A stretch of 64,000 nt of DNA from Candidatus Accumulibacter contiguus (GTDB taxonomy: Bacteria > Pseudomonadota > Gammaproteobacteria > Burkholderiales > Rhodocyclaceae). The stretch is from the NCBI RefSeq assembly GCF_012940005.1, contig NZ_SPMX01000027.1:1-64000 (forward strand), written 5' to 3'. The notes beneath the pieces are model-generated. The model did no database searches. It was not told the DNA's origin and saw only the letters and a list, made by a program, of their open reading frames with translations. Position numbers and translations under genes: made by a program. This document shows, in pieces, positions 1 through 64,000 of this stretch; within the stretch, counting starts at the first letter, position 1; each line of letters opens with the position of its first letter.

Positions 1-293
1 TTCCAGCGCCGAGAGCAATGTCGGCTCGTGCTCGATCAGCTTCTTGCGTCCACCCCCTGCTTTTCGGACGTGTCTACGAGAACCCGCCGGGTCGTCCTTG
101 GGCATGACCGCATTTTTCCGAATACAGCGTCATTCGCGATAGCCCCGTGGCTTTAGCGACGATGCTTTGTCCGCCGTAACCGAGCGCCTCGGCTTCCGCC
201 AACGCCCACACACGACCGCCCCCGCTCATCCAAAACCGTGGACACGCGCTCGAACTTCTTACGGATCGTTTCAACTAGCTCGTCATTACTCAT
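1..293 (-). pseudogene. ISAzo13-family transposase, N-terminal fragment
   Basis: The ATG at 293 opens a frame beginning MSNDELVETIRKKFE, followed by LDERGGRVWALAEAEALG, AKATGLSRMTLY and finally RKAGGGRKKLIEHEPTLL. This order is typical of the N terminus of ISAzo13-type transposases (helix-turn-helix part, before the catalytic core). The gene runs off the left edge, so the DDE domain is not visible. The frame is broken twice: at a C5 run (219-223, + strand) and a T5 run (113-117). Removing one base from each gives a continuous protein to the window edge. It may therefore be an old broken copy or an intact copy with two sequence errors. Identification is from remembered family motifs. Confidence 0.7.
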
Positions 294-329
294 GACGAGA
301 TCGTCGCCTACTCGTATAAGTTGTACAAG

Positions 330-551
330 TTATTTCTGGACAGATACTAAGTTGCTGCTGTAGATCTCGAACAACTCGCTCGCCACTGTGACCGCTTCAA
401 CACGTTCTGTAGTGGCTTCTGGTAACCAATCGCCACCGACGATGCGTGTGGCGCTGAAATCGGCGGAGGCAGGGACATTGTGGGTTGCGCTGGCGAGCGG
501 AATCTCCCTATCCCGAACGCTGCGATCGACCGAGAGGATTTGGCGCGGCAT
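330..551 (-). CDS. small hypothetical protein, possibly cut by the IS element
   Basis: A 73-residue frame starts at an ATG preceded by AAGGA about eight bases upstream. I do not recognise the product, which has no signal peptide, membrane segment or cysteine motif. Its last codons run into the AT-rich stretch that precedes the ISAzo13 transposase (about 300-350) and is probably the IS terminal region. The C terminus may thus be an accidental ending created by IS insertion. It lies just downstream of the giant gene on the same strand. A chance ORF is equally possible. Confidence 0.3.
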   Translation of the reverse strand: MPRQILSVDRSVRDREIPLASATHNVPASADFSATRIVGGDWLPEATTERVEAVTVASELFEIYSSNLVSVQK

Positions 552-689
552 GATCTTTTTCCTTGTTTCAGAGGAACTGTAGGCAATTTCGGGCTGTGGG
601 GCAGCATGCCACGGCTTTTCTGGCTCTGAAGTTGAGCCTTGCTCAGAGTTCTCAGCGTCACCAGTGGACTGTACGAATCACGGTTTCTC

Positions 690-3600
690 CTACATCATTT
701 CCACCACAATCTGGGAAAGCAATGCATCAGAGATGCCCGTCAGGGTCACTCCCCCTGCGATGCCGGAGGCGGGGTCGAAATAGATCGAGGTATTGTTACC
801 GAATGGATCCGCGGCGACAGACACGCCTGGCAGCACCTTGAACTCGGCCTCACTATAGACCGTATGATTGGTCGTATTGACGAACACCAGCTTGTCCTTG
901 ACGACGTCGAAGCCGTGGATGGTCACTTCGCCATCTCCTGCTTTGGTGATTCGACCGCCCACGATCTGGAAGTCGTAGCGGAATTCTTCCGCCGCTGCGC
1001 TCGCCGTCACCGTGCCGGAGCTGAGGTCGACCACTGTGAAGGCGGAGACGCTGCTACTCGGGACGATGAAGTTGGGGGTGCCGCTGACCGGAGCGGCACC
1101 GGCTGCCGGAAGGGTCACTCCCAGGGTGTTTGCAAACTCGGCATAGGTCTGACTGGTGGCCGTGTCGCCGGCGGGCGCGTTGGCGCCGAGCTGGAAGTGG
1201 AACTTCGACGCACCCAGGATCTGCACCTTGGCGCCGGTGGAGAGCGTCAATTGCGCGGCGTCGTGGTAGAAGCTGCTGGCGGTGAGGGTCATGCCGTCGA
1301 CCCATTGGATGACGTTCGCGCCTTCGGTGTCGGTGATCTTGGCGGTAACGGCACCGGCCAAGGTCATCGGGCTGATCACGTAGGTATCGTTGCCACCGCC
1401 ACCCAGATAGTTGTCGCCCGCCGAGGGAATGAAGAAGTCGTTGCCGAGCGTGCCGGGGACCGTGAAGGTACTTCCGGCAACGGCCGGGGTGAGCGTTGGA
1501 GCCTGCGTGAAACCGCTGGGAACGACGTAGCCCGCGGTGCCGGGAACCGGGGTCGAGCCGGGAGGTACGGAAGCACCCAGGGTAGCGGCGAACTGGGAAT
1601 AGGTCTGGGTGGTGGCGGTGTCACCGGCGGGTGCGTTGGCGCCGACCTGATAGCGGAACGTCGAGGCGCCGAGGACCTGGACGATGGCCCCACTGGCGAG
1701 CGTCAGTTGCGCCGCATTGCCGTAGAAGCTGCTGGCGCTGATCGTCATGCCGTCGACGAGCTGGATGATATTGTTGCCTTCCGTGTCGGTGATCTTGGCG
1801 GTGACGGCACCAGACAGCGTATGGGGGCTGATGACGTAGGTGTCGTTGCCGCCACCGCCCAGATAGTTGTTGCCGGCGGATGGAAGGAAGAAGTCGTTGC
1901 CCAAGGTGCCGGGGACGGTGTATGAGATGGGAGGCGGCGAGGGTATGGTACCGGTGCTGGTGTCCCTTATCCGGATGGAAGCCGTGGCGGATGTGCCGCT
2001 GATCGAGGCGGTCAGCGTCTCGTCGCCTTCCGTCTGGGCGTCATTGGCGAGTGGTACCGTAATGGTCGCCGTATTGTTGTTCACTGTGACATTGCCAGCT
2101 AGCGCACCACCTATCAGGTCGGCCGCGGTGATGCCCGTGCCGGACAGGACATACGGCAAAACTGTACCGTTCGAGACACCCGTGGTGGCGAGCGTGAACA
2201 TTGCACTCGATCCTTCATCGTAACTTGCGGCATTGGCAGCCAAGATATAGGTTGAGGTTGCAGTGTTTTCCGCAGGAGCAAAGTCCAATGTGTAGCCAGC
2301 GGCGGAAGCCGTACTCTGCTGGCTGAGTTTCAGGAAGTACTTGTCTCCTGGATCGCCTGGATAGTGGATTTCGAGAGACGTACTGCCGGTCACGGAATCG
2401 AGCAGGCTCCCGGCTGTTCCGTCGTCGTGTACCGCGAATAACTCAACGGTGACCACCTGACTACCGGGAATTTCAATGTGCACGGTGCCCGGTTGAGCCT
2501 CCTGAGTTTTCGGCGCTTCGAACTGGAACCAGTCGGGATTGGCGGGATCCACCCGTAGGCCGGCAAACCAGGCGTCCGCCGCGATCACGCCCAGGTCATG
2601 CGCCTTGCCAACGCTCTTGTTGCCATTGAGCCAGTCTTTGCCGTTGGCGACGGTTCCGGGAGCGTTCACATTGAGAGAATACTGCGAGACGCCGCCAGAC
2701 CCCGTGCTCTCGATCTTGACCAGATATTCGCGCGCCGCTTGCCCGCTCAGACTGACCGTTTCATGGCCAGTGCCGGTATTCGAAGTCGGAAGGGCGGTAT
2801 AGGCGGTGGTGGTCTGGTCGTAGTAGTAGAGCGAAAGCTTGAGTTTCTGCCCGTCCGCCGGATCATAGTTTACCGTCACGCCATCGCCCGTCACCGCGGC
2901 CTGCTCAATGGTGAAACGGAACCAGTCCACATCGGCAGCACTGTCGAGGCTCAGCCCGGTGAACGAATGACCATCGCCGATCAATCCATGCAGGTTGTAA
3001 GCGCGTGCGGCGACGTCGTTGGATTCCGCCCAATCTCCCTGGAAGCCGGTGCTACGGCTGGTGGGGCGGGTGAGGAAGGCATTGAGGAAGTTGCCCCAAT
3101 CCGTCGCCGCCAGAAAAGCCTGGTTCTCGACCGGATAACTGGCATTCACCGTGCCGCTGCCCGGCAAATAGATGGACAGGCCCTGCGTCTGGCGATGATC
3201 GGCCGTCTGATCGATCACCACGGCCTGCAGGGAATCATAAGCTGCGCCAGCGACATCCTTGAGACTGCTGACGCTGCCGGCGACGTTTTGCAGGAACTGG
3301 CCGAGATCGCAATAAGACGGATCCTGGAAGTGCGTGGAAGCGGCGCGTGCCTGATAAATGGCGTTCCAGTTGGCCGAGTCGGTCAGCGCGACAGCGCCAT
3401 CGCAAAAGGCTTTCAGCCTGCCGACAAAGCTGTCGAACTTCCCGGCATCGAGAGCGGCGAGGGTATCCTCGGGTCGGCCCTGGTTTTGTTGCTGGAAGCT
3501 GTCGACCAGACCAGCGGCCAGGGTCGACGCTGACGCCTGCGAGTCGATGCCCAGCGTCGAAAACGCCTGCGTATAGTCAAACCCGTTCCCATTCACCACC

Positions 3601-5699
3601 TCTTCCGAGGCAACAAGCACATCGGTGTGACTGCGCAGCGCGTATCCGACTTCCACGTTCGCCATCAGACAGGCATCGAAAGCAATCAGGTCCACGTTGT
3701 GGATGCCTGAGGCTTCAAGAGTGCTCAGTGCAGAGGCGAGTTCCGAGGTATACAGGCGAGTCGCCGACTGCGCATCTTCGTTGCCTTCGTTATCGAGATT
3801 GAAGCCACCAATGGAACCGCCGCCATGATCCCACATCACCAGCGCGTAATGGCTGGCCGGGGCGGCTGTTGCGCCCCATTGGACGAAGTCCACCAGCGTC
3901 GAGGGATTGCCAGTGTCCTTCTCGCCGATACGTTCGAAGGGCGTCGCTATGGTGTCGTCGCGGCTATCGGCGAGAATGACCGCCCGACCGGTGTCGCCCC
4001 AGGCCGCGCTGCCGCCGGTGGCGTAGGTCTCGCCCAGCGAGCTTTGATCCCAGAGGACAGCGAAATTGACCTTCCCCGGCAGCCCAGCCGTGGCCTTTTC
4101 CATCTCGTTGATGTCCGCGAAGGAGAATGGCTCCAGAGTGCTGGCGGTGACGTACACCAGGACGGTCCAGTCGTTTTGCGGTTTTGCGGTCTCGCCGCTG
4201 GTCGGTGCATCGAGATGCAGTTGGTAGGCGTTGGCGGTAGCCGTGTTTGCCCCTTTGACTTCGGCGTAGTACGTGCCGACGGCCAGTCCGTCGAGCGAAA
4301 GCGATTCGTTGCCACCAACGCCGGTGGCCATGGCCTTGGGTATGTGGTTCTGGTCGTACAGTTGCAGTTGCAGATCGCCTCGGCCCGCTTCGAACTGGAT
4401 GCCGAGGCTGCTACCGGCAGTGCCCCTGGTGGTGGTGGTGAATTTGAAGTAGTCGTGGTCGGCAGCGTGGATGGTGGCGTTGATGGTGGTGACACCACTG
4501 GTGAGATCAAGGTTGAAAGCGGTTTCGAAACCGTTGTTCGGTTCCAGGCTGTCCGGAGAAAGCGAGGTGTCCGGCGCGATGATCGACAAGGTGTACTGCG
4601 GGTTGACGGCACCGTTATAACCCGAGACTTCAATCTTGTACGGGCCTGCAGCCAGGTCTTTGAGGCTGATTTCCTCGAAATTTTCAGTACCTCTGGATTC
4701 CCCTCGCACGACGGTCCCGTTCTGATCGTAGAGAACCATATCCAGATCGCCGGAAGCATTGTCGAAGTCGATCCGGACCCTGTCACCTTCATGGCCAACA
4801 CCCCTGGTATTGAAGCTGAACCAGTCTCGATCGCTAGTGGTATCGATAGACAGGCCGGTCAGAACCCGTCCACCTTCAACATCGCGCAGGTCATAGGCCG
4901 TGGCGGCGGTATCGTTGCCTGCGCTGCCTTCTGCCCAATCACCAGCCGCGTCGCCCTGGGGCGGCGCGCTGAGTTCCAGGCTGTAGTTGGGGTTGGTCGC
5001 GCCTTCGACGCCGGTGACCCGAACGTAATAGCTCCCCTTCGCGAGACCCGCCAGGCTGACCTGCTCGCTGTCGCCGTTGCCGTCGGCGAGTTCGATCAGG
5101 TGTCTTTGGTATTGGGCTTCGGTGGTATTGGTGGTCGGATCGAAAGCTTCGAAAAGTTCCAGTTTCAGACTACCTTGGGTGTGATCGAGACGGATACCGA
5201 CGAACTGCCCGTCAGCGCCGTCGCGGCTGAGTTCGAACTTGAACCAGTCCTGGTCGCCAGGCGCATCTATTGAAAGGTTCGGCATGGCCAAACTGGCTGT
5301 CTCCGCGCGCCCCAGATTTCCCAAACCTCCATAGGCCATCGGGTTGACACTGCCTAGAATATAGTTCCCGTTGCCACCATAGTAAGTCGGGGTGAAGCTA
5401 CCCTGCGAATAATTCCCAGAACCACCGTAATTCAATGGACTGGGCAGGGAGGTATTCCAATAAGAAGAAGTTGGTAAGAAGAAGTTACTTGGACGTCCAT
5501 AATTACTATAGTAAGTCGGGGTGAAGCTACCCTGCGAATAATTCCCAGAACCACCGTAATTCGATGGGCTGGGCAGGGAGGTATTCCAGTAGGATGAACT
5601 CGGCGAGAGGAAAGAACTAGATGTGTTGCCAAAGCTCAAATTGCTACCATTATAACTTGGACGTGCTGTTCCGCCATGGTAAAAAAAAATCGTTTCCAA
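690..5699 (-). CDS. giant secreted repeat protein, C-terminal half: PPC domains, clostripain-like peptidase, RTX-like C terminus
   Basis: This 1,669-residue frame is probably the second half of one 3,284-residue protein. Order: a Gly/Ser/Tyr/Asn-rich repeat (residues about 1-145); three pre-peptidase C-terminal (PPC) beta domains, each with a DxDWFxF-like strand; a family C11 (clostripain-like) peptidase from about 510, with the expected His in WDHGGG (about 623) and Cys in DACLMAN (about 677); two more PPC domains; a Calx-beta-like segment; two about 152-residue modules starting GTLGNDFF with GGGGNDTY; and a C-terminal domain ending IVVEMM. GGxGND motifs and the acidic, cysteine-poor composition suggest type I secretion, but no T1SS genes are in the window. 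The apparent ATG at 5699 lies next to a T9 tract and is probably not the real start; the preceding frame joins here if one T is removed. No cleavable signal peptide is visible. Confidence 0.85.
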   Translation of the reverse strand: METIFFYHGGTARPSYNGSNLSFGNTSSSFLSPSSSYWNTSLPSPSNYGGSGNYSQGSFTPTYYSNYGRPSNFFLPTSSYWNTSLPSPLNYGGSGNYSQGSFTPTYYGGNGNYILGSVNPMAYGGLGNLGRAETASLAMPNLSIDAPGDQDWFKFELSRDGADGQFVGIRLDHTQGSLKLELFEAFDPTTNTTEAQYQRHLIELADGNGDSEQVSLAGLAKGSYYVRVTGVEGATNPNYSLELSAPPQGDAAGDWAEGSAGNDTAATAYDLRDVEGGRVLTGLSIDTTSDRDWFSFNTRGVGHEGDRVRIDFDNASGDLDMVLYDQNGTVVRGESRGTENFEEISLKDLAAGPYKIEVSGYNGAVNPQYTLSIIAPDTSLSPDSLEPNNGFETAFNLDLTSGVTTINATIHAADHDYFKFTTTTRGTAGSSLGIQFEAGRGDLQLQLYDQNHIPKAMATGVGGNESLSLDGLAVGTYYAEVKGANTATANAYQLHLDAPTSGETAKPQNDWTVLVYVTASTLEPFSFADINEMEKATAGLPGKVNFAVLWDQSSLGETYATGGSAAWGDTGRAVILADSRDDTIATPFERIGEKDTGNPSTLVDFVQWGATAAPASHYALVMWDHGGGSIGGFNLDNEGNEDAQSATRLYTSELASALSTLEASGIHNVDLIAFDACLMANVEVGYALRSHTDVLVASEEVVNGNGFDYTQAFSTLGIDSQASASTLAAGLVDSFQQQNQGRPEDTLAALDAGKFDSFVGRLKAFCDGAVALTDSANWNAIYQARAASTHFQDPSYCDLGQFLQNVAGSVSSLKDVAGAAYDSLQAVVIDQTADHRQTQGLSIYLPGSGTVNASYPVENQAFLAATDWGNFLNAFLTRPTSRSTGFQGDWAESNDVAARAYNLHGLIGDGHSFTGLSLDSAADVDWFRFTIEQAAVTGDGVTVNYDPADGQKLKLSLYYYDQTTTAYTALPTSNTGTGHETVSLSGQAAREYLVKIESTGSGGVSQYSLNVNAPGTVANGKDWLNGNKSVGKAHDLGVIAADAWFAGLRVDPANPDWFQFEAPKTQEAQPGTVHIEIPGSQVVTVELFAVHDDGTAGSLLDSVTGSTSLEIHYPGDPGDKYFLKLSQQSTASAAGYTLDFAPAENTATSTYILAANAASYDEGSSAMFTLATTGVSNGTVLPYVLSGTGITAADLIGGALAGNVTVNNNTATITVPLANDAQTEGDETLTASISGTSATASIRIRDTSTGTIPSPPPISYTVPGTLGNDFFLPSAGNNYLGGGGNDTYVISPHTLSGAVTAKITDTEGNNIIQLVDGMTISASSFYGNAAQLTLASGAIVQVLGASTFRYQVGANAPAGDTATTQTYSQFAATLGASVPPGSTPVPGTAGYVVPSGFTQAPTLTPAVAGSTFTVPGTLGNDFFIPSAGDNYLGGGGNDTYVISPMTLAGAVTAKITDTEGANVIQWVDGMTLTASSFYHDAAQLTLSTGAKVQILGASKFHFQLGANAPAGDTATSQTYAEFANTLGVTLPAAGAAPVSGTPNFIVPSSSVSAFTVVDLSSGTVTASAAAEEFRYDFQIVGGRITKAGDGEVTIHGFDVVKDKLVFVNTTNHTVYSEAEFKVLPGVSVAADPFGNNTSIYFDPASGIAGGVTLTGISDALLSQIVVEMM
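5381..5592 (-). repeat. 129-bp in-frame tandem repeat, Gly/Ser/Tyr-rich
   Basis: The block starting at 5381 is repeated, nearly base for base, from 5510, giving a period of 129 bp or 43 codons. Each unit encodes NYGGSGNYSQGSFTPTYY preceded by SYWNTSLPSP. A partial further copy is seen on the 5381 side (GNGNYILGS). The segment sits inside what would otherwise be one PPC domain and has much lower GC content than the rest of the gene, so it looks like a late insertion or expansion. Confidence 0.8.
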
Positions 5700-5874
5700 A
5701 GTTACTAAGGTTTTGTCCCTGGTCTAATAAAGACCAAGTACGGCTAAAATCAAAATCCGACGAAGCATTCTGACCAAACTGTTGCGAAATAATCGAGGTG
5801 GGAACATTTGCCTGATGATAAGCCTGATTATATGAGTATTGGGCGCTCAGATTTAAAGCAGGAATAGTAGACAA
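5650..5874 (-). pseudogene. middle fragment of the giant repeat protein (third reading frame)
   Basis: A 74-codon open stretch in a third frame between the two large frames. Its nominal start is TTG with no convincing Shine-Dalgarno. The frame is already open upstream and joins the N-terminal half if one C is removed from the C9 tract at 5905-5913. At its 3' end it joins the C-terminal half if one T is removed from 5681-5689. The text includes NLSNFGNDFF, resembling the GNDFF and NFFLP elements of the neighbouring repeats. It is best read as an internal piece of the giant gene, not a separate gene. Confidence 0.75.
5681..5689. other. A9/T9 homopolymer with frame break in giant gene
   Basis: Nine A on the + strand (nine T in the coding strand). 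With eight, the middle fragment (frame of 5874) reads straight into the large downstream frame (5699-690). It is either a one-base sequence error or a slippage-prone tract. Confidence 0.8.
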
Positions 5875-8800
5875 AATGCCAGTCCATCCAGGAGGGTATG
5901 TATAGGGGGGGGGAGGAGCGCGTCTGCGAGCTCGCCACGCTCATATCTGTGGCATTCCGCAAATCGTAGGCGTCGATTGGGCGATTGTTGTCTTCTGCAG
6001 CATCGGATGTCGGCGCCGACGTGCCAGTCACGGCCAGGTTATATTCCGGATTCGTCGCCCCGTCGTTTCCCGTAACCTTGGCGAAATAAGTCCCCTTGGC
6101 TTTCCCCGCCAGGGAAATCTCCTCGAAGTTTTCCGACGTCGTCGAACTGGCCAAACGGCTGCCGCTGGCGTCGTAGAGTTCCAGGCTGAGATCGCCTTCC
6201 CATTTGTCGAAGTCGATGCGGACCTTGTCGCCGGCCGTGGCATCCTTGTCGAGGGTGAACTTGAACCAATCCTGGTCGCCGGCCGGACTGATCGACAATC
6301 CCCCCACCTGCAAGGTGCCGGAAACCGAGCGAAGGTCGTAGGCTTTTTGCCGGGTGTCGTTGCCGTCGTTGCCCTCGGCGAAATCTGGCTTCAGCGTCTG
6401 CGGAGTGTCGAAATCCAGGGAATAGCTCGGACTTGTGGTGCTGCCGGTGGCTCCGTAAATCTTGACGAAGTATTGGTATTCGTCGGTGGGCCGGTTTTCC
6501 AGGGAAATGGCTTCCCGGTCGCTGTCGGACAACGATTCTCCCAACTTCTCGCCGTTCTTGTCGAACAGTTGAAGCTGCAAATCGCCCTGCGTGTGATCGA
6601 ATTGAATGCTCACCGAATGACCGGGGCCGCCCATTCCGACGGTGGAGAAACTGAACCAGTCCACATCGCCGGCGTGATCCAAGGAAAGCCCGGAAAAGGC
6701 TTGAGTCCCCTCGACGGTCTGCAAGGCTTTGGCTGCCGCCCGCGTATCGTTGCCTTCGGCCCAGTCCGCGGGATTGTTGTCCGGGGCGTTGATCGAAAGC
6801 TGATAACTCGGATTGGCCGCGCCATGGTAACCCGCCACCTTGACCAGATAGCTTCCCGCGGGCAACGATGCGCCGCTGGCATCGGCCAGCTTGATCTGCT
6901 CGACGTTGTCGGTGGTTTCCGCCTTGCCCAACAGTGTCGCGCCGCTCGAGTCGTAGAGATACAAATCCAGGTCACCCTGAGTCTGGTCGAACTGAATCCG
7001 CACGAAGTCACTGGCATCCGTTTTCAGCGTGGTGAACCTGAACCAGTCCACGTCGGAGGCTTGATGCAAAGAGAGCGGGGCCCAAGTCTGCAAACCCTCC
7101 ACATTGCGGAGGTTATAGGCGCTTGCAACGGTATTGTTGCCCGAGGTTCCTTCGGCCCAATCACCCTGGGTGTCCTTGGGCGGGTCGATGAACAGGGTGT
7201 AGTCGGGGTTGGCAGCTTCCTGGTAACCGTAGACCTTGAGATAATAATCCCCGGCTGTCTTGCCGTTGAGGGAGATGCTCTCCAGGCCGGTGACGCCAGT
7301 GGAACTGTCCAGCAAGGTCGTCCTGTCGGCAGCATAGAGGGCGATATCCAGGTCTCCCTGGCCGTGATTGAAACTGATGCCGACCGCGTCGCCGGATTCG
7401 CCGGTTGCACCGATATGGAACTTGAACCAATCCACATCGGACGCCTGAATGGACAGGTTGCCCTGACTGTAAGGACTGCTGACGTCGCCCAGGTCCTTGG
7501 CATGCACTGCGTCGTTGTTGCCTTCCGCCCAGTCACCGCCAGTCTGGGTGAACGGCGCCTGAACCGACAGTGCATAGGCGGAGTTGGTCGCCCCGTTGTA
7601 GCCCTTGACTTCCAGATAGTAGGTCGCGGCCTTCAGGTCCTTCAGGTCAATGGCGTGCAGATTGGCGACGCCTTCCGATTTTCCGATGAGTTGGTTGGAG
7701 GCGTCATAGAGATATAAATCGAGATCGCCCGCCGTGTGATCCAGACTGATTTGCGCAAAATCGCCGCTGCGTCCAGCCGTCGCCAGAGTGAACTTGAACC
7801 AATCGACATCGGTTTGGCTATTGATCGACAGCGGGCGCGCCGCATCGATGCCGAGTTGAACCAGGTCGGAACCGGGATGGGTCAGCGAGTTCAGTTCGGT
7901 CGCCTGTGTGCGATTGTTGTTGGGTTCTGCCCAATCCTGGCTGTTGGCTACAGGGGCAGCGATAGTGAGCGAATAAGCGGGGTTTTTCGCATTGTTGTAA
8001 CCGTAAACCTGAATCTTGTAATCGCCTGGGTTTAGCCCATCGAGAGAAATCTGTTCGTGGTCACCGACGCCAGATGAAGTACGTCCGGAGATGGTATTCC
8101 CAGCGCTGTTGCATAGCTTCAGATCCAGATCGCCGAGCGCATGCGAGAAATCAATCCGGACAAAATCGTTGTTGGTGCCCTTGCCCGGCAGGCTGAACTT
8201 GAACCAGTCGGCGTCGTCGATCGACAGATTATTCCAGGTCTGCTGCGCCGTCGCACGGGTGAGCGTTTTCGCGTCGTCTTGGCGGTCGTTGTCCTCATAG
8301 GAGTCATTGCCGGGAGCATTGATGGCCAGGGTGTAATCGGGATTGGTCGCGCCCTGATACCCCGCCACATGGATGTAATAAGTGCCTTGAGTCAAACCGT
8401 TCAGATCGATTCTTTCCATATCCCGGAAACCGGTCGACTGGAGCACAGGAGTTGTTCCGCTTTCCCGATAAAGCTTCAGGTCCAGATCACCCTTGGTGGT
8501 ATCAAATGTGGCGGCAACATAATTCCCGTAACTTCCGGTGCCGTTCAATTGAAACTTGAACCAGTCCTGATCGCCCGAAGTGATGGATAGCTTTTCCCAT
8601 GCATAAAACCCCGCACTCTGAAGCCAGCCGTACTGAGGAGCGCCAAGATTTGTTGCAGTGGCACGGGTATTATTGCTGGCGACGCTATCGAAAGAGTCGG
8701 TTCTAATGTTGCTATTGGTACCAGGCGCATTGATCGTCAGGCTGTAATCGCTGGTGCTCTGATTATACCCATACACCTTCAAATAATAATAGGTTCCAGC

Positions 8801-10546
8801 GGTCAGCCCGGACAGCGCAATGGCTTCCACACCTTCGATTCCGATTGAATAATCGATCAACTGGTTTGCGGAATTATACAGTTCGATATCCAGATCTTCC
8901 TGCAAACCGTCGAAATCAATCTGGAGATAATTCTGGTTTGACCCTTGTCCGGAAAGCTGGAATTTGAACCAGTCGACATCAGAAGCACGATCGATAGACA
9001 AATCGGTTTCTTGCCGGAATCCACTGACCTCCCCCAAATTTGTGGCCGTATTCCGGGTGTTATTGCTCGCGGTGGCATCATAGTGATCAGGTGTGGGTGC
9101 TTGTGGCAGGTAGAAAAGCAGATCGTAGGATGAGGTGACGTTCCCTTCATAACTTCCGGCTCGCAAATAGTACGTTCCCGGCTGCAGTCCGGCCAAGGGA
9201 ATTGCATTCCAGTCGTATCCTGTGGCGTCCCAGTAGGTCGTATAAATGATATTCCCGGAGCTGTCTTCGAGTTCGAGATCGATATCGCCGGTACCGGTGA
9301 CAAGGCTCAGGATAATGTCAGTATTCGTCGCGACGCGGGTGGTCGTAAGTTTGAAGACGTCGACATCGCCAGTGGTGGAGCCCGGCCGGTCGATGGATAG
9401 ATCGGAAAAATAGTAGCCAATGCCAGGCAGCGATACCCCTCTGTTAACGGGCGTCGCAGTCGGACGTGTATCGTTGCCTTCGAAGTGGTCCTTGGGAATT
9501 TGCGGCGCATTGATTTCGAGTGTGTAGTAGGCATTGCTCCAACCCAGGTAATCGCCGGAATAGTAATCAAATACCGTTGCTGTGTAGGTGCCGGCCGGAA
9601 CATCTGCCAGCGATATAGTCTCCAGGTTCCCATTGGTCGGATCATCGTCGTAATCCGCTTCGATAAAAACACCATATTGATCGTACAAGCGAAGCACCAG
9701 ATCGACGTAGGTGGAACTCGACGAGACGCGGACATAGTCGCCGGATCCACCAGTAAGGACGGTGGAGAAGTCCCAATTGTCGCTGGGGTCGCCATAGTAT
9801 ATGAAGTCGGTCAGATAGCCATAACCCTGCCTGGAACCCAGATTGGAGGTCGATTGTTCGAGAAGCACGGATTGGCTATCGAGCAAGAGTGCAACCCTGT
9901 CGTCTTCGGCCCGCATTCGTTCCAAGTCGGAAGCAGTCAGCACCTGGTTTCGGACGAGAGCCGAAAAAAACTCCCCTTCGTCGCCCGGTGAATCGGCAGC
10001 ATTCAGGCGCACGTCCAGCGCGTGCCCCAATTCCTCAAGCAGGACAGATGTGATCGCTTCGGGCTTATCGGCGTTTTCAGAGAGAAATTCTCTCGCCAGA
10101 TAAATCGTGTCGGTTGCCGCCGCATAAGCGCCTTGGGCGCGATTGATTTCCACTTCTGGGCAGATTTCCAGCCTTGGCCAGGAGATGAAATCCGGCTCGG
10201 CGAAGCCCTGAACAAGCATTCTTGCCCGCAAGGGGTCGACGCCGTTTCCGAAAACCTGGTGGATATCGTTTTCGAAATCGGGATTGAGCAGGAATTGGCG
10301 GAGGGTGCTCTGAGCCAGGGTCAGGTAAACTCCTAGGTCCGTCGCTTGGCTGTTTGCTGTTGGCCGGCGCCCGGCAGCGCTGCCGGCTACGGGGTCGCCG
10401 CCAGGTGCCTCGACGATCGGGCTGGCCAGACCATCACCGTGAATGTCGTCGTCGACAATGACACCGCTCAAGTCACCGGCGCTATCGCCGTTGATAACGA
10501 AGCCGCCGGTCGCGGCGGCGGTACTCGAGAGTTTGATGGCAGGCAT
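5828..10546 (-). CDS. giant secreted repeat protein, N-terminal half: zincin-like N-terminal domain and about ten PPC domains
   Basis: This 1,572-residue frame starts at an ATG with GGA about ten bases upstream. Residues about 80-235 form a domain with LLEELGHALD at about 168-176 followed by DSPGDEGEFFSALV. I associate this segment with the N termini of large cyanobacterial and proteobacterial calcium-binding repeat proteins; it resembles a degenerate metal-binding helix (E-E-L-G-H). About ten PPC-like beta domains of 110-140 residues follow, each with DWFKF or a variant, GDLDLxLYD, a GLxxGTYY strand and NPxYxLxI. An eleventh domain begins with AYDLRNATD but is broken at the C9 tract 5905-5913, after which the frame gives an unrelated tail. 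The missing half of that domain (LSIDAPGDQDWFKF) appears early in the downstream frame, so the two frames belong to one gene of 3,284 codons. Predicted extracellular. Confidence 0.85.
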   Translation of the reverse strand: MPAIKLSSTAAATGGFVINGDSAGDLSGVIVDDDIHGDGLASPIVEAPGGDPVAGSAAGRRPTANSQATDLGVYLTLAQSTLRQFLLNPDFENDIHQVFGNGVDPLRARMLVQGFAEPDFISWPRLEICPEVEINRAQGAYAAATDTIYLAREFLSENADKPEAITSVLLEELGHALDVRLNAADSPGDEGEFFSALVRNQVLTASDLERMRAEDDRVALLLDSQSVLLEQSTSNLGSRQGYGYLTDFIYYGDPSDNWDFSTVLTGGSGDYVRVSSSSTYVDLVLRLYDQYGVFIEADYDDDPTNGNLETISLADVPAGTYTATVFDYYSGDYLGWSNAYYTLEINAPQIPKDHFEGNDTRPTATPVNRGVSLPGIGYYFSDLSIDRPGSTTGDVDVFKLTTTRVATNTDIILSLVTGTGDIDLELEDSSGNIIYTTYWDATGYDWNAIPLAGLQPGTYYLRAGSYEGNVTSSYDLLFYLPQAPTPDHYDATASNNTRNTATNLGEVSGFRQETDLSIDRASDVDWFKFQLSGQGSNQNYLQIDFDGLQEDLDIELYNSANQLIDYSIGIEGVEAIALSGLTAGTYYYLKVYGYNQSTSDYSLTINAPGTNSNIRTDSFDSVASNNTRATATNLGAPQYGWLQSAGFYAWEKLSITSGDQDWFKFQLNGTGSYGNYVAATFDTTKGDLDLKLYRESGTTPVLQSTGFRDMERIDLNGLTQGTYYIHVAGYQGATNPDYTLAINAPGNDSYEDNDRQDDAKTLTRATAQQTWNNLSIDDADWFKFSLPGKGTNNDFVRIDFSHALGDLDLKLCNSAGNTISGRTSSGVGDHEQISLDGLNPGDYKIQVYGYNNAKNPAYSLTIAAPVANSQDWAEPNNNRTQATELNSLTHPGSDLVQLGIDAARPLSINSQTDVDWFKFTLATAGRSGDFAQISLDHTAGDLDLYLYDASNQLIGKSEGVANLHAIDLKDLKAATYYLEVKGYNGATNSAYALSVQAPFTQTGGDWAEGNNDAVHAKDLGDVSSPYSQGNLSIQASDVDWFKFHIGATGESGDAVGISFNHGQGDLDIALYAADRTTLLDSSTGVTGLESISLNGKTAGDYYLKVYGYQEAANPDYTLFIDPPKDTQGDWAEGTSGNNTVASAYNLRNVEGLQTWAPLSLHQASDVDWFRFTTLKTDASDFVRIQFDQTQGDLDLYLYDSSGATLLGKAETTDNVEQIKLADASGASLPAGSYLVKVAGYHGAANPSYQLSINAPDNNPADWAEGNDTRAAAKALQTVEGTQAFSGLSLDHAGDVDWFSFSTVGMGGPGHSVSIQFDHTQGDLQLQLFDKNGEKLGESLSDSDREAISLENRPTDEYQYFVKIYGATGSTTSPSYSLDFDTPQTLKPDFAEGNDGNDTRQKAYDLRSVSGTLQVGGLSISPAGDQDWFKFTLDKDATAGDKVRIDFDKWEGDLSLELYDASGSRLASSTTSENFEEISLAGKAKGTYFAKVTGNDGATNPEYNLAVTGTSAPTSDAAEDNNRPIDAYDLRNATDMSVASSQTRSSPPLYIPSWMDWHFVYYSCFKSERPILI
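5905..5913. other. G9/C9 homopolymer with frame break in giant gene
   Basis: Nine G on the + strand (nine C coding). With eight, the N-terminal half continues into the middle fragment as SSPPYTYPPGW then LSTIPALN. Together with the T9 tract it accounts for the whole split; 9,855 bases then make exactly 3,285 codons including the stop. Confidence 0.8.
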
Positions 10547-11102
10547 GACGCAGATCCAAAGTTCGTTGATTGGGCTGAGGAAACCCAGCCACCCTCCCGG
10601 ACTTCAGGTTAGGGTCTGAAGCTTTGCGTCTGGAGCTTACACTCCATTTGCCTTGATCTCACCAAAAATGTACCATCGCTATCAGGGTCTTCTGTTGACC
10701 TGGATCAGCAATTCTCATTTTTTGGCTGAATTCCCGGCGGCTACGCCGGAACGGGTGGAGAACGTAACCGTGACACTGTTGGCGAATTCTTGACCATCCT
10801 TCAGGCGGCCAGAGCGGGTGCCTTGAGGGAGGTGAACCGCGAGCATCGGGTGGGTGCCACTGGAACCCCATTCCACCAGTCGGTAGTTAGTGTTTGGTGG
10901 AAAACCAGAAAACACACGCTTTATCAGTATGTTACAATACGCGATGACGAGCGAAGATGGCAATGCCAGAGCAATATACTTTTGGGTTGAATTCGTAGAT
11001 GTCTGATTATTAGCTGATATTCTGGTGGTGATTGCTGTGGAAGGCGACTTTCCTCCACCGCTTGGGGTTTTGTGGGACGAACTTCAGTCGAAGGAAAGAG
11101 CG
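10547..11102. other. intergenic stretch without a supportable gene
   Basis: This holds the upstream region of the giant gene (minus strand) and the flank of the ISNCY remnant (plus strand). An 82-codon minus-strand frame (10715-10963) and a 66-codon plus-strand frame (10790-10990) overlap each other and I recognise neither. I see no strong sigma-70 promoter, tRNA or terminator. It is probably IS-derived debris, but that is a guess. Confidence 0.5.
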
Positions 11103-11862
11103 ATGCGGGAAGTCATGAAGCGGCAAGCGAGTTTGGGCGAGTTTCCGATCGAAGCCATCGTGCTCGATCCCAAATCGCGGGACGACATCCCGAAACTGCT
11201 CGTCGGGCTGCAGCACATTTATACGCATCGCGAACTGCGAGACGAAGTCTTTGCGATCCTCGAGGAAGTGCTTCCCTGCCATGCTGATGGCAAGCTGGCC
11301 AGCAGTGCACTGGGGCGACCCGGCATGGAGCAGTGGAAGATCCTGGTGCTGGGCGTCGTGCGTCTCGGGCTTGACGCGGACTACGACCGGTTACAGGAAC
11401 TCGCCAATCAGCACAAGACGTTGCGCCAAATGTTGGGGCATGCCGACTGGTACGATCCGCACAGGTACGAATTACAGACCCTGAAAGACAACCTGCGACT
11501 GTTTGCGGGTCGTGAGCTTCGACAAGGGCTTTCACAGTCCGTCGAATCGATCGTGTCTCGAAGCGCGACTGGACTTGGTCGCCCTCCCCAAAAAAGGCCG
11601 CCACTCGGCCGCTGATGATGCGAGGGAAACGGCACCGGAATTTGTCCAGGCGCGGCATAAGCATTCCGCGGTGGAATCCGCGATCAATGGCCTGGAGCAT
11701 TTCGGGCTCGATCTGTGCCCGGATCACGGAATCGTCGGCTTCAAACGCTACGTGGCGCTGGCTGTCCTGGCGCGCCACATCCATCGCCTGGGGGGTGTGG
11801 TTCGCGAGCAGACTGCCCGTACAAAAGCCCTGGTGCCCGAGCCGCAAACCCGAGCCGCCTGA
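11103..11862 (+). pseudogene. ISNCY-family transposase remnant with internal deletion
   Basis: The ATG at 11103 has a good Shine-Dalgarno (AAGGAAAG). The frame reads MREVMKRQASLGEFPIEA, LVGLQHIYTHRELRDEVF and GRPGMEQWKILVLGVVR, then LKDNLRLF near 11500. All are hallmarks of the N terminus of the large ISNCY transposases common in betaproteobacteria. It then jumps into another frame reading SFDKGFHSPSNR, ALPKKGRHS and HSAVESAINGLEHFGLD, the normal C terminus of the same family, ending at 11862. The catalytic middle (probably 150-200 residues) is deleted at about 11505-11515, so the element cannot make active transposase. The 200 bp downstream are probably non-coding IS end sequence. Confidence 0.8.
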
Positions 11863-12058
11863 CACCGCTGACGAGGGTCAAACGAACGATGCGGCGCTCC
11901 GCTCGACCATCGATAATGCCATATGCATCCTTTTGGCGGTCAAGCTCGATTCGCGCGCAAAGTCGAACGCGATCAATGATATCTCGCGGCGCTCAGCCAC
12001 GTTCCGGAGGCGCGAGACCCCCACTTTTTTGCCAAAACGGGGATTTTCTGCCAGGCAC

Positions 12059-12284
12059 TAATTAGTGTCTGAACGGAAATTCCAAGAGCCTTGCCGCGCA
12101 AGGCTTTGAGTGGGTTTTTCAGAAACGAATATTTTATGCACTAGAGATATTTGGGGTTAAACGGCTCAAACTTTGTCATATTTATGCATATGAACTTCAA
12201 ATGCCAAAATCTTCGTTTTGTAAAGTAGCACCTAAGCATTTGTAGTAAAGGCGTTTTTTAGACTTTTCGTTCAGACACTAATTA
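12059..12284. repeat. MITE-like element bounded by 17-bp inverted repeats
   Basis: TAATTAGTGTCTGAACG at 12059-12075 is matched by its exact reverse complement at 12268-12284. The roughly 190 bp between is AT-rich (homopolymeric T and A runs), non-coding, and clearly different in composition from the genome around it. It directly follows the ISNCY remnant, so the repeats may be IS ends brought together by a deletion. An independent MITE is the other reading. Confidence 0.6.
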
Positions 12285-12489
12285 AGAAACGGACCCTCAC
12301 TGCGGGTTCTGACACGGGATATGCCTCCGTCAGTGTCTGCTAGTCAGCTATCGGCTCTATATGTGTCGGCACCGCAGAACGATGCCATCAAATTGGCTGC
12401 GTGATCGCAGAGAAACCGTGGCTCAAAAGAGCCGCACCCATCCTGAAACTGGACGCATCGCAGCATCCGGGAGAGCAGGTGATCTGAGT
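12285..12489. other. intergenic, downstream of cphA
   Basis: About 200 bases between the MITE-like element and the cphA stop. I see no gene and no clear intrinsic terminator for cphA. Confidence 0.5.
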
Positions 12490-15072
12490 CTAACCCTCGG
12501 CAACCCGCCTGCTGATGTGTTCCAGGGCTTCCTCGATCTGATCGATCAGGATCAGGCAAAGATCTCCCGCCTGCACTTCGGCCAGAGCGCTGTCGATGGC
12601 GAGGAACTCGCCACGAATTTCCCTGACCTCGGAGGTTCGCCGGGCATTTTTCAGACCCTCCTGCAGTAGTGCCAGCACCTCTCCATCCGCTCGACCACGC
12701 TGGCACTGGTCCTGATAAAGCAGAACCCGATCGAAGGCATCGCCAAGAATCTCGGTCTGCTGGCGGAGGTCTTCATCGCGCCGGTCACCTGCACCGCTGA
12801 TGACCACCGAACGTTTGCTGCCCGGCGGCGAAGGCAGGTTGTCGATGGCGTCGACCAGTGCCTGCATGGCGTCCGGGTTGTGGCCATAGTCGGCAATCAG
12901 CGTTGCACCGCGATAGCTGAAGAGATTGAAGCGTCCAGGCGCCGTTCTTGTATCGTTGACGAAGCTGCCGAGGCCACGCTGAATCGTTGGCCAATCGAGC
13001 CCCAGAGCCCAGGCCGCGGCCACCGCCGCCATTGCGTTTTCGACCTGGAAACCGATGGCGCCGTTTTGCGTGAGCGGGATCTCGGCCAGGGCGATGCGGT
13101 GTTCGACACCGCCGCCGGAAGCGACGATCGAATTGCCGTCGCGATAGACGACGCGCTTGCGTTGCGCGCGGTGCATGGCCATCACCGGATGATTCCGGTC
13201 ACCGGCGAAGAAGGTGACGTTGCCGGGGCACGAATCGGCCATCCGGGCAACCATCGGATCGGCGGCGTTGAGCACCGCGACGCCGGTTCCCGGTCTGACG
13301 TTCTGGACGATCACGCGCTTGACCACCGACAGGTCTTCGACGGTGCTGATATACGAAAGCCCGAGGTGGTCGCCGAGACCGATGTTGGTGACCACGGCTA
13401 CGTCGCAACGGTCGAAACCGAGTCCCTCCCGCAGCACTCCGCCGCGCGCCGTTTCGAGGACGGCGGCGTCGACGTCGGGGTGGAGCAGGACATTCTTGGC
13501 GCTCTTCGGGCCGCTGCAGTCACCGGTATCGATACGCCGGCCCTGGACATAGACGCCGTCGGTAGTGGTCATGCCGACACGCAGACCCTGCTGACCCAGG
13601 ATGTGGGCGATCAAGCGGACGGTGGTGGTCTTGCCATTCGTTCCCGCGACGGCAACCAGTGGAATGCGTGCATCGTCGCCGGCGGCAAACATATTGGCGA
13701 TGATTGCTTCGCCGACCGGCCGACCCTTGCCGAACGAGGGCTGCAGATGCATGCGCAGTCCCGGTGCGGCGTTGATTTCGACGATGCCGCCGCCCTGGAC
13801 TTCGAGCGGGCGCAGGACGCTGTCACAGACGACGTCGACGCCGGCGATATCGAGGCCGATGGTTTGTGCGGCAGCGATCGCCTGCGCGGCAAACTCGGGA
13901 TGAACGTCGGCGGTGACATCGGTTGCCGTACCACCGGTCGAGAGATTTGCATTGTCGCGCAGGACGATGCGCTGGCCCCTGGCGGGGATCGATTCCGGAG
14001 TCAGTTGCGCATTGGCCAGGCGGGCCAGAGCCACCTCATCGAGGCGGATTTTGGTCAGTGAGGTGGCGTGCCCTTCGCCGCGGCGCGGGTCGCTGTTCAC
14101 CCGTTCGACCAACTGGCGAATGTTGTGCACCCCGTCACCGATGACCAGCGGGGGATCGCGTCGGGCGGCGGCGATCAACTTGTCCCCCACCACCAGCAGG
14201 CGGTAATCGTGGCCTGGAAGGTAACGTTCGACGAGAACTTCGTCGCTCACTTCGGATGCGATCACGTAGGCAGCTTCAATCTGTTCGCGGGTGCTGAGAT
14301 TGACTGCGACACCCTTGCCCTGGTTGCCGTCCTGCGGCTTGACGACGACCGGGGCGCCAATCTCGCAGGCGGCCGCCCAGGCGTCCTCGGCGCTCAGCAC
14401 CGGCCGGCCGACGGGAACCGGGACGCCGGCAGCGTGCAGCAGTTCCTTGCTCAGTTCCTTGTCCTGGGCGATCGATTCAGCAACGGCGCTGGTGCGGTCG
14501 GTTTCTGCCGCCTGAATGCGCCGCTGCCGGCTGCCCCAGCCAAATTGCACCATGCTGCCTTCGGTCAGGCGGCGGTAGGGGATGTTGCGCGCCATTGCGG
14601 CATAAACGATCGCACCGGTGCTGGGGCCCAGGCGGACGTCCTCGTCGAGTTCGCGCAAGCGATCGAGCGCTTCGGTGAGGTCGAAAGGCGTGGCCGTGAC
14701 CGCTGCCTTGCAGAGATCCTGCGCGAGTTCGAATGCCAGGCGGCCAACGGCCTCTTCGCTGTATTCGACGACGACCTGGTAGATGCCCGGTTCCAGGGTC
14801 TGCGCACTGCGGCTGAATGTCACCGGGCAGCCGGCCTGTGCCTGCAGGCCAAGCGCCGCGAACTCCAGGGCCTGTGCCATCGATATCGCCTCATCATGAC
14901 CTGCCGGCCCGAGCATCGCCAGTTCGGGGAAGCGTTCGCGCAGACGGGTCTCGAAACCCGGCATCTGGTCGATGCTGCGCTCCTCTTCCTCGCAGTAGAC
15001 AATCGCTTCAATCGCCGTGTGCCGGCTCCAGAGATTGGGACCGCGCAGAGCGCGGATACGCGATACTTCCAT
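12490..15072 (-). CDS. cphA: cyanophycin synthetase CphA
   Basis: ATP-dependent polymerase that extends a poly-aspartate backbone and attaches arginine side chains, making the cytoplasmic storage polymer cyanophycin. The 860 residues have the usual layout: N domain (1-160, opening RALRGPNLWS), ATP-grasp domain (about 160-470, with VVVKPQDGNQGKGV), and a Mur-ligase-like domain with P-loop AGTNGKTTTVRL at about 474-487. A complete C-terminal lobe contains TAPGRFN and DYGHNPDAM. Length fits the family (about 860-900). Shine-Dalgarno GAGGAAA precedes the ATG. It lies 70 bp downstream of cphA' on the same strand and is probably co-transcribed. This is the full-length member of the pair. Confidence 0.95.
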   Translation of the reverse strand: MEVSRIRALRGPNLWSRHTAIEAIVYCEEEERSIDQMPGFETRLRERFPELAMLGPAGHDEAISMAQALEFAALGLQAQAGCPVTFSRSAQTLEPGIYQVVVEYSEEAVGRLAFELAQDLCKAAVTATPFDLTEALDRLRELDEDVRLGPSTGAIVYAAMARNIPYRRLTEGSMVQFGWGSRQRRIQAAETDRTSAVAESIAQDKELSKELLHAAGVPVPVGRPVLSAEDAWAAACEIGAPVVVKPQDGNQGKGVAVNLSTREQIEAAYVIASEVSDEVLVERYLPGHDYRLLVVGDKLIAAARRDPPLVIGDGVHNIRQLVERVNSDPRRGEGHATSLTKIRLDEVALARLANAQLTPESIPARGQRIVLRDNANLSTGGTATDVTADVHPEFAAQAIAAAQTIGLDIAGVDVVCDSVLRPLEVQGGGIVEINAAPGLRMHLQPSFGKGRPVGEAIIANMFAAGDDARIPLVAVAGTNGKTTTVRLIAHILGQQGLRVGMTTTDGVYVQGRRIDTGDCSGPKSAKNVLLHPDVDAAVLETARGGVLREGLGFDRCDVAVVTNIGLGDHLGLSYISTVEDLSVVKRVIVQNVRPGTGVAVLNAADPMVARMADSCPGNVTFFAGDRNHPVMAMHRAQRKRVVYRDGNSIVASGGGVEHRIALAEIPLTQNGAIGFQVENAMAAVAAAWALGLDWPTIQRGLGSFVNDTRTAPGRFNLFSYRGATLIADYGHNPDAMQALVDAIDNLPSPPGSKRSVVISGAGDRRDEDLRQQTEILGDAFDRVLLYQDQCQRGRADGEVLALLQEGLKNARRTSEVREIRGEFLAIDSALAEVQAGDLCLILIDQIEEALEHISRRVAEG

Positions 15073-15142
15073 GGACAGTTTCCTCTTTCTGGTTCAGTCC
15101 GCAGGCCGGCAGGCAATGCCCGGTCTGCTGCTGGTTTCCGGC

Positions 15143-17314
15143 TCAGGCAAGGGTGAAGGTTTCCAGCCCGGTACGGATGATTTCCGATCCGATGCCAAGT
15201 GCCCAGGCAGCGCCGCTGGCGGCCAGGACGTTCTCGATCTGGAAGTCGTCACGCCCACCGTCGGTCATCGGAATACCCTGCAGGCTGACGATCGCTTTCT
15301 CGTCCTGACCGCTGGCAAGGATGACCTGGCGATTGCGAACGAATACCGCTTTCCTGCCTTGCGCCCGGTGTTCGACGAGGCTGGGCAGGTCGGGGTCGAC
15401 GGCAAAGAAGATCACTTCACCGTCGCAGAGCGGCGCCATGTCGACCAGCATCGGCTGCCTGGCGTTGAGGACCGCGGCGCCCGCCGGCAGCACCAGATCG
15501 ACCTGCGTGCGCAGGACGGTGAATACCTGCTCGGGGGTCTCGATGTAGTAACGGCCACAATGCTTGGCGGCCTCGACGTTGGTGATCACGCCGACCTGGC
15601 AGCGGTCATAGGCGAGACCTTCGCTGAGGATGCTGTCGCTGCCGTTTTCGAAGACGGCTGCTTCGACCGAGCGATTCATCAGGATGCGGTGCGCGGATCC
15701 CCAGTTCGCACCATTACCCTGGTCGATACAACGCCGGTCGACGAACAGGCCGTCACTGCAGGCCAGACCGGTGTGTTTTCCAGACAGGCAGAGCAGACGT
15801 GCGATCAGGCGGGCAACGGTCGTCTTGCCGAAACTGCCGGTGACTCCGACCACCGGGATACGGCCATCGTCGCCATTGGGGAACAACTCATCGACGATTG
15901 CGCGACCGACCGGGCGCGGCTGGCCGATTGCCGGTTTGAGGTGCATCAGCAGACCGGGGCCGGCGTTGACCTCGACAATCGCACCCCGCTGTGCATCGAG
16001 CGGTCGTGAAATATCTTCGCAGACCAGGTCGACGCCGGCGATGTCGAGTCCGACGATACGGGCGGCGAGCGAAGCCGTGGCCGCGGTTTCCGGGTGTACG
16101 AGGTCGGTGACGTCGTCGGTATGGTTGCCGCTACGCACGATCAGGACCTCGCGACCCGCCGGTGGGATGGCATCCGGGGTAAATCCCTGTCGCGACACTT
16201 CGAGCCGGGCAACCGGATTGTCGGAGAGGTCGATGATGTCGAGGACGAATTCCTCGGCGGCGCCGCGGCGCGGGTCGGAGTTGATCTGGCTGTCGATCAG
16301 TTCGTTGATCGTTGATTGGCCATCACCGATGACTTTGGCGACCTCGCCGCGGGCGGCGGCGGCGAGCTTGCCGCCGACGATCAGCAGGCGATGCTCCGAG
16401 CCGCGCACGTAGCGTTCGACGATGACGCCGCTGCCCTCAACGACTGCTGCGGCATACGCGGCCTCGACTTCTTCGCGGGCCATCAGATTGGTAAACACGC
16501 CGCGCGCGTGGTTGCCATCCGACGGCTTGACGACCACCGGAAAACCGATCTCTGCAGCGGCTTCGCAGGCATCTTCGGAACTATCGACCAGGCGCCCTTC
16601 GGGGACCGGCACACCGCAGGATTTGATCAGGGTCTTGGTGAGATCCTTGTCGCGCGAGATGCCCTCGGCAATTGCGCTGGTACGGTCGGATTCAGCGGTC
16701 CAGATGCGTCGGCTACGGGCACCGTAGCCGAGTTGCACGAGATTGCCGGTGGCCAGCAGGCGGATCGCCGGAATGCGGCGGTCCTTGGCGGTCGCCGCTT
16801 CGACGATGCAACCGGTGCTCGGCCCGAGCAACTTGCGCTCGGCCATGTCTGCGAGGTGCGCGACCGTAGCGGCGACGTCGAAAGGCGTGTCCTTGATCGC
16901 CGCCAGCAGCAGATCGCGTCCTGCATAGAGGCACGCGCGCGTGACATCCTCGTGCCAGGCGCGCACCACCACCTTGTACACGCTGCGCGTCGAGGTCTCG
17001 CGCGCCTTGCCGAAACCGCCGGGCATGCCGGCCAGGTTCTGCAGTTCGAGCGTGACGTGTTCGAGGATGTGCGCCGGCCAGGTGCCTTCCTGGACGCGCC
17101 GCAGAAAACCGCCGCGTTCGCCGTAGCTGCAGCGGTGCTCGATCAATGAGGGCAGAAGAGCCGTCAGACGGTCATGGAAGCCAGGAATGGTATTCGACGG
17201 GAAGTCTTCGAGTTCGCCGATGTCGACGACCGCTTCGATGACCGGACGGTAAGTCCAGATGTTCGGACCGCGCAGGTAGCGGATCTCGAGGAACTTGATG
17301 TCTTTCGTTTTCAT
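15143..17314 (-). CDS. cphA': cyanophycin synthetase paralogue CphA' (C-terminally short)
   Basis: A 723-residue homologue of CphA opening LRGPNIWTYRPVIEAVV. It keeps the ATP-grasp region (VVVKPSDGNHARGVFTN) and a Mur-ligase P-loop, GVTGSFGKTTVARL, at about 488-500, where the usual TNGKT is TGSFGKT. The protein ends (GLETFTLA) right after the central Mur-ligase domain, so the C-terminal lobe present in CphA is missing. The stop is clean and no remnant follows in the 70-bp gap, so this looks like a real short form, not a frameshift. Tandem cphA'/cphA pairs are known in betaproteobacteria such as Ralstonia/Cupriavidus. It may specialise in one half-reaction or assist CphA; that is inference. 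Confidence 0.9.
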   Translation of the reverse strand: MKTKDIKFLEIRYLRGPNIWTYRPVIEAVVDIGELEDFPSNTIPGFHDRLTALLPSLIEHRCSYGERGGFLRRVQEGTWPAHILEHVTLELQNLAGMPGGFGKARETSTRSVYKVVVRAWHEDVTRACLYAGRDLLLAAIKDTPFDVAATVAHLADMAERKLLGPSTGCIVEAATAKDRRIPAIRLLATGNLVQLGYGARSRRIWTAESDRTSAIAEGISRDKDLTKTLIKSCGVPVPEGRLVDSSEDACEAAAEIGFPVVVKPSDGNHARGVFTNLMAREEVEAAYAAAVVEGSGVIVERYVRGSEHRLLIVGGKLAAAARGEVAKVIGDGQSTINELIDSQINSDPRRGAAEEFVLDIIDLSDNPVARLEVSRQGFTPDAIPPAGREVLIVRSGNHTDDVTDLVHPETAATASLAARIVGLDIAGVDLVCEDISRPLDAQRGAIVEVNAGPGLLMHLKPAIGQPRPVGRAIVDELFPNGDDGRIPVVGVTGSFGKTTVARLIARLLCLSGKHTGLACSDGLFVDRRCIDQGNGANWGSAHRILMNRSVEAAVFENGSDSILSEGLAYDRCQVGVITNVEAAKHCGRYYIETPEQVFTVLRTQVDLVLPAGAAVLNARQPMLVDMAPLCDGEVIFFAVDPDLPSLVEHRAQGRKAVFVRNRQVILASGQDEKAIVSLQGIPMTDGGRDDFQIENVLAASGAAWALGIGSEIIRTGLETFTLA

Positions 17315-17394
17315 GGCGTCAGTCCAGGCACGGGGAGGTTGGCGCGCGGCGGCGCGAAACAGGCGGAAGGCAAGCAGACAGCCAGATCGGAATC

Positions 17395-17422
17395 ATTGTC
17401 GGAATAACGTGGCGCGCGTCAA
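17395..17422 (-). promoter_or_regulatory. candidate sigma-70 promoter for cphA'-cphA
   Basis: On the minus strand, TTGACG (17422-17417), 16 bases, then GACAAT (17400-17395), about 80 bp upstream of the cphA' ATG. The -35 is near consensus and the -10 matches four of six. It suggests the synthetases can be transcribed apart from the upstream ABC/DUF1854 genes. Confidence 0.45.
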
Positions 17423-17461
17423 TTGGCTGACCGAACAGCGAAACGATTACACTGGCCTGCC

Positions 17462-17935
17462 TCACAGGAAGCGGTCGAGAATGCGCCGGCTATGCTGATC
17501 GAGCGCAGAACGGTCAGGAATCAGGAAATGAATGCCATGGCTGTCGGCGATCAGCAGCGCCGGTGGGGTGAGGCGGCGAATGTCCTCCTCACCCTTGAGG
17601 ATCAGCGTCGCCGCACCACGATCGGTTTCGACCTGCCAGGTGCTCGGCGTCGCGAAACTCGCGACGCTGACGATGCGCGTGATCACGGGCATGAACTCGC
17701 GCTGGGCGAGTTCGGATTCAAGCAGTGTGCGCAGTTCCTCGGGCAGCTCGCCGAGTTCGTCGATCCAGGCCAGTTCGTGGCCATAGGGGTCGACCAGGGC
17801 GATGCCGTCAGCGGGCGCGCTGATCGGAAAAGCGCGCACCGGCACCACGCCTGCATGGATTTCATCGTCGGACGAAATCAATTCGAGCTTGCCGAAAGCA
17901 TTGCGGCGCAACTGATAGTCTGGCGTGTCGGTCAT
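17462..17935 (-). CDS. cyanophycin-associated DUF1854 family protein
   Basis: A 157-residue protein starting at MTDTPDYQLRRNAFGKLEL. This start is chosen because ATG at 17935 overlaps the TGA of the ABC transporter as ATGA, implying translational coupling; a longer frame to 18043 would run inside the transporter gene. No membrane segments are seen. I recognise the family by context and text (DPYGHELAWIDELGELP, VITRIVSV) as DUF1854, which recurs beside cyanophycin synthetase genes. Its biochemical role is unknown; an accessory role to the transporter is likely from the coupling. Confidence 0.8.
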   Translation of the reverse strand: MTDTPDYQLRRNAFGKLELISSDDEIHAGVVPVRAFPISAPADGIALVDPYGHELAWIDELGELPEELRTLLESELAQREFMPVITRIVSVASFATPSTWQVETDRGAATLILKGEEDIRRLTPPALLIADSHGIHFLIPDRSALDQHSRRILDRFL

Positions 17936-20244
17936 TCGCGTTCTTCCTCGCGCTTGGCAGCGAGTTCCATCCTGCGTAGCTCGTCTTCGGTGTCGACGTT
18001 GCGCGCCTGTGCCTGATAGAGGCGGTAGTAGTGGCCTTCGCAAGCCATCAGCTGGTCGTGGCTGCCGACCTCGACGACACTGCCACGGTCGAGAACGACC
18101 AGGCGATTGGCGTCGCGCAGGGTGGACAGGCGGTGCGCGATGGCAATCGTCGTGCGTCCACGCACGAGGTTGTCGAGCGCTTTCTGAATTTCCTTCTCGG
18201 TGGTGGTATCCACCGATGAAGTGGCTTCGTCGAGGATCAGGATGCGCGGGTCGATCAGCAGCGCGCGCGCGATCGAGATGCGCTGCCTTTCGCCGCCGGA
18301 GAGCGCTTGCCCGCGTTCGCCGACCAGCGAGTCGTAACCATGTGGCAGGCGAAGGATGAATTCATGCGCGTGCGCGGCGCGTGCAGCCGCGACGATCTCG
18401 GCGCGCGTGGCCGCGGGCTTGCCATAGGCGATGTTCTCGGCAATCGTGCCGAAGAACAGGAAGGGTTCCTGCAGCACCAGGCCGATGTGCTTGCGGTATT
18501 CGGCGACCGGTACAGAACGGATGTCCACGCCGTCGATCAGGATGGCGCCTTCGCTGACATCGTAAAAACGGCAGATCAGGTTGACCAGCGTGCTCTTGCC
18601 GGAACCGCTGTGTCCGACCAGGCCGATCATTTCGCCGGGTTCGATGGCGATATTGATGTCGCGGGTGACGCTGCGCGTCCCGTAGCGGAAGCCGACGTTG
18701 CGCAACTCGATGCGTCCCGAGACTTGCGGCAGGTGCACCGGATGCGTCGGCTCGGGAACGCTGGAGACATGGTCGAGAATGTCGAAAATGCGCTTGGCGC
18801 CGGCCGCGGCCTTCTGGGTCACCGAAACGATGCGGCTCATCGAATCGAGGCGCAGGTAGAAGCGACTGATGTAGGCGAGGAAGGCAGTGAGCACACCGAC
18901 GGTGATCTGATCCTTGGCGATCTGCCAGATGCCGAAAGCCCAGACGATCAGGAGGCCGATTTCGGTGAGCAGGGTGACCGTTGGCGAAAACAGCGACCAC
19001 ACCTTGTTGACCCGGTCATTGACTTCCAGGTTGTGCATATTGGCTGACCGGAAACGCGCCGCTTCGCGGCTTTCCTGGGCAAAGGCCTTGACCACCCGGA
19101 TGCCGGGAATGGTGTCGGCGAGCACGTTGGTGACTTCCGCCCAGATGCGGTCGACGCGCTCGAAGCCGGTGCGCAGCTTTTCGCGGACGACGTGGATCAA
19201 CCAGCCGATGATCGGCAGTGGCAACAGGGTCACCGCCGCCAGCCAGGGATCGATCGACACCAGAATGAGCGTGGTCATGACGATCATCAGCACGTCGGTG
19301 GCGAAGTCGAGGAGGTGCAGCGAAATGAAGATGTTGATGCGGTCGGTTTCGGAACCGATGCGCGCCATCAGGTCGCCGGTTCGCTTGCCGCCGAAGTACT
19401 CCTGCGAGAGTTTCAGCAGATGCTCGTAGGTGGTGGTGCGCAGGTCGGCTCCGATCCGTTCGGAAACCAGCGCCAGGATATAGGTGCGTCCCCAGCCGAG
19501 CACCCAGGCGAACAGTGACGATCCGAGCAGTCCCGAGAGATAGAGTGCGACCAGCGCGGGGTCGATCGGCTGGCCGTTCTGGTAGGGGATCAGCACCTTG
19601 TCCATCATCGGCATCGTCAGGTACGGTGCCACCAGGGTTGCGGCTGTGGTCAGCAGGGACAGCACGAAGGCGGTCAGCAGTTGTCCTCGGTAGGGCCTGG
19701 CGAAGCGTGTCAGGCGCAACAGCGTCCAGGTCGAAGGCGGTTCATGGATTTCCTTGCTGCATGCCGGGCATTCTTCCTGTCCCTCGAGCAGCGGGGTTTC
19801 GCACTTCGGGCAGAGGGCCACGGAAGATGGAGGCGGCACTTCACCGCTGACCCGAAAGCTGAGCTGGCGCGTGAAGTGCTCGACCAGCCGGCCAGCGGCG
19901 ATGTCAGCGCCCAGCGTGTAGCGCCAGTGCGCCAGCAGCGAATGGGTGTCGCAGAGTTCCAGGGTGCCCACCCCGGAATGATCGCGGCGCGACAGCGACA
20001 GTCCCGGCCGGTAGGCCCAGCCCTGCCACTGGCTGCCGCCGGGTGGCATCACCAGCAGGCGCTCACTGCTCACCACCACCAGGCCGCGCGCGAAACGCAG
20101 GCTGGCGTCGAGGTCGATTTCAAGCCAGGCCAGGACGCTCTCGCTGCCGGCGAGCTGCGTATCGAGCTGCGTCGCCCATGCGGCGGGCAGCGTCGTTGGC
20201 GAGCAGGGGGCGGCAAGGAGCAATGGCGAAGCAACAGAACTCAT
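17932..20244 (-). CDS. cyanophycin-associated ABC transporter, fused permease/ATPase
   Basis: A 770-residue exporter-type half transporter. Residues 1-140 are a soluble N-terminal extension. A zinc ribbon (CPKC at 145-148, CPAC at 159-162) follows, then an ABC type-1 membrane domain of six helices (about 175-480), then an ATPase with Walker A GHSGSGKST (about 540), signature LSGGERQR and Walker B LILDEATSS. The extension and zinc ribbon are unusual for a lipid- or drug-exporter and suggest a specialised substrate or regulator. It overlaps the DUF1854 gene by four bases and lies upstream of cphA'/cphA. The substrate cannot be read from sequence; export or sensing of Asp/Arg dipeptides or arginine is only a guess. 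Confidence 0.85.
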   Translation of the reverse strand: MSSVASPLLLAAPCSPTTLPAAWATQLDTQLAGSESVLAWLEIDLDASLRFARGLVVVSSERLLVMPPGGSQWQGWAYRPGLSLSRRDHSGVGTLELCDTHSLLAHWRYTLGADIAAGRLVEHFTRQLSFRVSGEVPPPSSVALCPKCETPLLEGQEECPACSKEIHEPPSTWTLLRLTRFARPYRGQLLTAFVLSLLTTAATLVAPYLTMPMMDKVLIPYQNGQPIDPALVALYLSGLLGSSLFAWVLGWGRTYILALVSERIGADLRTTTYEHLLKLSQEYFGGKRTGDLMARIGSETDRINIFISLHLLDFATDVLMIVMTTLILVSIDPWLAAVTLLPLPIIGWLIHVVREKLRTGFERVDRIWAEVTNVLADTIPGIRVVKAFAQESREAARFRSANMHNLEVNDRVNKVWSLFSPTVTLLTEIGLLIVWAFGIWQIAKDQITVGVLTAFLAYISRFYLRLDSMSRIVSVTQKAAAGAKRIFDILDHVSSVPEPTHPVHLPQVSGRIELRNVGFRYGTRSVTRDINIAIEPGEMIGLVGHSGSGKSTLVNLICRFYDVSEGAILIDGVDIRSVPVAEYRKHIGLVLQEPFLFFGTIAENIAYGKPAATRAEIVAAARAAHAHEFILRLPHGYDSLVGERGQALSGGERQRISIARALLIDPRILILDEATSSVDTTTEKEIQKALDNLVRGRTTIAIAHRLSTLRDANRLVVLDRGSVVEVGSHDQLMACEGHYYRLYQAQARNVDTEDELRRMELAAKREEERE

Positions 20245-20377
20245 GGGTTGGCCGGTTTCCAGACGAGGTGTGCGCAGTGAATCCGGGAGTATACTCTCGC
20301 CGGTGGATCTGGATTTCCCCTTTGTGTGCCGCGGCGTTGCCTATCGAAGGAGCGATCGTGAAGATACTGTTTTCTCG

Positions 20378-21520
20378 TCAGGCGAGCCGCATCCGTTCGA
20401 GCGCAGCGTCGAGCGTCGTCTGTGGACAACCGAAATTGAGCCGTACCCAACCCGGCAGACCGAAATCGACGCCACTCGACAGACCGACGCCTGCGGCCTC
20501 GAAAAAGGCGGCGGGGTCGGCAACTCCAAGGCCACGCGCATCGATCCACGCCAGGTAGGTCGCTTCGGTATGGCTCACGGCCAGGCCGGGCATGCCGGCA
20601 AGGGCGGCTTCGACACGATCGCGATTGCTGCGTAGCGCCTGCAGCAAGGCGCTGCGCCAGTCCTCGCAGTCGCGGTATGCCGCTTCGGTTGCCGCCAGGC
20701 CGAGGACATTGACGTCCGGTACGATGCCGCGCGCGGCAGCGACAAAGCGCCGGCGCAAGGCAGCGTCGGGAATCACCGCAAAAGCAGCGCCCAGACCGGG
20801 AATGTTATAGGTTTTCGAAGGCGCCATCAGGGTGATGCTGCGATCGGCAAGGTCGGCATCGAGCATCGCCAGCGGCAGATGCTGCCGGTCCTCGTCGAGG
20901 ATCAGGCCGCAGTGGATTTCATCGGAGCAGACGAGCAGGCCGTGGCGCTGGCAGAATGCGGCGATGGCCTCGAGTTCCTCACGCTCCCAGGCCCGACCAA
21001 CCGGGTTGTGCGGATGGCAAAGCAGCAACAGGCGGCTGCTGGGCGTCAGCGCGGCTTCCAGCGCCGCGAAATCCCAGCCCCAGCGGCCATCGCTCTGACA
21101 CAGCGCGGCGCTAGCCAGCCGCCGGCCGGACAATCGCGGCGCAGAGAGAAATGGAGGATAGACGGGCGTCGCCGTCAGGACATCGCCTTCGATGCTCCGG
21201 CAGGCGACGTTGAGGCCGCAGACCAGACCGGGCAACCACACCAGCCAGTCGGCCTCGACCCGCCAGCCGTACGCGCTCCACAAGTGCCCGAGCACGGCGT
21301 CGTAGAGCGCCGGCGATGGCACGGCGTAGCCGAAACAGCCTTGCGCGACACGCTTCTCGATGGCCGCGACGATCGCCGGCGGCGCGGCAAAATCCATGTC
21401 CGCAACCCATAGCGGCAGCACGTCGCGACCGGCGTATTTGTTCCACTTGAGCGAATCGCCGCCGCGGCGGTCGATGACACGAGCAAAGTCGAAACCGTTC
21501 ACCGGCAAGCCCAGGGTCAA
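20378..21520 (-). CDS. patB: MalY/PatB-family PLP aminotransferase, probable cystathionine beta-lyase
   Basis: A 380-residue class I/II fold-type I PLP enzyme. The Schiff-base lysine is in MAPSKTYNIPG (about residue 231), HPHNPVGRAW is the Asn-Pro motif, and DEIHCGL is the PLP-binding Asp region. The N-terminal sequence SLKWNKYAGRDVLPLWVADMDF is typical of the MalY/PatB group, which cleaves cystathionine or cysteine S-conjugates. The start is four bases after the cysK stop, so the two are one operon. The sulfur-amino-acid setting favours C-S lyase over transamination. Confidence 0.85.
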   Translation of the reverse strand: MTLGLPVNGFDFARVIDRRGGDSLKWNKYAGRDVLPLWVADMDFAAPPAIVAAIEKRVAQGCFGYAVPSPALYDAVLGHLWSAYGWRVEADWLVWLPGLVCGLNVACRSIEGDVLTATPVYPPFLSAPRLSGRRLASAALCQSDGRWGWDFAALEAALTPSSRLLLLCHPHNPVGRAWEREELEAIAAFCQRHGLLVCSDEIHCGLILDEDRQHLPLAMLDADLADRSITLMAPSKTYNIPGLGAAFAVIPDAALRRRFVAAARGIVPDVNVLGLAATEAAYRDCEDWRSALLQALRSNRDRVEAALAGMPGLAVSHTEATYLAWIDARGLGVADPAAFFEAAGVGLSSGVDFGLPGWVRLNFGCPQTTLDAALERMRLA

Positions 21521-21524
21521 GATT

Positions 21525-22463
21525 TCAGACTTCGAGGTGGGCGTAGAGTGCGGTCGATAGGTAGCGTTCGCCGAACGAGGGAATGATCACCACACTCAGC
21601 TTGCCGGCATTTTCCGGCCGCCGCGCGACTTCGAGGGCGGCCCAGACGGCCGCGCCCGAGGAAATTCCCACCAATAGCCCTTCTTCGCGCGCCATCCGGC
21701 GAGCGATGTCAAAAGCATCGTCGGCCTTGACGCGCAGCACTTCGTCGTAGATCGCAGTGTTCAGGACCTTGGGGACGAAACCGGCGCCGATCCCCTGAAT
21801 CGGATGCGGTCCCTTGACCCCGCCCGAGAGCACCGGCGACGCGTCGGGTTCGACGGCGATGACCTGCACACCAGGTCTTCTGGCTTTGAGCACTTCGCCG
21901 ACGCCGGTAATGGTGCCACCGGTGCCGACGCCGGAGACGAAGATGTCGACCTGTCCGTCGGTATCGCGCCAGATCTCTTCCGCCGTCGTTGCGCGGTGGA
22001 TCGCCGGATTGGCAGGGTTCTCGAATTGCTGCGGGATGAAATAACGGGCATCGGCGGCAGCGAGTTCCTCGGCGCGGCGGATCGCGCCACCCATGCCATC
22101 GGGCCCGGGGGTCAGCACCAGTTCGGCACCATAGGCCTTGAGCAGCAGGCGGCGTTCGCGGCTCATGGTTTCCGGCATCACGAAGCAGCATCGGATGCCG
22201 CGCGCCGCACAGACCATCGCCAGGCCGATACCGGTATTCCCCGAAGTCGGCTCGAGAACGATGGTTTCCGAGCTGATCTTGCCGGCGGCCTGCGCTGCAT
22301 CGATCATCGCTGCAGCGATACGATCCTTGACGCTGTGCGCGGGACTGTAGAACTCGAGTTTGACGACGACGGTGCCGTCAATTCCGGCACCTAGACGGTT
22401 GAGTCTGAGCAGTGGCGTGTTGCCGATCAGGTCGGTGACCTTGTCGGCGATGTGCATTGGCAT
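21525..22463 (-). CDS. cysK: cysteine synthase A (O-acetylserine sulfhydrylase)
   Basis: Makes cysteine from O-acetylserine and sulfide using PLP. The 312 residues include the PLP lysine K46 in [12 protein letters not shown], the substrate loop [12 protein letters not shown] and the phosphate-binding loop [10 protein letters not shown]. The final Ile ends found in some CysK proteins are not present (it ends AHLEV). The ATG at 22463 has GAGGAG nine bases upstream; a second in-frame ATG is two codons later. It is followed directly by patB and preceded by ilvA 24 bp away, all on the same strand. Confidence 0.92.
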
Positions 22464-22487
22464 GATGAAATCTCCTCTGAAATGGGA

Positions 22488-23999
22488 CTAGGCGAGAAAC
22501 AGTTTGTACGCCGGGTTATTGCTTTCGTTCCAGTACGCGTAGCCGAGTTTCGCCAGGAAGTCCTCGAAATCACCCATCTCGCTCGGTGGCACCTGCATGC
22601 CGACCAGCACGCGACCGTAGTCGGCGCCGTGGTTGCGATAATGGAAAAGGCTGATGTTCCAGCCGGCGCTCATGCGATTGAGAAAGTTCATCAGCGCGCC
22701 AGGGCGCTCGGGAAACTCGAATCGGTAGAGGAGCTCGTGCTGGATTTGTGGCGAGTGCCCGCCAACCAGATGACGGATGTGACCCTTGGCCATTTCGTCA
22801 TCGGTCAGGTCGAGCGTCGGATAGTCGTGCTTGCGCAGATGTTCGAGCAGCCGCACCGATTCGGCGCGCGATGCGACCTGTATGCCGACAAAGACATGCG
22901 CATCACGCTGGTCGTTGTAACGGTAGTTGAACTCGGTGATGTTGCGGGCACCGATCAGCGCAACGAAGCGCTTGTAGGCGCCAGGCTTCTCCGGCAAGGT
23001 CACGGCAAAGACGGCTTCGCGCTGCTCGCCGATCTCGGCACGCTCGGCGACAAAACGCAGGCGGTCGAAGTTCATGTTGGCGCCGGATGCCGTTGCGATC
23101 AGCGTCCTGTCCTTCAGTCTGTGCGCCTTGGCATAGGCCTTGGCCCCGGCAACTGCCAGAGCGCCGGCCGGCTCGAGCACGGCACGGGTATCTTCGAAAA
23201 CGTCCTTGATCGCCGCACAAATCGCGTCGGTATCCACCAGCACCATTTCATCGACGTACATCTGACAGAGGCGGAAGGTCTCCTCGCCGACATACTTGAC
23301 CGCCGCGCCATCGGCAAACAGGCCGACGTGATCGAGCCGGACGCGCTTGCCGGCTTTCAGCGAGCGCGTCATGGCATCGGCGTCGACGGCTTCGACTCCG
23401 ATGATCCGGGTTTCCGGTCTGACCCGCTTGATGTAGGCCGCGACACCGGAAATCAGACCACCCCCACCGACGCAGCAGAATATGGCATGGATCGGCTTCG
23501 CATGCTGGCGCAGGATTTCCATGCCGATCGTGCCCTGCCCGGCGATCACTTCGGGATCGTCGAACGGGTGCACGAAGCTCAGCTTCTCGCTTTTCTCGAG
23601 TTCCAGAGCGTGGGTGTAGGCGTCATCATAGCCCTCGCCGGCGAGCACGACTTCCGCACCTCTCGCCTGTACCGCCTGTACCTTGATCAGTGGCGTCGTC
23701 GTCGGCATCACGATCACCGCCCGGCAGCCCAGCCTGGCTGCCGCCAGCGCCACCCCCTGGGCATGGTTGCCGGCAGAGGCGCAGATCACGCCGCGCTTGA
23801 GTCGCTCGGCCGAGAGATGGGCGATCTTGTTGTAAGCGCCGCGCAACTTGAAGGAAAAAACCGGCTGCAGGTCTTCGCGCTTCAACAGGATCCGGTTGCC
23901 CAGACGCGCCGATAGGCTGGGTGCGAAGTCAAGTGGGGTTTCAATCGCTACGTCATAGACCTGCGCGTTGAGAATTCTTTCGAGGTAATCCGTGGGCAT
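22488..23999 (-). CDS. ilvA: threonine ammonia-lyase, biosynthetic
   Basis: Deaminates threonine to 2-oxobutanoate, the first step to isoleucine. The 503 residues consist of a PLP catalytic part with the Schiff-base lysine K51 in FSFKLRGAYNK and the glycine loop GGGGLISG, then two ACT-like regulatory regions (about 330-500), the usual site of isoleucine inhibition. The length matches the long, feedback-regulated enzyme. It starts 103 bp from the divergent DUF3683 gene. No leader peptide or attenuator is evident. Confidence 0.95.
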   Translation of the reverse strand: MPTDYLERILNAQVYDVAIETPLDFAPSLSARLGNRILLKREDLQPVFSFKLRGAYNKIAHLSAERLKRGVICASAGNHAQGVALAAARLGCRAVIVMPTTTPLIKVQAVQARGAEVVLAGEGYDDAYTHALELEKSEKLSFVHPFDDPEVIAGQGTIGMEILRQHAKPIHAIFCCVGGGGLISGVAAYIKRVRPETRIIGVEAVDADAMTRSLKAGKRVRLDHVGLFADGAAVKYVGEETFRLCQMYVDEMVLVDTDAICAAIKDVFEDTRAVLEPAGALAVAGAKAYAKAHRLKDRTLIATASGANMNFDRLRFVAERAEIGEQREAVFAVTLPEKPGAYKRFVALIGARNITEFNYRYNDQRDAHVFVGIQVASRAESVRLLEHLRKHDYPTLDLTDDEMAKGHIRHLVGGHSPQIQHELLYRFEFPERPGALMNFLNRMSAGWNISLFHYRNHGADYGRVLVGMQVPPSEMGDFEDFLAKLGYAYWNESNNPAYKLFLA

Positions 24000-24102
24000 G
24001 GCAGCAGAGAAGAGATCCTTGGGCTAAGCGCCCGATTCTAGCAGCAGAAACGGCGTTTGATGGGCAAACAGTTAGAATGCGCTCTTTGGCGGCGAAGTAC
24101 CC

Positions 24103-27100
24103 ATGAACGCACGTCTGCGCGAGATCCCTTACAACTACACTTCGTTCTCCGACCGCGAGATCGTCATTCGCCTGCTCGGGCCGGAAAACTGGGCGCTGCT
24201 TGACGAGTTGCGTGCCGAACGTGTCACCGGCCGCTCGGCGCGGATGCTCTATGAGGTACTCGGCGACATCTGGGTGGTGCAGCGCAACCCCTACCTGGAA
24301 GACGACCTGCTTGCCAGCCGCGAGCGCCGCACCGCCCTGGTCGAGGCGCTGCGCCACCGCCTGCGTGAAATCGGCAAGCGGCGGCAGGGCAATGCCAAGG
24401 TGCTGCAGTTGATCCTGGCTGCCGAGGCGGCAGTCAATCGTTTTGCACAGCATTTCGACGATACCGCCCGACTGCGTACACAGGTCCGGAGAGTGCTGAG
24501 CCGGCATACGCGCCGCGACAACATCGCCTTCGACGGTCTGGCTCGCGTCTCGCACGTGACCGACGCGACCGACTGGCGAATCGAGTACCCTTTCGTCGTC
24601 CTCTACCCGGACAGCGAGGAGGAGATGGCTCCGTTGGTGCGTGACTGCATCGAACTCGGGCTGACGATCATCCCGCGCGGCGGCGGCACCGGCTATACCG
24701 GTGGCGCCATCCCGTTGACGGCGCTGTCGGTTGTGATCAACACCGAGAAACTGATCGACATCGGCGCCGTCGAAGAACTGCTGCTGGTAGGCTGTGACCG
24801 CCCTGTGGCGACCATCCGTACCGGTGCCGGCGTCGTCACGGCGCGCGTTTCGGAGGCTGCAGCAGCGGCCGGAAGCGTCTTTGCCGTCGACCCGACATCG
24901 GCGGAAGCTTCGTGCATCGGTGGCAACATCGCGATGAACGCCGGCGGCAAGAAAGCCGTGCTCTGGGGAACTGCCCTCGACAACCTGGCGTGGTGGAAGA
25001 TGATCGACCCGAGCGGTCACGTACTGGAAGTGACACGCGTGCACCACAACTTCGGCAAGATTCACGAACAGGAACTGGCGCGCTTCGAGGTCAGACGCTT
25101 TCGCAAGGACGGCAGGACACTCTACGGAACGCCGGAAATCCTGGAAATCCCGGGCGTCCGTTTTCGTAAGGCCGGCCTCGGCAAGGACGTGACCGACAAG
25201 TTCCTGGCCGGTCTGCCGGGTGTCCAGAAAGAAGGGACCGATGGCCTGATTGTCGCTGCCCGCTGGATCCTGCACCGGATGCCGGCGCACACGCGCACCG
25301 TCTGCCTGGAGTTCTTCGGACAGGTGCGCGAGGCGGTGCCGGCGATTGTCGATATCACCGATTACTTCAAGCCAGGGGGTGCCGGCAGGGCGGCCGGAGT
25401 GCTGCTCGCCGGCCTCGAACACCTCGACGAGCGCTATCTGCGGGCCGTCGGCTATGCGACCAAGGCCAAACGCAAGGCGGAAACCGCAGGCCGTCCGAAA
25501 ATGGTTTTGATCGGCGACATCGTCGGTGACGATGAGACGGCGGTGATGACGGCCGCGTCGGAAGTGGTGCGTCTGTGCAATCTGCGTGGTGCCGAGGGGT
25601 TCATCGCCGTCGATGCCGAGACGCGCAAGAAATTCTGGCTCGATCGCTCGCGCACCGCAGCCATTTCGCGCCATACCAATGCCTTCAAGTTGAACGAAGA
25701 CGTGGTGATTCCACTGCCGCGCATGGGCGAGTATTGCGATGGAGTCGAGCGCATCAATATCGAGTTGTCGATCAGGAACAAGCTGTCGCTGTGCGCTGCG
25801 CTGACGGAATTCCTGCGTGGCGACCTGCCCCTGCATCGCGGTGACGCCGACTTCGACAGGGAACTGCTGATCGGCGATCGGCGAATGGCAGCGCTGGACG
25901 CTGTCGCCAGCGTGCAGACACGCTGGCAGTGGCTGCTCGAAAATCTCGATCTACCCCTGCCGCAGGCCGAGGCGCAGTTTGCCGCCCTGGGCATCCACGT
26001 CGATGCGCTGAAAAACCGCGCTGCCATGCCGACGCTCTTCCATCGCCTGCAGGATTACTCGCTGCGCGTTGCGTGGAAAAGCGAACTCAAGCCGCAGCTC
26101 GAAGCGATTTTCGATGGCCTTGTCTATCGACCGGTACGCGAACGTATCGTCGCCATCCACCAGGAGGTTCTGCGCAGCCGCCTGTTTGTCGCGTTGCACA
26201 TGCACGCCGGTGACGGCAATGTGCATACCAACATCCCGGTCAACTCCGACCATTACGAAATGCTGCAGGCGGCTTATGCGGTGGTCGGGCGCATCATGGC
26301 GCTGGCACGGGCGCTCGACGGCGTCGTCTCGGGCGAGCATGGAATCGGCATCACCAAACTCGAGTTCCTGAGTGAGGAAGAGATCCGGCCGTTTCGCGCT
26401 TACAAGGCGAGGATCGACCCGGACGGCCGTTTCAACCAGGGCAAGCTGCTTCCCGGTGCCGATCTGGCAAAGGCCTACACGCCCTCGTTCTCGCTGCTCG
26501 GCACCGAGTCGCTGATCATGGAGCAATCGGAGATCGGCAACATCTCGACGATGGTCAAGGACTGCCTGCGCTGTGGCAAGTGCAAGCCAGTCTGTTCAAC
26601 GCATGTACCGCGCGCCAATCTGCTTTATTCGCCACGCAACAAGATCCTGGCCACTTCCCTGCTGATCGAGGCCTTCCTTTACGAGGAACAGACTCGCCGC
26701 GGCGTCTCGCTCAGGCATTTCGACGAGTTCAACGACGTCGCCGATCACTGCACGATCTGCCACAAGTGCCTCACTCCCTGCCCGGTCGACATCGATTTCG
26801 GCAATGTTTCGATCAGGATGCGCAATCTGCTGCGTGAACAGGGCAAGAAAAAGTTCGTTCCGGCGAAAGCCGCAGCGATGGCCTTTCTGACGATCAAGGA
26901 TCCGGCGACGATCAAGCTGGTCCGCAAGCTGATGATCGACTGGGGCTACCGAGCGCAGCGTCTGGCCTACCGACTGGCGAGATCCTTGCACCTGCTCCAG
27001 AGCCAGACCCGGCAACCGCCAGCGACGCTGGGTTCGCCAACGCTCAGAGCACAGGTCATCCACTTCATCAACAAACCCATGCCGGGCGGACTGCCCAAAC

Positions 27101-27978
27101 GGACTGCCCGCGCCCTGCTCGATATCGAAGACGACAAGGTCGTGCCAATCATTCGCGACCCCATCAAGGTCAGCGCACCGGATTACGATGGCGACGCGGT
27201 GTTCTACTTTCCGGGTTGCGGCTCGGAGCGGCTGTTCTCGCAGGTCGCCCTGGCCACCCAGGCGATCCTCTACGACATCGGCGCACAAACGGTTCTGCCG
27301 CCGGGCTACCTGTGCTGCGGCTATCCCCAGACGGCCGCCGGCGAGGCCGACCAGGGGCAGCGGATCACCACCGACAACCGGGTGCTTTTCCACCGTGTCG
27401 CCAACACGCTCAACTATCTCGACATCCGGACGGTCATCGTCTCCTGTGGCACCTGCATGGACCAGCTCGAAAAATACCACTTCGAGCAGATCTTTCCCGG
27501 CTGCCGCCTGCTGGACATCCACGAATATTTGCTGGAGAAGGGCGTCCGGGTCGATGGGGTCAGCGGTACCCGCTATATGTACCATGACCCCTGCCACGCA
27601 CCGATGCGGACGATACCGGGCATCAAGGTGGTCAACAAGCTGATGGGACAGCCGGTCGATCTCTCCGAGCGCTGTTGCGGCGAATCGGGAACGCTGGCGG
27701 TCACGCGCCCCGACGTGTCTACGCAGGTGCGCTTTCGCAAGCAGGAGGAGATCGAGAAAGGCGCCAGCCGACTGCGCTCCGATGATTTCACCGGCGAGAT
27801 CAAGGTGCTCACCTCCTGCCCATCGTGCCTTCAAGGCCTGTCCCGCTACCACGACGACACCGGCACACAGGCGGACTACATCGTCGTCGAAATGGTCAGG
27901 CGGCTGCTTGGTGAAGACTGGATGGCGCAATACGTGGCCAGGGCCAACCACGGCGGTATCGAACGCGTCCTGCTGTAA
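24103..27978 (+). CDS. DUF3683 FAD/Fe-S oxidoreductase (D-lactate/glycolate dehydrogenase-like)
   Basis: A 1,291-residue fused oxidoreductase. Order: a DUF3683-type N terminus (1-150); FAD-binding PCMH domain (about 160-340, with [16 protein letters not shown]); FAD-oxidase C-terminal domain (to about 790, with [10 protein letters not shown] and GEHGIG); two 4Fe-4S motifs, [11 protein letters not shown] (about 820) and [12 protein letters not shown] (about 882); and a heterodisulfide-reductase-like part with CCG motifs (CCGYPQTA about 1070, CCGESGTLA about 1190). This combines GlcD-, GlcF- and CCG-type modules in one chain, as in 2-hydroxyacid dehydrogenases. No transmembrane helix is seen, so it is probably cytoplasmic or peripheral to the membrane, passing electrons toward quinone. 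The precise substrate is unknown. Confidence 0.88.
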
Positions 27979-28172
27979 TTCTGGGTTTTAGGAAGACCCC
28001 CGTCTCAGCTCAGGAGGGAGGAGTTGTGCGCCTTTCCCTCCGCCTCACCCCCCTTGCCCCTGCAACCCCTGACCCCTTCCGTGACCTAGTTCCTTATGCT
28101 CGCCGTCGCCCTGACTTATTGTTGAGCCCTGGATGGCGCATCGGCGCCCTGGGATCAGCAAGGAGACCACAA

Positions 28173-28604
28173 GTGCTTGAGTACGAGTTTGAGGATTGCG
28201 AACTATGCGAACCGCCGGAAGGCGAAGTGGTGTGGGAAAGCGACCTATGTCGAGTCGTCATGGTTGACGACCCGGATTACCCAGGCTATTGCCGCATCAT
28301 TCCGCACCAGCACCTGCACGAGATGACCGACCTGCCTCAGAAGGAAAGGATGCAGATCATGAACGTGCTATTTGCCGTGGAGAGCGCTGTTCGCACCTTG
28401 TTCCAGCCGGACAAGATCAATCTCGCGAGCCTGGGCAACCAGACGCCGCACGTTCATTGGCACCTGATTCCACGCTGGCGCGACGACAGGCATTTTCCCC
28501 AGCCCGTCTGGGCAATGCCGCAACGGCCGAAGAGCCATCTTGGACCCATGGTGAATAGCCAGCAACTGGGTGAGCAGATCATCGCCGCCCTGCGTACCCG
28601 GTAG
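28173..28604 (+). CDS. HIT family (histidine triad) protein
   Basis: A 143-residue nucleotide-binding protein. The histidine triad is HVHWHLIPRW near residue 97. The start is taken as GTG at 28173 because AAGGAG lies seven bases before it and homology-like sequence begins there (LEYEFEDCELC); the frame runs further upstream to 28026, but that text is low-complexity and unlike a HIT protein. Family members hydrolyse nucleoside phosphoramidates or dinucleotides, and the two close cysteines at the start could bind metal. It is 19 bp upstream of the next gene. Confidence 0.88.
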   Translation: MLEYEFEDCELCEPPEGEVVWESDLCRVVMVDDPDYPGYCRIIPHQHLHEMTDLPQKERMQIMNVLFAVESAVRTLFQPDKINLASLGNQTPHVHWHLIPRWRDDRHFPQPVWAMPQRPKSHLGPMVNSQQLGEQIIAALRTR

Positions 28605-28623
28605 CCTGTAGACAGAGAAGATC

Positions 28624-30228
28624 ATGAATGCAGTTCTTGACAAACGCCCGGTTCCCATGAAGATTTCCAACCTGCAGAGCGGTTTCCAGATTCTCTCGCG
28701 ACTTCCATTGGCCAATTCGCGGCAGGCGGCGCTCGAAATCAACTACTTTCTCGACAGCCTGCTGCAAACGCCACCACAAGGCGAAGTGTATCTGCAACTA
28801 CTCGAACAGACGCGTATTTCACTCTGTTTCATCGAGGAGGAACTCGCCCGCTGCTACATCAACAAGGCACTGCCACTTGGCGACTTCGAGGCGAGCACTT
28901 TTCATCAGGTCGTTGCCACCTGGCTGAAGGCAGCCCGCGCCTACTCACATTGTGCGCAGATGCTGGACAGCGACAGCGACGTGCATGCCGAACGACTCGC
29001 CTTGATCCTGCACCGCTGCATTTTCTACACGGGGATGGTGATCATCGAGCACCATCGCGCCCGTCAAGAGCTGCCGGCAGGGGTGTGGCTGAACCTGCAT
29101 GGGTATTACGCCAGTGCTGAAGAATGGGGCATTGCGACCCTCCCAGTCCCGGATTCTCTCGATTCCCTCGGTCGCAGCAGCCACTGTACTGCCGCTTATA
29201 TCAGCCTGCTCCTTGCAGAATTGGCAAGTCCTTACAGCCTGTCGATTGCTGACATCAGCCTGGTGCGTCGCTGGGTAAGCAATTGGTCGCCGCTGGTGGG
29301 GATGCACCCGGCCGTGGCGGATGAGCCGCTTCCTCCTTTCGTCGTCGACCTGATGCAGGATTGTGGTTTGCGGGCGTCTAGCGAGTGCCTGCAACGAGAA
29401 CATCTGCGTCGCCTCGACACCTCTCGCCTGGTGAGCCAGCTCAATCAGGTGAAAAGGCAGTTGCAGCAACGAATCCCGCCAGCACAGCTCGGCCTCGGTG
29501 AAGATTGCACTGCTGCGCAGTGTCATCGACTGCTCAATCGTCTCTACAAACCGTGGTGCATGTTGCGCGCTGCACGCAGGTTTCGCCGCCACAATGCATC
29601 AGGTACTTCCAAAGTCTCTACGGGGTTTTCGGCAATGCACTACCACATCTCCGGAAAGGAGTTCCAGCAGCCGGAGGTTGCCAGCATCTATTCTCGCCAG
29701 GAATTCGAAAGTTTGTTTGCCTTCCGCCACATGCTTGACCCGACACAGATGCTGGAGGTTCGCCAGGTACAGCTTGGCTTTGGCTTCGACACCTGGGAAG
29801 TGCTTGACCAGTGCGCGAATGGCTTTCGCCTGCTACGCTCGGTCGTCGGCAAGAAAGTCGAGCCGGGGCAGCTGCTGTCCATCTGCCCGCATGACGGCAA
29901 CTCGCATCTGCTGGCACAGGTGGCGTGGCTGATGCAGGAAGAAGGGGGCAGTCTGATTGCTGGTATCGCCGCTCTGCCTGGCAAACCACAGGCGGTAGCT
30001 GCTCGAGGACTGACCTACGAGCCAGGGCGTCAAGATCCCTATCACCGGGCGTTCCTGCTGCCGGCAGTTCCGGCCATCGGCTCGGAGCAGACACTGATTC
30101 TCCCGCCAGGGTGGTATCGACCGGAGCGCCTGCTGGAGGTCTACACGGAAAACCTGATGCAAGTGAGGTTACAACGCCTGGTGGCGGATGGCGCAGACTT
30201 TGAGAGGGTGAGTTTTATCGTTGTTTGA
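28624..30228 (+). CDS. conserved hypothetical protein, 534 residues
   Basis: I do not recognise this family. The N-terminal half (1-330) looks all-helical with many Leu/Ala and HC/CF pairs. It has no signal peptide and no clear membrane segment, so it is probably cytoplasmic. The C-terminal 200 residues are richer in beta-type sequence (VRQVQLGFGFDTWEVLDQ, GFRLLRSVVGKKVEPGQLLS, then LPPGWYRPERLLEVYT). The C-terminal part is the size of a PilZ-like or other small beta domain, but lacks the RxxxR and D/NxSxxG motifs of c-di-GMP-binding PilZ. It starts with AGAGAAGATC ahead of ATG; a second ATG is at 28660. A regulatory or adaptor role is plausible but unproven. Confidence 0.7.
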   Translation: MNAVLDKRPVPMKISNLQSGFQILSRLPLANSRQAALEINYFLDSLLQTPPQGEVYLQLLEQTRISLCFIEEELARCYINKALPLGDFEASTFHQVVATWLKAARAYSHCAQMLDSDSDVHAERLALILHRCIFYTGMVIIEHHRARQELPAGVWLNLHGYYASAEEWGIATLPVPDSLDSLGRSSHCTAAYISLLLAELASPYSLSIADISLVRRWVSNWSPLVGMHPAVADEPLPPFVVDLMQDCGLRASSECLQREHLRRLDTSRLVSQLNQVKRQLQQRIPPAQLGLGEDCTAAQCHRLLNRLYKPWCMLRAARRFRRHNASGTSKVSTGFSAMHYHISGKEFQQPEVASIYSRQEFESLFAFRHMLDPTQMLEVRQVQLGFGFDTWEVLDQCANGFRLLRSVVGKKVEPGQLLSICPHDGNSHLLAQVAWLMQEEGGSLIAGIAALPGKPQAVAARGLTYEPGRQDPYHRAFLLPAVPAIGSEQTLILPPGWYRPERLLEVYTENLMQVRLQRLVADGADFERVSFIVV

Positions 30229-30327
30229 GGGTGACCGCCGCCGAGCACTGCGCGGCATGGCAGGCTGCCGAGGTGATCAAAGTGATTTTGCGTTATGATG
30301 TGTCGTCAAATCAACGCAGAGGCACCC

Positions 30328-30753
30328 ATGGCCGGCCTGGACGAAACCACGAAGACCCCCACCGAGATCAAACTGCACCAGAAGTCCCGCATCATTGAAT
30401 TGAGCTTCGAGGGCGGTGAACATTTCGAACTGAGTTACGAATTCCTGCGGGTGTTTACGCCTTCTGCCGAGGCACGCGGTCATGGACCAGGGCAGGAGGT
30501 TCTGCAGGTTGGCAAGCGCGACGTCGGTATTGACCGGATCGAGGCGGTTGGCAACTATGCCATCAGACCGGTATTTTCGGACGGCCACGACAGCGGGCTG
30601 TACTCATGGGATCTGCTCTACCATCTGGGCGTCAATCGCGACCAGCTATGGCAGGCGTATCTGAAGCGCCTGCAGCAGGAAAACGGCAGCCGTGACCCCA
30701 GGGAAATCCCTGCGCTCGCTATCAAGACCCACGGCGCTTGCGGCAAGCATTGA
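30328..30753 (+). CDS. DUF971 (GBBH-N-like) domain protein
   Basis: A 141-residue protein with the DUF971 layout: EIKLHQKSRIIELSFEGGEHFELSYEFLRVF, DVGIDRIEAVGNYAIRPVFSDGHDSGLYSWDLLY. The domain also forms the N terminus of gamma-butyrobetaine hydroxylases, and stand-alone forms are linked with Fe-S/ubiquinone genes. The start is placed at ATG 30328 (AGAGG upstream) because the longer frame to 30295 adds unconvincing residues. It is 27 bp upstream of ubiE. Confidence 0.85.
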   Translation: MAGLDETTKTPTEIKLHQKSRIIELSFEGGEHFELSYEFLRVFTPSAEARGHGPGQEVLQVGKRDVGIDRIEAVGNYAIRPVFSDGHDSGLYSWDLLYHLGVNRDQLWQAYLKRLQQENGSRDPREIPALAIKTHGACGKH

Positions 30754-30780
30754 TCCAACCCGATTCATCCTCTCCATATC

Positions 30781-31524
30781 ATGATGAACGAGCGAAATAC
30801 GACCCACTTTGGCTATCAGGAAGTCGCTGAAGAGGAAAAGGCACGTCATGTTGCCGGGGTCTTCGACTCTGTCGCAGAGCGTTACGACCTGATGAATGAT
30901 CTGATGTCGGGCGGCCTCCACCGCTTCTGGAAAGCGTTTGCGATCGCCAAGAGTGGCGTTCGCGAAGGCTGGCGTGTGCTCGATGTGGCTGGCGGTACCG
31001 GCGACCTGGCACTGGCTTTCGCCAGGAAGCTCGGCGGCCGAGGACAGATCTGGCTCACGGACATCAACAACGCCATGCTGGCTCGCGGTCGAGATCGACT
31101 CTGCGACCAGGGATTGATCGTCCCGGTTGTACAGTGCGATGCCGAGAGGCTGCCATTTCCCGATGATTATTTCGATTGTGTGTCGGTTGCCTTTGGCCTG
31201 CGCAACATGACGCACAAGCCTCAGGCGCTGGCCGAAATGCGACGCGTACTCAGGCCGGGAGGGCGCTTGCTGGTGCTCGAGTTTTCGCAGATATGGAAAC
31301 CTCTGGCAGCCGCGTACGATTTTTATTCGTTCCATGTGATCCCGCGTCTAGGGCAGATGATTACCCACGACGAGGCGAGCTACCGCTACCTGGCAGAGTC
31401 GATTCGCGTGCATCCGGATCAGGAGGCGCTGAAGTTGTTGATGGAACAAGCCGGACTGGAGCAGGTCGAATATTACAATCTGGCGCTGGGTGTTGTCGCC
31501 CTGCACCTTGGTTTCAAGTTTTGA
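30781..31524 (+). CDS. ubiE: ubiquinone/menaquinone C-methyltransferase UbiE
   Basis: SAM-dependent C-methyltransferase of ubiquinone (and menaquinone) biosynthesis. The 247 residues open [21 protein letters not shown], then [22 protein letters not shown], with the SAM-binding loop [11 protein letters not shown] and the family motif FGLRNMTHK. Length and motifs are those of UbiE. It begins ATGATG with no strong Shine-Dalgarno. It is followed by a Tim44-like gene and ubiJ on the same strand, so the cluster serves quinone assembly. Confidence 0.95.
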
Positions 31525-31540
31525 GTGGAGAGATGAACGG

Positions 31541-32419
31541 ATGAAAAATATTCTGTTGGCCCTGGCTGTCGGTGTATTGAGCCTTGGTCTTGCGGCCGGA
31601 GATGCTGAAGCGAAGAGACTGGGGGGCGGCCGTTCGACCGGGATGCAGCGCGATACCGTGACCCAGCGGCAGGCAACGCCGCCTCAGAATGCAGCGCCGG
31701 CAGCACCTGCTGCCGCGACTGCACCAGCAGCAGCACCCAAGCGTAACTGGATGGGTCCATTGGCGGGTCTGGCAGCCGGCCTCGGCATTGCCGCACTCTT
31801 ATCTCACTTCGGTATGGGTGAGGGCATGGCCAATTTCCTGATGATCGCCTTATTGTTGCTGGGGGCGGTTCTCGTCTTCAAATTGCTGTTTCGTCGCAAG
31901 GGGACGCTCCCGGATTCTCAACCACTACAGTATGCCGGGGCAGGTGCAGGCATGCCGCCCACGCTACCGAGCCACTCTCAGCAAGGCTTTCCGGCTGTGG
32001 GCATGCCTCCGGTCAGCTCTGTCCCGCCGACGTCGGCCAACATTCCGGCGGGCTTTGACGTGGACGGCTTCCTGCGGGTGGCCAGGCTGAATTTCATTCG
32101 CCTGCAGGCTGCCAACGACGCAGGAAATCTCGACGACATACGAGAGTTCGTGACTCCCGAGATGTTTGCAGAAATCAAGTTGCAGTTCGACGAAAGAGGG
32201 AAGGCAACGCAGCAGCAAACGGATGTCGTAACGCTCAACGCCGAGCTACTGGAGGTCGTCACCGATGCCAACCGGCACGTCGCCAGCGTGCGCTTCAACG
32301 GCATGATCCGCGAAGAAGCGGGTGCGGTAGCTGCACCTTTCGATGAGGTCTGGAACCTTACGAAAGCCCTTGACGGTTCGACGGGCTGGGTTATCGCCGG
32401 TATCCAGCAACTGTCCTGA
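31541..32419 (+). CDS. Tim44-like domain inner-membrane protein
   Basis: A 292-residue protein. Residues 1-25 form a signal or anchor segment, a Pro/Ala-rich linker with repeated AAP follows (about 45-65), and two hydrophobic stretches lie about 70-115. A C-terminal Tim44/MRP-L45-type domain (about 175-292) carries LNFIRLQAANDAGNLDDIREFVTPEMFAEIK. The start ATG 31541 is chosen for GGAGAG upstream and for the signal-like N terminus; the gene starts just after the ubiE stop. In related betaproteobacteria this gene regularly sits between ubiE and ubiJ. Its function is unknown; membrane anchoring of the quinone complex is an inference. Confidence 0.85.
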   Translation: MKNILLALAVGVLSLGLAAGDAEAKRLGGGRSTGMQRDTVTQRQATPPQNAAPAAPAAATAPAAAPKRNWMGPLAGLAAGLGIAALLSHFGMGEGMANFLMIALLLLGAVLVFKLLFRRKGTLPDSQPLQYAGAGAGMPPTLPSHSQQGFPAVGMPPVSSVPPTSANIPAGFDVDGFLRVARLNFIRLQAANDAGNLDDIREFVTPEMFAEIKLQFDERGKATQQQTDVVTLNAELLEVVTDANRHVASVRFNGMIREEAGAVAAPFDEVWNLTKALDGSTGWVIAGIQQLS

Positions 32420-32426
32420 TCGAATT

Positions 32427-32999
32427 ATGCTGGCCCGGCCTGCGCTCGCACTCGTCAATCACCTGTTGCGGGGAGAGGCCTGGGCGCGCGATCGACTGAT
32501 CGGCTTTGCTGGAAAAACCGCTCTCCTGCAATTCGGTAGCGGCACCCTGCTGGTCAGGATCGGCGATGAGGGCTTGCTCGAAGCCGGGGCAGCAGGCACA
32601 CCGGCGACGGTCAGCATCACTCTCCCCGGTGACGCGCCCGCGCTGGCCTTGACCGACAAGGCCTCTTTGCTCTCTTCAGCGACCATTTCTGGCTCTGCGG
32701 ATCTGGCAGAGACCCTGGGCTTCGTTTTTCGCAACCTGCGCTGGGATATCGAGCATGATTTGTCGCAAATGCTGGGCGATGTGCTGGCTCGTCGCAGCCT
32801 CCAGTTTGCGAAGCATTTGGGACAATGGCAGCTGGTCGCTGCCAGGAGGTTGGCGATCGGTGTGTCCGAGTACCTGACTGAAGAGGACGCAGCCATCGTG
32901 CGCCGCAGAGAAATCGAAAAGTTTTCTCTGGAGGTGGACGTGTTGCATGATGACTGTTTGCGCCTGGAAAAAAGGCTGGCGCATGTGGAACTGGGTTAG
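32427..32999 (+). CDS. ubiJ: UbiJ-like SCP2-domain ubiquinone biosynthesis accessory factor
   Basis: A 190-residue protein of the UbiJ/SCP2 type: a sterol-carrier-like domain (about 20-110, GKTALLQFGSGTLLVRI, SATISGSADLAETLG) then a helical C terminus (AVLSEYLTEED-like ending). UbiJ binds lipid intermediates and holds the aerobic ubiquinone complex together with UbiK. The ATG at 32427 lies seven bases after the Tim44-like gene. In many relatives ubiB follows, but here the next gene is the converging atpC. Confidence 0.85.
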   Translation: MLARPALALVNHLLRGEAWARDRLIGFAGKTALLQFGSGTLLVRIGDEGLLEAGAAGTPATVSITLPGDAPALALTDKASLLSSATISGSADLAETLGFVFRNLRWDIEHDLSQMLGDVLARRSLQFAKHLGQWQLVAARRLAIGVSEYLTEEDAAIVRRREIEKFSLEVDVLHDDCLRLEKRLAHVELG

Positions 33000-33037
33000 A
33001 ACTAGAATACTCTGGCCGCGCTCCAGGTCGTGGACAG

Positions 33038-33068
33038 AAAAAAAAGCAGCCGTCCGGCTGCTTTTTTT
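33038..33068. terminator. bidirectional intrinsic terminator between ubiJ and atpC
   Basis: The stem GCAGCC/GGCTGC is flanked by an A-run (33038-33045) and a T-run (33062-33068), giving a U-tract in either direction. It sits between the converging ubiJ and atpC genes and would end both operons. Confidence 0.88.
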
Positions 33069-33089
33069 CACGAGTCACAAGTGGGTCAC

Positions 33090-33512
33090 TTAGTGACGTT
33101 TGCGTAGTCTCTTGATTGCCTGCAACTGAGCAACCGCTTGCGCCAGCTCCGCTTCGGCGGTAGCCAGCCCAACCTCTGAAGAGCGATTCTTGAGTGCTTC
33201 TTCGGCGCGACGCTTGGATTCCATTGCCTTGGCTTCGTCGAGGTCGTGCGCACGGATCGCCGTGTCTGCCAGGACCGTAATCAACGCTGGCTGCACTTCC
33301 AACATCCCGCCCGAGACGTAAACCATTTCGTACTCGTCGCGATCCGGAACTTTCAGACGAACGGTCCCCGGCCTGATGCGGGTCAACAGCGGCGTGTGCC
33401 GCGGATAGATTCCGAGTTCGCCGGCCTCACCCGGAAAGACCGCGAAGTCCGTTTCGCCGGAAAAGATCAATTCCTCGGCGCTGACGACGTCAACATGTAC
33501 TCTGATTGCCAT
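33090..33512 (-). CDS. atpC: ATP synthase F1 epsilon subunit
   Basis: A 140-residue central-stalk subunit that couples rotor to catalytic head and inhibits ATP hydrolysis. The sequence has the beta-sandwich opening [16 protein letters not shown], the motif [13 protein letters not shown] and the two-helix C terminus. The start ATG 33512 has AAGGAAA upstream and matches the family N terminus; the frame runs further but without homology. It is the last gene of the atp operon, ahead of the terminator. Confidence 0.95.
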
Positions 33513-33580
33513 GGTTTTTCCTTGCTGGGCCGTATCCCAGGCGCGTAGGGCGCCCGGAAACGACATTTGCTCCTGCTAGA

Positions 33581-35882
<2,302 letters not shown>

Positions 35883-35900
35883 GGCAATCTCCTCGATCGA

Positions 35901-37439
35901 TCAGGCCAGCGTGGCCTTGAATTCCTCAATCGCCTTGGTGAGCTTCTGCTCAGTATCAGCGTCAAGATCCTTGGTAGTTTCGATCCTGGTGACGAGGTCG
36001 GCGTACTTCTGTTTGATGAAGCCGTGCATCTGCTTCTCGGTAGCAAGCGCCTTCTTCACTTCAACATCGTCGAAAAGACCCTTGTTCACCGCTTGCAGGG
36101 TAATCGCCATCTCGGAAATGGACAAGGGCGAATACTGCGGCTGTTTCATCAGTTCGGTGACCAAACGGCCACGGTCCAGCTGCTTGCGGGTCGCTTCGTC
36201 GAGATCCGAGGCAAACTGCGCAAAGGCTGCCAGTTCACGATACTGGGCAAGCGCCAGACGGACACCACCGCCAAGTTTTTTGATGACCTTGGTCTGGGCC
36301 GCACCACCGACGCGCGAAACCGAGATACCGGCATCGATGGCCGGCCGGACGCCGGCATTGAAGAGATCGGTGTCCAGGAAGATCTGGCCGTCGGTAATCG
36401 AGATGACGTTGGTCGGAACGAAGGCAGAGACGTCACCCGCCTGTGTCTCGATGACCGGCAAGGCCGTCAGCGATCCGGTCTTGCCCTTCACTTCACCATT
36501 GGTAAACTTCTCAACCCATTCTTCGGAAACACGGGCTGCGCGCTCAAGCAGACGGGAGTGCAGGTAGAACACGTCGCCGGGGTAGGCTTCACGTCCTGGT
36601 GGGCGGCGCAGAAGCAGGGAAACCTGACGGTAAGCCCACGCCTGCTTGGTCAAATCGTCATAGATGATGAGCGCGTCCTGTCCGCGGTCACGGAAGTACT
36701 CGCCCATGGTGCAACCAGAGTAGGGAGCGATGTACTGCAAGGCAGCAGATTCGGAAGCAGTAGCGGCAACGATGATGGTATATTCCATCGCGCCGTTTTC
36801 TTCGAGCTTGCGTACGACGTTGGCCACCGTTGAAGCTTTTTGACCGATCGCGACGTAGATGCAGATCAGGTTCTGGCCTTTCTGGTTGATGATCGTGTCT
36901 ACGGCCACCGCGGTCTTGCCGGTCTGCCGGTCGCCAATGATCAACTCGCGCTGACCGCGCCCGATTGGCACCATTGCATCGATCGATTTGAGCCCCGTCT
37001 GGACTGGCTGTGAAACCGACTTGCGCCAGATGACCCCAGGTGCGACTTTTTCGATCTTGTCGGTCAGCTTGTTGTTTACGGGACCTTTGCCGTCGATCGG
37101 CTGGCCCAGTGAATTCACCACCCGGCCGAGAAGCTCCGGACCCACCGGAACCTCGAGAATGCGACCGGTGGTCTGGACGGTATCGCCTTCGCTGATTTGC
37201 TCGTATTCACCGAGAACCACCGCGCCAACCGAGTCGCGGTCAAGGTTCAGGGCCATGCCGAAAGTATTGCCCGGAAACTCGAGCATTTCTCCCTGCATGA
37301 CGTCGGTCAGGCCGTAAACACGGCAGATACCATCGGTCACCGAAACGACGGTGCCCTGGGTGCGCAGATCGGCGCTGATTGCAAGATTTTCGATCTTGCT
37401 CTTGATCAGTTCGCTGATTTCGGAAGGATTCAACTGCAT
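35901..37439 (-). CDS. atpA: ATP synthase F1 alpha subunit
   Basis: Non-catalytic nucleotide-binding subunit, 512 residues: Walker [14 protein letters not shown], and the conserved [19 protein letters not shown] region is present. The ATG at 37439 starts [18 protein letters not shown] longer frame overlaps atpH and is not used. It follows atpH by about ten bases. Confidence 0.97.
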
Positions 37440-37449
37440 GGAAATTCTC

Positions 37450-37986
37450 CTAGTTCTTGAGCGCCAACCGCAGGCTCTCCAATTTTCCGCGTACGGAGGT
37501 ATCGAGAACCTGGTCGCCAACCACAATCTTGACGCCGCCGATCAGCGATTGATCGACGACCACTTCGGCAGTCAGCCGGGTCTTGAAGCGCGCTTCCAGG
37601 TCCTCGATCAGCGCCTTGCGCTGCGCATCGTCAACAGGAAAGGCGCTGTAGATCGTGGCTTCCCTGACGCCTTCCTGGGCAGCTTTCAGCTCCTCGAAGA
37701 GACCGGCGATTTCCGGCAAGGCGGCAAGCCGCTCATTGCTGGCGAGGACCTCGATCAGATTGGCCTCGCCGCCTTCCAGCGCCTTGCCAACCAGCGACTT
37801 GAAGAGCGCACTCTTCTGCGTGGCGGACAGCTCGGGGTTGCCGATGCAGGAACGCATCTGCTCGTCCGTGGCGATGGCAGAAAGTAGCGACAAGCGCTCG
37901 GACCAGGCCGCAAGCGCCTTGTTTTCCAGTGCGATGCGAAAAACCGCTTCAGCGTAAGGGCGCGCGATGGTAACGAGTTCAGCCAT
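37450..37986 (-). CDS. atpH: ATP synthase delta subunit
   Basis: Peripheral-stalk subunit, 178 residues, starting [19 protein letters not shown] and ending in the beta/alpha C-terminal part [28 protein letters not shown]. These are the standard OSCP/delta signatures. The upstream extension to 38040 is rejected as it overlaps atpF. Confidence 0.95.
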
Positions 37987-37990
37987 GATG

Positions 37991-38461
37991 TTAGAGTTCC
38001 TGCTTGAGCGCGACCAGCATTTCGGCATGCGCCCTGGCATCGACCTCGCGCTTCAGGATGCGCTCGGCACCGGCGACGGCAAGGTCGGCGACACGGCCAC
38101 GCAGCTCGGCCCTGGCTTGCTCCACTTGCTGGGCAATCTCGGCCCTGCCCGACGCGACCACCTTGTCGGCTTCCACCTTGGCCACCAGCTTCGCCTCTTC
38201 GACCATCTGTGCGCCGCGCTTTTCGGCAGCAGCAATGATTTCGGCAGCCTTTGCCTTGGCGTCGCGCAGGGCATCTGCGGAACGTTTGCCGGCAAGCTCC
38301 AGTTCATGCTTCCCGCGCTCGCCAGCGGCAAGCCCGTCAGCGATCAGTTTTTGGCGATCAGCCATGGCCTTGGCCAGCGGTGGCCAGACGTATTTCATGG
38401 TGATCCAGATGAAGACGCCAAACCAGATCGCTTCGCCAATCAACGTTGCGTTGATATTCAC
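37991..38461 (-). CDS. atpF: ATP synthase Fo b subunit
   Basis: Peripheral stalk, 156 residues: one N-terminal membrane helix (ATLIGEAIWFGVFIWITMKYV) then a long charged helix rich in Ala, Glu and Lys that dimerises along the stalk. It lies between atpE and atpH. Confidence 0.95.
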   Translation of the reverse strand: MNINATLIGEAIWFGVFIWITMKYVWPPLAKAMADRQKLIADGLAAGERGKHELELAGKRSADALRDAKAKAAEIIAAAEKRGAQMVEEAKLVAKVEADKVVASGRAEIAQQVEQARAELRGRVADLAVAGAERILKREVDARAHAEMLVALKQEL

Positions 38462-38496
38462 GCTAACCTCCTGTTAAGAGTTAGTCCGAAAAGCGA

Positions 38497-38775
<279 letters not shown>

Positions 38776-38849
38776 CTAGTAAAACATGCTAAATGGGTTA
38801 AACGAAGACAACGTGAATCAAACCTGCAACAAAGAAGGGCTGTCGGCCA

Positions 38850-39994
<1,145 letters not shown>

Positions 39995-40018
39995 GGCTAG
40001 CCCCTCCAAAACACGAGC

Positions 40019-40047
40019 AGGATACCAGACTCACATTGAGGAATCAA
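40019..40047 (-). promoter_or_regulatory. sigma-70 promoter of the atp operon
   Basis: On the minus strand, TTGATT (40047-40042), 17 bases, then TATCCT (40024-40019). Transcription would start at about 40012, giving a very short leader before the atpI Shine-Dalgarno. Confidence 0.7.
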
Positions 40048-40140
40048 ACCGCAACTGCAAAAAAAGTTTGAATTCCTCGACAGCATCTGCCCTGCAGCCA
40101 GGATCGGCGAGTCCTGGACAGGCTTTCATGGTGCGGCGCA

Positions 40141-40980
40141 TCAATGGCGCAGGCGCTGTAAGATGCCTTCGAGTTGATCGAGATCGCCGAACTCGATCAG
40201 CACCTTTCCAGCCCCTCGTTTATTCGAACGTATTGCCACCTGCGCACCGAGCAGGTCAGCCAGTTCCTCCTGCAGGCGCAGCACATCGCGATCCGGCCTG
40301 TTCGGCGTCGCCTCTTTCGGTGCTTTGAGGGCGAACTGAACCAGGCGTTCGGTTTCGCGTACCGACAAACCCTTCTGTACTACCCGTTGCGCCAACTGGA
40401 TCTGTTGCGCACCCGCCAGCGGGAGGAGGGCGCGCGCATGCCCCATGTCGATTTCCCCGCGCATCAGGAGTTCCTGTGCTGGTGCTGCCAACTGCAGCAA
40501 ACGCAGCAGATTCGATGCCGCCGGTCGTGATCGTCCAACGGCATCGGCTGCCTGCTGGTGAGTCATCGAGAACTCATCGATCAATCGCTGCAGGCCAAGC
40601 GCTTCCTCGAGCGGGTTGAGATCTTCGCGCTGAATATTCTCGATCAACGCCATGGCCAGCGCGGCTTCGTCCGGAATGTCCCGGATCAGGGTGGACACCT
40701 CGGTCAGTCCGGCCATCTGCGCCGCTCGCCAGCGCCTTTCGCCGGCAATGATCTCGTAGCGATCGTCGCTGACTGGCCGTACGAGAATCGGCTGCATCAG
40801 TCCCTGCACCCGGATCGAGGCCGCCAGTTCTTCGAGCGAAGCGCTGTCCATGCGCGTACGCGGCTGATACTTGCCCGGCTGGAGATGACCGACCGGCAGC
40901 GTTCTTTGCTGTTCCCTGCTCTGAACGTCGTTATCCGCCAACAGGGCGTCGAGGCCACGCCCCAGACCTTTCAGTTTCAT
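40141..40980 (-). CDS. parB: chromosome-partitioning protein ParB
   Basis: A 279-residue CTP-dependent DNA clamp that binds parS. The MKLKGLGRGLDALL opening is typical. A ParB/Srx nuclease-like domain carries GERRWRAAQ, then a helix-turn-helix (MTHQQAADAVGRSRPAASNLLRLL) and a C-terminal dimer domain follow. The ATG at 40980 overlaps the parA TGA as ATGA. I did not find a full parS consensus in this part of the window. Confidence 0.94.
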   Translation of the reverse strand: MKLKGLGRGLDALLADNDVQSREQQRTLPVGHLQPGKYQPRTRMDSASLEELAASIRVQGLMQPILVRPVSDDRYEIIAGERRWRAAQMAGLTEVSTLIRDIPDEAALAMALIENIQREDLNPLEEALGLQRLIDEFSMTHQQAADAVGRSRPAASNLLRLLQLAAPAQELLMRGEIDMGHARALLPLAGAQQIQLAQRVVQKGLSVRETERLVQFALKAPKEATPNRPDRDVLRLQEELADLLGAQVAIRSNKRGAGKVLIEFGDLDQLEGILQRLRH

Positions 40981-41789
40981 GGCCCCACTCCAGCCCCTGC
41001 AAGCGCCGCGGTCACAGCACCTACGCTGCCGGCTTGCCGATCGAGAATCTCCCGCGCCAGCAAGAGATACGCTTGCGCACCTTTCGATCCGCGGTCGAAA
41101 GCAATCACCGGCTTGCCGTAGGACGGTGCCTCGGCCAGACGTACATTGCGTGGAATGATCGTCCGATAGACCTTCGGACCGAAGTGTCCTTCCAGTTCGC
41201 GGGAGACCTGCAGGGTCAGCGTCGATCGCGGGTCGTACATGGTCCGTAGCAGACCCTCGATCTCGAGCACCGGATTCAGTTTGGCACGCACCTTCTTCAG
41301 TGTCGCAACCAGGTCTGTCAGGCCTTCCAGAGCGTAGTACTCGCACTGCATCGGAATCATCACGGTATCGGCAGCGACCAGCCCGTTGACCGTCAGCAGA
41401 TTCAACGCCGGCGGGCAATCCATGATAATGAAGTCAAAGTCGCCACGGATGTCGGCGAGCGCGTCGCGCAACCGATATTCGCGCTGTCCGAGATCGATCA
41501 GATCGATCTCGGCACCCGCCAGTTCGCGATTCGCAGGCATCAGGTCGAAGCCGAATGCGGTTCGCAGGCAGGCGCTTCGCATCGTCGATCGGCCAATCAG
41601 AATCTGGTAGACCGTCGACAGCGCTTCGCTCTTGACGACGCCGCAGCCGGTCGTGGCGTTGCCCTGCGGATCCAGGTCGATCAGCAACACGCGCTGGCCG
41701 ACCTCGGCGAGACAGGCCGCGAGATTGACGGCCGTCGTCGTTTTGCCGACGCCACCTTTTTGATTGGTTACCGCGAGTATTCTTGCCAA
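40977..41789 (-). CDS. parA: chromosome-partitioning ATPase ParA (Soj)
   Basis: A 270-residue Walker-type ATPase: deviant Walker A KGGVGKTTTAVNLA (about 11-23), Walker A' and B region (FDFIIMDCPPALN), typical of chromosomal ParA. It partners with ParB and lies directly downstream of rsmG (13 bp). Confidence 0.94.
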   Translation of the reverse strand: MARILAVTNQKGGVGKTTTAVNLAACLAEVGQRVLLIDLDPQGNATTGCGVVKSEALSTVYQILIGRSTMRSACLRTAFGFDLMPANRELAGAEIDLIDLGQREYRLRDALADIRGDFDFIIMDCPPALNLLTVNGLVAADTVMIPMQCEYYALEGLTDLVATLKKVRAKLNPVLEIEGLLRTMYDPRSTLTLQVSRELEGHFGPKVYRTIIPRNVRLAEAPSYGKPVIAFDRGSKGAQAYLLLAREILDRQAGSVGAVTAALAGAGVGP

Positions 41790-41802
41790 ATCGACTTTCT
41801 CC

Positions 41803-42438
41803 TCAATGCCGTGCTTGATCGCTGCTCATGACTACCAGATGCCGCTCACCGGTGACGCCCGGCACGTTCAGACGATGCACCGCATCCACCACCACATCCA
41901 CCGACAAATTTGCCATCTCGCCCAGTGGCCGAAGGCCTTTCATGGCCAGCCAATGACCGTCCCTTTGCAATAAGTGACGCGACAGGGTCACCAGCTCGGC
42001 GAGATCGGCAAAAGCCCGCGCGCTGATCACCGAGAACCTGGCCGTCGGCCTGTACGCCTCGACACGGCCACAATGTACGGCAACATTCGCCAGACCCAGC
42101 TCAATAGCCACCTGTTGCAGGAATGCCGTCTTTTTCGAATTGCTGTCCAGCAGGACTACCCGCAGATCCGGACGAGCGATGGCCAGCGGGATGCCGGGCA
42201 TGCCGCCACCGCTGCCCACGTCGAGCAGTGTCGTCCCATCGACAAAGGGCAGGATCGCCAGCGAATCGAGCAGGTGATGGCTGACCGTCAGTGAGGGATC
42301 TTTCTGGCCGGTCAAACGATAGGTCTTGTTCCACTTGTCGAGCAGGGCTGCGTAGGCGAGCAGCTGGTTCCGTGCGAGGTTCGGAAGATCGATCCCCAGA
42401 ACAAGCAGGCCCTGTTCAAGCTGCGCCGCCAGCGTCAT
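41803..42438 (-). CDS. rsmG: 16S rRNA m7G527 methyltransferase RsmG
   Basis: A 211-residue SAM-dependent methyltransferase of 16S rRNA. The SAM loop is [17 protein letters not shown], followed by [13 protein letters not shown] and [14 protein letters not shown]. The start overlaps the mnmG stop by four bases. Confidence 0.94.
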
Positions 42439-44357
42439 GAACCCAAGCCGGTGCTACGCTGGCATGGTGCGACGGCTTGCGCACGCTTCAAATGCACCAG
42501 CAGGATCGAGATGGCCGCCGGAGTCACGCCCTGAATGCGGGACGCCTGGCCCAGGGTCTGTGGCCGATGCAGAACGAGTTTCTGCTGCACTTCCCTGGAC
42601 AGGCCGCTGATGCTGCAGAAGTCGAAATCGTCAGGAAAGCGCGTCTCTTCGTTGGCCAGGTTCTTGCTGACTTCATCCTGTTGACGTTCGATATAACCCT
42701 GATACTTGGCCTGGATCTCGACCTGCTCGATGACCTGTGGATCGCGCAGGCCAGCGTTGACCGACATTTCTCCCAGGCGCAGCGTCATCAAGGCGAGGTA
42801 ACTCACGTCCGGTCGGCGCAGCAGCTCATACAGGCTGTATTCGTGCTCCAGAGGCTTGCCGAAGATTCTCGTCGCTTCCTCATCCGCAAGCATTGCCGGC
42901 TGTACCCAGGTCGACTTCAAACGTTCCTGTTCGCGGGCAATCGCTTCCCGCTTCTCGCAGAAGGCCGTCCAGCGCTGCTCGCCCACCAGTCCCAATTGGC
43001 GGCCCTCCTCGGTCAGACGCAGATCGGCATTATCCTCACGCAAGGACAGGCGATACTCGGCGCGGCTGGTAAACATCCGGTAAGGCTCCGAGACGCCGCG
43101 CGTAATCAGATCGTCGGCCAGAACCCCCAGGTAGGCTTGGTCGCGGCGTGGCGTCCAGGGTTCTTTTGCCTGCACCTGCAGGGCAGCGTTGACACCGGCC
43201 AGCAAGCCCTGCGCAGCGGCCTCCTCGTAGCCGGTGGTGCCGTTGATCTGACCGGCGAAGAAAAGACCACGCAACGCCTTCGTTTCCAGTGAGCTGCGCA
43301 GGCCGCGCGGATCAAAGTAATCGTATTCGATGGCGTAGCCGGGGCGCAGGATATGGCAGTTCTCGAGGCCGCGCATCGAGCGGACGATGGCCAGCTGGAC
43401 ATCGAAAGGCAGGCTGGTTGAAATCCCGTTCGGGTAGATCTCGTGGGTTGTCAGACCTTCCGGCTCAAGAAAGACGTTATGGCTGTCCTTGCCCGCGAAG
43501 CGATGAATCTTGTCTTCGATCGACGGGCAATAGCGCGGCCCGACACCTTCGATCACCCCGGTGTACATCGGCGAGCGATCGAGGTTGGCCCGGATGATGG
43601 CGTGCGTCTGGGGGTTGGTGCTGGTGATCCAGCACGGCCGCTGTGGTGGATGTTGGGCAGCATCACCAAGAAACGAGAACACCGGCAATGGATCGTCCGA
43701 ACATTGCTCGGGCAGCTTCGAGAAATCGATGGTCTTGCCGTCCAGCCGAGGCGGCGTGCCGGTCTTGAGACGGCCGACCGGCAACTGCAATTCGCGCAGA
43801 CGTGCGGCCAGCGAGACCGACGGCGGATCCCCCATGCGGCCGCCGCTATGCTTGGACAAACCCACATGAATCAGGCCGTTGAGGAAGGTGCCGGCAGTCA
43901 GAACCACCGCACGCGCAGCAAAGCGCACTCCCAACTGGGTCACGACACCGGCGACATGGTCGCCATCGAGCATCAGGTCGTTACATGCCTGCGCGAAGAT
44001 CATCAGATTGGGCTGGTTCTCGATGCGACAGCGGATCGCCTGTCGATACAGCACGCGATCTGCCTGCGCACGCGTCGCGCGCACGGCCGGCCCCTTGCTT
44101 GCATTGAGAATCCGGAACTGGATGCCTGCTGCATCGATCGCTTCCGCCATCGCCCCGCCCAGGGCATCGATTTCCTTGACCAGATGCCCCTTGCCGATAC
44201 CGCCAATCGACGGGTTGCAGCTCATTGCGCCGAGTGTCTCCAGGTTGTGCGTCAGCAGCAGCGTCCTGACTCCCATCCGCGCTGCGGCGAGCGCCGCTTC
44301 GGTGCCGGCATGACCGCCACCGACCACAATGACGTCGAAACGGTCAGGAAATAGCAT
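42435..44357 (-). CDS. mnmG: tRNA U34 carboxymethylaminomethyl-modifying enzyme MnmG
   Basis: A 640-residue FAD protein that works with MnmE on wobble uridine. The FAD-binding motif [17 protein letters not shown] is at the N terminus, [13 protein letters not shown] follows, and [11 protein letters not shown] is present. The C-terminal helical domain binds tRNA. It heads the mnmG-rsmG-parA-parB group. Confidence 0.96.
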
Positions 44358-44436
44358 GGGCAGTCGGCAATTGTGACAAGGGAGAGGCTCCGGAAAAGAC
44401 CGGCATTCTACGGCAATTTGCTGAAAGGCCAGGCAA

Positions 44437-44473
44437 ATAGCGTTGGACTATGACTTGAATTACCAGAATCAAT
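44437..44473 (+). promoter_or_regulatory. OxyR-like binding site upstream of ahpC
   Basis: ATAG (44437), seven bases, CTAT (44448), seven bases, ATTA (44459), seven bases, CAAT (44470). The first half has the exact OxyR spacing and tetramers; the second half has the spacing with degenerate tetramers. It ends at the -35 element, where OxyR usually binds to activate. No oxyR gene is in the window. Confidence 0.55.
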
Positions 44474-44502
44474 TGGAACAATTCTGGCGACTCTACTATG
44501 AT
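44473..44502 (+). promoter_or_regulatory. candidate ahpC promoter
   Basis: TTGGAA (44473-44478), 18 bases, TATGAT (44497-44502). It lies about 50 bp upstream of the ahpC start and just after the OxyR-like site. Confidence 0.5.
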
Positions 44503-44549
44503 CCATCCGTCGCTTGTTTTCATTCACCGAACTCGAAGGAGAGCTCAAG

Positions 44550-45113
44550 ATGTCACTGATCAACACCGAAATCAAACCGTTCAAAACCACCGCTTTTCAC
44601 AACGGCAAGTTTGGTCCCGTATCCGACGCCGACCTGAAGGGCAAATGGTCTGTCGTCGTCTTCTACCCGGCTGACTTCACCTTCGTCTGCCCGACCGAAC
44701 TGGGCGACCTGGCTGACGAATACGAGTCGTTCAAGAAGATCGGCGTGGAAGTGTACGCGGTATCCACGGATACGCATTTTACACACAAGGCCTGGCACGA
44801 TGCTTCCGACACCATCAAGAAGATCCGGTATCCGATGCTCGGCGATCCGACCGGCACCATCACCCGCAATTTCGACGTGATGATCGAAGAGGAAGGCCTG
44901 GCGCTGCGCGGTACCTTCGTGATCAACCCGGAAGGCGTCATCAAGGTCTGCGAAATCCACGACCTCGGTATCGGTCGTGACGCCAAGGAACTGCTGCGCA
45001 AGGTTCAGGCTGCCCAGTACGTCGCCAGCCACCCTGGGGAAGTCTGCCCGGCCAAGTGGACGCCGGGTGACGCAACGCTGGCCCCCTCGCTGGACCTGGT
45101 CGGCAAGATTTAA
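44550..45113 (+). CDS. ahpC: alkyl hydroperoxide reductase peroxiredoxin AhpC
   Basis: A 187-residue typical 2-Cys peroxiredoxin. The peroxidatic Cys is C47 in FTFVCPTEL; the resolving Cys is in EVCPAKW near 165. It reduces H2O2 and alkyl peroxides and is recycled by AhpF, encoded next. The start ATG 44550 has AAGGAGAG upstream; the longer frame to 44514 is not needed. Confidence 0.97.
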
Positions 45114-45128
45114 GAGAACCGTGTAACC

Positions 45129-45158
45129 CACGCTGCAGGCGGCTTTCCCTGCAGCGTG
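45129..45158 (+). other. perfect 11-bp hairpin after ahpC
   Basis: CACGCTGCAGG / CCTGCAGCGTG with an eight-base loop, 16 bp after the ahpC stop. It has no T-run, so it is more likely a 3'-end stabiliser or attenuator than a terminator. Confidence 0.6.
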
Positions 45159-45179
45159 ATGGCGGGTCTCAGTGCAAAG

Positions 45180-45207
45180 GGGCCGCTGCTGCTTGGCGGC
45201 CCTTTTT
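45180..45207 (+). terminator. intrinsic terminator between ahpC and ahpF
   Basis: GGGCCGC / GCGGCCC with loop of nine bases and TTTTT following. ahpF begins 28 bases later, so read-through would set the AhpC:AhpF ratio. Confidence 0.78.
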
Positions 45208-45234
45208 CAATGCAACTCACCAGGAACAAGACCC

Positions 45235-46794
45235 ATGTTAGATGCAAACATCCAGGCTCAACTGCGGGCCTACCTCGAAAAAATCCAGCACCCGATCGAA
45301 CTGGTCGGCACGCTCGATGGTAGCAACAAGGCACAAGAGATGCTGGCCCTGCTGCAGGACATCGCCGCCTTGTCAGACAAGGTCGGCGTCCGGCAAGATG
45401 GCAATTCCGTGCGCAAACCTTCCTTTTCGGTCGGTCGGCTTGGCGAACCGGCGCGTATCAGCTTCGCCGGCATCCCGATGGGACACGAATTCACCTCGCT
45501 GATCCTGGCACTGCTGCAAACCGGTGGCCATCCACCCAAAGTCGAAGCCAGTGTGATCGAGGAGATTCGCTCCATCCCTGGGCAGTTCCATTTCGAAACC
45601 TTCATTTCGCTGTCCTGCCATAACTGTCCGGATGTCGTGCAGGCGCTCAACCTGATGGCGGTTCAGAACCCCGGCATCAGCCACCAGATGATCGATGGCG
45701 CACTGTACCAGGACGAAGTGACCGCGCGCCAGATCATGGGCGTGCCAACCGTCTTCCTGAACGGCGAACCCTTCGGACAGGGCCGCATGACGCTCGAGGA
45801 AATCATCGGCAAGATCGATACCGGCGCCTTGCAGCGCGAGGCGGAAAAAGTCTCGGCGCGCGCACCCTTCGACGTACTGATCGTCGGCGGCGGACCGGCC
45901 GGCGCCGCTGCAGCAATTTATGCAGCCCGCAAGGGCATTCGTACTGGCGTGGTCAGCGAGCGTTTCGGTGGGCAGGTGCTCGATACCCTGGCAATCGAGA
46001 ACTTCATCTCGGTGAAGGAGACCGACGGTCCGCGACTCGCAGCCGGGTTCGAGGAACATGTCAGGGAATATGACGTAGACATTATCAATCTGCAGCGCGC
46101 CGAGGCGCTGCTGCCGGGAACGGACGGCGGCCTGACCGAGGTCCGTCTGGCCAGCGGCGCCAGGCTCAGGAGCAAGGCGGTGATCATCGCCACCGGGGCA
46201 CGCTGGCGCGAAATGAATGTTCCCGGCGAGAAGCGGTATCGTGGCCATGGCGTCGCCTACTGCCCGCACTGCGACGGGCCGCTTTTCAAGGGCAAGCGGG
46301 TAGCCGTGATCGGTGGCGGCAACTCCGGCGTCGAAGCGGCGATCGACCTGGCCGGCGTTGTCGGTCAGGTCACCCTCCTCGAATTCGAAGGCATCCTGCG
46401 TGCCGATGCCATCTTGCAGAAGAAACTCTTCAGTCTGCCCAACGTGAAGGTGATCACCCAGGCCCTGAGCACCGAAGTCACCGGCGATGGCCAGAAGGTC
46501 AACGGCCTCTTGTACACCGATCGTGCCAGCGGGGTGTCGCTGCGCATCGACCTCGAAGGAGTGTTTGTTCAGATCGGCCTGCTCCCCAACAGCGAGTGGC
46601 TCAAAGGCACCATCGCCCTCTCGCCGCGCGGCGAGATCGAGATCGATGCGCGTTGCGAGACCTCGCTGCCGGGCGTCTTCGCTGCGGGCGACGTCACCAC
46701 GGTTCCCTACAAGCAGATCGTCATCGCCATGGGTGAAGGCTCGAAAGCCGCACTCAGCGCCTTCGACCACCTGATCCGCAACTCGGTCTCCTGA
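45235..46794 (+). CDS. ahpF: alkyl hydroperoxide reductase subunit F
   Basis: A 519-residue NAD(P)H:AhpC disulfide oxidoreductase. The N-terminal double thioredoxin fold has CHNC (about 129); the FAD-binding region carries [17 protein letters not shown]; the C-terminal redox centre is CPHCDGP; NAD-binding [10 protein letters not shown]. The ATG at 45235 ([15 protein letters not shown]) is preceded by CAGGAACAAG. Family length is about 520. Confidence 0.96.
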
Positions 46795-46804
46795 AGGCTC
46801 TGCC

Positions 46805-46826
46805 GCCAGCGCCTGCGGGCGCTGGC
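46805..46826 (+). other. 9-bp GC hairpin after ahpF
   Basis: GCCAGCGCC / GGCGCTGGC with a four-base loop, ten bases after the ahpF stop. The T-run needed for a classic terminator is missing. Confidence 0.45.
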
Positions 46827-46896
46827 GCTCGGCTCCGGCAGCAGTGATTCCACTGACGGCTTGATCGCCAGACCGCAGTCAGGTAAGGTTCAAGCC

Positions 46897-47664
46897 ATGA
46901 AGAACCCCGAGACGACGGCGGATCTGCTGCACACGCTCGGCAAGGAAATGTCGAGCAAGCGGGCCCTGCTGATTGATCGCTACCCGAACGCCCGCACTTC
47001 GCTGCGCATGATGCTTTCGGCGATGGGTGTTGGCGCCATAGACAACGCCGGCACTTCAGCCGACGTCTTCCGGCAACTCAGGGCGCACCGTTTTGACATC
47101 ATCCTCTCCGACTACCTGCTCGAAGACGGACGCGACAGCCAGCAACTGCTCGAAGAGCTGCGCGAACAACACCTGCTGCCGCGGTCTACCGTATTCTTCG
47201 TGATCACCAGTGAGCGTGCCTATCACAACGTCGTCTCGGTGGCCGAGCTGGCGCCTGATGACTATCTGATCAAGCCCTTTACGGCCCATGAATTGAACGC
47301 ACGTCTGGCGCGCGCACTCTACAGGAAACGCTTCTTCGCGCAATTCTACGAACAACTCGACAACGGTGCCTACGTTGATGCGCTGGCGACTTGTGAACGT
47401 CTGATCAGACAGGACAGCGGCTTTCGTTTTGACGCCTTGCGTCTCAAGGGGGGAGACGCTCAATGCGCTGGGCCGGCATGCGGAAGCGCAACGCGTCTTC
47501 CAGCAGGTACTGGCACAGCGGGTCGTGCCCTGGGCACGGATGGGCCTGGCGATTGCGCTGCGTGGACAGCAACAAATGTCCGAAGCCGAAGCATTCGGGC
47601 AATCGCTGATCGACGACTTCCCGGAATTCATCGCTGCCTACGATTTTCTCGCCGAGGTGCGTGA
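46897..47664 (+). CDS. REC-TPR response regulator, N-terminal part (frame broken)
   Basis: The receiver domain (ALLIDRYPNARTSLR, phospho-acceptor Asp in DIILSDYLLED, conserved Lys in DDYLIKPF) begins at ATG 46897. After about residue 185 the frame is lost at a G6 run (47448-47453), and the downstream text to 47664 is meaningless. With one G fewer it continues into the TPR frame (ending 48619) as a 573-residue protein. The receiver has no DNA-binding domain; the TPR part probably mediates protein contacts. The following LysR gene converges and overlaps by four bases. Confidence 0.8.
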   Translation: MKNPETTADLLHTLGKEMSSKRALLIDRYPNARTSLRMMLSAMGVGAIDNAGTSADVFRQLRAHRFDIILSDYLLEDGRDSQQLLEELREQHLLPRSTVFFVITSERAYHNVVSVAELAPDDYLIKPFTAHELNARLARALYRKRFFAQFYEQLDNGAYVDALATCERLIRQDSGFRFDALRLKGGDAQCAGPACGSATRLPAGTGTAGRALGTDGPGDCAAWTATNVRSRSIRAIADRRLPGIHRCLRFSRRGA

Positions 47665-48619
47665 AGAAGTGGGCAAGCTCACGGAAGCCCAGGAAGTGTT
47701 GCAACGCGCAGCAATGATCTCGCCCAACAACTCGACACGACAACGCATGGTTGGCGACGTGGCGGCACGTAACCAGGATCTCCCGACCGCCGAGAAGGCC
47801 TACGGCAAGGTGCTGCAGCGTCGCCGCAACTCGTCCCTGCGGGACATCGACGACTACACCAATCTCTCGCGGGTGATGCTCGACCGCGGACATACCGCTG
47901 CTGCCCGACTGGTCACCGAAGAACTTCGCCGTGACTGGCGAGGCAACCAGCAAGGCGAATTTGCTGTGCTGGTCATGGAAAGCCTGTGTGCAAACCAGGA
48001 AGGTGAACCTGCCAAGGCCAGGCAGGCAGTGGAGAAGGCACTCGTTTTGCACGAGGCCTTGAAGAACGAAGGCCGCAGCGGAACGGTCTCCGAGAAACTG
48101 GCGCTCGACCTGGCGCACGCATGCCTCGTCACGGGCGATGAGGAAAACGCGCGCGACATCATCCGCAAGATCGCCGCCGAAAACCATGAAGACCGCACCA
48201 TGATCGCCCAAGTCCAGAGCATCTACGCCAAAACCGGCAAGGAAGCGGAGGGCCAGGCGCTGCTCGCGCAGGTTGGTCGGGAAATCGTTGAACTCAACAA
48301 CCGCGGTGTGCTGGCTGCCCGCCGCGGCGATGTCGAAGGCTCGGTGAGATTGTTGATGGAGGCTGCGGAACGGGTACCCAATCTGCAGTTTCTGGTCAAT
48401 GCGACGAAGGCGATTTTCACTCTGCTCGAACGGAAGGGCTGGGATCCTTCCCTGGCCAGGCGAGGAATTCGTTTCCTGCAACTGGCACAAGCCAGGGACA
48501 TGCGCAACGCGAGGGTGATTTCGGCGCGCGACTTGTACCATCGCGTCGCGCGCAAATACGGTGTTGCCGTGGTTCCGTTCACCGCTTCCGGGATGTTTCG
48601 CAGCAAGGGCGGCTTCTAA
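47429..48619 (+). CDS. REC-TPR response regulator, C-terminal TPR part
   Basis: Helical repeat protein text from GETLNALGRHAEAQRVFQQVL onward: several TPR units (LGRHAEAQRVFQQVL; EVGKLTEAQEVLQRA; DLPTAEKAYGKVL), then a C-terminal helical region ending MFRSKGGF. It is not an independent gene: its nominal start lacks a Shine-Dalgarno, and it joins the receiver part when one G of 47448-47453 is removed. TPR-containing response regulators without an output DNA-binding domain are common in beta- and gammaproteobacteria. Confidence 0.8.
   Translation: MTPCVSRGETLNALGRHAEAQRVFQQVLAQRVVPWARMGLAIALRGQQQMSEAEAFGQSLIDDFPEFIAAYDFLAEVREEVGKLTEAQEVLQRAAMISPNNSTRQRMVGDVAARNQDLPTAEKAYGKVLQRRRNSSLRDIDDYTNLSRVMLDRGHTAAARLVTEELRRDWRGNQQGEFAVLVMESLCANQEGEPAKARQAVEKALVLHEALKNEGRSGTVSEKLALDLAHACLVTGDEENARDIIRKIAAENHEDRTMIAQVQSIYAKTGKEAEGQALLAQVGREIVELNNRGVLAARRGDVEGSVRLLMEAAERVPNLQFLVNATKAIFTLLERKGWDPSLARRGIRFLQLAQARDMRNARVISARDLYHRVARKYGVAVVPFTASGMFRSKGGF
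47448..47453. other. G6 run with frame break in REC-TPR gene
   Basis: Six G; with five, AAG GGG GAG ACG CTC joins receiver and TPR frames as KGETLNAL. Confidence 0.75.
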
Positions 48620-49527
48620 GCAACGGCTGTAGGCGACGATCGCGAGGCCAGCAGTTCGTCAAGAAATGCCCTCGCCGGCAACGACAGGAGCTTCGATTTG
48701 AGGTGCACTGCCCGCCAGGGCTTACGCAGCGGGAATCCCTGCACGTCGAGAATGCACAGGCCATCGCTCGCCGGATTCGCCGGTAGCGCGTGGCGAGAAA
48801 GCACTGCCAGCCCCATACCACTGGCCACCAGTTCGCGGATCGCTTCGTTGCTGCTGACCGCCAGCTTGACGTCCAGTTTTTCCCCGATCAGCAGCAGATG
48901 CGCATCGATCGTCCGGCGGGAGCCGGAACCCACTTCGCGGAGAATGAAACGCTCACCAAGCAGCGCGCCGAATTCGATTTGCTGTGCTGCAGCCCAATGG
49001 TCCACTGGCGCGATGACCACCAGTTCGTTGTCAAGAAACGGATAGCTGACCACCTCCAGGTCTTCCGGTGGATAAACCATGATGTACAGGTCGTCCTGAT
49101 TGCCACGCATGCGGGAAACAATGCGTTCACGGTCGGCGATCTCGAGTTCGATGCTGACTTCCGGATAACGACGTGAGAAATCCCCCAGCATGCGCGGCAA
49201 AAAATACTTGGCGGTAGGAACCAGCGCGACGCGCAGGCGGCCGCGCTTCAAACCCTTCAGCTCATCGATCGCCGATTCAAGGCGGGCCCAGACGTCATCG
49301 AGTTCCCGTACCGTTTTCAACACCTCCTCACCCGCTGCGGTCAGGACCACCGCGCGGCCTTCCTGCTCGAACAAGGGCAGGCCCAGGATATCGGCGATAT
49401 GCTTGATCTGCAGCGAGACGGCTGGCTGAGTCAGATGTAGAGAATCGGCTGCTTTCGAAAAACTGCGATGGCGTGCTACAGCGGCGAAGATATCGAGCTG
49501 ATGAAAAGTGATTCGGCGACGCGGCAT
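48616..49527 (-). CDS. LysR-family transcriptional regulator, CbbR-like
   Basis: A 303-residue regulator with N-terminal winged helix-turn-helix (FHQLDIFAAVARHRSFSKAADSLHLTQPAVSLQIK) and a periplasmic-binding-like effector domain. The opening text resembles CbbR-type regulators of carbon fixation, but no cbb genes are in view, so the regulon is unknown. Its stop overlaps the REC-TPR stop by four bases, and its start faces the TerB-like gene across 235 bp. Confidence 0.85.
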   Translation of the reverse strand: MPRRRITFHQLDIFAAVARHRSFSKAADSLHLTQPAVSLQIKHIADILGLPLFEQEGRAVVLTAAGEEVLKTVRELDDVWARLESAIDELKGLKRGRLRVALVPTAKYFLPRMLGDFSRRYPEVSIELEIADRERIVSRMRGNQDDLYIMVYPPEDLEVVSYPFLDNELVVIAPVDHWAAAQQIEFGALLGERFILREVGSGSRRTIDAHLLLIGEKLDVKLAVSSNEAIRELVASGMGLAVLSRHALPANPASDGLCILDVQGFPLRKPWRAVHLKSKLLSLPARAFLDELLASRSSPTAVA

Positions 49528-49633
49528 TTATAAACCATAGTAAATGGAAAATCACATTTTATCTCATTGGACATGATGCTGCGGTGCAGGCACAGTGCAC
49601 TCGACCGGAAAGAGCTACGAACCCTACCGGACT

Positions 49634-49683
49634 AACGGTCATGACTTTTCCAGACACCCCCGATCATGAAAGTCATGACCGTT
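49634..49683. repeat. 15-bp perfect inverted repeat between lysR and the TerB-like gene
   Basis: AACGGTCATGACTTT at 49634-49648 pairs exactly with 49669-49683, loop 20 bases. The TGACTTT/AAAGTCA cores and overall size suggest an intergenic palindrome or a regulator site. Confidence 0.7.
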
Positions 49684-49684
49684 T

Positions 49685-49709
49685 CCCTCTCCCCCGCGAG
49701 GGGGAGGGG
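49685..49709. repeat. GC-rich palindrome
   Basis: CTCCCCC / GGGGGAG around a GCGA loop, one base after the previous inverted repeat. Palindromes of this type recur in intergenic DNA of many proteobacteria. Confidence 0.6.
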
Positions 49710-49762
49710 AGATTCGTGAGTCGCTGACGCGACTTTCACATTAACCAATCAAGGAGAAAAGC

Positions 49763-50146
49763 ATGCGCAATTACACCACCGACAGCGCCGAAGCCACGGC
49801 TCGCCTGATATCTCTCGCACTGCTCGCCGATGGTGGGCTGGACAATAGCGAACTGGACTCACTCGAAAAACACTCGATTCTTGATCAGCTCGGCATCACC
49901 CCGGATACCTTCGATCGGGTGATGCACGAATTCTGCAACGACGTACTGCAATCGGCGCGTTCCCCCAACATCGGGCAGATCGAGATTGATCCTGAGGTGA
50001 TCACTCACCTTCTCGGCGACATTCGCTCACCGGCACTGCAAAAAAAAGGTGCTGCGCGCGATGCTCGATATCGTCAATGCCGACTGGTGCATCAGCGGTG
50101 CCGAAGCGGTCCTCGTATCTCAGGCCATGAGCCGCTGGGGACTTGA
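49763..50146 (+). CDS. TerB-like protein, N-terminal part (frame broken)
   Basis: An 127-codon frame with AAGGAG upstream: SAEATARLISLALLADGGLDNSEL and LGITPDTFDRVMHEFCND are TerB-type helical text. At an A8 run (50040-50047) the frame shifts and the tail is meaningless. With seven A it continues as LQKKVLRAMLDIVNADW into the frame ending at 50324, giving 186 residues. TerB-like domains occur with metal or stress functions; the role here is unknown. Confidence 0.7.
   Translation: MRNYTTDSAEATARLISLALLADGGLDNSELDSLEKHSILDQLGITPDTFDRVMHEFCNDVLQSARSPNIGQIEIDPEVITHLLGDIRSPALQKKGAARDARYRQCRLVHQRCRSGPRISGHEPLGT
50040..50047. other. A8 run with frame break in TerB-like gene
   Basis: Eight A; seven gives CTG CAA AAA AAG GTG and joins the two TerB frames. 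Confidence 0.75.
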
Positions 50147-50324
50147 ACTCCACCAGCTGCCACCTTCCGGAAAAGCAGCAGACATCCGCCTGCCCTTTCA
50201 GATCGAAAGCCAGGAGAGCCCTCCTAGCGAAGGATCGGATAGCCCATTGCACATCCAGCGTCTGGTGCTATTGCTCAACGCGGCTCCAAATGCCGGCCTC
50301 CCAGGCCAAGGTAGCTTTCAATGA
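50049..50324 (+). CDS. TerB-like protein, C-terminal part
   Basis: This frame carries VLRAMLDIVNADWCISGAEAVLVSQAMSRWGLEL, the second half of a TerB-like domain (D..S..E acidic loop), and a variable tail. It is joined to the previous part by removing one A of 50040-50047. Its end overlaps the converging livF by about 50 bases. Confidence 0.65.
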   Translation: MLRAMLDIVNADWCISGAEAVLVSQAMSRWGLELHQLPPSGKAADIRLPFQIESQESPPSEGSDSPLHIQRLVLLLNAAPNAGLPGQGSFQ

Positions 50325-51045
50325 CCCTCGGATCGGTGGCCAGTTCGCGGCTGGGTCCTTCCAGACAAAGCTCTCCGGTTTCGAGGACATAGCCGTAATC
50401 GGCAAGCTGTAGCGCTGCACGAGCGTTTTGTTCGACGAGCAGGATGGCCACCCCGGTTTTCTTCAATTGCGCAACGGTACGGAAAATTTCCCTGATGATC
50501 AGCGGCGCCAGTCCCAGGCTGGGTTCGTCGAGCAGTAACAGTCTTGGCTTGGCCATCAGCGCGCGACCCATGGCCAGCATCTGGCGTTCGCCGCCGGAAA
50601 GGGTTCCGGCCATCTGCGCTCGTCGCTCCATCAGGCGCGGGAAGATGTCGAACACCTGATCCATGGTCTCCAGTTCATCGCGGTGTCCGGCACGATAGCG
50701 GTCGAATGCCCCCAGCAGGAGGTTGTCTGCGACACTCATTTCGGCAAAAAGCTCGCGTTTCTCGGGTACCAGGGTCATCCCCTGCCGTACCAGCTGCTCT
50801 ACCCTGCGCCCTGCGCCCTGCGACTCACCGAGATAGATGATTTCGCCGCGCGCCGGCAACAGGCCAATCAGCGCCGATAGCAAGGTAGTTTTGCCGGCAC
50901 CGTTGGGGCCAATGACGGTGACAATCTCGCCCCGGTGCACCTGCAGCGCCAGACCATGCAACGCTTCCACCTTGCCGTAGCTGACCGACAGACCTCGCAC
51001 CTCGAGTACGAGGTTTCTTTCACTCTCTTCCGGCAGTGCGTTCAC
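50275..51045 (-). CDS. livF: branched-chain amino acid-type ABC transporter ATPase LivF
   Basis: A 256-residue ATPase: Walker A GPNGAGKTTLL, signature LSGGERQML, Walker B LLLDEPSLGLAP. The gap after LSYGK and the size place it in the LivF group. The start overlaps the livG stop as ATGA. It is the last gene of the liv operon. Confidence 0.92.
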   Translation of the reverse strand: MNALPEESERNLVLEVRGLSVSYGKVEALHGLALQVHRGEIVTVIGPNGAGKTTLLSALIGLLPARGEIIYLGESQGAGRRVEQLVRQGMTLVPEKRELFAEMSVADNLLLGAFDRYRAGHRDELETMDQVFDIFPRLMERRAQMAGTLSGGERQMLAMGRALMAKPRLLLLDEPSLGLAPLIIREIFRTVAQLKKTGVAILLVEQNARAALQLADYGYVLETGELCLEGPSRELATDPRVIESYLGLGGRHLEPR

Positions 51046-51908
51046 TCGACCCCCCCAAGGTAGGCTTCAATCACCGCCGGATTGCGCTGCACCTCTTCGG
51101 GCAGGCCGCTAGCCAGCTTCTGGCCGAACTCCATGACCAACACTCGATCGGCCAGACCCATCACGAAATCCATGTCATGCTCGACTAGCAGGATGCCGAT
51201 ACCTTCAGCTCGCAAGCGCCGCAGCAGACCGGCGAGCGACTGCTTTTCCAGGTAGCGCAGGCCAGCAGCCGGCTCGTCGAGGAGCAACAGACAGGGATCG
51301 GCAGCCAATGCACGGGCAATCTCGACGATGCGCTGCTTGCCAAGCGGCAGGCTGCCGGCAGCTTCGTACATCTGCTCGGCCAAGCCACAGCGCTCGATCT
51401 GCAAGGCAGCTTCGTGCAGCAGTCGCGCCTCCTCTGCACGTTCGCTGCGACAGGCAGCGGCGACAAAGCTCTTGCGGCCGCGCAAGTGGGCGCCGATGGC
51501 GACATTCTCGATGACGCTCATTGCCGGCAGCAAACGCACATGCTGAAAGGTCCGGCTCATGCCACGGCGTGCAATTTCGCGCGCCGGCAAGTACTCGACG
51601 CGTTCGCCGCGAAAGCTGACGCTCCCGGAAGTCAGCGGGTCAACGCCGGAAATGCCATTGAACAGGGTGCTCTTGCCGGCACCGTTCGGCCCGATCAAGG
51701 CCATCACCTCACCGGCCCTGACCTTGAAACTCACCCGGTCATTGGCCACCAGGCCACCAAAGTGCTTGCTGGCATCCTGGACCTCCAGCAGCACTGAACC
51801 CACCTCGGGCTGTACCCGCCGCGCCAGCGGCGCCGCGCCTTCGGCCTGCATGCGCAACAACACCTGCTGTGGAAAAAAAACGCTGCAGCATCGGCCACAG
51901 GCCGTCAC
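51042..51908 (-). CDS. livG: ABC transporter ATPase LivG (probably the C-terminal half of a LivM-LivG fusion)
   Basis: The ATPase core starts near [20 protein letters not shown], with Walker [12 protein letters not shown], signature [15 protein letters not shown] and Walker [11 protein letters not shown]. The upstream text to 51908 shows no Shine-Dalgarno start and reads backward into livM when one T is dropped from the T8 tract 51873-51880; the joint product would be 591 residues. LivM-LivG fusions are known in proteobacteria. Confidence 0.85.
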
Positions 51909-52818
51909 GTGCGCGATGCAGAACGAAGATCATCAGCAGACCGAAAACGATGATCTCGAAGTTGCCGCTTTGCCCGAGTAATCTCGGCAACCAATCCTGC
52001 AACCATTGTTTGAGCACGGTAATCAAGCCGGCGCCGAGGATCGCTCCCCAGACGTGCGAGACACCGCCGACCACTGCCATGAACAGGTACTCGATGCCTT
52101 GCGTCAGCGAGAACGGCGTCGGATTGACGAAGCGCTGCAGGTGCGCATAAAGCCAACCCGAGACGCTGGCGTAGAGTGCGGCCACCGTGAACACCACGAT
52201 CTTCGAGCGCGGCGTGTTGACCCCCATCGCTTCGGCCATCACCGAGCCACCCTTGAGCGCACGGATGGCGCGGCCCTCACGCGAATCGAGCAGATTGCGT
52301 GTGGCGAGAACGAGAACCAGCAGCACCGTCCAGATCAGATAGAAGAACTCGCGCCCCGATTTGAGTTCCAGATCAAGCAGCCGCAACGGGGGAATGCCAC
52401 TGATTCCGGTGTGCCCGCCGAGCGCATCGAGATTGCCAAACAGATAGTAAAGGCTCATTCCCCAGGCAATCGTGCCCAGCGGCAGAAAGTGGCCGGAAAG
52501 CCGCAGAGTGACCAGACCAAGCGAGAGAGCCACCACCGCCGTGACCAGCAGGCCGGCAGGCAGCGTCAGCCAGGGTGAAACGCCGTGTACGGTCGTCAGG
52601 TAGGCCGAAGTGTAGGCGCCCAGGCCGACGAAAGCAGCCTGTCCGAAGGACGTCAGGCCACCGACGCCGGTGAGCATCACCAGACCCAGGGCAACGATGG
52701 CGTAGAGACCGATGTAGTTGAGCAGCGTGACGTAGAACTCGGGCAGCAGCAATGGCGCGATCGCCAGCGCGGCGATGAAGAGCAGCAGCAGGAGCGTCGA
52801 ATGCAAACTGCGTTTCAT
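51739..52818 (-). CDS. livM: branched-chain amino acid-type ABC permease LivM
   Basis: A multi-pass permease with the LivM motif [18 protein letters not shown] and [14 protein letters not shown]. As given it ends with a nonsense tail (after LQRFF) because of the T8 tract 51873-51880. With seven T the frame goes on into livG as FFPQQVLL, making one membrane-ATPase fusion. Start overlaps the livH stop as ATGA. Confidence 0.85.
51873..51880. other. A8/T8 run with frame break at the livM-livG junction
   Basis: Eight A on the + strand; seven would fuse LivM and LivG in frame. Confidence 0.75.
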
Positions 52819-53852
52819 CCCTCCTCCACGTGCCGCGTCGTCAGCGAACGCCAGAGCAGGACCGGAATGATCAGGGTAAATACGATCACTTCCTTGAAGG
52901 CGCTGGCATGGAAAGACGAATACGATTCGAGGAGTCCGACCAGAATGGCACCGGCAGCAGCCACCGGATAACTGGCGAGACCGCCAATGATCGCGCCGAC
53001 AAACCCTTTCAGACCAATCAGGAAACCAGAGTCATAGTAGATCGTGGTCAACGGCGAAATCAGTATTCCCGAAAAGGCGCCAATCGCTGCTGCCAGGGTA
53101 AACGACAGCATGCCGGCGAGGTTCCCCGAAATACCCATCAGACGGGCACCAGTGCGATTCATCGCGGTCGCGCGCAGGGCCTTGCCGTAGATTGTGCGTT
53201 CAAAAAAGAAATACAGCGCGACAATCAGCAGCACGCTGGCGACCATCACCAGTATCGTCTGCCCCTGCAACAGTGCATCGCCGATTTCGAAGGTCACGTC
53301 GGTGAAAGGCGGCGTCCGCGAACCCTCGGCACCGAAGAAAAGCAGACCGATACCGATCAAAGTGACATGCATTGCCACGGAAACGATCAGCAGCACCAGC
53401 ACCGACGCTTCTGCGACTGGCTGGTAGGCGAGACGGTAGATCATCGGCCCCAGTGGAACTACCAGCATCAACGCCAGCAGCACCTGCACCGGCAACGGCA
53501 GACTGGCCGGCGAAATGGCGAATAGCGTGCCGGCGAGCAGCAGCGGTGCGCCGCAATTGACCATCAGGAGCAGGGGAATCTCGCGAAAGCGCCGTTCGCG
53601 CAGCGCCAGGGAGCTCTCGATCACAGCAATCAGCGTGCCCATTGCCAGTAACAGCCAGACCGTCCCTGGCAGCTTGCCTGCCTGCAGGCTGGCGAGAGTC
53701 AGGGCGCCGAAGGCGACAAACTCGCCTTGCGGGATGAAAATCACGCGTGTGACCGCAAAAACCAGTACCAGCGCCAACGCCAGCAGGGCATAGATGGCGC
53801 CATTGGTGATGCCATCCTGGCCCAGCAGCAATGCAATCTGCAAGTCCATCAA
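52815..53852 (-). CDS. livH: branched-chain amino acid-type ABC permease LivH
   Basis: A 345-residue permease, larger than the usual 300. It opens [37 protein letters not shown], a LivH signature, and contains [14 protein letters not shown] and [17 protein letters not shown]. The extra length is a hydrophobic middle stretch. It lies between livK and livM on the same strand. Confidence 0.9.
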
Positions 53853-53951
53853 GACGATTCCAGTCGATACCCAGGGTCGGCCGCGGCGCTACCCGAATGC
53901 GGGGCGACGCTGAGTGACTGCCATGCACCAGCGCGCGGTGCGCCGGCAATC

Positions 53952-55106
53952 CTATTGCACGAGTTTCCAGTTGCCGCCTTCGATCTTGACCATCACACGC
54001 GCGCGTTGGTCAAAACCGAGATGATCCTGTGGACTCATATTGAATACCCCATGCGCAGCGGTCAGGTTCCGGGTTTTTTCAAGCGCGTCGCGCAGCGCCT
54101 TGCGGAACTCTGGCGTCCCCGGCTGCGCCTTCTTCAGTGCTTCGGGAATGGCATTGCCCAGCAGCTTACCGGCGTCCCAGGCATGCGCCCCGAAGGTCGA
54201 CACGCTGCCCCTGCCATGCGCTTCCTCGTATTTGTTGACGTATTCGAGCGCTGCCTTCTTGATCGGGTTGCTGTCGGGCAACTGCGCGGCCACCAGCACC
54301 GGACCAGCCGGCAGGAAAGTACCTTCACAGTCCTTGCCGCACACCCGCAGGAAGTCGGTGTTGGCCACTCCGTGCGTCTGATACATGATTCCCTTGTAGC
54401 CTTTTTCCTTGAGCGACTTTTGTGGCAAAGCCGCCGGCGTGCCGGCGCCGCCGATCAGCACCGCATCCGGCCTGGCTGCGAGCACCTTCAGAACCTGACC
54501 GGTCACCGAGGTGTCGGAGCGATTGAAGCGTTCGTTGGCGACGATCTGGATCTTGCGCGCCTCGGCAATCTTCGAGAACTCGTTCCACCAGCCTTCGCCA
54601 TAGGCGTCGGCAAAGCCAATGTAAGCGACCGTCCGGACGTTGTTGTTGAGCATGTGTTCGACGATGGCCGTCGCCATCTGCGCGTCATTCTGTGGCGTCT
54701 TGAACACCCAGTAACGTTTGCCGTCCATCGGCTCGATGATGCGTGCCGAAGCGGCCATGGCGATCATTGGCGTCTCGGCTTCTGCGGCCACGTCGATCAT
54801 CGCCAGCGAGTTGGGAGTAATCGTCGAACCGATGAGGACGTCGACCTTGTTTTCGGCCAGCAGCTTGCGGGTGTTCTTGACCGCAGTGGTGGTATCGGAA
54901 GCATCGTCGAGGATGAGGTAGTTGACCTTCTGGCCGGCGATGCTTGTGGGCAACAAGGCCACGGTGTTCTTCTCGGGAATCCCCAGCGATGCTGCCGGCC
55001 CGGTTGCGGAAAGCGTCACGCCGACGTTGACCTCGGCATGGACACAGGTAACAAATGCCGCTCCCAGAAGAGCGACAAGCCTGGCAATTGATGTTTTATT
55101 TCTCAT
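53952..55106 (-). CDS. livK: periplasmic substrate-binding protein LivK-like
   Basis: A 384-residue type I binding protein. The signal peptide runs about 1-24 (cleavage after VHA), and the mature text opens EVNVGVTLSATGPAASLG. The start ATG 55106 gives a good signal peptide; the longer frame to 55247 does not. It forms a livK-livH-livM-livG-livF importer. The substrate may be branched-chain or another amino acid, or urea-like; sequence alone does not tell. Confidence 0.9.
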   Translation of the reverse strand: MRNKTSIARLVALLGAAFVTCVHAEVNVGVTLSATGPAASLGIPEKNTVALLPTSIAGQKVNYLILDDASDTTTAVKNTRKLLAENKVDVLIGSTITPNSLAMIDVAAEAETPMIAMAASARIIEPMDGKRYWVFKTPQNDAQMATAIVEHMLNNNVRTVAYIGFADAYGEGWWNEFSKIAEARKIQIVANERFNRSDTSVTGQVLKVLAARPDAVLIGGAGTPAALPQKSLKEKGYKGIMYQTHGVANTDFLRVCGKDCEGTFLPAGPVLVAAQLPDSNPIKKAALEYVNKYEEAHGRGSVSTFGAHAWDAGKLLGNAIPEALKKAQPGTPEFRKALRDALEKTRNLTAAHGVFNMSPQDHLGFDQRARVMVKIEGGNWKLVQ

Positions 55107-55195
55107 GGTCCTAGCACGATTGTTCGGTGTGATGACGCCGCCTACCGACTTGCAGCGAACGACCATTGTGCCGCCGCAGGAATTATGAGACAAGT

Positions 55196-55969
55196 CTAAA
55201 CGAAGGTATCGTGCGCGAACTTGATAATAAAGACGCTGACCACACACAAAAACCCCTTCCTGACGAAGCCACTGCCATGGCGGATCGCAAGATGCGTGCC
55301 AAGAAGTGAACCGAGCACGTTGCAGCCGGCCATCAGCAATGCGAGCAAGGGCAGGAAGTGACCGTGCGGAATGAAAAAGCCCAGCGCGGCGATGTTGGTG
55401 GCGACATTGACCACTTTCGAGGCGGCCGAAGCATGCAGGAAATCAAATCCGAAAAAGCGGACAAACAGAAAGATCAGGAAACTGCCGGTTCCGGGTCCGA
55501 AAAAACCATCGTAAAAGCCGATCGCACCTCCCAGAATCAAGGCATAGGCGAACTCCTGCCGACCTTCGTGCCGGGGCTGATGAATCGCCCCGAAGTCTCG
55601 ACGACTGAAGGTGTAAGCCGCAGCGCCTACGAGCAACACCAGGATCAGCGGCCGCAGCATCGCCGTTGGTAGCCAGGCGACGACCATCGCACCGGCATAG
55701 GAACAGGCAAACGCCGCCAGTGCTGCCGGCAGTGTCGTTCGCCAGGGCATCTCGACACGCCGGGCGTAGCGCCAGGCCGCATTGCTGGTGCCGAAAACGC
55801 TCGAAAACTTGTTGGTCCCGAAAAGGGTCGCCGGAATTTCCTGCGGCAGCGCGTTGAACAAGGCCGGAATCTGGATCAGACCACCGCCTCCGACCACTGC
55901 ATCGATGAAGCCGGCAAACAGGGCAGCCACGGCCAGGCCGGCCAGCAGCGAATCATCCAGCGCCGACAT
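55196..55969 (-). CDS. TSUP family (TauE/SafE) permease
   Basis: A 257-residue protein with about eight hydrophobic helices and the family text FAGFIDAVVGGGGLIQIPALF and GFYDGFFGPGTGSFLIF. TSUP proteins export or import small sulfur-containing anions. It starts six bases after the tam-like stop, so the two are coupled. Confidence 0.9.
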   Translation of the reverse strand: MSALDDSLLAGLAVAALFAGFIDAVVGGGGLIQIPALFNALPQEIPATLFGTNKFSSVFGTSNAAWRYARRVEMPWRTTLPAALAAFACSYAGAMVVAWLPTAMLRPLILVLLVGAAAYTFSRRDFGAIHQPRHEGRQEFAYALILGGAIGFYDGFFGPGTGSFLIFLFVRFFGFDFLHASAASKVVNVATNIAALGFFIPHGHFLPLLALLMAGCNVLGSLLGTHLAIRHGSGFVRKGFLCVVSVFIIKFAHDTFV

Positions 55970-55975
55970 CGCTGC

Positions 55976-56737
55976 TCAGCGCTGTGCCACGAAGAAAATG
56001 CGCTTGAACGGGAAAAGCGTGTGTCCGTCAGGCTGCCGCGGATAGGCACGGCGCAGCCGCTCTCGATAGACCGTCAGAAAGTGCCCGGCGGATACCGTGC
56101 CGAGGCACGCCAGGTAAGGCAGCAATGTGGTTCCCTTCATCCACTCGAAAACGGCATCGTCGCCGCTGAGCAGTTGCCAGTACGTGGTCTCCCAGAGTTC
56201 CAGGTGTCGACAATGCAGCATCAACAGCCGCCAGTATTCGGCAGCCGAGCAGATGCTCCCCATGCGGACACCGCCGAGCGCCTCGTGCCAGTCGGCCTCG
56301 GCGGCCAGTTCGCGCAGGATTCGATGGGACGGTGCAGTGAAGTTGGCCGGCATCTGAACCGCCAGCACGCCACCGGCAGCGAGTTGAACGAGCAACTGCG
56401 GCAGCAGACGCGGGTGATTGTCCAGCCAGTGCAGTACTGCGTTCGAGAAGATCAGGTCGGGCGGGGCCTCTGCCTGCCAGTGAGCGATTTCCGCCAAGCG
56501 CCAGTCGATCGTCGGCACCCTGGCAGCGGCTTTGGCAAGCATCGCTGAATCGCTGTCGACGCCAATGATCTGCGCGCCCGGCCAACGTTCGGCCAATAAC
56601 TGCGTGATGTTGCCGGCCCCACAGCCGAGATCGACGATGCGGCTTGCCGACCTGCCGTCCAGCCGGGCCAGGAGATCCAGCGCGGGTCTTTGCCTGGCGT
56701 CAGCGAATTTCAGGTATTGCTCGGGGTTCCAGTTCAT
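55976..56737 (-). CDS. tam: trans-aconitate 2-methyltransferase-like SAM enzyme
   Basis: A 253-residue class I methyltransferase: MNWNPEQYLKFADARQRPALDLLARL opening, SAM loop VDLGCGAGNITQLL, and NAVLHWLDNH. All match Tam. The ATG at 56737 has AAGGTGA upstream; the longer frame to 56923 adds unrelated text. It forms a pair with the TSUP gene. Confidence 0.88.
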   Translation of the reverse strand: MNWNPEQYLKFADARQRPALDLLARLDGRSASRIVDLGCGAGNITQLLAERWPGAQIIGVDSDSAMLAKAAARVPTIDWRLAEIAHWQAEAPPDLIFSNAVLHWLDNHPRLLPQLLVQLAAGGVLAVQMPANFTAPSHRILRELAAEADWHEALGGVRMGSICSAAEYWRLLMLHCRHLELWETTYWQLLSGDDAVFEWMKGTTLLPYLACLGTVSAGHFLTVYRERLRRAYPRQPDGHTLFPFKRIFFVAQR

Positions 56738-56959
56738 CTGGCAGTCACCTTGCACCGGCCTGCCGGCAGCGATCAGAAGAGCGATGGATACCAGCGCAAT
56801 GGCTGGATCAGACAGGGACGATTGTACTTCCCGAAGCTGCTGATGTGATGCTTCCCATTGACGATGGCCTCGAGAATGTCCAGGATCGTGCCTCTGCGTT
56901 AACATGCGGCCACAGAGGCACACGACTCCCCCAAAGTTTCATCTATTGTAAGGAACACA

Positions 56960-57985
56960 TTGAGTGATCTGCTGAATGAGAAATGGCCGAAGGTGACGGT
57001 GATCATTGTCAACTGGAACGGCGAACGATTCCTTGACCGTTGTCTATCGGCGCTGCTGGCTCAAACGGTGGCACCGCATGAGATCATTGTTGTGGATAAC
57101 GCGAGTTCCGACGGTTCGCTCGACCTCGTACGCAGATTTCCCTCGGTGCGTTTGCTGGCGCAGGATCGAAACCTCGGCTTTGCGCGCGGGAACAATCTGG
57201 CGATCGAAGAGGCCACAGCCGAGTCTGAATGGATCGCTTTGCTCAATCCGGATGCATTCGTCGAGCCGCGCTGGCTGGAAGCATTACTGTCGGCAACGCG
57301 CGACTATCCCGCCTTTGAGGTATTCGCCAGCAAGCTGGTCTCTGCCGCTGACCCGGCCGTGCTGGATGGGGCAGGTGATGCCTATCACGTCAGTGGCCTG
57401 GTCTGGCGGCGGGGACATGGAGCACCCGTCGCGTCTGTTTCCGAGCAGGTACGGGAGGAATTCTCGCCCTGTGCGGCAGCGGCGCTGTATCAGCGGCGCA
57501 TATTGGTTGAGGCCGGTGGTTTCGATGAGGACTACTTTTGCTACCTGGAAGATCTGGACCTCGGTTTCCGTTTACGACTGGCCGGATACCGCTGCCTTTA
57601 TGTGTCCGCATCGGTGGCCCATCATGTTGGCTCGGGAACGACCAGTGGACAGCATAGCGATTTTGCCGTGTATCACGGGCATCGCAATCTGGTGTGGACC
57701 TATGTGAAAAACATGCCCTGGCTGTTGTTCTGGGCGTTTCTGCCCTTGCATCTGGCGATGAATCTGGTCACCCTGACGGTGTTCACCTGGCGCGGCCAGG
57801 GACTAACGATGCTGCGCGCCAAGCGGGATGCGCTCAAGGGCATTCCGAAAATGTGGTGGAAACGGCGGTCGATTCAATCATCCCGCATTGCAACGGTGCG
57901 TGAAATCTGGCGCTTGATGGATAAGAGCATCATTCCGATTAGGCGAATCAATATATGCGATTATCGAAACAAGTGCAGGAGATAA
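56960..57985 (+). CDS. family 2 glycosyltransferase (rhamnosyltransferase-like)
   Basis: A 341-residue GT-A fold transferase: VTVIIVNWNGERFLDRCLSAL, EIIVVDNASSDGS, acceptor LLNPDAFV, and YLEDLDLGFRLRLAGY with the catalytic ED. It starts at TTG with AAGGAACACA before it. A C-terminal hydrophobic stretch (LLFWAFLPLHLAMNLVTLTVF) suggests a membrane anchor. It is convergent with the big transferase gene downstream. Confidence 0.88.
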   Translation: MSDLLNEKWPKVTVIIVNWNGERFLDRCLSALLAQTVAPHEIIVVDNASSDGSLDLVRRFPSVRLLAQDRNLGFARGNNLAIEEATAESEWIALLNPDAFVEPRWLEALLSATRDYPAFEVFASKLVSAADPAVLDGAGDAYHVSGLVWRRGHGAPVASVSEQVREEFSPCAAAALYQRRILVEAGGFDEDYFCYLEDLDLGFRLRLAGYRCLYVSASVAHHVGSGTTSGQHSDFAVYHGHRNLVWTYVKNMPWLLFWAFLPLHLAMNLVTLTVFTWRGQGLTMLRAKRDALKGIPKMWWKRRSIQSSRIATVREIWRLMDKSIIPIRRINICDYRNKCRR

Positions 57986-58018
57986 TCTGCGAAAGCAGGT
58001 CGGCCATGCCCGGCAAGC

Positions 58019-61000
58019 TTACGGAACAAACCATCTTTCCAATGAACAACGCATCGCTGCCAAAGAGAAGTGCTCCTGGACATAAGCAAGTTCAGCTGCT
58101 GATCGAATTCGCCACTCCTCATCGTCGGACAGCAAGCGCATTACATCTCTGGCATAGGCCGAGGGATCTTCGAAAACCCCCAGTGCACTTCCTGCCTCCA
58201 CCAACCCCTGCGCCCCGATCGGTGTGGTCACCATCGGAATACCGAAGCGCATCGCTTCAACCACCTTGCCTTTCATGCCGGCACCAAACAGGAGAGGGGC
58301 AACCGCAACACGAGCATTAAGATAATAGCCAGCAAGTTGCTCGTCAGTAACGAAGCCGGTTACAGCGATATGCTCGCAAGCCAGAGCAGCCACCTCTGGC
58401 GTTGGATTCGAACCCACCAGCGTGAGCCGCACATCAGGGAAGCTTTCCCGTACCAGCGGCAAGACTTCGTGCACAAACCAGCGGGCGGCAGTAGCATTCG
58501 GCGGATGACCGAATCCTGCCACGAAAAGGATATCTTGGCGATCGGCCAGATTTTCGGCTGCATTATCTGAAAATGAGTCGAACGCATAAACCGGTAGCGT
58601 TGCCGATTTATCATCGAGTCCTTCAGTCCTGAGGAATTTGGCCACTTCCTCGGTCTCCAGGTTGGACGGATAATAAATGGCATCCATTTGTCGCCAGTGT
58701 TGCTTTTCGATCTTTTCGATGCGCTTCATCTCATTGCGGACGGTATGATTCTCCGGCTCCAGTTTCAATTGCTCCTTCAACCGGAGGTGATGGATATCGT
58801 GTCCATAGTAAATGAGTGGTATTTTTGTATGTTTCCTCAAAGCCTGTACGAAATCCGCGGCGACGTCTGGACGCGAGAGCAGAACATAATCAAGATATTT
58901 ACCATTCTCCTCGATCCAGGCCGCGAAACGCCCCCAGTAACGGGAACCATATTCAACCTCGATGCCCAGGGCTTGCAAGCGCGGGGTATAGACAGGATCC
59001 TGCCAATGGTTGTGAGGCCAGAACTTGACATTGAAACCCATGGTGAGCAATTCCTGCATGATCGCCAGCATGGATCGGGAACCGGCATCCCTATCCGGTT
59101 GCGGTACATAATGATCAATCACCAGAACGGTTTTTTTGGCACGGGAACGGTCACGTGCCTGAAATAGGTCATGCGCATTTGGGAAATGCTCTCTTTCGAG
59201 TACGCTTCGCCATTTCTCCCTGAATTTTTGCTGATTTTGCACCTGATAGGCCTTGATACCTTCACCAGTATCCGTGCCATGCGAAACCCCCTCGTAATGG
59301 ATGACGACGGAAGCAGGTTGGTAATACACCTTGCTTCCAGTAGAACGAACCGCAAAAGCCAAGTCGGTATCCTCGAAATAAGCTGGTACATAGCGTTCGT
59401 CGAATCCACCGAGATTCTTGTACAGTTCCAGTGGAATCATGATTGAGGCGCCGGAACAGTAGTCCGTTTCGCGCAGGTAATTGAATTCGGGTAGCGACGG
59501 ATCCTGGAACCTGCCGTAATTCCAGGCAGATGCGTCGTTCCAGACTATGCCACCAGCTTCCTGCAGGCGCCCGTCCGGATATACCAGTTTGGAACCTACC
59601 AACCCACAGTCGGGGCGGGATGCAAATACGGCAAGCATCGCATCCAGCCAGCCTTCGGTGACCTCGGTATCGCTATTGAGGAGATAGAAATAGCTCCCTT
59701 TGGCGAAATCGGCAGCCCGGTTGGCGGAGCGCAAGAATCCCAGGTTCTGCGAGTTTCGCAGGTAGCGCAATCCTGGCACTTCCGATAAACGATCGATTTC
59801 CGGATCTCCCGAACAGTCCTCCATAAGAATGACTTCCACCGGGACAGCCGGCAGATTCCTCGCGATGGAGCGAAGACAGCCAAGGGTAACGGGCAGATTG
59901 CCATAAGCTGGAATGACGATCGAAACCAGCGGATGCTCTGGCTGCTCGAAGCGTAGTTCCTGAAGCGCGGAATCAATCTCCTCCGGTTGCACGGCACCTT
60001 GCGTTGCCATGGGGAGGAGCACTCCATCCCGTTGGCGTTTCCACGATTCGTAATGGCCCATGCCTGCAAAAAGGGGACCTGCGAACTTGTACATACCGCC
60101 AACAAGCTTGAGTTTGTATGTTTGCGATAGCGGCAGTTGGTGGTATAGCCGCCGCCCGTTGGAGCGCAGCCAGGTGCGCAGCGGTTTCATGACCGTAGTC
60201 CATTGTCCATGGGCAAGACCTGCAGCGAATGGTGAGAGCCTGGCAGCTCCACCGGAACTGGAACCAATGGATTGAGTGAGTTTCTCTTGGGTCGCGCTGA
60301 GCTTCGCCTCGGTCTCGGCCAGCTCGCGCTCAAGAAGTTCACATCTCTGATGCAGGCTCTTCGCCCAATTGGCGACGCGATGATGCTCATCGTCAAGATT
60401 GCTATACAGATCCCGGCAAGTAGCAAGTTCTGCATCTACACGCGCAGCCCATTGCGCGTAACCCTGATACTGCCGCAAGAGGTCGAGTTCCCTGGGAAGC
60501 AGGAAGGATGAACGTGCCTCCGGGAAAACTGATGCCTCGTCACCACAGACTGCGACGAAATAGACGGGATGCTGCAGGGGCGAAATGCCGTTCCTTATCC
60601 CATCGTTGTGTTCGCATAGCGCGTCAAAACGGTTGCCACCACCCTCAAGCGGTTGAAGAACCGAGCCCATCATGAAACGCTGACCAAAGTAGCGAATGCG
60701 TGAAAATTTGCTGCGTAACAGGCTGTCGAACTCGGAAAAATCCAGTTCCTTGACGTGGAATTCGTTGTGCCGCCCACTTTCTTCCGAATAGACCGGTCTG
60801 TTGGGTGACGAGATCATCAGAATCCCTGCCGGGCGAAGCACCCTGCGCAGTTCACACAGCATCTGCTCCTGTTCGGCCAGATGCTCGATGGTCTCAAACG
60901 AGACAACGACGTCGAAACTGCTGTCGGGAAATGGCAGGGCAATAGCACTGGCCTGCAGAAATCTCAGATTTCCCCGATCAGCATAAGTCTGTCTGGCGTG

Positions 61001-61204
61001 CTCCACAGCCTCGGTAGACAGGTCTACGCCAACGACGCTTGCCGCCCCCAATGCCATCAGATCCGAGCCATAGCCTTCACCGCAAGCGACATCGAGAACC
61101 ACCTTGCCCTTCACATACTCGCTGGTAGCCGCATAGCGATGATAGTGTTCCAGCGAGATTTCACCGTGTTCCGTAGGGATGAAGCGTTCACCGGTAAATT
61201 TCAT
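58019..61204 (-). CDS. fused methyltransferase, GT2 and GT4 glycosyltransferase
   Basis: A 1,061-residue multidomain protein. Residues 1-160: SAM methyltransferase ([14 protein letters not shown] at 36-49, [15 protein letters not shown]). Residues about 255-310: coiled coil. Residues about 425-640: GT2 ([39 protein letters not shown]). Residues about 692-1061: GT4-like ([39 protein letters not shown]). It probably makes and caps or extends a polysaccharide chain; its stop-codon neighbour is wzt, four-base overlap. Acceptor and donor sugars are unknown. Confidence 0.88.
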
Positions 61205-62646
61205 TTGCCTTCCCCATTTCCTGCCGCATGCACCGAATATTCATCATCCTTGCCAGGCAATCCGGAAACGGCGCATGCCGATACCTCCAGAACAATCTCT
61301 TCCATAGGAATGCCGATCAGACCGGTTGCTACGCTGGAACTGATGGAGTGAACCGCCAGAGCGTCGTGTATCCAGTGATGCTGCACATGCTGGGCCTGGC
61401 TGCCTTCGGCAAAAGCGACACCGACCGTGTAGTCACCAGCGGGCAGAATGGGCATACGGAAGGCAAATCGTGCCTCGAAACATTGCCCGCCGTGAAGCCT
61501 CACAGGCGTATCCAGGTAACGTAAAAAAGTATTGTCGCCAAACAGAACCTGTCCCAGCCTGTCCTTCAAATGGAAACCGGCAATCGCACCGACAATTCCC
61601 TGATGTGCCACACCAGAAATGATCAGACAGACGTCCTCTCCACCCACCACCCAATTCAGCGGCTGCGTATCCCTGTCCGTCAGACAGACTCCGGTAATCG
61701 TGGCGCCACCGGCACCAAAGCTGTGTGCGTCTTCGACGAACGCAAAAATTTGGATATCGTTGCGCAGGCTTGAGCTATTCAGGAAATCCTGGCGCATGTC
61801 CCTGGGGATGCCCCGCCGCACTTGCTGCAATGTCGCGGCCGGCTGCACAGACCGTGAACCCGGCTGATGGTCAATGCCAATGGCTGATCTGGCCAGGTTT
61901 TCCAGGTATTTTTCCGAAACCGCTTTGGGTTCCCCATGGCTCACCACTTCGCCGTGGTTCAGCCAGAGGGCGGTGTGGCACAGGTTAATTACGGCCCCTG
62001 AATCGTGACTGACAAACAGGACGGTTCCCCGCTCCATGAACTTGCGCAGGAAGCGCATGCATTTCTGGACGAAGAAGACATCCCCGACCGACAGCGCCTC
62101 GTCGATGATGAGTATGTCGGCATCGACATGCGCAATGACTGCGAAGGCCAGACGAACGTACATTCCACTTGAGTAGGTTTTCACTGGTTGATCGATGAAA
62201 TCGCCAACCTCCGAGAATTCGACAATGTCATCAAGGCGGGCGCGTATCTCCTCGTCAGCAAGACCCAGTACGGATGCGTTGAGAAAAACATTTTCCCGTC
62301 CGGTGAATTCCGGATTGAAGCCAGAGCCCAGTTCAAGCAGGGCGGCTACTCGACCGGCAATCTCTACCGAACCCGAACTAGGCGTCAGGATGCCGCACAG
62401 TATCTGCAGCAGCGTCGATTTTCCTGAACCATTACGGCCAATTACCCCCATGGTCTCGCCGCGCCGGACCTCAAAGGAAACATTGTTCAGCGCCCAGAAC
62501 TCCCGGTAATAGGGCCGCTCCGTCCTCCCGGTCAGGCGCCACAAACGAGGCATAATGGCCTGCTTGAGTCTGTCCTGTGGTTTATCGTAGATCTGATAGC
62601 ACTTGGACAGATTATTGACCCGAATGACGGGATCGTCAAAGGACAT
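61201..62646 (-). CDS. wzt: polysaccharide ABC transporter ATPase Wzt with C-terminal sugar-binding domain
   Basis: A 481-residue ATPase: Walker [13 protein letters not shown], signature YSSGMYVRL, Walker [11 protein letters not shown]. Residues about 290-481 form an extra domain with beta-type text ([23 protein letters not shown]), as in Wzt proteins that recognise the end of the O-antigen. The start at 62646 ([18 protein letters not shown]) is inside the wzm end by 11 bases; the longer frame to 62712 is not used. It partners Wzm. Confidence 0.9.
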
Positions 62647-63466
62647 CAGCGAAGCCTTTCCGTGTTCGCTGAAACCACCAGAACCCTGCCCAGGACAGCA
62701 GTAGAGAAACACCGGTGGCCAGCAGGAACCCCTGGAAATCTGGAACGGTACCGAAAAACATGATCCTGCGACTTTCCTCGATCACGAAAGTCAGAGGGTT
62801 GAGCAACAGAATTTTCTGATACTGCGCAGGCAGACTGGAAATCGGGTAGAACACCGGCGAGATGAACAGCAGTACGGTGGTCAATAATGCGGTAATCTGC
62901 CCAATATCACGAATGAAGACGCCAAGCGCCGCAAGCACCCAGGCGATGCCCAAGGTGCCGATCAGCAGAGGTAGCAGGGTCATCGGTAGAAAGACCAGCG
63001 TCCAGGGTACAGAACCATGGACGATCAACTTTGCAACGAGCAACACCACAATACTGACACCTGCATGGAAAAGGGCTGAGCCCAGTGCCACCAAAGGTAG
63101 TATTTGCAGAGGGAAGACCACTTTCTTGACATAACTTACATTGCCGACAATCAGAGACGGAGCCCGATTGACACATTCCGAGAACACACCATGGATGATC
63201 ATCCCGATGAACAGCAGGATGGCGAAATCCGCTCGGCTTTCATCCGCGCCAATTCCCCAACGGGCTTTGAAAACAAAGGAAAAGACAAAAGTGTAGACGA
63301 GCAGCAGCAACACCGGATTGAAGAAAGACCAAGCCAGGCCCATGATCGAGCCACGATACCGGCCAATTACTTCTCGACGAGTCATCTGGATAACGAGTTG
63401 CCGGTTGCGCCACAGGCTCAGTACCATCGCCAAGGGCGTAGCAGGATGTCTTTGATGAGGATTCAT
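62636..63466 (-). CDS. wzm: polysaccharide ABC transporter permease Wzm
   Basis: A 276-residue ABC-2 permease with six helices: RREVIGRYRGSIMGLAWSFFNPVLLLLVYTF is a family motif. With Wzt it exports an undecaprenyl-linked glycan. It follows rmlC by 159 bp on the same strand. Confidence 0.9.
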   Translation of the reverse strand: MNPHQRHPATPLAMVLSLWRNRQLVIQMTRREVIGRYRGSIMGLAWSFFNPVLLLLVYTFVFSFVFKARWGIGADESRADFAILLFIGMIIHGVFSECVNRAPSLIVGNVSYVKKVVFPLQILPLVALGSALFHAGVSIVVLLVAKLIVHGSVPWTLVFLPMTLLPLLIGTLGIAWVLAALGVFIRDIGQITALLTTVLLFISPVFYPISSLPAQYQKILLLNPLTFVIEESRRIMFFGTVPDFQGFLLATGVSLLLSWAGFWWFQRTRKGFADVL

Positions 63467-63625
63467 GATCTATACAATGGTTTTCGGCTCTCAAGGGCGG
63501 CATTCCTGGTGAGAGACGGGTTCCCTGGCGAGGACCGGCGACGCATGATGCGCATCGTAATTCGATGAACTATCCCGGCGATTGCTTGGCCGTGCCAACG
63601 GGTGGAGAGACGGCGAAGTGCTCTT

Positions 63626-64000
63626 TCACGCAAAGAGTTCAGCTTGCTGTAGTGTCGCTCCTTGCGCGTCTTTCGTGGAAAGCACCGGTTCACCCTGGAG
63701 GTGCCAGTCGATCGCCAGAGTTGTGTCATTCCAGACGATGCAACGCTCGTGCTCCGGCGCCCAGTAGTCAGTGGTCTTATATAGGAATTCGGCTGCATCG
63801 CTGAGCACAACGAAGCCGTGGGCAAAGCCCTCGGGGATCCACATCTGTCTCTTGTTTTCTGCACTCAGGATTTGGCCCACCCATCGACCAAAGGTGTGCG
63901 AGGACTTGCGGATATCCACCGCCACGTCAAAGACCTCGCCAAGCACAACGCGTACCAGTTTGGCTTGAGGCTGTCTGATCTGGTAATGCAGACCACGCAG
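63626..64000 (-). CDS. rmlC: dTDP-4-dehydrorhamnose 3,5-epimerase RmlC (partial)
   Basis: The 3' part of rmlC, open to the window edge. It reads LRGLHYQIRQPQAKLVRVV, then GEVFDVAVDIRKSSHTFGRW and IPEGFAHGFVVLSDAAEFLYK, ending about residue 180. The catalytic His is in the HYQ at the edge. The enzyme makes the rhamnose precursor, so the polysaccharide probably contains rhamnose. The N terminus is outside the window. Confidence 0.92.
   Translation of the reverse strand: MRGLHYQIRQPQAKLVRVVLGEVFDVAVDIRKSSHTFGRWVGQILSAENKRQMWIPEGFAHGFVVLSDAAEFLYKTTDYWAPEHERCIVWNDTTLAIDWHLQGEPVLSTKDAQGATLQQAELFA

Follow-up and report, generated by a model that had tools for sequence, protein, structure and literature searches.

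The window analysed here covers bases 1-64000 of a contig 77,447 bases long and belongs to a draft genome of 5.02 Mb in 167 contigs (G000). It carries genes for a giant secreted protein, a response-regulator/TPR (REC-TPR) protein, a TerB-like protein and a LivM-LivG fusion, all of them interrupted at homopolymer tracts, as well as a fragment of an insertion sequence (IS). Among named genomes, the window's LivM has its best matches in metagenome-assembled genomes of "Candidatus Accumulibacter", a genus of polyphosphate-storing sludge bacteria. The genus was represented by 28 genomes, including the window's own. Relative loci came from two overlapping sets, in which some genomes were fetched twice, and the counts of 41, 15 and 98 given below refer to loci and not to independent genomes. 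Ribosomal protein S7 (PF00177) had no match in the whole draft genome, its high completeness estimate notwithstanding, and was matched in 13 of 14 control genomes.

The giant gene lies on the reverse strand and is annotated as two ORFs, the first with PPC repeats (5828-10546) and the second with Peptidase_C11 and PPC domains (690-5699, from the ORF list and domain matches). Its only orthologue among the 28 genus genomes is found in G004, a near-complete match at 93-94% DNA identity that makes G004 the one genome that has the gene. There, both ORFs are part of one continuous frame, with a single ORF reading through both tract sites, C7 at the first and no long T tract at the second. Two long alignments between the genomes contain nine indels, eight of which are multiples of three, which indicates selection on the frame of the giant gene. 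The ninth indel lies at the C9 tract (5905-5913, G9 on the forward strand), associated with a +1 frame change. The second +1 change, at a T9 tract (5681-5689, A9 on the forward strand), is known only from frame continuity with G004, because this stretch is too divergent for base-by-base alignment. The backbone that G004 shares with the window's genome is ~81-84% identical, versus 93-94% across the giant gene (690-10546), and on this identity difference the PPC/Peptidase_C11 gene was probably acquired by recent horizontal transfer.

The remaining genes have many more relatives available for comparison. On the forward strand, the REC-TPR gene is represented by two ORFs (46861-47664 and 47429-48619, from the ORF list and domain matches), with a +1 change at a G6 tract (47448-47453), and forms one ORF in all 41 relative loci holding both halves. 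Further along the same strand, the coding part of the first ORF of the TerB-like gene (49763-50146) stops at an A8 tract (50040-50047), again with a +1 change, and all 15 relative loci with both halves have the gene as a single ORF; its orthologues L003 and L014 have weak Pfam TerB matches (25.6 and 18.0 bits, cut-off 24.4). Directly before this gene lies an intergenic element of ~115-120 bases (49627-49745), which recurs at six or more further sites in the same genome and in many relatives, including G010, and is a dispersed intergenic repeat family. On the reverse strand, the LivM part (51739-52818, BPD_transp_2) and the LivG part (51042-51908, ABC_tran and BCA_ABC_TP_C) of the fusion gene are separated by a +1 change at a T8 tract (51873-51880, A8 on the forward strand). 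Across the corresponding region (51042-52818 in the window), 97 of 98 loci, whose titles are mostly Rhodocyclales, encode LivM and LivG as a single fused ORF; the sole exception, L029, has separate LivM and LivG genes and is distant (39 and 47% identity).

All five tracts occur exactly where an earlier note on this DNA had placed them, and all five coincide with a +1 frame change relative to relatives, the uniform sign which that note had claimed. The basis differs between tracts: alignment with G004 for G9, frame continuity only for A9, and alignment together with ORF comparison for G6 and both A8 tracts. A coding-potential scan by itself recovers two of these five breaks, and marks both giant-gene tracts as non-coding owing to a low-complexity stretch. 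The window contains five runs of at least 8 bases, four of them inside the genes in question and all four broken, with the fifth (33038-33045) falling between an ORF that ends at 32999 and an ORF at 33090-33566. Taken on its own, the agreement in sign is weak evidence (5/5, two-sided p 0.06), and its strength comes from the genome-wide data. Comparison with relatives, which the earlier note had proposed as a check, found the window's splits in none of the relative loci holding both halves, except for the distant LivM/LivG pair of L029. Relatives hold each gene in one open frame, which bears out the proposal that the giant protein, REC-TPR, TerB-like and LivM/LivG genes are best annotated as single intact genes. 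One further tract, missing from the list in that note, is an intergenic A7 (40059-40065, forward strand) that is A6 in five of five aligned relatives, so that non-coding DNA is affected as well.

The IS fragment (1-352) was compared with seven distinct other copies in the same genome, an eighth match (C74:1-220) being left out. The window copy carries one additional T in a TT (98-99), a base that five of the six copies spanning the site lack, and one additional C in a CC (216-217), a base that all seven copies lack. The same statement that had correctly described the five gene breaks had also assigned extra bases in this fragment to C5 (219-223) and T5 (113-117); this part did not stand, since neither tract differs in length among the covering copies and the extra bases lie in pairs at the sites above. 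Nor do the IS copies as a group share a single sign, as copy L123 differs in both directions. The seven comparisons include 19 single-base indels and 4 substitutions, a pattern suggestive of sequencing noise more than of decay. Its ISAzo13 label could not be confirmed: eight translated pieces, compared with Pfam for an ISAzo13-type transposase domain, had no match at all, and the fragment spans only 352 bases. Contig C74 of G000 (L116, L127; bases 1-619) opens with two oppositely oriented copies of this fragment, at 1-220 and at 270-619, which may be a contig-end assembly artefact. A separate ISNCY-type transposase remnant in the window (11025-11862) consists of pieces matching model positions 1-114 and 346-443 of 444, the middle being gone.

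Frame breaks of this kind recur well beyond the window. We applied a coding-potential scan allowing frame shifts to 41 stretches of the window's own genome, the window among them (621,442 coding bases in all), and, as a control, to 20, 10 and 10 stretches of G010, G004 and G013 (645,155 coding bases). At runs of at least 5 bases, 13 shifts were detected in the own genome, all of them +1, and a single one in the three relatives, with sign -1 (13 versus 0 for +1, Fisher p about 1e-4). This lone control shift lies at an A8 tract of G010 (L329 7625-7632). The breaks are spread throughout the assembly rather than confined to one region (13 in 41 stretches), and their frequency climbs with run length: the broken share of coding runs of 5, 6, 7, 8 and 9 bases is 1/670, 2/108, 4/31, 5/10 and 1/1 in the own genome, versus 0/611, 0/105, 0/20 and 1/4 for runs of 5 to 8 bases in the pooled relatives. 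Because the scan finds only two of the window's five breaks, these counts are low. Long runs are also in excess, both outside genes (34 non-coding runs of at least 8 bases in 157,800 bases versus 13 in 154,845 in relatives, 2.6 times commoner, p 0.003) and within them (16 coding runs of at least 8 bases versus 6, p 0.03). Most tracts are nonetheless equal in length to those of G010 (34 equal, 3 longer, 1 shorter), and the error is thus occasional rather than general. An earlier, stricter scan, with the run within 4 bases of the shift, detected 2 cases for the window and 1 for the first sample, but none among 14 Accumulibacter loci that had served as training data for the coding model as well, and none among 66 other loci.

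Irrespective of runs, the scan counted 31 +1 shifts in the own genome versus 5 in the relatives, and 18 of these 31 lie away from runs of at least 5 bases. Gene borders and a transposase remnant explain only some of these 18; the window's three off-run +1 shifts, which are among the 31 and outside the 13, lie in the transposase remnant (11504) and at gene borders (41819 and 62692). Shifts of sign -1 in the same stretches number 18 for the own genome and 16 for the three relatives together; most of them are probably overlapping gene ends. Several candidates were set aside: the window's -1 or mixed shifts at 21463, 22472, 32422 and 46778 and the shift at L149 17506-17552 (+1 in 6 and -1 in 2 of 8 covering loci), all placed at gene ends or between genes by the ORF lists, and a +1/-1 pair at L149 7435-7438, whose two shifts compensate each other.

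Two other 20-kb stretches of the genome (L148 and L149) aligned with relatives revealed four internal +1 breaks, in hslV, cysS, icmF and a transketolase gene, with all covering loci in agreement for each break (5/5, 6/6, 6/6 and 10/10, respectively). A cell lacking cysteinyl-tRNA synthetase is not viable. The genome has no second full-length cysS, the only one being split, and indispensable single-copy genes are thus hit too; since the enzyme is essential, the break cannot be real unless it is bypassed. Across the genus, 25 of 28 genomes have an unbroken cysS; the gene was not found in G003 and is split only in the window's genome and in G015. In the latter, the gene (L369 1356-2820) is split at the same KMSKS codons, with the same A7 tract, in a region only 76% identical to the own genome, so that over-calling must have struck twice with the same error type. 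In 52,947 coding bases of G015, the scan detected a +1 shift at a G7 tract and another about ten bases past the cysS A7, along with four -1 shifts away from such runs. A shared error type is the simplest account of this signature, a shared biological oddity being a less likely one, and G015 may have the same fault. No mutS match was found in G015, which may reflect an incomplete assembly.

Real, recent frameshift mutations, in which polymerase slippage lengthened the tracts of pseudogenes or of a slippage-prone lineage, would likewise favour long runs, would be compatible with the excess of long non-coding runs, and could find a parallel in the missing mutS match of G015. However, all 13 run-associated changes are +1, the only cysS is among the broken genes, mutS and mutL are both full length in the own genome, and the frame of the giant gene is preserved at its other indels, which together make this origin exceedingly unlikely. 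Independent gene decay was rejected on the uniform sign, the hit on the only cysS and the frame-preserving indels of the giant gene, and a mutator strain on the full-length mutS and mutL. For the giant gene alone, phase variation, with the C9 and T9 tracts switching it on and off by slipped-strand mispairing, is suggested by the presence of long C and T tracts within 240 bases of each other in the gene of a secreted protein, and the relevant part of PMC3711429 describes phase variation via such tracts as mostly concerning exposed proteins. Yet the tracts are unconserved in the only orthologue, where G004, with C7 and without a long T tract, reads straight through, and they follow the same pattern as the over-long tracts seen in cytoplasmic genes of this assembly; we consider such switching very unlikely.

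Alternatively, the longer tracts could be real and the frame restored by slippage of RNA polymerase or the ribosome. This recoding would fit the A7 shared by the cysS genes of two genomes that are 76% identical, and bacterial slippage on A/T runs does exist, as described in the portion of PMC1088944 consulted; that portion, however, surveys mainly runs of nine A or T, whereas the present runs include 6 and 7 bases and runs of G. In addition, the window's five tracts are not conserved in relatives, and cysS keeps one frame in 25 of 28 genus genomes, being split in only 2 of the 27 with a match, so that we give recoding almost no credence. A related scenario, in which some Accumulibacter lineages truly carry runs one base longer, including in cysS, and are rescued by slippage on runs of 6-8 bases, with the shared cysS A7 as its trace, appears highly improbable.

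Over-calling of homopolymers is the best account of the +1 sign, the dependence on run length, the spread over many contigs, the hits on vital genes and the near-absence of such breaks in three relatives. Judged from sequence comparison, the five gene breaks are very probably consensus errors (probability roughly 0.94), with homopolymers one base too long and the whole assembly affected. Systematic over-calling was also the cause put forward in the earlier note, and it gains support from the genome-wide recurrence of +1 changes, their climb with run length, the split of the only cysS and the non-coding tract that is hit. In this model, the process would record runs one base too long, at an error rate growing with run length, and each affected gene would most likely be one intact gene in the living organism. 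We infer that the cause lies in sequencing or assembly and not in mutation, with a platform or pipeline that favours insertion. Counting against over-calling are the equal length of most tracts in G010, the cysS A7 that recurs in G015, the extra bases of the IS copy, which occur in pairs and not in long runs, the 18 of 31 +1 shifts away from runs of at least 5 bases, and the scan sensitivity of 2/5. Such an artefact is of low biological interest but of practical use to annotators of this genome: annotations of the draft are unfit for claims of lost or split genes. At 13 shifts per 621 kb of coding DNA, ~4 Mb would by extrapolation hold some 80 broken genes, and likely more, as the scan missed three of the five in the window.

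A search of the literature collection covered, for Accumulibacter together with homopolymer errors, retrieved nothing on point. In the excerpts considered, nanopore consensus sequences contain gene-breaking homopolymer indels (PMC9262707), and pyrosequencing yields both over-calls and under-calls (PMC3764156). The present breaks resemble these consensus errors in being single-base run-length errors that break genes and worsen in longer runs, and differ in that every run-associated error detected in this genome is +1. Phase-variable contingency genes, as covered in part of PMC3711429, share with the giant gene the occurrence of C9 and T9 tracts in the gene of a secreted protein, whereas the genes affected here are mostly cytoplasmic or housekeeping; the same source regards frame breaks without conserved counterparts as likely indel mutations or sequencing errors. 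Finally, transcriptional slippage, which the sections consulted of PMC1088944 study with stretches of nine A or T residues, likewise shifts the frame at homopolymers of A or T, but the tracts described here are runs of 6-8 bases, include runs of G, and are unconserved among relatives.
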